A DNA stretch of 34,531 nt, from NCBI GenBank assembly GCA_022509025.1, contig JAFLUB010000031.1, positions 1-34,531 of the forward strand, given 5' to 3'. The stretch comes from Oscillospiraceae bacterium (GTDB taxonomy: Bacteria; Bacillota; Clostridia; UBA1381). The first letter of the stretch is position 1. Each line of letters starts with the position of its first letter. The notes under the pieces are model-generated. The model did no database searches. It saw only the letters and a list, made by a program, of their open reading frames with translations, and had not been told where the DNA came from. The position numbers and the translations under genes are program-made. Positions 1 through 34,531 of the stretch are shown piece after piece.

Positions 1-53
1 CAATAAATATTCTCAGCGTATAATTCCGCACTATCAAAACATTTCAATTACTA

Positions 54-82
54 TTGACAATTCCGGCAAATACAGTTATAAT
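54..82 (+). promoter_or_regulatory. Sigma-A-type promoter of the gamma-glutamyl operon
   Basis: A perfect TTGACA at 54-59 is separated by 17 bases from a perfect TATAAT at 77-82. It lies 45 bases upstream of the first start codon, which has an AGGAG ribosome-binding site at 115-119. This is the strongest promoter in the window by match to consensus and should drive the three plus-strand genes that follow. Confidence 0.85.
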
Positions 83-127
83 TATATCATATAAAATTAA
101 TAGGATATAATTCCAGGAGATGAAAAT

Positions 128-1516
128 ATGGATCAAAATACGATTGACAACGCTATTTATGAAAAATATATCACCCCGACAAAACTTAAATCAAAAAAAT
201 TTATCGGCATTGAAATAGAAATGCCTGTGGTAAACCTCAAAAAAGAACCTGTTGAGGAAAAGGTTATTTTTAAATTATCAAAAGCGTTCTGCGAACGCTT
301 CGGTTTCAATGTCATAGGACGCGACAGCATAGGGAACGCTAACTCTATGCAGGACGACAAAACAGGCGACAACCTTTCATTTGACTGCTGTTATTCAAAC
401 CTTGAATTATCTCTCGGCAAAGGAGATAATCTTCACCAAATAAAGGAGCGTTTTGACAAATATTACACTTTTATAAACGATTTCCTTTCAGACTACAACT
501 ATACTCTTACGGGAATGGGTATAAATCCTTATTATGATATAAACCACAATAAACCTATAGAAAATGAGCGGTACAGAATGCTTTATCATCATTTGCATTC
601 ATACCCGAAATACGAGGGGAACGGCTTTGCGTTCCACCACTTCCCTTCATTCGGCACGTTTACAAGCGCGTCGCAGGTGCAGATTGATATTTTTCACGAG
701 GACTTAATCCCTGTGATTAATACCTTTGGCAGATTGGAACCTTTCAAGTCGCTCCTGTTTTCAAACTCACTCCTGCCTGAGGAAGCTGATTTACTCTGCG
801 CGCGCAATATGCTTTGGGAGCGAAGTATGCAGGGATATAACCCGCATAATATCGGTATGTTTGAATATGAATTAAAAGACTGCGACGATTTAGTCGAATA
901 CATTAAATCAACAAGCATTTACTGCACTATGCGTGACGGAAAATATATAAATTTTACTCCTGTTCCGATAAACGAATATCTTAAGCTTGACAGCGTACAG
1001 GGAGAATATTTTGACGGTACAGGATATAAAGATATCGAATTTGAACCGTGTCTTGAAGATATTGATCATCTTAGGACATTTAAATTTGTTGATCTTACCT
1101 ATCGCGGAACAATTGAGTTCCGAAGCATGTGTACTCAGCCCATAGCTGACAGCATGAGCATAGCTGCATTTCATATAGGTCTTTTAGAGCGCGTTTCGGA
1201 ATTGCAGGGGCTTTTAAACTCAGACAACGTTATTTATGCTCACGGCTACAGCGCATCAGAACTGCAAAGAATGTTCGCAAGAAAAGAACTGCCTGATTTT
1301 GTGGATAAAGAAAAGCTTACTAAAACGCTCCTGCGTATACTTGAGCTTTCCGAATCAGGGCTTAAGCAGCGCAATATGAATGAGGAGATTTTCCTTGAAC
1401 CTCTTTATGAGCGCGCCCGAACTTTATCTAATCCGGCAAAAAATATGCTTGAAGGTATTGAAAACGGAGCTTCTTTAGAGTATTATATTAAAGAGTATTC
1501 TCTTCTGAAGAGGTGA
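128..1516 (+). CDS. GCS2-like carboxylate-amine ligase (glutamate-cysteine ligase family)
   Basis: This 462-residue protein resembles the GCS2 branch of the glutamate-cysteine ligase superfamily, ATP-dependent enzymes that join the carboxylate of glutamate (or a related acid) to an amine. Visible family marks are GIEIE at residues 27-31, the stretch NLELSLGKGDNLHQI, the GINPYYD region, a SASQVQID segment that normally holds metal and substrate residues, and YRGTIEFRS near the C-terminal third. The start is set by AGGAG eight bases before ATG. It is followed by a second, differently built glutamate ligase (gshA) and an amidotransferase, so the true substrate may be a gamma-glutamyl compound other than gamma-glutamylcysteine. 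The TGA stop lies inside the left end of a family A repeat. The family is fairly certain, the substrate unknown. Confidence 0.72.
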   Translation: MDQNTIDNAIYEKYITPTKLKSKKFIGIEIEMPVVNLKKEPVEEKVIFKLSKAFCERFGFNVIGRDSIGNANSMQDDKTGDNLSFDCCYSNLELSLGKGDNLHQIKERFDKYYTFINDFLSDYNYTLTGMGINPYYDINHNKPIENERYRMLYHHLHSYPKYEGNGFAFHHFPSFGTFTSASQVQIDIFHEDLIPVINTFGRLEPFKSLLFSNSLLPEEADLLCARNMLWERSMQGYNPHNIGMFEYELKDCDDLVEYIKSTSIYCTMRDGKYINFTPVPINEYLKLDSVQGEYFDGTGYKDIEFEPCLEDIDHLRTFKFVDLTYRGTIEFRSMCTQPIADSMSIAAFHIGLLERVSELQGLLNSDNVIYAHGYSASELQRMFARKELPDFVDKEKLTKTLLRILELSESGLKQRNMNEEIFLEPLYERARTLSNPAKNMLEGIENGASLEYYIKEYSLLKR

Positions 1517-1688
1517 TTAACGTGAAAAAACACGTTAATCAGGTTTAATTGCCCGCGCGAATATTTTCTCGCTGTAGCTTCAAAAACAGGCACATGGATA
1601 TAATATCCATTTAACGCCTTATCTGCCCACGATAAGTACGTTAAGTTTTTCATTACTATTTGTGGGCAGAAAGGCTATGGATATTAAA
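1510..1688 (+). repeat. Family A structured element, copy 1 (upstream of gshA)
   Basis: This 179-bp copy fills the gap before gshA. A left hairpin pairs GATTAACGTG (1515-1524) with CACGTTAATC (1531-1540). A long right hairpin pairs TAATATCCAT (1601-1610) with ATGGATATTA (1677-1686), GCCTT (1616-1620) with AAGGC (1671-1675), and TCTGCCCAC (1622-1630) with GTGGGCAGA (1662-1670). The right stem contains the candidate translation start of gshA. This copy also carries a local palindrome at 1594-1610, where TATCCAT could instead pair with an upstream ATGGATA. A GTG at 1522 with a preceding GAGGTGA opens an 8-codon frame ending at 1548. Other copies are at 6661-6899, 7349-7588 and 18537-18720. Confidence 0.85.
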
Positions 1689-2915
1689 TTGTATTTGAAA
1701 AATAAATATATATTTGACGGGCTTTTCGGTCTTGAACGTGAAACGCTGCGTGTCACAGCCGATGGCACGATGTCAAAAAAACCACATCCTTTCGGCGAAA
1801 ATAAATATCTGGACCGCGATTTTTGCGAAAATCAGCTTGAACTGATTACGCCCGCATTTGAGAGCATTGACGATTTAATGTTAAGCCTTGAGAAGCTTGA
1901 CAAAGACGCGCGCGCCGCTCTTAGAGATATTAACGAGTATATGTGGATGAACAGCAATCCGCCGCATATAGATTCTGAAAATGATATATCCGTGGCACAT
2001 TTCACCGGTGAAAAAATGTTCAAACAGGACTACCGCATGAATCTGGAACGCCGTTACGGGAAAAGACTTATGCTTTATTCGGGAATACATTTTAATTTCT
2101 CGTTTTCCGGGCAATTTATAAGCTCAATTTATGACGGCAGCGGCAGCATAAAAGATTTCACAAACGCGCTTTATTTCCGGCTTTCAAAACAGGTATTCCG
2201 ATACAGCTGGCTGATTGTTCTGCTAACTGCCGCAGGTCCTGTCTATGATTTATCGCTTGACGGCGACGGGCTTTCAGGCAGCGGATTTGACGGCTATTCT
2301 ACGCGCAGAAACGGAGATAAAGGTTACTGGAACCAGTTTATCCCAATCCTTGACTATACGGACTTAAACTCCTATGTACGCTCGATTAAAGAGTATATTA
2401 AGAAGGGTATTCTTTTCTCCGCCGGAGAATTATATCTACCTGTGCGCTTAAAGCCGCACGGAAGCAATACCTTGGAGGCGCTTGTCGAAAACGGCGTTGA
2501 GCATATTGAGCTTCGTATGTTCGACCTCAACCCGCTATCTCCTCTGGGAGTGTTTCGTGAAGATTTAGAGTTTGCGCATTATTTTCTGCTCTATCTCACT
2601 AATCTTCCCGATTTTGAATTTACACCGGAGTTACAGGAAACAGCGGTTAAAAACCATCAGGCGGCAGCACGGTACGACTTGTCTGAAATGACCATAAACG
2701 GCTACAGCGCTGAGGACGCGGCAAAAGGAATGCTTGACGATATGACTGAATACTTCAGGGACTTTCCCGATGTATTGGAGAACATAAACAGACAAAAGGA
2801 AAAAATTACGACTAATAACCGTTACTGTGTTAAGGTATATGAAAAGCTTATAGATGATTTCCAGTCTGAAATGCTTAAAATAACAAAGAAGAACGGAGGC
2901 GGCAGCAATGTGTGA
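1677..2915 (+). CDS. gshA: Glutamate-cysteine ligase, GshA type
   Basis: It makes gamma-glutamylcysteine from glutamate and cysteine with ATP, in the cytoplasm. The N-terminus carries GLERETLRV (residues 18-26 from this start), the signature of the proteobacterial-type GshA and of the GshA domain of GshAB fusions. Further marks are ENQLELITPAFES, YSGIHFNFSFS and HIELRMFDLNPLSPLG. At about 412 residues it is shorter than E. coli GshA (518) and has no ATP-grasp GshB domain. The start is uncertain. A GTG at 1662 lies wholly inside the upstream repeat. ATG 1677 has AAAGG too close to it. TTG 1689 occupies the place of the true ATG in the other three copies of the repeat. It overlaps the next gene by 8 bases, which suggests translational coupling. 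Confidence 0.85.
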   Translation: MDIKLYLKNKYIFDGLFGLERETLRVTADGTMSKKPHPFGENKYLDRDFCENQLELITPAFESIDDLMLSLEKLDKDARAALRDINEYMWMNSNPPHIDSENDISVAHFTGEKMFKQDYRMNLERRYGKRLMLYSGIHFNFSFSGQFISSIYDGSGSIKDFTNALYFRLSKQVFRYSWLIVLLTAAGPVYDLSLDGDGLSGSGFDGYSTRRNGDKGYWNQFIPILDYTDLNSYVRSIKEYIKKGILFSAGELYLPVRLKPHGSNTLEALVENGVEHIELRMFDLNPLSPLGVFREDLEFAHYFLLYLTNLPDFEFTPELQETAVKNHQAAARYDLSEMTINGYSAEDAAKGMLDDMTEYFRDFPDVLENINRQKEKITTNNRYCVKVYEKLIDDFQSEMLKITKKNGGGSNV

Positions 2916-3675
2916 ACTATTCGGAATAAGCAGTCAATCCTCTGTTGATGTGCGCGGATATCTCGAAGAATTTTACTCTCACAGCAGGCAGCACCCGCAC
3001 GGCTGGGGACTTATGCGTGAATCCAACGGCAAAATTGAAATCATAAAAGAATGCGTATGCGCGTCACAAAGCGCAATTCTTAATAATATCATAGCCGAAA
3101 CTGAGCCTCAGACAAACTTGCTCGCGCATATACGTCTTGCAACAATCGGTTCTGTGAAACACGATAACTGCCACCCTTATACAGGTGTTGACAATTCAGG
3201 ACGGCACTGGACACTTATACATAACGGCACCATTTATTCGGGCACGCATCTTTCAAAATATTTATTCTCTCAGACAGGTGATACTGATTCTGAACGAATA
3301 CTGTTATACCTGCTCGATGAGATGAACAACGTGATAGAAAAAAACGAAGCCGCGCTTTCTGTGGAACAGAGATGCTCTGTTATAGATAATATAGCCATTG
3401 CGCTATCGCCAAGAAACAAGCTTAATCTTATGATTTATGACGGTGAAATTTTATATGTTCATACGAACATGAAGGATACGCTTATGTATAAGACTATTGA
3501 GCAAGGAATAGTTATTTCAACGCAATCACTTGACGATGACAAGTGGGAACACTTCCCCATGACTCAGCTTTGCGCTTTTAATAACGGAACGAAAATATTT
3601 GAGGGTACTAACCACGGAAATGAGTTCATTCCGACACTTGAATACATAACGGCACTTGACGCAATGAATATTTAA
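2908..3675 (+). CDS. EgtC/YafJ-like class II glutamine amidotransferase
   Basis: This 255-residue Ntn-type amidohydrolase begins Met-Cys-Glu-Leu-Phe-Gly. Removal of Met exposes Cys2 as the catalytic nucleophile, as in class II amidotransferases. HIRLATIGSV, HNGTIYSG and GDTDSERIL match the YafJ/EgtC subfamily, which has the glutaminase fold without a fused synthase domain. EgtC itself removes gamma-glutamyl groups in ergothioneine synthesis. Placed directly after two glutamate ligases, with an 8-base overlap and GGAGG inside the end of gshA, a gamma-glutamyl amidohydrolase role is a reasonable inference. A nitrogen-donating glutaminase working with an unseen partner is the alternative. The TAA stop abuts the first arm of the palindrome between the convergent genes. 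Confidence 0.78.
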   Translation: MCELFGISSQSSVDVRGYLEEFYSHSRQHPHGWGLMRESNGKIEIIKECVCASQSAILNNIIAETEPQTNLLAHIRLATIGSVKHDNCHPYTGVDNSGRHWTLIHNGTIYSGTHLSKYLFSQTGDTDSERILLYLLDEMNNVIEKNEAALSVEQRCSVIDNIAIALSPRNKLNLMIYDGEILYVHTNMKDTLMYKTIEQGIVISTQSLDDDKWEHFPMTQLCAFNNGTKIFEGTNHGNEFIPTLEYITALDAMNI

Positions 3676-3851
3676 GGGACTGTTGCTTTTAGCGCAGAAC
3701 GTTTAAAGACATGAATACTATAATCATAAAACAGAAAAATTTAATTATATGAAAAAAGCCTTTAAACTACGAACAAAACTCACCACTTGGAGTACAAACG
3801 TACACCATCGGGTGAGTTTTGTCCGTTCTGCATCTAAATTCAATCAGTCCC
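3676..3851. repeat. Nested palindrome between convergent genes (family D)
   Basis: The gap between the amidotransferase and smpB stops folds into a branched cruciform. Outer arms GGGACTG (3676-3682) and CAGTCCC (3845-3851) enclose GCAGAACG (3694-3701) with CGTTCTGC (3824-3831). Inside these are two side hairpins: GTTTAAAG (3701-3708) with CTTTAAAC (3760-3767), and the perfect 12-bp pair ACAAAACTCACC (3773-3784) with GGTGAGTTTTGT (3811-3822). No U-tract follows the outer stem on either strand, so it is not a canonical intrinsic terminator, though it may end transcription from both sides. Confidence 0.75.
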
Positions 3852-3861
3852 TTTATGCATA

Positions 3862-4335
3862 TCAGTATCTGTTCATACTTTTTAACGTGCGCTCAATATT
3901 CCGCCGCGCGTCCTTTTTAGCTATATCAGCGCGCTTATCATAGAGCTTTTTACCTTTTGCAACAGCAAGCGACACTTTAACAAGCGAGCCTTTAAGATAT
4001 ACCGAAAGCGGTATCAGCGCGTAGCCATCCTGCTGCATCTGACCTACGAGTTTCATTATCTCCTTTTTATGGAGCAGCAGTTTCCTTTCGCGCATCGGAT
4101 CGCGGTTGAATATATTCCCCTGTTCAAACGGGCTTATATTCATTTGCTTTATATATACCTCGCCGTCCTTTATCGACGCATATGCATCGGTAAGGTTAAT
4201 CTTGCCCTGACGCGCCGATTTTACCTCTGTTCCGCAAAGCTCTATACCCGCCTCAAGCGTTTCGATTATGAAATACTCATGACGCGCTTTTTTATTCTGT
4301 GCAAGAGTTTTTGTGTTTTCTGTTTTTCCCGCCAT
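3862..4335 (-). CDS. smpB: SsrA-binding protein SmpB
   Basis: This 157-residue protein has the usual SmpB length and order of motifs. It binds tmRNA and brings it to stalled ribosomes for trans-translation. Seen here are the N-terminal [42 protein letters not shown], and the basic C-terminal tail with GKKLYDKR and a [13 protein letters not shown] segment that enters the decoding centre. ATG is preceded by AAGGAGG at ideal spacing. It has its own promoter and ends at the palindrome between convergent genes. The tmRNA gene is often nearby in Firmicutes but is not in the adjacent gaps, which are too short. Confidence 0.96.
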
Positions 4336-4362
4336 GGGTAATCCTCCTTATCTTTTTTAACT

Positions 4363-4391
4363 ATTCTACCACAATCATTTTATGAAATCAA
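4363..4391 (-). promoter_or_regulatory. Promoter of smpB
   Basis: On the minus strand TTGATT (4386-4391) and TAGAAT (4363-4368) are 17 bases apart, about 28 bases before the smpB start and after the thioesterase stop. smpB can therefore be transcribed apart from the nadK-argR-recN group. Confidence 0.65.
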
Positions 4392-4404
4392 ATAAATTCA
4401 TGTG

Positions 4405-4875
4405 TCATGATGGGCGCTTATTCCTCGCAATATACCTTTTTTCGCCCTCACAATACATCTTTTTTTCATAGATATCATTCTCATTATACGTAATCGGCGC
4501 TACCTTTGCCGGCTTTCCTGATTTATCAAGAGATACCATAGTAAAAAACGCTGTGAGCGCGATTTGTTTTCTGCCTTTTATAGTATCCTCGGATTCGACC
4601 GTTACAAACACCTCCATTGAAGTGCGTCCGGCATATATCACCTGCGCCTTACAGGTTACAAGCTCGCCGACAAGCACCGGTCTTTTAAAGTTAAGCTCCT
4701 CAACTCTTGCCGTCACACAATTCGTGTGTGCGTGCTTCTGAGCAGCGACGCCCGCCGCGCTGTCCATCAATTTCATTATCTCGCCGCCGTGAACGTTACC
4801 GGCAACATTTGCCTGCATAGGCAGCACAAGCTGCGCAAGCACTGTATATGAATCCTTCATCTGTTTTGCTTTCAT
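4405..4875 (-). CDS. Acyl-CoA thioesterase, hotdog fold (YkhA/YciA-like)
   Basis: This 156-residue single-hotdog protein likely hydrolyses acyl-CoA thioesters in the cytoplasm. VHGGEIMKLMDSAAGVAA carries the conserved Asp of the acyl-CoA hydrolase family. VTARVEELNFKRPVLVGE and the GRTSMEV stretch form the strands that follow the long helix. The ATG at 4875 is chosen because GGAGG lies six bases upstream; an upstream in-frame start would place the ribosome-binding site inside the coding region. It is separated from recN by a family B palindromic element and is probably co-transcribed with it. The acyl specificity cannot be read from sequence. Confidence 0.88.
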   Translation of the reverse strand: MKAKQMKDSYTVLAQLVLPMQANVAGNVHGGEIMKLMDSAAGVAAQKHAHTNCVTARVEELNFKRPVLVGELVTCKAQVIYAGRTSMEVFVTVESEDTIKGRKQIALTAFFTMVSLDKSGKPAKVAPITYNENDIYEKKMYCEGEKRYIARNKRPS

Positions 4876-4897
4876 GTTAACCTCCATTCAATTATAA

Positions 4898-4997
4898 AGC
4901 AGAAAATAAACAAGCAGATTGCTCTTTTGAGGAACGCCGACGTATGCGGATACGTGGGGTTCCAAAAAAGGGTGATATGCGCAGTTTATTTTTCGCT
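4898..4997 (-). repeat. Family B mosaic palindrome, copy 1 (recN to thioesterase)
   Basis: Read on the minus strand, the last recN codons and stop (AGCGAAAAATAAAC, 4984-4997) pair with GTTTATTTTCTGCT (4898-4911) just upstream of the thioesterase ribosome-binding site. They enclose module X (4931-4963), a 33-bp hairpin with GGAAC/GTTCC ends and an ACGTAT/ATACGT inner stem. Module X recurs at 11633-11665 and 19151-19183, but the enclosing arms are different at each locus. Confidence 0.75.
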
Positions 4998-6659
4998 ATG
5001 CGCGTTTTTAAGCATTTCCTTTGCATGGTTTATGGCAAGTTCGCTTATTTCACCGCCGTCGATTATTCTCGCCAGTTCCTGTTCCCTGCCGCTGTCGTCA
5101 AGTTCGGTGAGCGAAGTGGATGCCATTTCACCGTCTGTATCCTTTTGTATCAGGTAATGATTGTCCGCCGCTGCTGTGAGCTGAGGAAGATGCGTTATAC
5201 ATATTACCTGCTTGCTTTTTCCGATGCCGGACAGCTTTTTAGCAATACTCATCGCCGCCTTACCTGAAACACCCGTGTCTATTTCATCAAAGATAAGCGT
5301 GTCAACTCCGTCAGTATCGGCAAGAATTGACTTGATGGCAAGCATGACTCTCGAAAGCTCACCGCCCGACGCTATTTTCACAAGCGGCTTCAGCGGTTCA
5401 CCCGGATTTGCGCTTATAAGGAACTCAACCTTGTCCATTCCGTTTTCATAAAAATCGTTTCCGCTTTCTATCTGCACATGGAACTTTGCTTTCTCCATGT
5501 TGAGCTCTCTCAATGCTTCTTCTATCCCCTTCTGAAGCACGCTTGCAGCTTCCCTGCGGCGTTTGGAAAGAGCATTTCCCTTCTTTGTAAGTTCATCTGT
5601 TATACTTTTCAGCTGTTCCTTTAATTCGTTTGTTTTTTCATCGCTCAGCTTTATATCGTTTAAATCACTTTCCGCCTTTTTCAGATAATCCAGAATATTC
5701 TCTATGCTTCCGCCATATTTGCGTTTGAGACGTGAAATCAGGTCAAGACGCTCCTCTATATCATTGAGCGTTTGTTCGTCAAATTCCACGCTATCGCTAA
5801 ATTCCTTTATCTCGTGCGCTGTATCCTCTATCTGGTACATAATACCGCTTAAAGTCTCATACATCGCTTTAATCTGCGGATTCAGACCGCTTATTTCAGA
5901 CAAGGCATTCACGGCTATACTTATACCGTCGTAAGCGGACTGCTCTTCTTCGCCGCCGTATATATTCTGATACGCCTCTCTCGTACAGTTTGTTATAAGC
6001 TCAGCATTGGCATATATCTCACGCTGTTCCTTTAAGTCATCTTCCTCGCCCTTTTCAAGAGAAGCTTTTTTTATCTCGTTCACCTGATATTCAAGCAAAT
6101 CAATTCTCTGCATCTTTTCCTGCTCGTCCATTTCAAGCGAGGCAATTCTTTTTTCAATTTCACGTTTTTTTCTCAGTATTTCCCTATAGTCGTTTATATA
6201 CTCCTGATTATCCGCGTAAGCGTCTAAAAAAGCAGTATGCTTGACAGGAGTCAGAAGTGCCTGATTATCATGCTGCCCGTGTATATTTATTAAGCTGTCT
6301 GAAATATCCCTTAAAATATTCAATGTCACAGCCATGCCGTTAACCCGCGCTACGCTTTTGCCGTCACGCGTAATCTGGCGCGTGATGATAATTTGTTCAT
6401 CATCCGCGTCTATATCGTTTTCAGCAAGAATATCAAGCGCATCCGCTGTCGCGTCAAACACAGCCTGAACGACCGCCTTATCAGCGCCGTAACGCACAAG
6501 CTCCTTATTGGCTCTATCGCCTAAAATCATATTTATTGAATCTATTATTATCGACTTGCCCGCGCCGGTTTCACCTGTAAGCACACTCACGCCTTCGTGA
6601 AAGTCCACGTCCAGCTTATCGATTACAGCCACATTTTTAATAGAAAGATGGTTTAGCAT
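4986..6659 (-). CDS. recN: DNA repair ATPase RecN
   Basis: RecN is an SMC-like cytoplasmic ATPase recruited to double-strand breaks. The 557-residue protein has Walker A GETGAGKSI (29-37), a long coiled-coil middle broken by a hinge-like part, the ABC signature SGGELSRVMLAIK and Walker B TLIFDEIDTGVSG. ATG 6659 gives the family-typical N-terminus MLNHLSIKNVAVID. A longer frame from an upstream GTG adds ten residues encoded by the family A repeat and is judged artefactual. argR-recN adjacency behind nadK is conserved across Firmicutes, where spoIVB often follows; here a thioesterase follows instead. Its likely ribosome-binding site, GGTGATT, is paired in the right stem of the repeat. Confidence 0.96.
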   Translation of the reverse strand: MLNHLSIKNVAVIDKLDVDFHEGVSVLTGETGAGKSIIIDSINMILGDRANKELVRYGADKAVVQAVFDATADALDILAENDIDADDEQIIITRQITRDGKSVARVNGMAVTLNILRDISDSLINIHGQHDNQALLTPVKHTAFLDAYADNQEYINDYREILRKKREIEKRIASLEMDEQEKMQRIDLLEYQVNEIKKASLEKGEEDDLKEQREIYANAELITNCTREAYQNIYGGEEEQSAYDGISIAVNALSEISGLNPQIKAMYETLSGIMYQIEDTAHEIKEFSDSVEFDEQTLNDIEERLDLISRLKRKYGGSIENILDYLKKAESDLNDIKLSDEKTNELKEQLKSITDELTKKGNALSKRRREAASVLQKGIEEALRELNMEKAKFHVQIESGNDFYENGMDKVEFLISANPGEPLKPLVKIASGGELSRVMLAIKSILADTDGVDTLIFDEIDTGVSGKAAMSIAKKLSGIGKSKQVICITHLPQLTAAADNHYLIQKDTDGEMASTSLTELDDSGREQELARIIDGGEISELAINHAKEMLKNAHSEK

Positions 6660-6660
6660 G

Positions 6661-6899
6661 TTAATCACCATAGCCTTTCTGCCCACAAATAGTAATAAAA
6701 ATCATTAACGCACTTATCATGGGCGGATAAGGCGTTAAATGGTGATTATGCCCATGTGCGTTTTTCGAAGCCTGCGAGAAAAAACTCGCACGGGCAATTA
6801 AATCTGATTAACGTGATTGTGAAACAACAAGGTTCCGGGGTATCCGCCCGCAATTTATTGCGCCGGCGGGTCGGGTTCTTCTTTTTCACGTTAATCTCC
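6661..6899 (-). repeat. Family A structured element, copy 2 (upstream of recN)
   Basis: This 239-bp copy lies between the argR stop and the recN start, oriented toward recN. TAATCACCAT pairs perfectly with ATGGTGATTA (plus-strand arms 6739-6748 and 6662-6671), covering the likely recN ribosome-binding site. The left hairpin loop holds an extra roughly 70 bp with its own CGCAAT-aa-ATTGCG stem. A Shine-Dalgarno-like GGAG followed by GTG (start 6889) opens a 47-codon frame that ends at 6746, inside the anti-Shine-Dalgarno arm. It differs from copy 3 by about three substitutions and one indel. Confidence 0.88.
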
Positions 6900-6900
6900 T

Positions 6901-7347
6901 TTAACGAAATAACTTCATTAATTTCTCTGATATCTGCGCGGATTTCTCCTCGCTCGCCGTTATTATCAGCAGCGTATCGTCGCCTGCTATTGAACCGAGA
7001 AAGTCTCCGCGCATAGACGCGTCAACAGACGCTGCCACAGCCGATGCCATTCCGGGATACGTTTTCACTACCACATTGTTCATAGCGTATTCAACGCTCC
7101 TTACAGTGTCAGTAATCATATTTATCCGTCTGTCCAGTTCACCGGATATATCATTGGATGAAGAATATATACTTCCGCCATCAGGCAAAGGAATTTTCAC
7201 AAGTCCGAGTTCCTTTATGTCTCTGGAAACAGTCGCCTGTGTCACGTTAAATCCACTTTTATTAAGTTCGCCGATCAGCTGTTCATGTGTCTTTATATTC
7301 TGCTCCTGAATAATTTTAAGTATTTGTCCCTGTCTTTTATATTTCAT
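6901..7347 (-). CDS. argR: Arginine repressor ArgR/AhrC
   Basis: This 148-residue transcription regulator represses arginine synthesis and activates catabolism when bound to arginine as a hexamer. The N-terminal winged helix-turn-helix contains KTHEQLIGELNKSGFNVTQ and TVSRDIKELGLVKIP. The C-terminal oligomerisation and arginine-binding domain carries AGDDTLLI. ATG 7347 fits the usual MKYKRQGQILKII start. The upstream GTG is part of the repeat. The gene sits between two nearly identical family A copies in direct orientation. In this gene order ArgR is often a standalone copy far from arg genes; no arginine biosynthesis gene is in the window. Confidence 0.94.
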   Translation of the reverse strand: MKYKRQGQILKIIQEQNIKTHEQLIGELNKSGFNVTQATVSRDIKELGLVKIPLPDGGSIYSSSNDISGELDRRINMITDTVRSVEYAMNNVVVKTYPGMASAVAASVDASMRGDFLGSIAGDDTLLIITASEEKSAQISEKLMKLFR

Positions 7348-7348
7348 A

Positions 7349-7588
7349 TTAATCACCATAGCCTTTCCGCCCACAAATAGTAATAAAAAATCATTAACGC
7401 ACTTATCATGGGCGGATAAGACGTTAAATGGTGATTATGCCCATGTGCGTTTTTCGAAGCCTGCGAGAAAAAACTCGCACGGGCAATTAAATCTGATTAA
7501 CGTGATTGTGAAACAACAAGGTTCCGGGGTACCCGCCCGCAATTTATTGCGCCGGCGGGTCGGGTTCTTCTTTTTCACGTTAATCTCC
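7349..7588 (-). repeat. Family A structured element, copy 3 (upstream of argR)
   Basis: This 240-bp near-identical partner of copy 2 is placed between nadK and argR. The SD-side arm (7350-7359) and its complement (7428-7437) are both ten bases and perfect. Relative to copy 2 the inner stem reads GTGGGCGGA against TCCGCCCAT, restoring a pair that is mismatched in copy 2. The 47-codon GTG frame (7578 down to 7435) is kept open with one amino-acid change. Confidence 0.88.
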
Positions 7589-7602
7589 ATTCTTCGGGCT
7601 AT

Positions 7603-8448
7603 TTACGAAAGTTTCTTTATAAGCGTATCATAAAAAGATTGATCAGCAATCTTTACAAGTTCAAAATCATATTCCGATTCGGTTATAATAACCTCGTCCG
7701 TATCCCTTATGTATCCCTGCACATCTCCGTCCGCGGTTACAACTGCGTCTTTTGCGCCATAATCACAATCAAGCTTAATTTTCATAACCTTATCTGATGA
7801 CAAAACAGCGCTTCTTGCTGAAAGAGTATGCGCGCAGATAGGCGTTGCGACAAGCAGCCGCATGCTCGGGTCCACCACGGGACCGCCCGCTGAAATAGAA
7901 TACCCTGTCGAGCCTGTCGGCGTGGCGATTATAAGCCCGTCCGCGTTATATCTGTTCACAGCCTCGCCGTCCGTTGACAATTCTATACAAATAAGATTCT
8001 CGCCAACTGATTTTGACACAACAATATCATTAAGGGCATGGAATGCAATCTGCACCTCATTATCTCTTCTTATCTCAGCTTTGAGCATCATTCTCTTTTC
8101 TATTCTGAAATCTTCGTTTAAGAACTTCAGAAGAGCGAACTCCATATCGTCAATCTCAATCTCAGTCATAAACCCTATCTTCCCGAGATTTATTCCCATC
8201 ACCGGGATTTTACGCTTCGCATATTCAGCGGCTCTTAAAAGTATTGTCCCGTCACCGCCGAGAACTATAGCATAATCAGCATTATCATATATTTGTGATG
8301 TGGGAACATAATTTACATTCATGCCGAGAACACTATAGCTATCCTCCATATAAATCTCTGTTTTATCTTTCAGAAACTCAATTAGACGCTTCGTGTTCAC
8401 AAGTCCGATGTCTTTACCGCTATTCGGCATTACAGCGATCTTCTTCAT
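7603..8448 (-). CDS. nadK: NAD kinase
   Basis: It phosphorylates NAD+ to NADP+ in the cytoplasm. The 281-residue length is normal. GGDGT at residues 64-68 is the nucleotide-phosphate motif, and NADGLIIATPTGSTGYSIS with AGGPVVDP is the conserved NAD-binding segment. The last third shows the beta-rich pattern of the family. The start has GGAGGTGA upstream at somewhat long spacing and its own divergent promoter shared with the RnfC-like gene. It leads the nadK-argR-recN group, a common Firmicutes arrangement. Confidence 0.95.
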   Translation of the reverse strand: MKKIAVMPNSGKDIGLVNTKRLIEFLKDKTEIYMEDSYSVLGMNVNYVPTSQIYDNADYAIVLGGDGTILLRAAEYAKRKIPVMGINLGKIGFMTEIEIDDMEFALLKFLNEDFRIEKRMMLKAEIRRDNEVQIAFHALNDIVVSKSVGENLICIELSTDGEAVNRYNADGLIIATPTGSTGYSISAGGPVVDPSMRLLVATPICAHTLSARSAVLSSDKVMKIKLDCDYGAKDAVVTADGDVQGYIRDTDEVIITESEYDFELVKIADQSFYDTLIKKLS

Positions 8449-8477
8449 TTCTCACATCACCTCCGTATTATTATTTA

Positions 8478-8506
8478 ATTTTACACTATTTTTTTCCGTT
8501 TTTCAA
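8478..8506 (-). promoter_or_regulatory. Promoter of nadK
   Basis: On the minus strand TTGAAA (8501-8506) and TAAAAT (8478-8483) are 17 bases apart, about 29 bases before the nadK start. It is back-to-back with the promoter at 8533-8561. Confidence 0.7.
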
Positions 8507-8532
8507 TATGTTTTGCCGTTAATTTTTAAAAT

Positions 8533-8561
8533 TTGCATTTTGTCAGCTTTTATGTTAAAAT
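8533..8561 (+). promoter_or_regulatory. Promoter of the RnfC-like gene
   Basis: TTGCAT (8533-8538), a 17-base spacer and TAAAAT (8556-8561) precede an AGGAG at 8581-8585 and the ATG at 8595. The short divergent region leaves little room for other control sites. Confidence 0.6.
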
Positions 8562-8594
8562 AATGGTAACAAGTATTTTAAGGAGTACGAACCA

Positions 8595-9656
8595 ATGGCA
8601 ATTTCTTTCCCGGGAGCGAAAAACTATAAAAAACACAATGGGCTTCCCGCATCAATCAACCTAAAAGAACCAATCGCATCGCCGGTATACTTTTACCCTA
8701 TTGTCCAAAATAACGGTATTACATTAACTCCTACGGTAAAAATAGGCGAACGCGTACTTTGCGGTCAGAAAATAGCCGACCTGGACAATTTTACGGCAAT
8801 ACCGGCAATATCGAGTGTATCGGGTAAAGTAACCTCAATTACGGAAAACATGATTGTCGTGGAAAATGATATGCTGTATGACAAATATCCCGTAACACCT
8901 ACCACAAAATCTGAGGATGAGCTTACTATGCGTGAAAAACTGTGGATTATGCGTGAAAGCGGAGTATATGACATCAGAACAGGTACGCCCGCGCATATTA
9001 TTTTGAGTGAAAAAAAGACGCCGGAATATGCTATTGTATGCTGTTTCGACAGCGATCCATACGTTTCATCACCTCAGGCTGCCGCAGCGGATAACGCCGA
9101 AAAAATCCTTTATGGACTCCACATAGTGATGGATATACTCGGCACAAAAAAGGCAATAGTCGCCGTACAGAACGATTCAAAAAAAACTTATTATGATTTT
9201 AAATATCACCTTCGCTACAACACAGATATAAGCCTTTACTGTCTTAAGGCGCGTTTTCCTCAAAGCCACGATGATATTCTTATAAAAACGCTTACCGGAA
9301 AATCATACGTTAAAGCCATAGTATTTTCTTCTGAAACACTATGCAATATAGCTGACGCAATCCGAGAAGGAAAACCGGTTACAAATAAAATTGTCACCGT
9401 ATCCGGAGATGATATTCTTGCTCCTGATAATTTCCGTGTACTGTTAGGAGCACCCGTTTCATCACTGCTCGAACATGCCGGATACTCTGAGGCACGGCTT
9501 ATTTTTACCGGAGGCATAACGACAGGCAAAAGAATTACGGACTTGGATACTCCCGTAACCGCATGCACAAATTCATTGATTGCGTTTAACGATGGTAAAA
9601 ATATTCCGAGATACAGGAAAAAATATATGAAAAAACACACAAAAAACACAGTATAA
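8595..9656 (+). CDS. RnfC-like SLBB protein lacking the iron-sulfur domain
   Basis: The N-terminus matches RnfC, the peripheral subunit of the Rnf ferredoxin:NAD+ oxidoreductase: FPGAKNYKKHNGLPA, a barrel-sandwich-like early segment, and a Complex I 51-kDa-like middle. Typical RnfC continues with a glycine-rich FMN/NADH motif, an ECEPY loop and two CxxCxxC clusters. Here the glycine-rich motif is degraded to ESGVYDIRTGTPAHI, the loop reads FDSDPYVSS, and the 353-residue protein ends in a basic tail before any cysteine cluster. No other rnf gene is nearby. It is therefore an RnfC relative probably without electron transfer through clusters. A binding or regulatory role is possible but unproven. 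A divergent promoter and a strong terminator make it monocistronic. Confidence 0.6.
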   Translation: MAISFPGAKNYKKHNGLPASINLKEPIASPVYFYPIVQNNGITLTPTVKIGERVLCGQKIADLDNFTAIPAISSVSGKVTSITENMIVVENDMLYDKYPVTPTTKSEDELTMREKLWIMRESGVYDIRTGTPAHIILSEKKTPEYAIVCCFDSDPYVSSPQAAAADNAEKILYGLHIVMDILGTKKAIVAVQNDSKKTYYDFKYHLRYNTDISLYCLKARFPQSHDDILIKTLTGKSYVKAIVFSSETLCNIADAIREGKPVTNKIVTVSGDDILAPDNFRVLLGAPVSSLLEHAGYSEARLIFTGGITTGKRITDLDTPVTACTNSLIAFNDGKNIPRYRKKYMKKHTKNTV

Positions 9657-9666
9657 ATGATAAAAG

Positions 9667-9712
9667 CTCTTGAAATCCGGCTTAAAAAGCTCAGTTTCAA
9701 GAGTTTTTTTTT
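9667..9712 (+). terminator. Intrinsic terminator of the RnfC-like gene
   Basis: CTCTTGAAA (9667-9675) pairs perfectly with TTTCAAGAG (9695-9703) and is followed by a run of nine T, ten bases after the stop codon. Confidence 0.9.
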
Positions 9713-9757
9713 GCTTTTTGGGAGTCTTGTCACAGTCCCTCATTCGTTTTTCACAAC

Positions 9758-9807
9758 AATAAGCCTTATCGTAACTACGTATCCCTACTATAAGCTTATT
9801 TTTTTAA
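9758..9807 (+). terminator. Second hairpin with T-run between convergent genes
   Basis: AATAAGCCTTAT (9758-9769) pairs with ATAAGCTTATT (9790-9800), leaving one bulged base, and on the plus strand runs into seven or more T. It is a backup plus-strand terminator. Its right arm overlaps the stop codon of the minus-strand phospholipase C-like gene, and on that strand no T-run follows. Confidence 0.5.
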
Positions 9808-10470
9808 AATACAGGCTAATTTTTTAAAGTCATTTTCAATAATCATATTCAGCAATTCATACGCACAATCCACGAAATTCTGCATTTCCTCTGGCTTTGT
9901 GTATATATATTCCCTTTTCTCAACAGCGGGATACTGTTCATAATAATCCGCTATAAATTTAATCTGCTTGGTAAGCTGACCCTTTTCATAATAAGGAAGA
10001 TAGTCCTTAACCTTACCGGCGTTCTTTATTATGTTATACGCCTTTCGGTCACTCAACCTTCTAAGATACTCCACATCTATATCATTCCAGTCTTTCTTTA
10101 TAACCTTCAGAAATTCCGGGTTCTTTTTATATTCTTCCGCGTATTTCACACGCGTCGGCGCATACATCGTTGCAGACCACATTATATCAGTCATAAGATG
10201 TATGTAATAGCCAAGATAAAACCAGTAATCGTCATTTCTTTCGCCGGTCAGATACGTGCTGTAAAATCCCTTATATCTGCAGTCACGCTTCGTTCCGCTC
10301 GGCGACCAGTGTGTAACCACTGGCGGAGGATTGAATTCCCCTACGCTGTCCTTCTTACCATAGCCGCAATCAGGCGCAACAGAGCCTATTACAAATTCTC
10401 TCCAGTGACTTTCATCAAGTTTATCCATAAATTTTCTTGCCAGGCGCAAGTGCACTCCCCAAGTTGCCAT
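9796..10470 (-). CDS. Zinc-dependent phospholipase C-like protein
   Basis: This 224-residue protein resembles the zinc-dependent phospholipase C fold that is widespread in Firmicutes as an uncharacterised cytoplasmic family. It begins MATWGVHLRLARKF, with a Trp-Gly-x-His arrangement like the N-terminal zinc site of the family, then GSVAPDCG, VTHWSP and GYYIHLMTDIMW, whose His and Asp residues match the other metal positions. There is no signal peptide, unlike the secreted clostridial toxins. ATG 10470 is preceded by GGAG. It follows three M42 peptidase genes on the same strand and ends their run. The true substrate is unknown. Confidence 0.72.
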   Translation of the reverse strand: MATWGVHLRLARKFMDKLDESHWREFVIGSVAPDCGYGKKDSVGEFNPPPVVTHWSPSGTKRDCRYKGFYSTYLTGERNDDYWFYLGYYIHLMTDIMWSATMYAPTRVKYAEEYKKNPEFLKVIKKDWNDIDVEYLRRLSDRKAYNIIKNAGKVKDYLPYYEKGQLTKQIKFIADYYEQYPAVEKREYIYTKPEEMQNFVDCAYELLNMIIENDFKKLACILKK

Positions 10471-10547
10471 ATTACTCTCCATTCCGCCGCCCTAAAGCAG
10501 CACTAATTATACCGCGGAAAAGTATGCATATTATTATATGGCAACAG

Positions 10548-11537
10548 TCACCATTCTGATATTGCCAGATTATAAACAAGTTTTGCGCAGTTCTCTATAT
10601 CTCCTATGCTCACCATTTCCGAAGGCGAATGAATATATCGTGTAGGTACTGATATTCCGCCTGTTTTTACTCCCGCCCTTGAAAGATGTATTGCTCCCGC
10701 GTCAGTGCCTCCATCTGTCATTATTTCAAGCTGATACGGTATTTTATTTTCCTTCGCCGTTTCTATCATTTTCACGCGCACATCAGGGTCACAGATTACA
10801 GATCTGTCCATTACCTTGATTGCCGCGCCTTTGCCCATTTCCACCGCCATTGCCGGCGCATCAGGCGTATCGCCCGTGTCAGTAACGTCAACCGCTACGG
10901 CAATATCAGGATTTATCGAAAATGCGGCTGTCTTAGCACCGCGCAGTCCTACCTCTTCCTGTACTGTGAATACAAAGTACAAGTCATTTTCATTGTCCTT
11001 TATCTCGCTCAGCGCTTTAATTATTATAGCACACCCCGCGCGATTGTCAAGCGCTTTCGAAATAACTATGTCGTTATTTTCACTAAAACCGCCCTCAAAC
11101 ACCGCCGCGTCACCAATATTAACCTTTTTTTCCGCCTCTGATTTGTCCTTTTCTCCTATATCTATAAAAAGCTTGTCCAATGCCGGCTTATCTTTAAACG
11201 CTTCCTCCTGCGCTCCTATAACTCCCTCAGTGCCGTTTAAAAAGCGTACGCGAAGATTTACAAGATTGCGAACATTCAGCCCGCCGAGCGCGGAAAAACG
11301 TATAAAACCCTTATCGTCAATTGATTTTACTATTATACCTATCTCGTCCATATGCGCGGCAAACATTATTTTCTTGCCTTTTCCCTTTTTATGCGCAATT
11401 ATATTGCCCATAGCGTCAACAGTAACGTCATCGCAGTATGGTGAAACCTCTGACGAAATAAAAGAACGTATATCACTTTCATTTCCCGAAGGGCTGTTTA
11501 CTTGTGTCAGTTCTTCTAATAACTTTAAGATATTCAT
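10548..11537 (-). CDS. M42-family aminopeptidase (FrvX/YsdC-like), intact active site
   Basis: M42 enzymes are cytoplasmic two-metal aminopeptidases that form large tetrahedral 12-mers and trim peptides. All expected residues are present: AHMDEIG (His62, Asp64), KALDNRAGC (Asp164), TVQEEVG (Glu194 catalytic base, Glu195 ligand), AVDVTDTGD (Asp217) and the C-terminal TRYIHSP histidine. The 329-residue start at 11537 has GGAG eight bases upstream; a longer frame starting at 11615 would be translated through a family B palindrome and is rejected. It is third of three tandem M42 genes. Confidence 0.9.
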   Translation of the reverse strand: MNILKLLEELTQVNSPSGNESDIRSFISSEVSPYCDDVTVDAMGNIIAHKKGKGKKIMFAAHMDEIGIIVKSIDDKGFIRFSALGGLNVRNLVNLRVRFLNGTEGVIGAQEEAFKDKPALDKLFIDIGEKDKSEAEKKVNIGDAAVFEGGFSENNDIVISKALDNRAGCAIIIKALSEIKDNENDLYFVFTVQEEVGLRGAKTAAFSINPDIAVAVDVTDTGDTPDAPAMAVEMGKGAAIKVMDRSVICDPDVRVKMIETAKENKIPYQLEIMTDGGTDAGAIHLSRAGVKTGGISVPTRYIHSPSEMVSIGDIENCAKLVYNLAISEW

Positions 11538-11553
11538 ATTTATTCTCCATTCC

Positions 11554-11703
11554 ATAACGCAAAAAGAGCTGGTCGCAAATTTCATTTGCTGCTCGCCCGT
11601 GCAACCGGGAAGCAAGCATGCCGCCCTTTTGAGGAACGCCGACGTATGCTGATACTTTAAGTTCCGAAAAAGGGTGAGATGCGCCGCCTATCTTTTACGT
11701 TAT
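11554..11703 (-). repeat. Family B mosaic palindrome, copy 2 (between M42 genes)
   Basis: The arms ATAACGCAAAAAGA (11554-11567) and TCTTTTACGTTAT (11691-11703) are complementary and cover the end and stop of the upstream M42 gene. Inside are module X (11633-11665) and module Y (11568-11609). Module Y contains a GCAAAT/ATTTGC hairpin and GCTCGCCC with CCGGG; it recurs inverted in copy 3. This 150-bp composite separates the pseudo-enzyme gene from the intact peptidase gene downstream. Confidence 0.75.
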
Positions 11704-12714
11704 ATCTCCGATTTTATTTAAATATAATCTTATATATTCAGTAGTCTCAGCTATGTCGCCAAGAGCCATAATCGACACAGGCGAATGCGAATATCGGCAT
11801 GGAATCGCCGCGCTCAGAATACGTGTTCCGTCCGCGCCGGTCTGCATCGCTCCTCCGTCCGACGAAAAAGGCACAAGTACTTTCTTCTGAAAACGTATGC
11901 CGTGTCTTTGGGCTTCTTCCGTCATAGCGTCCGTAAGATTTTTATCGGCTATAAGCGCCCTGTCCATATAGCTTATTATCACGCCGTCAGATACAGAACA
12001 CCCGCTGTTATCGTCCTTACAGCCGTACATATCTGTCGTGTCCGCGCTCCATACCGTCAGGCAAACGTCCGGATTTATCCTGTGCGAAACGATATAAGCG
12101 CCGCGCGCTCCGACCTCATGCTGAGTAAGAAAACACGCGTACACGTCATTCTTATATTCACCCTTAAACGCTTCTATGAGCGCCATACACGGCGCGCTCC
12201 TGTCAAGCGCTTTACCTTTTACCGTATTGCCAAGCGTTTCAAACTCGGTGTCAAAGGTCACATAATCTCCTTTTTTTACGCGTTTCCCGGCTGTCTCCCT
12301 GCTTGTCTCGCCTATATCTATAAAAAGCTTATCAGGCTTTACCACATTCTTTCTTTCGTCCCGCGTCTGCAAATGTATTGCTTTCATACCGATAATGCCC
12401 TTGACACCGGAATTTCCTACCAGTACCTTTTTCGATACAAGCTTGCGCGGATCAATCTTTCCTACCAATTTGAATTTCAGATAGCCTTTATCGGTAATTT
12501 CGCTTACTATAAGTCCCGGTTCATCCATGTTTGCCGTTACAGCAATTTTCTTTTCCGGATTTAATCCCTTTTTCAGCGCGATTATATTACCCATAGTGTC
12601 AACAGTCACTTCATCAGCAATGTCCTTTATTTCTTCAAGTATTATATCGCGTATATCCTGCTCATTACCGCTTACAGCATTTATTTGGGATAGTTTTTTC
12701 AGAAGCTCAGCCAT
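11695..12714 (-). CDS. M42-family protein with degraded active site (pseudo-peptidase)
   Basis: This 339-residue M42 homologue keeps the full fold but has lost key residues. The AHMDE motif reads TANMDE (Asn62 for the metal-binding His). The EEVG pair reads QHEVG (His199 for the catalytic Glu, Glu200 kept). The VDVT ligand reads VWSA (Trp222 for Asp). Asp64, Asp171 and the CRYSHSP histidine remain. It is the middle of three M42 genes and its start overlaps the upstream one by 16 bases. The reading frame is intact and well conserved, so this is not decay by frameshift. It may join hetero-oligomers with its neighbours, as mixed M42 assemblies are known in archaea. That is an inference. Confidence 0.85.
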   Translation of the reverse strand: MAELLKKLSQINAVSGNEQDIRDIILEEIKDIADEVTVDTMGNIIALKKGLNPEKKIAVTANMDEPGLIVSEITDKGYLKFKLVGKIDPRKLVSKKVLVGNSGVKGIIGMKAIHLQTRDERKNVVKPDKLFIDIGETSRETAGKRVKKGDYVTFDTEFETLGNTVKGKALDRSAPCMALIEAFKGEYKNDVYACFLTQHEVGARGAYIVSHRINPDVCLTVWSADTTDMYGCKDDNSGCSVSDGVIISYMDRALIADKNLTDAMTEEAQRHGIRFQKKVLVPFSSDGGAMQTGADGTRILSAAIPCRYSHSPVSIMALGDIAETTEYIRLYLNKIGDIT

Positions 12715-13727
12715 TCTAAATCACCCTTTTGTTCTTTGATAAATTCAGTCAGCAGACTGACTGTTGCCTTAACGTCCCTAACGTCAAGCGTCTCTACGGA
12801 AGTATGCATATACTTGAGCGGCATTGATAGAAGCGATGTCGGAATACCATCCCTGGCGGTCTGTATTTCCCATGCATCAGTACCGGTATCTCCGCCGTCA
12901 ACCTCTGTATCCGCTTTTATATTATGTCTTTTAGCCGTGTCAATCAACGCATCTGTAAGGCGCGGATGAAGATTAGGTCCCACAGAAATAACCGTTCCGA
13001 TACCGGTTTCAAATGCATTGTCACTATTATCGGGCGTTATACCGTGGCATACGTCTATTGCAACGGCTATATCAGGATTTATCCCGTAAGCCGCTGTTTT
13101 TGCACCGCGGCAGCCGACCTCCTCCTGCACCGTTGCCACAGCGCATACATCAACCTTAAGTTCAGCGCCGGATATATTTTTCAAAACAGTAATTATTGCC
13201 GCAACACTCGCTCTGTCGTCCAGCGACTTACCGCTGAACTGATTTTTGCCGAGTTCTCCCAATGACTTTGAGAGTGTTATGCTGTCACCAACGGATACCT
13301 TTTCTTTAACCGTCCGCGCGTCAAGACCGGTATCTACCGCCATATCTTTTATCTTTGCCGTTTTGCCATCTTCAAGAAGATGCTCGCTTTTTATACCGAT
13401 AACACCCCACAGGTCTTGTTTACCATGCACTGTAACCTCCGCTGACGGAAGAGTTCTTTCATCAACTCCGCCTACGCAGGCAAACGTCAGAAATCCTTCG
13501 TCTGTTACGGATGTTACCATAAGTCCTATTTCATCACAATGCGCTTCAATCATAATCACAGGCGCATTTTTTATTCCGCAGCGTTTAAAGGCTATAACAT
13601 TTCCGAGTGCGTCTACTCTTACATCATCACAGTATGGAGAGAACAATTCGCTTATCTTTTCGGTAAGCGAATATTCCCTTCCCGACACGCCGCGCATATT
13701 ACTAAGTTCATTTATCAGTTTTTTCAT
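12699..13727 (-). CDS. M42-family aminopeptidase, intact active site
   Basis: This 342-residue paralogue of the two following genes has complete catalytic residues: EAHCDEIG (His63, Asp65), KSLDDRASV, TVQEEVGCRG, AIDVCHG and the LKYMHTS histidine. The gene starts two bases after the murD stop, so the pair is tightly coupled. No strong ribosome-binding site is visible, which fits reinitiation after murD. A preference for acidic or other N-terminal residues cannot be told from the sequence. Confidence 0.9.
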   Translation of the reverse strand: MKKLINELSNMRGVSGREYSLTEKISELFSPYCDDVRVDALGNVIAFKRCGIKNAPVIMIEAHCDEIGLMVTSVTDEGFLTFACVGGVDERTLPSAEVTVHGKQDLWGVIGIKSEHLLEDGKTAKIKDMAVDTGLDARTVKEKVSVGDSITLSKSLGELGKNQFSGKSLDDRASVAAIITVLKNISGAELKVDVCAVATVQEEVGCRGAKTAAYGINPDIAVAIDVCHGITPDNSDNAFETGIGTVISVGPNLHPRLTDALIDTAKRHNIKADTEVDGGDTGTDAWEIQTARDGIPTSLLSMPLKYMHTSVETLDVRDVKATVSLLTEFIKEQKGDLEWLSF

Positions 13728-13729
13728 AA

Positions 13730-15103
13730 TTACACTAACTCATTCACTATTTTTTTGAATAAATTTCCGCGTTCCTCAAAGTTTCTGAACATATCAAAGC
13801 TGGTGCTGGCTGGTGACAAAATTACAATATCATCCTTTTTCGCCCTGCTCCTTGCCGCGTTTACGGCATCTTCGTAAGTTTCGACGCGGATTACCTCTAT
13901 ATTCTTTCCTTTTCCCGTCCGGCTTATTTCCTTATCTAACGCTTCCTGTATTTTATCTGCCGTAGCGCCGATAAGAACAAGCGTTTTTACATATGACGCT
14001 AAAGACGGTCCCAAATCATCATACGGAATGCCTTTATCCTTTCCTCCGGCAATCAGAATAACCTTTTGAGGGAAAACCCGCAGAGTATTAGTTGTCCTGT
14101 TCGGACTGGAATCGATTGAACTGTTATAATATCTCACTCCGTCAACCTCTCTGACAAGTTCTATGCGGTGTTCAACACCTCCGAAGCTTTTGGCTATGTC
14201 CAGTATTGCCTCGTCGCCAACAAGCCCGTTTACGGCAGCTATGGCCGCCATATAGTTTTCCACATTATGCATACCCGGTATCTTTATATCTTTTATGTCC
14301 AGAACGCTGACATTACCGCGCTTTATAACATCTCCGTCAAGATACACATCCGCTATGCCTTCGCGAGAGAAGTATCTTATAGCGCCTTTAGCCTCACGAC
14401 CTATACCGGCTGTCACGTCATTATCGGCATTAGCGATAAGAATATTTCCCTCTTTCTGATAAAGCATAATATTTTTCTTAGCGTCTATATATTCCTGATA
14501 GTCTTTATGAACATCAAGATGGTTTGGACTTATATTGGTTATAACTGCAATTTCAGGAGATTTTCTCATTGTATGAAGCTGAAATGATGATAGTTCTAAA
14601 ATTACCCAGTCATCCTCTTTCATTTTTTCAGTATCTGTAAGAAGCGGATTTCCGATATTTCCGCCAAGCCATGTTGTATATCCGGCTTTAGTCATCATCT
14701 TGTGAATAAGAGTCGTTGTGGTTGTTTTTCCGTCACTTCCTGTCACTGCAATTATATGAGACGGACACACATCAAAGAAAACCTCCATTTCACTGGTTAC
14801 AACGCTTCCTTCTGATTTTGCTTTAAGAAGCTCCGGCACATCATATCTCATTCCTGGCGTTTTGAATATTATATCACCTGACAGATTATCAAGATAGTTT
14901 TCACCCAGATTCATTTTAACGCCCAAATCCAGCAATTCTCCGTATGTTTCGCCCAAATCCTCTGCAGTGCGTTTATCACATGCGGTGACATCTGCGCCAA
15001 GTTCCACAAGATATTTTATCAGCGGGAGATTGGATATACCTATTCCTATAACGGTAATATTCTTATTCCTTACGCTTTGTTTAAATTCTTCAAGCTTTGT
15101 CAT
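13730..15103 (-). CDS. murD: UDP-N-acetylmuramoylalanine--D-glutamate ligase
   Basis: It adds D-glutamate to UDP-MurNAc-L-Ala in peptidoglycan precursor synthesis in the cytoplasm. The 457-residue protein has an N-terminal Rossmann-like UDP-binding domain, the ATP loop TGSDGKTTTT (121-130), SPNHLDVH, GVEHRIELV and the YNSSIDSSPNRTT segment typical of clostridial MurD. ATG 15103 is preferred because GAGGAG lies eight bases upstream; an in-frame GTG three codons earlier overlaps that site. It stands apart from the usual division and cell-wall cluster and instead heads a run of peptidase genes. Confidence 0.95.
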   Translation of the reverse strand: MTKLEEFKQSVRNKNITVIGIGISNLPLIKYLVELGADVTACDKRTAEDLGETYGELLDLGVKMNLGENYLDNLSGDIIFKTPGMRYDVPELLKAKSEGSVVTSEMEVFFDVCPSHIIAVTGSDGKTTTTTLIHKMMTKAGYTTWLGGNIGNPLLTDTEKMKEDDWVILELSSFQLHTMRKSPEIAVITNISPNHLDVHKDYQEYIDAKKNIMLYQKEGNILIANADNDVTAGIGREAKGAIRYFSREGIADVYLDGDVIKRGNVSVLDIKDIKIPGMHNVENYMAAIAAVNGLVGDEAILDIAKSFGGVEHRIELVREVDGVRYYNSSIDSSPNRTTNTLRVFPQKVILIAGGKDKGIPYDDLGPSLASYVKTLVLIGATADKIQEALDKEISRTGKGKNIEVIRVETYEDAVNAARSRAKKDDIVILSPASTSFDMFRNFEERGNLFKKIVNELV

Positions 15104-15123
15104 ACTCCACACTCCTCATATAG

Positions 15124-15129
15124 ATTATA
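15124..15129 (-). promoter_or_regulatory. Possible -10 box of the murD operon
   Basis: On the minus strand TATAAT lies between the terminator of the preceding operon and the murD ribosome-binding site. No good -35 is visible at 16-18 bases, so the call rests on position and the perfect -10 only. Confidence 0.35.
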
Positions 15130-15135
15130 TACACT

Positions 15136-15163
15136 AAAAAAGGCAGGATGTACTCCTGCCTTT
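15136..15163 (-). terminator. Intrinsic terminator after ispH-rpsA
   Basis: On the minus strand GGCAGGA and TCCTGCC form a seven-base stem around GTACA, followed by six T. It lies just after the ispH-rpsA stop and ends the long uvrC-to-rpsA transcription unit. Confidence 0.92.
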
Positions 15164-15174
15164 AAAAATTACAA

Positions 15175-17292
15175 TTATTCAGCCTCTGCAGGTGTTTCTG
15201 TTTCAGCAACTTCCTCTGCGTCAGCCGCTTCAGCCGCTTCTTCTGCAGGTGTTTCAGCAGCAGGAGCTTCAGCCGCTTCTTCCTCAGCAGGCTCAATCTC
15301 TATTACCTCTTCAACCTCAACTTCAGGATCGGTTGAGTATACAAGAGCTTCCTCTTTCATAGGCTCAGCCGGGATTTCCTCCTCAACTTCCTCAACCTTT
15401 TCCGGTACAGGAATGAGGGCACGGATTGAAAGGCTTATCTTCTTATCCTCCCAGTTAAGGTCTGTAACCTTAGCTTCTACCTCTTCACCGATTGTAAGCA
15501 CGTCCTCCGGCTTTGTTATTCTTCTGTCCGCAATCTGCGAAATGTGAATAAGTCCGTCTACGTTAGGCATGATTTCAGCAAATGCGCCGAAAGGCATCAT
15601 GCGCACAATCTTACACTTTATAACATCGCCAAGATTTATCTTTGACTGAGCGATTACCCACGGGTTATCCTCTGTCTTCTTATATCCAAGCGAAATCTTC
15701 TTTGTTTCAGCATTTATATCCTTGATATACACGTCAAGAACGTCGCCTTCCTTAACAACCTCTGACGGATGCTTAATCTTATTCCACGAAAGCTCGCTGA
15801 TATGAACAAGACCGTCTACTCCGCCGATATCGACAAAAGCACCGAATGAAGTGAGCGACTTTACAGTTCCCTGATATCTCTTTCCTACTTCCGCGTCTGC
15901 CCAGAACTTTTCTTCTCTTGCTTTTCTTTCAGCTTCAATAAGAACTCTTACTGAACCGATAACGCGCTTTCTTCTGTCGTCAATTTCAATAATTTTGTAG
16001 GTAACGGTTGTTCCCACAAGGCTCTGAAGGTCCTGTACAAATCTGCCCGATGCCTGACGCGCGGGAATAAATACCTGTGAACCATCAGTAAGAGCGATAA
16101 CGCCGCCCTTAACGGCCTTAATGATTTTTCCTTCCAAAATTTTTTCTTCTTCATAAGCCGCTTTGATTTTGTTCCAGCTTTCCATAGCTACCAATTTCTT
16201 TCTTGATAAAACTACTTTTCCCTCACCATCATTTACGCCGACAACGTAAACCTTGATTGTATCGCCTTCTTTTACAACATCAGACGGCTTAAGTGACGGG
16301 TCATCCGTAAGCTGGTCAGCCGCAAGCTGTCCGTTATACTTGAAACCGCCAAGATCGACAATTACCTCGTTGGCGCGAACCTCCACGACAGTACCATCAA
16401 TAATGTCCCCGTTGTTTAGAGTCTTGCTCTCATACTGTTCAAACAGTTCAGCAAAATTCTCTTCGTTTTTTACATTTTCACTCATAGCCTTTACTACCTC
16501 CTCGATAATACTGCCCGGTGTTGATGCTCCGGCAGTAATACCTATTTTATTATATGTTTTTTTTTGAGGTAAATCCTCAAATGTTTCGATATGGTAGGTT
16601 ACAGGACAGTTCCTTTTAGAAATTTCAAAAAGCTTCCTTGTATTCGAGCTTTCCATCCCCCCGATTACAATCATCATGTCTGAATTTCTTGAAAGTTCAT
16701 CTGCCTCTTTTTGCCTATCCTTCGTCGCACTACATATTGTATCAAAAATCAGGGTACTTTTGCAAGTTTTTTTTATATTTTGTACGATTTCAACAAAAAA
16801 TTCTCTATTAATTGTAGTTTGTGCTACAACGCAAAGGTCTTTTTCCCTAAGTTTATCGTCAAATTCATAGTCAAGAGCGTTTATTATAAGCGCTTCATTA
16901 CCGCACCAGCCGTTTATTCCGATTACCTCAGGATGATTCCTGTCGCCTACAATCACTATCTGATACCCCTTTTTATGATGCTCCGACACAATCTTATGTA
17001 TCTTCGACACAAAAGGACAGGTAAGATCTATATAGTCCCTCCCCTGAAGCTCTTTATATACATTTTCTCCGACACCGTGCGCACGTATTACCACCGTCAT
17101 ATCCCGCGGTATTTCCTCTACTTTTGTATATGACTTAACGCCTTTTTCCTCTAAATCCTCTATAACCTGACGGTTATGAATAAGATGACCGAGGGTGGCG
17201 AGTTTCTTTTTTTTCTCTGTTTCATCGTACACGCTGTCCACGGCGCGCTTAACACCATAGCAGAATCCCGCTGTCTTAGCTACTTTTATCAT
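15175..17292 (-). CDS. ispH: Fusion of IspH (HMBPP reductase) and ribosomal protein S1
   Basis: Residues 1 to about 285 are 4-hydroxy-3-methylbut-2-enyl diphosphate reductase, the last MEP-pathway enzyme. Three cluster cysteines are present, in GFCYGV (Cys11), DLTCPFV and DTICSAT, with RAHGVG. The rest carries four S1 RNA-binding domains: GDIIDGTVVEVRANEVIVDL, LEGKIIKAVKGGV, YQGTVKSLTSFGAFVDIGG and VIKCKIVRMMPFGAFAEI. A Glu/Ala-rich acidic tail of about 70 residues follows. The 705-residue fusion is a known clostridial arrangement, and its S1 half likely serves as RpsA. GAGGTGA sits before ATG 17292. It closes the operon behind cmk and plsC, where cmk-plsC-ispH/rpsA is a recurrent order. Confidence 0.95.
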   Translation of the reverse strand: MIKVAKTAGFCYGVKRAVDSVYDETEKKKKLATLGHLIHNRQVIEDLEEKGVKSYTKVEEIPRDMTVVIRAHGVGENVYKELQGRDYIDLTCPFVSKIHKIVSEHHKKGYQIVIVGDRNHPEVIGINGWCGNEALIINALDYEFDDKLREKDLCVVAQTTINREFFVEIVQNIKKTCKSTLIFDTICSATKDRQKEADELSRNSDMMIVIGGMESSNTRKLFEISKRNCPVTYHIETFEDLPQKKTYNKIGITAGASTPGSIIEEVVKAMSENVKNEENFAELFEQYESKTLNNGDIIDGTVVEVRANEVIVDLGGFKYNGQLAADQLTDDPSLKPSDVVKEGDTIKVYVVGVNDGEGKVVLSRKKLVAMESWNKIKAAYEEEKILEGKIIKAVKGGVIALTDGSQVFIPARQASGRFVQDLQSLVGTTVTYKIIEIDDRRKRVIGSVRVLIEAERKAREEKFWADAEVGKRYQGTVKSLTSFGAFVDIGGVDGLVHISELSWNKIKHPSEVVKEGDVLDVYIKDINAETKKISLGYKKTEDNPWVIAQSKINLGDVIKCKIVRMMPFGAFAEIMPNVDGLIHISQIADRRITKPEDVLTIGEEVEAKVTDLNWEDKKISLSIRALIPVPEKVEEVEEEIPAEPMKEEALVYSTDPEVEVEEVIEIEPAEEEAAEAPAAETPAEEAAEAADAEEVAETETPAEAE

Positions 17293-17305
17293 TTTAATCA
17301 CCTCA

Positions 17306-17875
17306 TTATTCAAGAGATCGTATGCTTTCCAGAATTTCATCAGCTCTTAGCTGCGTCTCTTCCGGAGTAAGCTTAACTCCGAAGTCAAGATAAATCGGTG
17401 TTCCGTACGTTACAGTTATCTTTCCCATCCACTTATATTTGCCGGATATGCAGACAGGAACAACAGGAACCTTCGCGCGGTGCGCTATCATAGCAACACC
17501 CGGCTTAGCTTTTACTTTTCTTCCGTCTTTTATTCGATGTCCCTCAGGAAACATAAGCATTGTTTTATTTTCAGAAAGAATTCTGAGCGAAGCTTTTATA
17601 GCGCCTATATCCCCTTTTCCGCGATGTACCGGAAACGCGCCCAATGATTTAATCAGCGCGCCGAAAACAGGGTTTTTAAAAAGCTCCTCCTTGGCCATAA
17701 ACGACAGTTTCCTTTTACACGTAACAGCAGCTATGACCGGATCCCAGTTACTTCTATGGTTAAACGCGGTTATAAGCCCGCCTTCTTCCGGAACGTTTTC
17801 GTATCCGACGCGCTTTACACGGAATACGAACAGCATCGCAAAACGTACTATAACACGTATTATATTATACAACAT
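17306..17875 (-). CDS. plsC: 1-acyl-sn-glycerol-3-phosphate acyltransferase
   Basis: It adds the second acyl chain to lysophosphatidic acid at the inner face of the membrane. The 189-residue protein has a hydrophobic N-terminus, the NHRSNWD motif (39-45, the NHx4D catalytic pair) and FPEGHR, the glycerophosphate-binding motif. It overlaps the end of cmk by 11 bases and is followed 13 bases later by ispH-rpsA, so all three are probably co-translated or coupled. Confidence 0.94.
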   Translation of the reverse strand: MLYNIIRVIVRFAMLFVFRVKRVGYENVPEEGGLITAFNHRSNWDPVIAAVTCKRKLSFMAKEELFKNPVFGALIKSLGAFPVHRGKGDIGAIKASLRILSENKTMLMFPEGHRIKDGRKVKAKPGVAMIAHRAKVPVVPVCISGKYKWMGKITVTYGTPIYLDFGVKLTPEETQLRADEILESIRSLE

Positions 17876-18536
17876 TTATTATAAGCTCCTTTATTTTTTC
17901 TACAACCTCGTCAAAACAAAGTTCCGTTGTGTCCAAAAGCACTGCATCTTCCGCTTTCTTTAAGGGAGAAACCTCTCTTTCAGAGTCATTTTTATCACGG
18001 TATGCAATATCGCTCTTTATCTTTTCAAAATCGCACTCAATGCCCTTCCGGCACAGTTCATCATAGCGCCTTTTTGCTCTTGCCTCTATTGACGCTGTGA
18101 GGAATATCTTAACCTGCGCGTCAGGCAGAACATGAGAACATATATCACGTCCGTCCATAATCACATTTGCGCTTTTTGCCATCTCACGCTGCATATCAAC
18201 GAGCTTCACGCGCACCTCCGGAATGACCGCAACATCCGACGCTCCAACAGACACATCCTCTTCACGTATACGTTCCGAAACGTCAAGTCCGTTAAGATAC
18301 ACACGCTGTCCGTCTCCTGTATTCCGCATATCTATCTTTATTCCGTCAAGACCTGCTATGAGCGTTGGAACATCATTTTTGATATCAATACCGTTTTCTA
18401 TCGCAAAAAGCGCGACGCATCGATACATTGCACCGGTATCAATATATGTGTATCCCAAATCCTTCGCTACAGTCTTTGAAACCGAGCTTTTTCCCGCGCC
18501 CGCAGGTCCGTCTACCGCTACTGAAATATAATTCAT
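17865..18536 (-). CDS. cmk: Cytidylate kinase
   Basis: It phosphorylates CMP and dCMP. The 223-residue protein carries the P-loop GPAGAGKSS (10-18), a YIDTGAMYRC segment, VIMDGRDICSHVLPDA and an RRYDELCRKG lid region. ATG 18536 gives the family N-terminus MNYISVAVDGPAGAG. Longer frames read into the family A repeat and begin with repeat-encoded residues. The ribosome-binding site is weak (ATGGATA) and lies in the right stem of that repeat, so cmk translation is a candidate for structural control. Confidence 0.96.
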   Translation of the reverse strand: MNYISVAVDGPAGAGKSSVSKTVAKDLGYTYIDTGAMYRCVALFAIENGIDIKNDVPTLIAGLDGIKIDMRNTGDGQRVYLNGLDVSERIREEDVSVGASDVAVIPEVRVKLVDMQREMAKSANVIMDGRDICSHVLPDAQVKIFLTASIEARAKRRYDELCRKGIECDFEKIKSDIAYRDKNDSEREVSPLKKAEDAVLLDTTELCFDEVVEKIKELIINVV

Positions 18537-18720
18537 GTTAATATCCATAGCCTTTCTGCCCACAAAGGTAATATAACGAAAAATCTTTAACACTCATATC
18601 GTGGGCAGATAAGGCGTTAAATGGATAATATGCCCATGTGCCTGTTTTCGAAGCTTGCGAGAAAGTACCCGCACGGGCAATTAAATCTAAATAACGTGGT
18701 TTATCACGTTATTTCTCCTC
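18537..18720 (-). repeat. Family A structured element, copy 4 (upstream of cmk)
   Basis: This 184-bp copy lies between aroH and cmk. The left hairpin is AAATAACGTG with CACGTTATTT, a compensated variant of the GATTAACGTG stem in other copies; its first arm contains the aroH stop. The right stem pairs TATCCAT with ATGGATA (7 bp perfect, plus-strand arms near 18621-18630 and 18539-18548), then the conserved TCTGCCCAC/GTGGGCAGA stem. The GTG frame (18707 to 18687) is only six codons. It is the most diverged copy in the loop of the right hairpin. Confidence 0.83.
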
Positions 18721-19077
18721 TGCCAAATCAGGTCTCAGAACTTTGGCGCCGCGTAAATATACGTGATTTATCTCCTCTTTAGTCTTATCCGTATTGATAT
18801 GTATCATAATGCGTATGCATTTCTCCAGACTGCCGTCAATATCAGGCGCTGCCATATCAAGAAGCGGAACAAACGTAAGTCCGAATTCTCTCGCTGCCGC
18901 AGCTGGAAAAACCGCAGTCAGGTCGGAGGTCATTGTGAATATGATTGAAATCGCATCTGCGCGCTTCAAATCGTTTTTTTCTTCAATTTCCGCGATAAGC
19001 TCCAAAGTCGCTTCGATAATCGCATCTCTTGTGTTTTCCGCCGCCGTTGTGGCGCCGCGTATTGCTCTTACTGCCAT
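18709..19077 (-). CDS. aroH: Chorismate mutase, AroH type
   Basis: It converts chorismate to prephenate for phenylalanine and tyrosine synthesis. The 122-residue protein is a typical single-domain AroH trimer subunit: VRAIRGATT with Arg7, IFTMTSDL, FVPLLDMAAPDIDGSL, IMIHIN and HVYLRGAKVLRPDL. The start follows AAAGGG at a rather long distance. It is sandwiched between two intercistronic repeat elements, B upstream and A downstream, and has no other aromatic gene nearby. Confidence 0.95.
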   Translation of the reverse strand: MAVRAIRGATTAAENTRDAIIEATLELIAEIEEKNDLKRADAISIIFTMTSDLTAVFPAAAAREFGLTFVPLLDMAAPDIDGSLEKCIRIMIHINTDKTKEEINHVYLRGAKVLRPDLAEEK

Positions 19078-19119
19078 TGTATTTTTTCCCTTTCGTTAAG
19101 TTTTATAATTTCTTATAGC

Positions 19120-19287
19120 GCACTCAGAAACTTGCCGAGACAAGGCAAAAGGAACGCAGACGTATACTGATACTTCAAGTTCCGTTTGACCCGGTTGCAT
19201 GGGCGAGCAGCAAGCGATAGCTTGCGACCAGCCGAAGTAAACACAATTTAGTTATAAATTGTGTGGTCGGCAAGTTTATGAGCGTGC
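19120..19287 (-). repeat. Family B mosaic palindrome, copy 3 (hutP to aroH)
   Basis: Terminal arms of about 20 bases (19120-19138 with 19267-19287) match apart from a few mismatches and abut the hutP stop. Inside lie module X (19151-19183), module Y inverted relative to copy 2 (19190-19232), and a perfect ACACAATTT/AAATTGTGT hairpin near 19240-19263. The order and orientation of the modules differ from copy 2, which is the main evidence that these are mosaics. Confidence 0.75.
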
Positions 19288-19697
19288 TATACTGCTCGAT
19301 GTCCCATTCCTATCGCGATATCATTCAAATTAAGTATTCCAATCGCAAAGAATACACAAACGCTTATATGCGAATCGTATCTTGCTATACCTATCTTACC
19401 TCCAAGGTTCAGTCCGACGCATTTATTGATTATCTGCTCAATCGCCTCATGCGCGGCTCCTGCTACCGCGCCTTCCTCAGCGTGAGTAGAACCGATTACA
19501 TTCTCACGTCTCGCCGCAACCACAGCTCTTTCCAAAATTTTCGGAACCGCGCTATTGAACTCGCTTCCGAAATCTATCGCAACCGAGCGTATACCTTTTT
19601 TCAGATTTTCAGATTTAAGGCGCGTTTCATCTTCTCTTGAATCAGTAATAGCGATTTCAATCGCCGCTTTACAGACTTCTCTGCTGCCTACATCCAT
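19287..19697 (-). CDS. HutP-family protein
   Basis: The 136-residue protein matches the HutP family, whose Bacillus member is an RNA-binding antiterminator controlled by histidine and Mg2+. Recognisable parts are ENVIGSTHAEEGAVAGAAHEA, IGIARYDSHISVCVFF and the C-terminal GMGHRAV, which aligns with the metal-binding His end of HutP. Clostridia often carry such a protein with no hut operon. No histidine-use gene is in this window, so its RNA target and ligand are unknown. GGAGG lies before the ATG. It follows the flavoprotein gene by 15 bases. Confidence 0.78.
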   Translation of the reverse strand: MDVGSREVCKAAIEIAITDSREDETRLKSENLKKGIRSVAIDFGSEFNSAVPKILERAVVAARRENVIGSTHAEEGAVAGAAHEAIEQIINKCVGLNLGGKIGIARYDSHISVCVFFAIGILNLNDIAIGMGHRAV

Positions 19698-19712
19698 AAC
19701 TACACCTCCATA

Positions 19713-20954
19713 CTACATATAACTACTAACACTATCCGCCGCGCTGTCTCCTGCTAAATACCCGGTAGAAAACGCTGCCTGAAGATTAAATCCGCCCGTG
19801 TAACCGTCAACATCTATGACCTCACCCGCAAAGTATAGCCCCTTTACAAGCTTTGATTCCATCGTTGACGGATTAATCTCACTAACCTTTACGCCGCCGG
19901 AGGTTACAATCGCCTCCTCTACCGGTCTTACGCCTACCGCTGTGAGCGGAAAATGCTTCAAAAGCTTTACAATCGTACTTCTCTCTTCTCTTGTAATCTC
20001 ATTAACCGCCTTATGCGCGTCTATTCCGCTGAGCTTTATAATAACCGGTATAAGCGCCTTTGGCAGAAGATCGTCAAGACCGTTTATAAGATGCTTTTTA
20101 TTGTATTTCTCAAAATCACGTATTACTCTCGCGGTAAGCTGTTCATCGTCAAGAGCGCTTTTTAAATCAATTTCAATTCTATACTTTTCCTTGCCTATAT
20201 TCCTTAAGTATGCCGACATAGAAAGAACAACAGGGCCTGAAATTCCAAAATGCGTAAAAAGCATTTCACCGAAATCCGAATATACTTTTTTATTTTTTTC
20301 GTTATATGCTGTTATCCTGATATTACGGAGCGACAGCCCCATTATATCCTTTACCCATTTTTCCTCTGTTATTACCGGTATAAGCGACGCTTTCGGCTCT
20401 ATTATCGTGTGTCCCGCCTGTGCGGCAAATTTATATCCGTCTCCCGTTGAGCCGGTTCCGGGATATGATTTTCCGCCTGTGCAGACTATAACAGCGTCAG
20501 CGTAAATATCTCCCCTGTCGGTTTTTACGCCTGAAACCCGACCGTCTTTTATCATAAGCGATTTCACATTGGCATGTTTCAGGCTGACATTTTCCTTCAG
20601 GGCATATTTCCCGAGGGCTTTCACAACGTCCTGCGCTCTGTCGCTTACCGGAAAAACACGTCCGCCGCGCTCCACCTTTGTTTTTACTCCGTTTTCCTCT
20701 ATGAGGTCAATTATATCATAATTTGTAAACGTATACAATGCCGAATAGAGAAATTTTGCATTTCCCGGATATGACGCGATTAAATCCTCAATATCTGCAG
20801 AGTTTGTTATGTTACACCGCCCCTTGCCGGTTATGCGAAGCTTCTTCCCTATCACATCGTTTTTTTCAACAAGCACTACCTTATCCGTTTTCTTTGCTGC
20901 TGTTCCCGCGGCTATAAGTCCTGCCGCGCCCGCGCCTATTACTAAAACCGTCAT
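19713..20954 (-). CDS. HI0933/BaiN-family FAD-dependent oxidoreductase
   Basis: This 413-residue flavoprotein belongs to the HI0933 (YhiN/BaiN) family. It has an N-terminal dinucleotide fold GAGAAG (7-12), VVLVEKNDVIGKKLRITGKGRCNITN, a middle insertion domain and the C-terminal TGGFNLQAAFSTGYLAGD that closes the FAD site. In some gut clostridia related proteins act in bile-acid 7-dehydroxylation, but most members have no known reaction and nothing here points to bile acids. ATG 20954 overlaps the preceding stop by four bases (ATGA). Confidence 0.85.
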   Translation of the reverse strand: MTVLVIGAGAAGLIAAGTAAKKTDKVVLVEKNDVIGKKLRITGKGRCNITNSADIEDLIASYPGNAKFLYSALYTFTNYDIIDLIEENGVKTKVERGGRVFPVSDRAQDVVKALGKYALKENVSLKHANVKSLMIKDGRVSGVKTDRGDIYADAVIVCTGGKSYPGTGSTGDGYKFAAQAGHTIIEPKASLIPVITEEKWVKDIMGLSLRNIRITAYNEKNKKVYSDFGEMLFTHFGISGPVVLSMSAYLRNIGKEKYRIEIDLKSALDDEQLTARVIRDFEKYNKKHLINGLDDLLPKALIPVIIKLSGIDAHKAVNEITREERSTIVKLLKHFPLTAVGVRPVEEAIVTSGGVKVSEINPSTMESKLVKGLYFAGEVIDVDGYTGGFNLQAAFSTGYLAGDSAADSVSSYM

Positions 20955-22555
20955 TCCTTCACACTCCATGTTTCAACCATACGGAACTGCCTTGCTGCCG
21001 ACGGCGGCGCGGCGCTCTTTATCTTAGAGCTTGATAAAACATATCCTTTTCTGAAAAAGAGCGGTGTAAACGGCATATCATCAATTACCATATTTCCATA
21101 TTGCCTGAACAGCTCTTTAAGCTGTTCTTCATCTCTCGTCATTCCTATTTGCCCTGAAAGAGTGTCAAGAGCTGTATTCTGATACGAAAAATAGTTGTTC
21201 TCCGCCGCTATAAGAGGATATAAATCAAGATTTGCGCCTACCTCTATCTCTCCAATCATTATGTCAAATTTCTTTGAATTTACTTTCTCTATATATTTAT
21301 CATAAGGTACGGCATCAATCTCTGTTTCTATACCGAAACTCTCAAGGCTTTTTGCTACGGCGGTTGCTATACCTAACTTTTCCGCGCTGTCGCTATTAGT
21401 CAGTATCTGAAATTTTAAATATTGCTTTGTTCCGTTTACGGTTCTTGTATATTGTCCTTTCTCATTAATACCCCAACCGTCGTTTCCAAGAAAATCAGTA
21501 GCCAGCATCTCATCCGGCTTGAACCTCGTGTTTGTATCATAATAAAACAATGACGTCGGATTTATCGGAATATCACAGGCTACACCTCTTGAATATATAG
21601 TTGAATTGACTATTGCTTCTTTATCGATAAGCTCAGAGATTCCTCTTCTTGTCTGCGCTCCCCATAGCGCTTCATTTCGCAGGTTATAGCCGACAAAAGT
21701 AAGTTTATTTGTAATGTATTCGTTGTTTTTTGCGCTTCCTCTTGGAGTATATTCAGACAAATCAACTGTTTCTCCGGTCATGAGATCAATCTCACTTGCT
21801 TCAAACATCGTTTCATATTTCCCCAAGTCCGGCACAATGTACGCATACAAGCTGTCAATAAGTGCTTTGCCGTTATGATAATTATCAAATGCCCTGAATG
21901 CTATTCTTTCCGCATTCATCTGTGTTTCAAAACGAAACGCTCCTGTGCCGTTAGGAATAAATTGCGCATTCATACTCATATCGGTACGGGTGGGCACAAT
22001 AGGGAATGTGAGCAGTGAAACAAACTCCGGCACGGCATATCTGAGAACAATCCGCAAAGTATGGTCATCTATAGCCCTACAGTCCTCAACCGCCAAAAGA
22101 TTGTTTGTATACATCGTTATTCCCGACCGTATCTGACGGATTGTATACTCCGCGTCATACGCTGTGAAATAAGAGCCATCATGCCATAGCACATTGTCTT
22201 TCATCGCTATGTCTATAGTCCTGCCGTCCGGTGATATTGTATAGTCTGCGGCAAGAACCGGCACCGGCATATAGTATTCATTTACGTCAAATAAAGGCTC
22301 GTACACAAACTGCATACATTCCTTAACAGTTTCAGCATGAGTGAGAAGCGGATTGAATGTGTCAAAATCAAACAAGCCTACGCTTATACTGTTTGAAACA
22401 ACATCATCAGTTTTATTCTCCACCGCTATCGGCGTGTCATTTTCAGTGTTACTGCTCATTCTGTCTTTTATCTTATCTACAGCATCACAGCCTGACAGGG
22501 ACACTAAAAGTCCCATTATTATAATATATAGTATTACATTTTTTATCCTGTTCAT
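20951..22555 (-). CDS. Solute-binding lipoprotein of the peptide/nickel ABC family
   Basis: The 534-residue protein starts with a lipoprotein signal: basic MNRIKN, a hydrophobic core, and lipobox LSGC with Cys23. It then follows the family 5 substrate-binding pattern: DTFNPLLTHAETVKECMQFVYEPLF, YTISPDGRTIDIAMKDNVLWHDG, AYDAEYTIRQI and GTGAFRFE. Such proteins deliver oligopeptides or similar solutes to an ABC permease from the outer membrane face. No permease or ATPase gene is adjacent, so it must share a transporter encoded elsewhere or act as a sensor. ATG 22555 is chosen for the GGAG six bases before it. It sits inside a DNA-repair and housekeeping operon. Confidence 0.88.
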   Translation of the reverse strand: MNRIKNVILYIIIMGLLVSLSGCDAVDKIKDRMSSNTENDTPIAVENKTDDVVSNSISVGLFDFDTFNPLLTHAETVKECMQFVYEPLFDVNEYYMPVPVLAADYTISPDGRTIDIAMKDNVLWHDGSYFTAYDAEYTIRQIRSGITMYTNNLLAVEDCRAIDDHTLRIVLRYAVPEFVSLLTFPIVPTRTDMSMNAQFIPNGTGAFRFETQMNAERIAFRAFDNYHNGKALIDSLYAYIVPDLGKYETMFEASEIDLMTGETVDLSEYTPRGSAKNNEYITNKLTFVGYNLRNEALWGAQTRRGISELIDKEAIVNSTIYSRGVACDIPINPTSLFYYDTNTRFKPDEMLATDFLGNDGWGINEKGQYTRTVNGTKQYLKFQILTNSDSAEKLGIATAVAKSLESFGIETEIDAVPYDKYIEKVNSKKFDIMIGEIEVGANLDLYPLIAAENNYFSYQNTALDTLSGQIGMTRDEEQLKELFRQYGNMVIDDMPFTPLFFRKGYVLSSSKIKSAAPPSAARQFRMVETWSVKE

Positions 22556-22569
22556 TTTTTTCTCCATAT

Positions 22570-23370
22570 TTATATAAGTTCAATAAACGCGCCGAGATTT
22601 CCTCGTTTTCCGTTTGTTTTTCTATGCGAAAACAATAAGTCACTGTTGCAGTACGTACAAATTCCGCAATCAGAAATATTATCATGCGGTATGCCGCTTT
22701 CTGTAAGCTGTTTTACAATACACTTCTGCATATTAACATGATACTTTTCTCCATACTTTACCGCGCTGTCACATCCGAATTCGTCCATAAAAATACCTGC
22801 AACATCATCACCAACCTCAAAATGACATTCCTGAATAGACGGACCTATCGCGGCAAGGATATCCGAGGGGTCACTTCCATAGTCTTTTTTCATTTTTTCA
22901 GCCGTTTTCTGTCCGATACGCTTTACCGTGCCTTTCCAGCCGGAATGCGCCAGAGCTATAACCCCACGTTTTTTATCCAGAAAAAACAAAGGCACACAGT
23001 CCGCAAACAGCGTTACAAGAGGGATGCCCTTTTTATCTGTTATAAGCGCATCCACGCTTTCAAATTTGTTTTCGTACATGATACCGTTACCTATATCCTC
23101 TTCTGTAACTGTATGGATTACATCCTCATGCACCTGCTTTGACAGTACAAGTCTTTTATAATCCATTCCGAGTGTATCCGCGATTATTTTGTAATTACGA
23201 AGTACATTTTCACGCGTATCATCACAGTGAAAGCGCAAGTTCATAGAAGAATAACAGCCTTCACTGACCCCTCCCTCTCTTGTGGAAAAGCCGTGTTTTA
23301 CAAGCCCCGTTTCTTCAAATGCGGGTATTGTATAATATGAAACACCGTTCTTTCTGTTAAGTTTAAACAT
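22570..23370 (-). CDS. pgeF: Peptidoglycan-editing/laccase-domain protein (PgeF/YlmD)
   Basis: The 266-residue protein is a DUF152 member. The metal site residues are seen in LSKQVHEDV (His), FADCVPLFF (Cys) and ALAHSGWKGT (His). Family members have been described as purine nucleosidases or phosphorylases and, in E. coli, as remover of mis-incorporated serine from cell-wall precursors. The start overlaps the uvrC stop by one base, and GGAGG lies within the end of uvrC. Confidence 0.9.
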   Translation of the reverse strand: MFKLNRKNGVSYYTIPAFEETGLVKHGFSTREGGVSEGCYSSMNLRFHCDDTRENVLRNYKIIADTLGMDYKRLVLSKQVHEDVIHTVTEEDIGNGIMYENKFESVDALITDKKGIPLVTLFADCVPLFFLDKKRGVIALAHSGWKGTVKRIGQKTAEKMKKDYGSDPSDILAAIGPSIQECHFEVGDDVAGIFMDEFGCDSAVKYGEKYHVNMQKCIVKQLTESGIPHDNISDCGICTYCNSDLLFSHRKTNGKRGNLGAFIELI

Positions 23371-25232
23371 CAGCCAATCCTCCGGAAATAATCATATACA
23401 CTTTGGGCAGATTTTCTGTCCATTTCCTTGACATTCATAAGCTCGTCAATTGTTGCCTCTTTTATTTTATCAATTGTTTTAAAAGTAGTCAATAGAGCTT
23501 TGCGTCTTTTTTCGCCAATTCCGTCAATTTTATCCAACTCTGAGTCAATTTTACCGTGAAGCTTTCTGTGGTATGTTATAGCCGCGTTATGGACCTCGTC
23601 CTGAATATTTGTTATCAGCTTGAAAACAGGGCTTGACTGATTCAATTCTATTTCACCTGCTTCAGAAATAAGTCCGCGTGTTCTGTGGCGGTCATTCTTT
23701 ACCATGCCGAAAACAGGCACATCTGAGTCCATCATTTCCATAAGCTCTGTGATTACGCCAAGATGACCCTTGCCGCCGTCAAGCAGAATCAAATCCGGCA
23801 GCGGCAGGAATTTCGCTTCATTTTTTGCCATAGCTCCTGTTTCTATATCTTCCTCTTCCTGAAGCGCGTGACGGAAGCGCCTGTATATTACCTCGCGCAT
23901 TGCCGCGTAATCATCCGCGCCTTCAAATGATTTTATTTTGAATAATCTGTATTTACGCTTCGCGCTTTTGCCGTTTTCAAATACAGCCATTGCGCCGACA
24001 TTGTCCGAGCCTTGAATATTTGAAATATCATATGCTTCGATACGGTATGGACGCTTAGGAAGGCGAAGAAGCTCCTGCATAGAGTCAAGCAGTGTATTCT
24101 TCTCACGTTCTTTCATAACTCTTATCTTATAATTACCGAGAGCTATCCCGGCATTTTTCTTTACCATCTCAATCATATGGTGCTTTTCGCCGCGCTTTGG
24201 AGTTGTTATAGTCACCTTTCTGTTTTTCATCCCGCGAAGCCACTCGCTTATTGCATTGCAGTCCTCAATTTCATACTCTGTCAGGATTTCCTCCGGGATA
24301 AATTCGCTGTCCTGATAAAACTGCTTGACGAAGTCTGTCAGTACTTCCTCATCAGAGTTATGGACAGTGTTATCTATCTTGTAGCTTTCACGTCCGATAA
24401 CCTTACCACGGCGCACAAAGAATACCTCGCAAAACGCAACACCTCCATCGCGCGCGAGAGCGATAAAGTCTCTGTTATCCTGTTTATCGGTATTTATAAC
24501 CTTCTGCTGCTCCTCTATATCATGTATGGCGCGTATTTTATCCCTTAAATCCGCCGCCTTTTCATATTTCATTTCTCTTGATGCCTTGTTCATCTGCTCT
24601 GTAAGCTCTGATACAAGCTCCTTATGATTACCGTCAAGAAAACGGCAGATATTAAAATATACCTGCCTGTATTCCTCCTTGCTTACGCGTCCCGTGCAGG
24701 GCGCGAAGCAATTGTTTATATGGTAATTCAGGCATGGCCTGCCCTTCCTTATATCCTCCGGGAATTTCCTGTGGCATGACGGTGGTTTAAAAAGCTTGTT
24801 TAAAAGCTCCATAGTATTTTTCAGCGTTATTCCGGATACGTATGGTCCGTAATACTTAGCTCCGTCCTTCTGAAGCTTTCTGACCTTCATAATTCTCGGA
24901 TACGGCTCGTTTATAGTCACCTTTATATACGGATAATGCTTATCGTCCTTTAAAAGGATATTATATTTCGGTCTGTGCTTCTTTATCAGATTACACTCAA
25001 GAGCAAGCGCCTCTGTTTCTGAATCGGTAACGATATATTCAAAATACGCAATGTTTGAAACCATTGCTCGAACCTTCGGCGTATGATTAGAATTTTTTTG
25101 AAAATACTGTCTGACTCGGTTTTTGAGGATTTTGGCTTTGCCGACATATATAATTGTCCCGTCGGCGTCATGCATTATATACACGCCCGGGTCTTCAGGA
25201 AGATTTTTTAATTCCTCAGCAAGATCAAACAT
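23370..25232 (-). CDS. uvrC: Excinuclease ABC subunit C
   Basis: UvrC makes both incisions in nucleotide excision repair. The 620-residue protein has an N-terminal GIY-YIG nuclease (GVYIMHDADGTIIYVGKA), a cysteine cluster region (PCLNYHINNCFAPC), a UVR motif around MNKASREMKYEKAADLRD, the RNase H-like C-terminal nuclease (EAYDISNIQG, LILLDGGKGHLG) and terminal helix-hairpin-helix repeats (IDGIGEKRRKALL). AAGGAGG lies before the ATG. It heads the long operon ending at ispH-rpsA. No uvrA or uvrB is in the window. Confidence 0.97.
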   Translation of the reverse strand: MFDLAEELKNLPEDPGVYIMHDADGTIIYVGKAKILKNRVRQYFQKNSNHTPKVRAMVSNIAYFEYIVTDSETEALALECNLIKKHRPKYNILLKDDKHYPYIKVTINEPYPRIMKVRKLQKDGAKYYGPYVSGITLKNTMELLNKLFKPPSCHRKFPEDIRKGRPCLNYHINNCFAPCTGRVSKEEYRQVYFNICRFLDGNHKELVSELTEQMNKASREMKYEKAADLRDKIRAIHDIEEQQKVINTDKQDNRDFIALARDGGVAFCEVFFVRRGKVIGRESYKIDNTVHNSDEEVLTDFVKQFYQDSEFIPEEILTEYEIEDCNAISEWLRGMKNRKVTITTPKRGEKHHMIEMVKKNAGIALGNYKIRVMKEREKNTLLDSMQELLRLPKRPYRIEAYDISNIQGSDNVGAMAVFENGKSAKRKYRLFKIKSFEGADDYAAMREVIYRRFRHALQEEEDIETGAMAKNEAKFLPLPDLILLDGGKGHLGVITELMEMMDSDVPVFGMVKNDRHRTRGLISEAGEIELNQSSPVFKLITNIQDEVHNAAITYHRKLHGKIDSELDKIDGIGEKRRKALLTTFKTIDKIKEATIDELMNVKEMDRKSAQSVYDYFRRIG

Positions 25233-25265
25233 ACCGCACCTCCTTTTTATAATTGTCTATAAGGC

Positions 25266-25300
25266 AAAAATAACTCTACATACAAATGCAGAGTTATTTA
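25266..25300 (-). terminator. Terminator after ptsH
   Basis: On the minus strand AATAACTCT pairs with AGAGTTATT around a 12-base loop, followed by TTTTTG. It separates ptsH from uvrC. Confidence 0.75.
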
Positions 25301-25318
25301 TTAATATGTTATTTTTAA

Positions 25319-25582
25319 TTATTCAGAGAAATTAGATTCAATAAGATTAACCAAAGTCTTTACAGCCTCTTCCTCATCGCTGCCATCAGCAATTATTGAA
25401 ATCTTTGTTCCCTTAACGATTCCTAATGATAGCACACCTAAAAGACTCTTGGCGTTTACACGTCTTTCGTCCTTCTCAACCCATATGCTCGACTTGTATT
25501 CATTTGCCCTCTGGATAAAAAATGTTGCCGGTCTTGCATGCAAGCCTACTGAATTCTGAACTGCTACTTCACTTGAAACCAT
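25319..25582 (-). CDS. ptsH: Phosphocarrier protein HPr
   Basis: This 87-residue HPr passes phosphate from enzyme I to sugar EII components. His15 lies in NSVGLHARPATF, and Ser46 in AKSLLGVLSLGIVKG is the regulatory site phosphorylated by HPr kinase in Firmicutes. The ATG at 25582 is chosen over a frame that starts 14 codons earlier because AGGGGGAA precedes it and HPr begins at this point. It is a single gene with its own promoter and terminator, between recA and uvrC, with no enzyme I gene beside it. Confidence 0.96.
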   Translation of the reverse strand: MVSSEVAVQNSVGLHARPATFFIQRANEYKSSIWVEKDERRVNAKSLLGVLSLGIVKGTKISIIADGSDEEEAVKTLVNLIESNFSE

Positions 25583-25646
25583 GAATCGTTCCCCCTGTCT
25601 TTTATTTACATCTTTTAATAACAAAATTTATATTTGTGATATAAAT

Positions 25647-25675
25647 AGAATACTAAAAATTTTGTCTCGCGTCAA
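25647..25675 (-). promoter_or_regulatory. Promoter of ptsH
   Basis: On the minus strand TTGACG (25670-25675) and TATTCT (25647-25652) have a 17-base spacer, about 65 bases before the HPr start. Confidence 0.72.
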
Positions 25676-25703
25676 TGTTTTTTTTTATTTTGTAACAATT
25701 TTT

Positions 25704-25717
25704 AGTTAATATTAACT
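25704..25717. promoter_or_regulatory. Perfect 14-bp palindrome upstream of the ptsH promoter
   Basis: AGTTAATATTAACT is fully palindromic and lies 28 bases upstream of the ptsH -35, in the recA-ptsH gap. It could be an operator. In such AT-rich DNA a chance palindrome is possible. The rest of the 146-base gap shows no clear terminator for recA. Confidence 0.3.
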
Positions 25718-25770
25718 TATAGCAATATTCTATACATACTTTTTTTGTCTATTTGTACATTGGTTATAAT

Positions 25771-26877
25771 TCACTCATTTATTTCATCTCCGGCTCCTGT
25801 TGCAATTCCGCTGTCACCGTCCTCATCAGCGGGCGAAACAGCTTGTTTACTGCTCAGGAGTTCTCTTACCTGTCTGTCTATTTCCGCAGTAAATTCCTTA
25901 TTTTCCACCATGTACTTTCTTACATTATCGCGTCCCTGTCCTATTTTTTCACCATTATAGCTAAACCATGCACCGGATTTCTTTATTATATTATTTTCAA
26001 CAGCATAATCAAGAATATTTCCCTCTTTTGATATACCTTCACCATACATAATATCAAACTCTGCTGTCTTAAACGGGGGCGCAACCTTATTCTTTACAAC
26101 CTTTACTCTTGTCTTGTTACCGACAATTTCCGTGCCGTTCTTTATAACATCGGTACGGCGCACGTCAAGTCTTACAGATGAGAAGAATTTAAGAGCGCGT
26201 CCGCCCGGTGTAGTTTCCGGGTTTCCGTACATGACACCGACCTTTTCACGAAGCTGATTGATAAAGATTACAACAGTTCCGGAACGTGAGATAATCGCCG
26301 TGAGCTTACGGAGTGCCTGAGACATAAGTCTTGCAAGCAGTCCTACGTGCGTATCCCCCATTTCGCCCTCTATCTCAGCCTTAGGCACGAGCGCAGCGAC
26401 AGAGTCGATTACTATTACATCAAGCGCGCCGCTTCTTACAAGCGCTTCTGCAATATCCAACGCCTGTTCACCGGTGTCCGGCTGGGCAACAATCAGATTA
26501 TCAATATCTACGCCTAAATTTTTCGCATATACAGGGTCAAGCGCGTGCTCCGCGTCTATAAACGCGGCCTCGCCTCCCATCTTCTGAGCTTCCGCAACAA
26601 CGTGCAAAGCTACTGTTGTCTTACCCGATGATTCAGGTCCGTAAATCTCTATGACACGTCCACGCGGAAGTCCGCCCACACCCAGAGCCATGTCAAGAGT
26701 TAAGGAACCGGTTGAAATAGCGTCTACATTGGAAACACTCACGTCACCAAGTTTCATTATACTTCCAGCGCCGTATTCTTTCTCTATAACATGGAATACA
26801 GACTGAAGCGCTTTTTTCTTTTCCTCCGAATCAGTCATTTTGATTACCTGAGGCTTTTCCTTCTCTGCTTTTGCCAT
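25771..26877 (-). CDS. recA: Recombinase RecA
   Basis: The 368-residue protein has Walker [10 protein letters not shown] (80-88), [22 protein letters not shown] for Walker B and loop L1, [27 protein letters not shown] for loop L2, and a C-terminal tail rich in Asp and Glu that ends in DEINE. It forms filaments on single-stranded DNA for recombination and SOS induction. AAAGGAGA precedes the ATG. It has its own strong promoter after thiI. Confidence 0.99.
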
Positions 26878-26929
26878 AGTTTTATCTCCTTTTTGTTTAT
26901 ATAGATTTCATATCTTGATTATATTATAT

Positions 26930-26958
26930 ATTATATATTATATACTTGTCTTTTTCAA
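26930..26958 (-). promoter_or_regulatory. Promoter of recA
   Basis: On the minus strand TTGAAA (26953-26958), a 17-base spacer and a perfect TATAAT (26930-26935) lie in a run of TATAAT-like repeats before recA. I see no complete GAAC-N4-GTTC LexA box here. Confidence 0.75.
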
Positions 26959-26977
26959 GTACTTTTCGCCTGTTCAG

Positions 26978-27010
26978 ACAGCAAAGTCCCGTTTATAGGA
27001 CTGAGGCTGT
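26978..27010 (-). terminator. Stem-loop just after thiI
   Basis: Directly after the thiI stop the minus strand can pair AGTCC with GGGACT and ACAGC with GCTGT. There is no T-run, so it may be a weak or Rho-linked end, or a 3' stabilising hairpin. The GGGACT phrase recalls the arms of the palindrome at 3676-3851. Confidence 0.45.
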
Positions 27011-28188
27011 TATTGGGGATATACCTCTATCTTTTCTATATTCATAAGCGCCGCTTCTATAAGCGCCTCTGTATCAAGCTTACTCTCGGACTTCTCTATA
27101 TTTTCACGCTTCGGATTCGTGGTAGGATGCTTGGGAGTAAATACCGTGCAGCAGTCCTCATACGGCAGTATTGAAGTTTCATATGTGCCAATCTCCATCG
27201 CACGGTTTATAATTTCCAGCTTATCCATACCTATAAGCGGCTGAAGAATGGGCATGTCCACCGCAGAGTTTGTCACATCCAATGCCGCTAAAGTCTGACT
27301 TGCGACCTGTCCGACGCTTTCGCCTGTTATAAGCGCCTTTGATTTATGCTGCATGGCGAGTCTCTCGGCTATACGCATCATAAAACGGCGCATAACAAGA
27401 GTCATGTGTTCCTCCGGGCATTTATCGCGTATCTGAAGCTGTATCTCCGTAAACGGGACTATATAAAGATTTATTTTTGATGTATACTGAGCAATAATGC
27501 TTGCAAGCCCGATAACCTTTTCCTTTGCCCTCTCGCTTGTATAAGGAAAAGAAAAGAAGTTTACAGCGTCAATCTCAACGCCGCGTTTGGATATCATATG
27601 TCCTGCAACGGGGCTGTCAATTCCGCCCGACAAGAGAAGCGTTGCTTTTGAACCTGTTCCTATAGGCATACCGCCCTGACCCTGTATCTTATTCTGAGCC
27701 GCATAGACATACGCGGAATAATCACGAACCTCAACCTTTACCGTTACATCCGGATTATGCACGTCAACTATTATACCGGGATATTCATCATCCAGATATC
27801 CGCCGACTTCACGGCAAATTTCAGGAGAATTAAACGGAAATTTCTTATCGGAGCGCTTCGCCTCAACCTTAAACCTCTTCCCGTCAGTTAAATCATTTTT
27901 AAGATATTCCTTTGCAGTTGCCTTTATTTCCTCAATATCCTTTTCACACACAGCCGCGCGCGCGATAGCCACTATTCCGAAAACCTTAGCGAGTCTTTCC
28001 ATAACAAGGTCTATCTTGTTTTCGTCCTCTACATCAACATATACCGTTGCCTGCGCCAGACGCAATTTAGTATCAGCGACGTTGCGTAGAGCATTTTTTA
28101 TATTGCTCATAAGTATATTTTCAAATCTCGAACGGTTGCCGCCTTTTAATATTATTTCCCCGTATTTTGCAAGAATTATTTCTTTCAT
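27010..28188 (-). CDS. thiI: tRNA 4-thiouridine synthase ThiI
   Basis: ThiI adenylates U8 of tRNA and transfers sulfur to it, and in many species helps form the thiamine thiazole. The 392-residue protein has a THUMP-type N-terminal part, the PP-loop SGGIDSP (187-193), and the MPILQPLIGMDKLEI and YEDCCTVFTPKHP segments. It lacks the C-terminal rhodanese domain of the E. coli enzyme, as usual in Gram-positive bacteria, so the adjacent cysteine desulfurase is its probable direct sulfur donor. It starts one codon after the desulfurase stop (TAGATG), with GGAG ten bases upstream. Confidence 0.95.
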   Translation of the reverse strand: MKEIILAKYGEIILKGGNRSRFENILMSNIKNALRNVADTKLRLAQATVYVDVEDENKIDLVMERLAKVFGIVAIARAAVCEKDIEEIKATAKEYLKNDLTDGKRFKVEAKRSDKKFPFNSPEICREVGGYLDDEYPGIIVDVHNPDVTVKVEVRDYSAYVYAAQNKIQGQGGMPIGTGSKATLLLSGGIDSPVAGHMISKRGVEIDAVNFFSFPYTSERAKEKVIGLASIIAQYTSKINLYIVPFTEIQLQIRDKCPEEHMTLVMRRFMMRIAERLAMQHKSKALITGESVGQVASQTLAALDVTNSAVDMPILQPLIGMDKLEIINRAMEIGTYETSILPYEDCCTVFTPKHPTTNPKRENIEKSESKLDTEALIEAALMNIEKIEVYPQ

Positions 28189-29325
28189 CTACATATATCT
28201 CCTTATTGACGCTGCTTCTTCCGCTATAATCTGAGCCGCTATCCTTATCTCGTCAAGCGTTGTGCGGCGATCAAAGCTTATTCGTATCGCGCCTTCTATT
28301 TCTTTTTTACTGCATCCCATTGCCGTAAGCACAGGGCTCGGCTGCGGCTTATGACTTGAACAAGCCGAGCCTGTTGAAACATACACTCCCTTTGCTTCAA
28401 GCGCGTGAAGAAGTATCTCAGCCTTTATACCTAAAAACGAAATATTCAGAATACTGCCCGAGTTAAATTCATCGCTTCCGTTTATTTTTATATTTGGAAC
28501 ATCAGATAAGCATTCTTTCATTGTGTTTCTGAGCGTTATAAAGTACGAGTTATCCGTATCTATTTCTTTTGCCGCCGCTCCGAAAGCAAGTATTCCTCCA
28601 ACGTTTTCCGTGCCGGGACGCATTTCCTTTTGCTGTTCACCGCCGTAAAGCGTTGGGCGAATCATACGCATATCTGACACATAAAGAGCGCCGGTACCCT
28701 TACAGCCGCGTATCTTATGCGCACTCACGGTAACAAGGTCCGCGCCCATTTTCTTCGGGTTCACATCTATTTTACCGAAAGACTGAACACAATCCGAGTG
28801 CAAAAGCGCATTCGGTGCTCTATCCTTCATTATTTCCTTCACCTGTTCAACGGGCTGTATAACACCTGTTTCATTATTAACGTGCATAACGCTTACAAGC
28901 GTTGTTTGTTCATTCAGCTCATTATACAGCGAATCAAGATCTATTATCCCATCCGGGGTAACATCTATATACCTTACGTCAAAACCGTCCGTCTCCAGCT
29001 TCTTAAACGCCTGAAGAACAGACGGATGTTCTATTTTAGTAGTTATAACTCTTGTTCCTGTTTTCTTCTTCGCATTAGCAACACCGAAAACAGCAGTATT
29101 GTTCGCTTCTGTACCGCCGGACGTAAACAACATATTTTCACTTTTTACATTGAGCTTTTCAGCCACGGCGTATCTGCTTTCCTCAACAAGTTTTTCCGCT
29201 TTAAGCCCCAACCCATGTAACGATGACGGATTACCGAAAAACTCGCCTGACTTCATCATTGCCTCCATAGCTGATGATGACGGCATTGTGGTTGCCGCGT
29301 TATCAAGATAAATAAAACCGTTCAT
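28189..29325 (-). CDS. Cysteine desulfurase (IscS/NifS family)
   Basis: This PLP enzyme releases sulfur from cysteine as a persulfide. The 378-residue protein has the PLP lysine in SAHKIRGCKGTG (Lys204) and the catalytic cysteine in STGSACSSHKP (Cys322), on a short loop as in the NifZ/IscS-like partners of ThiI. FTSGGTEANNTA and HSDCVQSFG hold the cofactor contacts. It overlaps thiN by four bases and is followed at once by thiI, the usual pair in Firmicutes, so delivery of sulfur to ThiI is its likely main role. Confidence 0.93.
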   Translation of the reverse strand: MNGFIYLDNAATTMPSSSAMEAMMKSGEFFGNPSSLHGLGLKAEKLVEESRYAVAEKLNVKSENMLFTSGGTEANNTAVFGVANAKKKTGTRVITTKIEHPSVLQAFKKLETDGFDVRYIDVTPDGIIDLDSLYNELNEQTTLVSVMHVNNETGVIQPVEQVKEIMKDRAPNALLHSDCVQSFGKIDVNPKKMGADLVTVSAHKIRGCKGTGALYVSDMRMIRPTLYGGEQQKEMRPGTENVGGILAFGAAAKEIDTDNSYFITLRNTMKECLSDVPNIKINGSDEFNSGSILNISFLGIKAEILLHALEAKGVYVSTGSACSSHKPQPSPVLTAMGCSKKEIEGAIRISFDRRTTLDEIRIAAQIIAEEAASIRRYM

Positions 29326-29930
29326 GCCTTTTCCACCTTTATTACAAGCGCCATACCTTTCTTTATACTGATTTCACATATTTCCTCTGTCATGACATTA
29401 CTTATGCCACGGCTTGACGCAAAATACAGTGTCTCCTCATAAAGAGGATATTCAAGTCCCTTTGTGCTCAGTCCCAGGGCGTCGCCTGACACAGGCACGA
29501 TCGACAGCGTTTGTCCTTTTCTTCCGCTTATTCTGAGAGTATCTTTTAAAAGATATATTTCATTGTTATCATCTATCATAATGCCCTTAGGGCATAGACT
29601 CAGCAAAAATATATCCGCCATTGTGTGATCAAGGCGGTTCCCCGTAAGCGCGATTAAAACAATATCCTCAAAACCATGTTCTATTGCATACCTTACTGCC
29701 AGTTCACCGTCAGTGAAGTCTTTTCTTACAGGGTATTGTATCCTGTCCTTAAAGCCTTCATAATCCTTCGCGCTGTCGAAATCTCCGATAAGAACGTCAG
29801 GTTTTATACCCATTTTCACAGCATGATTATATCCGCCGTCCGCGCATATTATATAGTCATCTTTTAGAATTTTACTTTTTATATATTCGTAATTCTTTAT
29901 ATACCCGTTACCTATTATTACCGCTCTCAT
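29322..29930 (-). CDS. thiN: Thiamine pyrophosphokinase
   Basis: It transfers pyrophosphate from ATP to thiamine to make thiamine pyrophosphate. The 202-residue protein shows CADGGYNHAVKMGIKPDVLIGDFDS, the acidic substrate-binding region, then GNRLDHTMADIFLL, the conserved Arg-Asp-His motif. Both ends overlap neighbours by four bases (ATGA type). It follows rpe in the conserved prpC-prkC-rsgA-rpe-thiN order and here runs on to the sulfur-transfer genes, joining two steps relevant to thiamine. Confidence 0.94.
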   Translation of the reverse strand: MRAVIIGNGYIKNYEYIKSKILKDDYIICADGGYNHAVKMGIKPDVLIGDFDSAKDYEGFKDRIQYPVRKDFTDGELAVRYAIEHGFEDIVLIALTGNRLDHTMADIFLLSLCPKGIMIDDNNEIYLLKDTLRISGRKGQTLSIVPVSGDALGLSTKGLEYPLYEETLYFASSRGISNVMTEEICEISIKKGMALVIKVEKA

Positions 29931-30559
29931 TTTCCAAGCAATTCCCTTATTGAGCCTTCTATATCATCATTAAACACAGCCGTTCCGGCAACTATAACAT
30001 CAGCTCCGGCACATGTGGCTGTCTTGATATTATCCGCGTCAATTCCTCCGTCTACCTCTATATGAAAATCTTCTCCCGTCATCTGACGCAGCTTTCTTAT
30101 TTTTTCATTTACGCTCTCCATATATTCCTGACCGCCATAGCCCGGCTCAACACTCATAATAAGCACCATATCAATCTTATCAAGATATGGCTCAACCGCC
30201 GCGACAGGCGTTTCGGGTTTTAAGGAAATTCCTACATTTTTTCCGCGTTTTCTGATTATATCAATACATTCAAACGGATTGCTTACCGCCTCGATATGAA
30301 ATGTTATGCCATCTGCGCCCGCGTCTATAAAATCATTAATATACCTTTGCGGTGATTTTATCATCAGATGCACATCAAAAAACATATCCGTATATTTGCG
30401 TATTGACTTTAGCACGGGGATTCCAAATGAAATATTCGGCACAAACTGTCCGTCCATAACATCAATATGCAGCCACGACGCGCCCGCGTCCTCCGCACGT
30501 TTTATCTGCTCGGCAAGCACGCCGAAATCTGCTGCCAATATAGATGGAGCAAGTATCAT
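29927..30559 (-). CDS. rpe: Ribulose-phosphate 3-epimerase
   Basis: It interconverts ribulose 5-phosphate and xylulose 5-phosphate in the pentose phosphate pathway. The 210-residue TIM barrel shows LAPSILAADFG, WLHIDVMDGQFVPNISFG, DVHLMIKSP, VLIMSVEPGYGGQ and IEVDGGI, which hold the metal and phosphate ligands. ATG 30559 is preferred over 30571 because it forms the four-base ATGA overlap with rsgA seen at other junctions of this operon. The longer form would add four residues. Confidence 0.95.
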   Translation of the reverse strand: MILAPSILAADFGVLAEQIKRAEDAGASWLHIDVMDGQFVPNISFGIPVLKSIRKYTDMFFDVHLMIKSPQRYINDFIDAGADGITFHIEAVSNPFECIDIIRKRGKNVGISLKPETPVAAVEPYLDKIDMVLIMSVEPGYGGQEYMESVNEKIRKLRQMTGEDFHIEVDGGIDADNIKTATCAGADVIVAGTAVFNDDIEGSIRELLGK

Positions 30560-31428
30560 TTCTTTTCCCATTCCTTTACTGTTTTTAGTTTATTATAAAG
30601 TTCTTTGTAGTTTTCGTATCTTGACTTCACCATTTCACCGGTCTCTACTTTATCCTTCACAAAGCAGTCAGGCTCATTTATATGCGAACAGCCTCTGAAA
30701 CGACATTTATTCTGTGAATCTGACATCTCAGGGAAATAAAGCCATAAATCCTCTGCCTTTATGCCCTCAACCTCAAGTGAGCTGAAGCCAGGTGTATCAA
30801 GCACATATCCGCCGTTTTTAATCTGAAACAGTTCAACATGGCGTGTGGTATGCTTTCCACGACTTATTTTTTCCGATATATTACCGGTTTCCAGACTGTC
30901 CTCTGTGATTATGCTTAATATACTCGATTTTCCTACACCCGACAGTCCGGCGAATGCGCTTGTCCTACCGGCAAGATATTCTGTAAGAGCTTCTATGCCG
31001 ATACCGCTTTGGGCGCTTACCTTAAACACCTTATAACCTGCTGATGAATATATTTTTTCCAGTTCTTCACCATTATCTATGTCAATCTTATTTATACACA
31101 CAACAGGCTCTATATTGCTTATTTCAGCATTGACAAGCATTTTATCAATCGTAAGCATATTAGGCTCAGGAGATGCTGCTGACGTAACCAGAATCATTGT
31201 GTCTATATTAGCCACAGGAGGTCTTATAAGCGAAGAGGTTCTTGGCAGTATTTCAACAATACTTCCATGGCCGCCGTCAACATTAATCTTTACTCTGTCG
31301 CCTATCATCGGGGTTATTTTCTGTTTCCGGAAAACACCCCGGGCCTTACATTCATATATACTATCGGAGGCTTTTACGTAATAAAAGCCTCCTATTCCTT
31401 TTACTATTGTTCCTATTGTATTACTCAT
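30556..31428 (-). CDS. rsgA: Ribosome small-subunit-dependent GTPase RsgA
   Basis: RsgA checks late maturation of the 30S subunit. The 290-residue protein has the circularly permuted GTPase order: an OB-fold N-terminus, G4 NKID (113-116), G1 GLSGVGKSS (161-169), G3 DTPGFSS, then a zinc domain CRFRGCSHINEPDC. The start directly follows the prkC stop (TAAATG). The pairing with PrkC fits reports that this GTPase can be a kinase substrate in Firmicutes. Confidence 0.96.
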   Translation of the reverse strand: MSNTIGTIVKGIGGFYYVKASDSIYECKARGVFRKQKITPMIGDRVKINVDGGHGSIVEILPRTSSLIRPPVANIDTMILVTSAASPEPNMLTIDKMLVNAEISNIEPVVCINKIDIDNGEELEKIYSSAGYKVFKVSAQSGIGIEALTEYLAGRTSAFAGLSGVGKSSILSIITEDSLETGNISEKISRGKHTTRHVELFQIKNGGYVLDTPGFSSLEVEGIKAEDLWLYFPEMSDSQNKCRFRGCSHINEPDCFVKDKVETGEMVKSRYENYKELYNKLKTVKEWEKK

Positions 31429-33540
31429 TTAGTTAAAATTTATTGTTCTGTCGCTTACCTTGCTTCCGTCAATATACGCCTGCACCTCAGCAGTACCCGT
31501 TCCCTTAAGATCTACGGAAACTGATCCCTCAGATTTCGAATGAACACCGCTGTAATGTGTCTGACCGTTTACAACAATCTCAACATCCACCGTGTCATCA
31601 GCTGTATCCGGAATTTTCACGGTAAAGGTTGTCGTTGACGGTTCGGCTTCAGCGGCATAACCTGTGTCTGTATTTTCACTATATCCGCTGTTACTGCCGT
31701 TATTGCTGCTGTTTTCACTTGCGCCATCATTCGCTGCAGGCGCCTGTTCTTCCGCCGCAGGCTCCTCTCCTCTTGAAATGACAATATTTACGTATGAACC
31801 CTTCTCAACACTCTTGCCGAGCTCAGGACTTTGCGAAATTATCGTTCCTTCCGCAGAAGAAGAATACTTTCTGGTAATGTTTCCAAGATGCAGTCCGTTA
31901 GCCTGAAGCGTTGCATCTGCCTGATTCTGTCCGAGTCCTATTATACTCGGAACAGACACATTTTCAGTTTGCGGTTTCTGCGTGTTAAAACCCGAATTTC
32001 CTTTGCTTATATGCAGATTTACAGTATCGTCCTTGTTAAGCTTGGTACCCGCAAGAGGTGTCTGACGAATTACGCGTCCGGCCGGTATAGTATCTGAGTC
32101 TTCCTCCTTGACAGTGTAGTTGAGTCCCGCGTCAATTATTTCAGCCACCGCCTCTTCAAATGTCTTATTGACAACGTTTGGAGTAGAAATATTACCTCCC
32201 GAAGAACCGATTGACACGACAAGCTTAATCTCACTGTGTTTTCTTACTATACTGTTTGGTTCGGGATCCTGAGATATTACCCTGTTTTCCATTACTGTAT
32301 CAGAAAGAGAATACTCAATCTCATCGGCTATTTTAATCTCTGCCTTTTCAGCCGCCGCAGTTGCTTCCTCAATCGTCATATTCGAAAAATCAGGCACACT
32401 GGCTTCTCTGCTCATATTGACGCCAAAGTATACTGCAAGCGCGACAAGCGCCGCTACAACAATAGTCGATAATGCAAGCACAACTGCAATTCTGTCCTCT
32501 TTCTTCTGTTTTTTATTCTTTTTCTTTACCTCCGTCTTTCTATTGGAGCGTCCTCGCTGAGGAATTTCTTCCTCCTCATATTCCTCTTCATCATCGTAAT
32601 ACTCTTTATCATCATGCTTATCATCGATATCAATAATATCTATATCATCATCCTCACCATCGTCCTGAAGAGTCGTTCTGTACTTTTCTTCGCGGCTTGG
32701 CAAAGGTTCGTCCGCAAGAACAGCATGGAGATCATCCAAAAGCTCCTGAACGTCCTGATATCTTGCATGCTGCTCCTTAGATATAGCCTTCATTGTGACA
32801 TACGCAAGATCTGTAGGAACATCAAGATTTACAGCCTTAACATTTACAGGTTCCTTTTCCAGATGCATCAGGGCAACGCTTACGGCGCTATCACCGTCGA
32901 AAGGCACTTTTCCTGTCAGCATTTCATAAAGCACAATACCCAAAGAATATATGTCGCTTCTCGCATCGGTAAAACCTCCGCGTGCCTGTTCCGGAGAAAT
33001 ATAGTGAACACTGCCCAGAGCAGTGCCTCCAACCACGGTTGTTTCTCCCGCCGCCGCTCTCGCTATGCCGAAGTCAGTTACTTTCAGAGTCTTATCCTTT
33101 GTCATAATTATATTCTGAGGCTTTATATCCCGATGTATAATATCTATCGAATGAGCTTCGCTTATACCCTGTCCAATCTGTATTGCAAAGTCGCACGCCT
33201 CCTGCCACGGCAGAGCACCCTTATTTTTTATGTACTCCTTTAACGTTATTCCGTCAACATACTCCATAACCATGTAATTGAGTCCGTTTTCTTCTCCGAC
33301 GTCGTATACAGATACTATATTGTTATGCACAAGACTCGCTGAGGACTGCGCTTCCTTTATAAAGTTTGTGACAACATTTTTTTCCTCTTCAAGCGAATCA
33401 CGAAGTATTTTTATGGCGACATTGCGGTTTAAAAGCGTATCCTTAGCCTTATATACTGTAGCCATACCGCCCGTGCCTATTTTTTCAAGCATATCATATC
33501 TGGTTGCAAGTGTTACACCAACTAAATTATCACTGTTCAT
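31429..33540 (-). CDS. prkC: Ser/Thr protein kinase with PASTA domains (PrkC/Stk)
   Basis: This membrane kinase senses cell-wall fragments. The 703-residue protein has an N-terminal kinase (GTGGMATVYKAKD, AIKIL, HRDIKPQN, DFGIARAA, SPEQARGG), an acidic then lysine-rich juxtamembrane linker, one membrane span (VVLALSTIVVAALVALAVYF) and three PASTA repeats outside. A Ser/Asn/Gly-rich linker of about 35 residues and a final 65-residue beta-rich region, from FTVKIPDTADDTVDVEIVV to the end, follow. ATG 33540 is supported by GGGAG upstream and an 11-base overlap with prpC. The C-terminal region after PASTA is unassigned. Confidence 0.94.
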   Translation of the reverse strand: MNSDNLVGVTLATRYDMLEKIGTGGMATVYKAKDTLLNRNVAIKILRDSLEEEKNVVTNFIKEAQSSASLVHNNIVSVYDVGEENGLNYMVMEYVDGITLKEYIKNKGALPWQEACDFAIQIGQGISEAHSIDIIHRDIKPQNIIMTKDKTLKVTDFGIARAAAGETTVVGGTALGSVHYISPEQARGGFTDARSDIYSLGIVLYEMLTGKVPFDGDSAVSVALMHLEKEPVNVKAVNLDVPTDLAYVTMKAISKEQHARYQDVQELLDDLHAVLADEPLPSREEKYRTTLQDDGEDDDIDIIDIDDKHDDKEYYDDEEEYEEEEIPQRGRSNRKTEVKKKNKKQKKEDRIAVVLALSTIVVAALVALAVYFGVNMSREASVPDFSNMTIEEATAAAEKAEIKIADEIEYSLSDTVMENRVISQDPEPNSIVRKHSEIKLVVSIGSSGGNISTPNVVNKTFEEAVAEIIDAGLNYTVKEEDSDTIPAGRVIRQTPLAGTKLNKDDTVNLHISKGNSGFNTQKPQTENVSVPSIIGLGQNQADATLQANGLHLGNITRKYSSSAEGTIISQSPELGKSVEKGSYVNIVISRGEEPAAEEQAPAANDGASENSSNNGSNSGYSENTDTGYAAEAEPSTTTFTVKIPDTADDTVDVEIVVNGQTHYSGVHSKSEGSVSVDLKGTGTAEVQAYIDGSKVSDRTINFN

Positions 33541-34273
33541 TATTGCATTTCTCCCTTTCCAAAGCCACAATAGTTATATTATCTCCGCCTCCACGTGAGT
33601 TAGCAAGAGCAACAAGCTCTTCACAGTTTTCCTGGAGCGTTTTTTCTCTTAAAATAAACGTCATGATTTCATCATCATCTACAAAATTGGTGAGTCCGTC
33701 ACTGCACAGCACTACTATTTCACCGTCATAAGGCTTTATGGAAATATCAACCTTAACAGTGTCCTCAGCGCCCATAGCGCGTGTTATGTAATTTTTCCTC
33801 GGGTGATACTTTGCCATCTCAGGGCTTATCTCACCGCGCATCACAAGCTCATTGACATACGAGTGGTCTTTTGTGACCTGTGCTATACTGTCACGCACCT
33901 TATACGCTCTGCTGTCACCGACATGCGCTGTTATCAGTTTATTCTGATAAATCATTGCAAGAGTAGTCGTTGTGCCCATCCCCATTATTTTATAATGTTT
34001 TTTTGCATAGTTGTAGATTGTGCTGTTTGCATATATAAATGCCTGCCTTATAACCTCTCCCGCTTCAACATAGTCGAGAGTTTCATCTAAATTTTTCTTA
34101 AGATAGTCCTTTACTATATCGACAACCATCATGCTGGCGACCTCTCCTGCCTGATGTCCGCCCATGCCGTCCGCTACTATTGCATACGGGAAGGTATCGC
34201 TTTCATTCACGTAATAGTTGTCTTCATTGATTTTCCTGCGCATTCCTATATCGGTTATCGCACCAAATTGCAT
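33530..34273 (-). CDS. prpC: PP2C-type protein phosphatase (PrpC/Stp)
   Basis: It dephosphorylates targets of the adjacent kinase. The 247-residue metal-dependent phosphatase has MRRKINEDN (Glu17, Asp18), VADGMGGHQAGEVAS (Asp35), GDSRAY, TKDHSYVNELV, LCSDGLTN and GGGDNITIV, covering the usual metal-binding acids. ATG 34273 is chosen over a GTG four codons earlier because GAGGTG lies at correct distance only for the ATG. It leads the operon. The gene before it in related genomes is often rlmN, which would lie beyond this window. Confidence 0.94.
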   Translation of the reverse strand: MQFGAITDIGMRRKINEDNYYVNESDTFPYAIVADGMGGHQAGEVASMMVVDIVKDYLKKNLDETLDYVEAGEVIRQAFIYANSTIYNYAKKHYKIMGMGTTTTLAMIYQNKLITAHVGDSRAYKVRDSIAQVTKDHSYVNELVMRGEISPEMAKYHPRKNYITRAMGAEDTVKVDISIKPYDGEIVVLCSDGLTNFVDDDEIMTFILREKTLQENCEELVALANSRGGGDNITIVALEREKCNNEQ

Positions 34274-34332
34274 ATCAACAATCACCTCTTTTCTTCATTA
34301 CTTTTATTATATCATTATAACCTGGATTTATA

Positions 34333-34531
34333 GGCTGCTCAGCAGCCGGCGCCGCAACGTGGCGCATAAAGTAGGTTTCAATGTTCTCTATGGTGTCCAA
34401 ATCTTTGATTTGGGTAACACCCTGAGGTTATTCAATCATAACTGCAAGGCAGCATCGTTGCCGCAGCGTTGTGATTCAATGTTCTCCAGGGTGTCCAAAT
34501 CTTTGATTTGGGTAACGCCCTGAGGTTATTC
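34333..34531. repeat. REP-like array of palindromes, running off the window
   Basis: The 200 bases before the prpC operon contain GGCTGCT/GCAGCC (34333-34347), GCGCC/GGCGC (34349-34365), and two 57-bp copies of one palindrome (34377-34433 and 34475-34531). Each copy centres on CCAAATC-ttt-GATTTGG, with outer arms GGTGT/ACACC in copy one and AGGGTGT/ACGCCCT in copy two. Between them lies another inverted repeat with AATCATAAC/GTTGTGATT ends and a GGCA/TGCC centre. It continues beyond base 34531. No gene is seen in it. Confidence 0.8.

Follow-up and report, generated by a model that had tools for sequence, protein, structure and literature searches.

MITEs and REP-type repeats are short, non-coding sequences that occur in many copies per genome and are distributed patchily between relatives. 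The element described here is likewise short, non-coding, multi-copy and patchy, and its nearest copies lie in its own genome. Unlike these repeats, it sits in sense orientation in the spacer between Shine-Dalgarno and start codon in nearly all copies, lacks a target duplication at one clean site (recN), and has a long pseudoknotted RNA fold kept by covariation.

Another comparison is with riboswitches and leader RNAs that sequester the Shine-Dalgarno. As in these, the start region is taken up in a helix of the element (P3) whose other arm lies upstream, and a pseudoknot domain lies directly 5' of the start codon. Unlike them, the element shows no common pathway among its genes, is missing where close relatives have the corresponding genes, occurs in tandem copies and matches no Rfam family.

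Bacterial group I introns and IStrons are also mobile folded RNAs whose insertion must be made tolerable. For example, in one c-di-GMP-controlled group I intron, it is RNA processing that brings a ribosome binding site into position ahead of the start codon (PMC3984707). The element differs in its length of about 165 nt, its lack of an intron match or evidence of splicing, and its placement between Shine-Dalgarno and start. A viral pseudoknotted RNA, the IGR IRES, can drive translation in E. coli, and its tertiary structure is reported not to be needed to recruit the prokaryotic ribosome (PMC9458429). The element is likewise a pseudoknotted RNA at a start site; it differs from the IRES in being non-viral and in having a fold kept by covariation.

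The DNA analysed is a window of 34,531 nt from an Oscillospiraceae gut bacterium (GCA_022509025.1, contig JAFLUB010000031.1). Its four copies, before gshA, recN, argR and cmk, are members of one family of short folded RNA element (Table 1). The first-pass annotation had placed them in the gene's orientation and ending within a few bases of its start; the sequence bears out positions and orientation, and the copies end at the start codon. The copies before recN and argR are 99% identical over 206 nt and carry the same GC-rich insert in the loop of P1, which lengthens the element from about 165 to about 235 nt. In the gshA copy, P2 is partly disrupted.

Table 1. Coordinates of the element copies in the window and of their features
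Feature	Position	Strand	Score or basis
Shine-Dalgarno-like AAGAGGTG upstream of gshA copy	1508..1515	+	sequence
Element copy before gshA	1515..1687	+	183.1 bits
gshA copy, P1	1515-1524/1531-1540	+	
gshA copy, P3	1601-1610/1677-1686	+	
gshA copy, P4	1611-1623/1631-1644	+	
gshA copy, pseudoknot	1624-1630/1662-1668	+	
gshA copy, AGAAAGG box	1668-1674	+	
Element copy before recN; start codon 6658-6660	6661..6895	-	166.4 bits
recN Shine-Dalgarno AAAGGAG, now split off from start codon	6896..6902	-	sequence; relatives' empty sites
Element copy before argR; start codon 7345-7347	7348..7584	-	160.2 bits
argR Shine-Dalgarno GGAG, split off from start codon	7585..7588	-	sequence
Element copy before cmk; start codon 18534-18536	18537..18714	-	178.5 bits
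cmk copy, P1 arm AAATAACGTG	18705-18714	-	
cmk Shine-Dalgarno AGGAG, split off from start codon	18715..18719	-	sequence; insert-free relative L200

Eight proteins, all from the window, were compared with protein families. The recN and cmk products score above their NCBIfam cut-offs by profile match. Those of argR (TIGR01529, 128.5 against a cut-off of 130.45 bits) and gshA (NF002688, 271 against 425 bits) miss the cut-off, although families of this name are their best matches. The mechanically listed gshA reading frame begins at GTG 1662, within the element; the in-frame TTG 1689 or the element's in-frame ATG 1677 is a likelier start. This ATG, contained in GGCUAUGG, is thus a possible start for gshA. 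It was rejected as a general start codon, since it is in frame with many genes but several others have it out of frame.

Filled and empty orthologous sites, the mark of a mobile interspersed element, are found at cmk, recN, argR and clpC. At cmk, all 15 same-genus relatives lack the element and have a plain spacer between Shine-Dalgarno and ATG; one of them (L200) reads AAGGAGAAATAATTATG. The same plain spacer is seen at argR in 14 of the 14 same-genus relatives listed, and at recN in 12 of the 13 listed, the thirteenth carrying another element type. Filled sites exceed empty ones by 164-170 nt at cmk in 11 of 12 comparisons (109 nt in the other), by 232-239 nt at argR (14 comparisons) and by 226-230 nt at recN (13). 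At recN, where the flanks of a filled (G006) and an empty site (G002) are 86-94% identical, both junctions fall within the spacer. In aligned genomic sequence, the point of insertion lies in the spacer that separates the native Shine-Dalgarno from its start codon.

A target-site duplication or guide was considered but not taken up. The clpC copy hints at one, with TGATT suggested on both sides, although the site can be read with or without a target duplication; G006 and G002 show none at recN.

The first-pass annotation knew only the four copies, which are real, but the family is far larger. A model search of the host genome finds 54 full-length and 18-19 shortened or partial copies, dozens beyond those of the window. 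It lists 88 matches, of which 73 are counted (54 at 129 bits or more and 19 below); the other 15 are weak, and several of them are opposite-strand matches to copies already counted. Two of these uncounted matches, C2:34076 and C15:42612, are read as remnants.

Nearly all copies lie in sense directly before a start codon: 52 of 54 full-length ones, two having no downstream reading frame, 18/19 shorter ones and 113/117 in other genomes. Relatives of the element, found in other genomes as well as the host, are scattered through the class and patchy even within the genus. At least one core copy (L115) is present in a culturable species, Ructibacterium gallinarum. The nearest relative of an own copy comes from the same genome in 51 of the 51 cases with a usable neighbour (62 own copies in the set): the element has been amplified within the genome. 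Tandem or nested copies share a single spacer between Shine-Dalgarno and start, and the 3'-most of them are probably the newer. Among viral contigs one contig matched; a second search pattern gave no match there, nor did a search of phages and plasmids with the cmk copy.

The predicted fold consists of P1, a hairpin P2 with a bulged AU, P3 enclosing P4, and a pseudoknot formed from the P4 loop. The first-pass annotation had seen the long hairpin correctly, without P1, P2 and the pseudoknot. It had read P3 as covering the ribosome-binding site. The helix does pair the bases just ahead of the start codon with an upstream arm, but the host gene's own Shine-Dalgarno lies upstream of the element. 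The arms it named are confirmed: recN and argR have TAATCACCAT/ATGGTGATTA, and gshA has TAATATCCAT/ATGGATATTA. The left arm of the cmk copy, TATTATCCAT, keeps seven pairs adjoining P4, followed by one mismatch and two further pairs.

Comparative evidence strongly supports this fold. Over the alignment, 92.1% of cells are paired against 72.0% in shuffled controls, and 392 cells against 107 carry double changes. P3, a conserved helix over the start region of the kind expected in a cis-regulatory RNA, is double-changed at 9/9 pairs in a set of 51 copies, of which 50 come from other genomes; this supports the selection for pairing that the first-pass annotation had proposed. Folded singly, the gshA and cmk copies reach z values of -6.1 and -6.5 against dinucleotide shuffles, with 0/200 shuffles as good. 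The pairing of P1 with the flank, covering 47 of the 54 copies, holds in 112/141 cells against 73 when shuffled (maximum 92 in 10,000 shuffles).

The reading we favour, and consider rather probable, is that of a mobile RNA element, apparently non-autonomous, which enters the spacer between Shine-Dalgarno and start codon and puts a folded start region of its own in place of the native one. The element, non-coding and about 165 nt long, inserts there in sense, without evident target duplication. Its transcript folds into P1 (reaching into neighbouring spacer bases), P2, P3 around P4, and the pseudoknot. The sequences show the insertion site, the orientation, the copy number and the fold, whereas transposition, use of the element's start region and damping of initiation are inferred. 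The gene would then be translated from the element's 3' end, where the AGAAAGG box and AUGG-NNAUU keep an almost fixed spacing to the start. Translation from this end is suggested because the native Shine-Dalgarno now lies about 165 nt away, and from its placement the gene is probably translated through the element's fold. With this stretch paired to an upstream arm in P3, the fold may weaken or gate initiation.

Counted from the A of AAAGG, the distance to the start codon is exactly 19 nt in 29 of 52 full-length and 12 of 18 shorter copies; for gshA the TTG scored is the one at 25 nt, while an earlier TTG stands at 19. The AGAAAGG box is 14 nt away from the start codon, a long spacing for a Shine-Dalgarno. 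The region around the start codon is predicted to be more paired with the element, its mean unpaired probability being 0.28 (52 copies) against 0.46 at empty sites (71).

This lower openness, together with the double changes in P3, also suits a true riboregulator, riboswitch-like or protein-bound, in which a signal opens P3 to control a regulon and copying amounts to regulon assembly. So does one full-length copy that three species have kept before the same gene. The downstream genes, named by eye from their N-termini, include dnaN, dnaX, clpC, ftsH, cmk and aspS-like, murG-like and purC-like genes; they share no evident pathway and give no clue to a ligand. This and the patchy distribution make such a regulator unlikely, as does the competing helix P4' of the minimum-energy fold. 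P4' would bind the AGAAAGG box. It was not taken as the conserved fold, because none of the seven pairs peculiar to it is double-changed, although the sequences are nearly invariant.

The first-pass annotation took this view, of one common signal before unrelated genes. Its observations on pairing and on genes without a common theme hold, and its failure to recognise a riboswitch core agrees with the lack of an Rfam match; it overlooked the spacer insertion, the amplification and the tandem copies. Given these and the absence from relatives, a mobile element taking over the ribosome-binding site is the better frame, though the two frames do not exclude each other.

The native Shine-Dalgarno raises another alternative. 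For 53 own copies, pairing between the 20 nt on the upstream side and the 16S tail is far above controls, and 45 of these stretches reach -4.5 kcal/mol or better. Across the 53 copies this strength does not fall as a copy departs from the model (rho 0.09, p 0.50). Since it does not weaken with divergence, the native signal may still be used; at the observed divergence, however, most would survive by chance anyway. Self-splicing might rejoin it to the start codon, or the ribosome might jump the folded element. The Shine-Dalgarno lies at a variable distance from P1, mostly 1-5 nt. Removing the element would restore normal spacing, and the remnant C2:34076 consists of just a Shine-Dalgarno, P1 and a start codon. 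Against this, Rfam matches no group I or II intron core in the window, nor on the gshA copy when the threshold is relaxed, and such introns are longer than the element. By eye, one copy found in two species (L165, L168) and several core-only copies have no upstream Shine-Dalgarno, and the core-only copies still precede reading frames. Measured crudely, the start codon keeps a tighter distance to the element's 3' end than the Shine-Dalgarno does to its 5' end. On balance, splicing or jumping is improbable.

Most own copies also have a GTG in P1 after the native Shine-Dalgarno. A leader peptide from it was rejected because the frame is lost as the P1 loop varies by single bases, and two GC-rich copies (L038, L050) have no start in P1.

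Transposition is the likely source of the copies under the favoured reading. The 5'-half matches all fall on known copies, giving no autonomous copy (52 listed; 40 of 64 candidates scored; genome 87.6% complete). Five Y1-transposase loci in the same 87.6% complete genome show nothing resembling the element, and no moving enzyme, whether transposase or reverse transcriptase, could be tied to it, Y1 being the sole family searched. Those Y1 matches, one RAYT-like by eye, nonetheless suit a DNA hairpin element, a derivative of IS200/IS605 or of REP/RAYT type, whose fold serves single-stranded transposition and has no role as RNA. The fixed orientation, the lack of evident duplication at recN and a 5' hairpin adjoining GGAG-like bases, which we presume to resemble REP tetranucleotides, point the same way. 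However, the distance from GGAG to hairpin varies, unlike a strict tetranucleotide cut, and core-only copies persist ahead of genes. In paired columns, G-U exceeds A-C, as expected for a sense RNA: 117 against 66 in alignment A5 and 185 against 97 in A4, both fitted to a model favouring G-U, and 34 against 26 in the model-free A2. A DNA element of this kind is very improbable.

To our knowledge, no known kind of element seeks the bases between Shine-Dalgarno and start codon. Rfam 15 has no match in the window on either strand, and at a relaxed threshold 211 nt around the gshA copy give five sub-threshold matches, all far below gathering. The motifs of a 2017 list of 224 candidate RNAs are reportedly in Rfam. 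Nothing like the element was found in a search of openly licensed literature, so that a description in a subscription journal may have been missed.

A bolder version of the favoured reading is offered tentatively: a mobile RNA that targets the ribosome-binding site, disables the native signal, supplies a portable start and so rewires dozens of housekeeping genes. The arrangement of Shine-Dalgarno and start codon would then be recognised, perhaps as mRNA on the 30S subunit. This raises the question of how insertion could aim at a feature that is meaningful solely in mRNA. If confirmed, the element would be a natural, self-spreading ribosome-binding site, in which one folded RNA can replace the translation start of many housekeeping genes. 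It is also a compact pseudoknot for studying folded bacterial translation starts.

At the gene that keeps its copy in three species, the P3-P4-PK core differs at 2/89 positions and P1-P2 at 15/84 between G270 and G122, a slower core that speaks for the favoured reading. Between G122 and G154 the pattern is opposite and speaks against it, with 2/89 in the core and 0/84 in P1-P2.

In same-genus relatives, three of the genes that carry the element in the window, cmk, argR and recN, show a normal layout instead: a Shine-Dalgarno and a start codon with only a short spacer between them. The cmk site is empty in this sense in 15 of 15 such relatives, the argR site in 14 of the 14 listed and the recN site in 12 of the 13 listed; the thirteenth, genome G006, has a different subtype in the same place. 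Filled sites are longer than empty ones by roughly one element length, with one of 12 cmk comparisons giving 109 nt. When the filled recN site of G006 is compared with the empty one of G002, the flanks are 86-94% identical and the junctions lie inside the spacer, with no target duplication. Likewise, clpC carries a core-only copy (P3, P4 and pseudoknot) in the own genome, and by eye none of 29 listed relatives has one. Judged from these comparisons, the element is an insertion in the Shine-Dalgarno-to-start spacer.

Insertions can also stack. Three copies stand in a row in the matching stretch L146, the 5'-most truncated, and two in tandem in L180; L243, L052 and L164 provide further tandem or nested cases. 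We infer that in tandems the copy adjoining the start codon arrived later.

The first-pass annotation had claimed four window copies, before gshA, recN, argR and cmk, and all are found where it described them. It had also named a covariance-model search of host and relatives as a check, and this yields many more copies. In the own genome (2.49 Mb, 85 contigs, 87.6% complete), blast with the cmk copy gives at least 40 matches (40 of 102 candidates scored). With a limit of E 0.1, a model built from 26 own copies finds 88 matches. Of these, 54 reach at least 129 bits over the whole model, and the remainder are shortened copies, remnants or weak matches. The host genes recN and cmk score above NCBIfam cut-offs; argR and gshA fall under them, yet have such families as best matches.

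The element both spreads within genomes and persists. All 51 own copies for which a usable neighbour exists (of 62 in the set) have their nearest neighbour in the same genome, as do 18 of 49 copies from other, thinly sampled genomes; together this makes 69 of 100 versus 13 in shuffles. In a 30-copy set, own copies have a mean identity of 86%, nearest neighbours 87-98%. Three related genomes (G270, G122 and G154) have one full-length copy in common, at one gene. Between G270 and G122 it differs at 2/89 core positions, 15/84 in P1 and P2 and 11/110 in the upstream flank; between G122 and G154, at 2/89 and, in P1 and P2, 0/84. A slowly changing core is suggested, not proven. Stretches L036 and L307, from genomes placed in two different genera of the same family, hold very similar copies (285 bits over 165 nt), reflecting either recent transfer or a mis-binned contig.

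Searches of large genome sets score few candidates per genome, so their counts are lower bounds. With a limit of E 0.01, at least 64 of 150 genomes of the nearest relatives, counting the own one, have a match, and these are patchily spread within genus and family. With a limit of 1e-6, so do at least 31 of 391 genomes from the class, again counting the own one; among 299 genomes drawn from the phylum, this search, likewise a lower bound, matched the own genome only. An exact 20-mer occurs in at least 85 stretches. The 80 listed come almost entirely from MAGs or uncultured genomes whose titles give Clostridia or a group inside it, many from animal guts, and the only named strain among them is Ructibacterium gallinarum. 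Phage and plasmid records have no match to the cmk copy; one viral contig has a match.

Placement relative to genes is nearly uniform. A start codon and same-orientation ORF follow 52 of the 54 full-length own copies (the other two have none) and 18 of 19 shorter matches examined, the last ending at a contig edge. Counted from the A of AAAGG, the start codon lies exactly 19 nt away in 29/52 and 12/18 of these, respectively. Other genomes yielded 117 distinct copies, collected with a pattern and a model that both lack the start codon. An ORF follows 113 of these, in 65 cases with the start 8 nt from ATGG; the other four are three inner copies of tandem arrays and one broken by a contig end. Upstream of P1, a Shine-Dalgarno is evident: the energy of pairing to the 16S tail averages -7.9 kcal/mol (53 copies) versus -2.0 (158 nearby controls), and -6 is reached by 37/53 versus 14/158. 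Several subfamilies (L042, L225, L237 and others) have CCTCC directly 3' of P1, which could pair with the native Shine-Dalgarno upstream; the own-genome subfamily is without it.

Beyond the hairpin first reported, the aligned window copies have in common a 5' hairpin (P1), a second hairpin (P2), the helix formed by the reported arms (P3), a hairpin (P4) and a pseudoknot joining the P4 loop TGCCCAC to GTGGGCA. In the recN and argR copies the P1 loop contains a GC-rich insert of some 65 nt (see table), which L009 and L027 also have; related forms occur at C3:50784 and C2:34753.

Across the 26 own copies, pairing is kept in 96.5% of cells, and double changes occur at 9 of 49 pairs. In 51 model-found matches, 50 from other genomes, they occur at 45 of 49. 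Double-change cells number 392, versus 107 in shuffles and no more than 79 after sliding. The alignment had been fitted to a model with all helices except the pseudoknot, which biases it towards those helices; its members include P1-P2-only matches (L238, L244-L247) and sequences of a second subtype, in which the pseudoknot is misaligned. The pseudoknot, outside the model, has double changes at 4 of 7 pairs (for example TGCCTGC/GCAGGCA and TGCCCGC/GCGGGCA). The bases that flank the P1 consensus, within or adjoining the host spacer, pair with the inner arm much more often than shuffled ones do. In paired columns G-U exceeds A-C in two model-fitted alignments, and only slightly in a model-free one. 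For the competing helix that energy-based folding prefers, none of its own pairs shows a double change.

The stretch that begins at AUGG and stops just short of the start codon is paired in P3, and the AGAAAGG box is complementary to CCUUUCU in the 16S tail of Firmicutes. In folds without pseudoknots, the region around the start has a predicted openness of 0.28 for full-length copies (52), 0.40 for shorter ones (18) and 0.46 for empty sites of four genes (71). The first-pass observation is confirmed; its interpretation, translational control of unrelated genes by one common signal, is partly right. A single-ligand regulon is unlikely, because the genes behind copies look, by eye, like housekeeping genes of many kinds. 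ORFs follow even several core-only copies that lack an upstream Shine-Dalgarno, suggesting that the core is able to act as the start region. Alternatively, the ribosome may bridge the element from the upstream Shine-Dalgarno, or the element may be spliced out, since upstream Shine-Dalgarnos do not decay as copies diverge (rho 0.09, p 0.50). Most economically, the findings are explained by a mobile non-coding RNA element occupying the Shine-Dalgarno-to-start spacer, where its own folded start region would replace the native one.

The second subtype (L209, L234, L236, L237, L239, L241, L242, L243), which sits at recN in G006, keeps the P1-P2-P3 plan with a different pseudoknot sequence and has a GGCGG...AATGGAGATT-like stretch at its 3' end, just before the start codon. 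In L244-L247, P2-like modules (GCCCGTGCG/CGCACATGGGC and variants) adjoin long AT-rich hairpins, without P4 or pseudoknot, and are possibly a relative of the element. The window also holds a second, unrelated intergenic repeat family (AGGAACGC-GACGTATRC...), whose third copy has 25-nt inverted repeats on either side and resembles a MITE.

Inserts and other repeats in the window
Feature	Positions	Remark
GC-rich P1-loop insert, recN copy	about 6819-6886	
GC-rich P1-loop insert, argR copy	about 7508-7575	
Second repeat family, first copy	4908-4993	
Second repeat family, second copy	11610-11695	
Second repeat family, third copy	19150-19184	
25-nt inverted repeats	19114-19138 / 19267-19291	
57-nt repeat	34377-34531	two copies, 98 nt apart start to start; contig end
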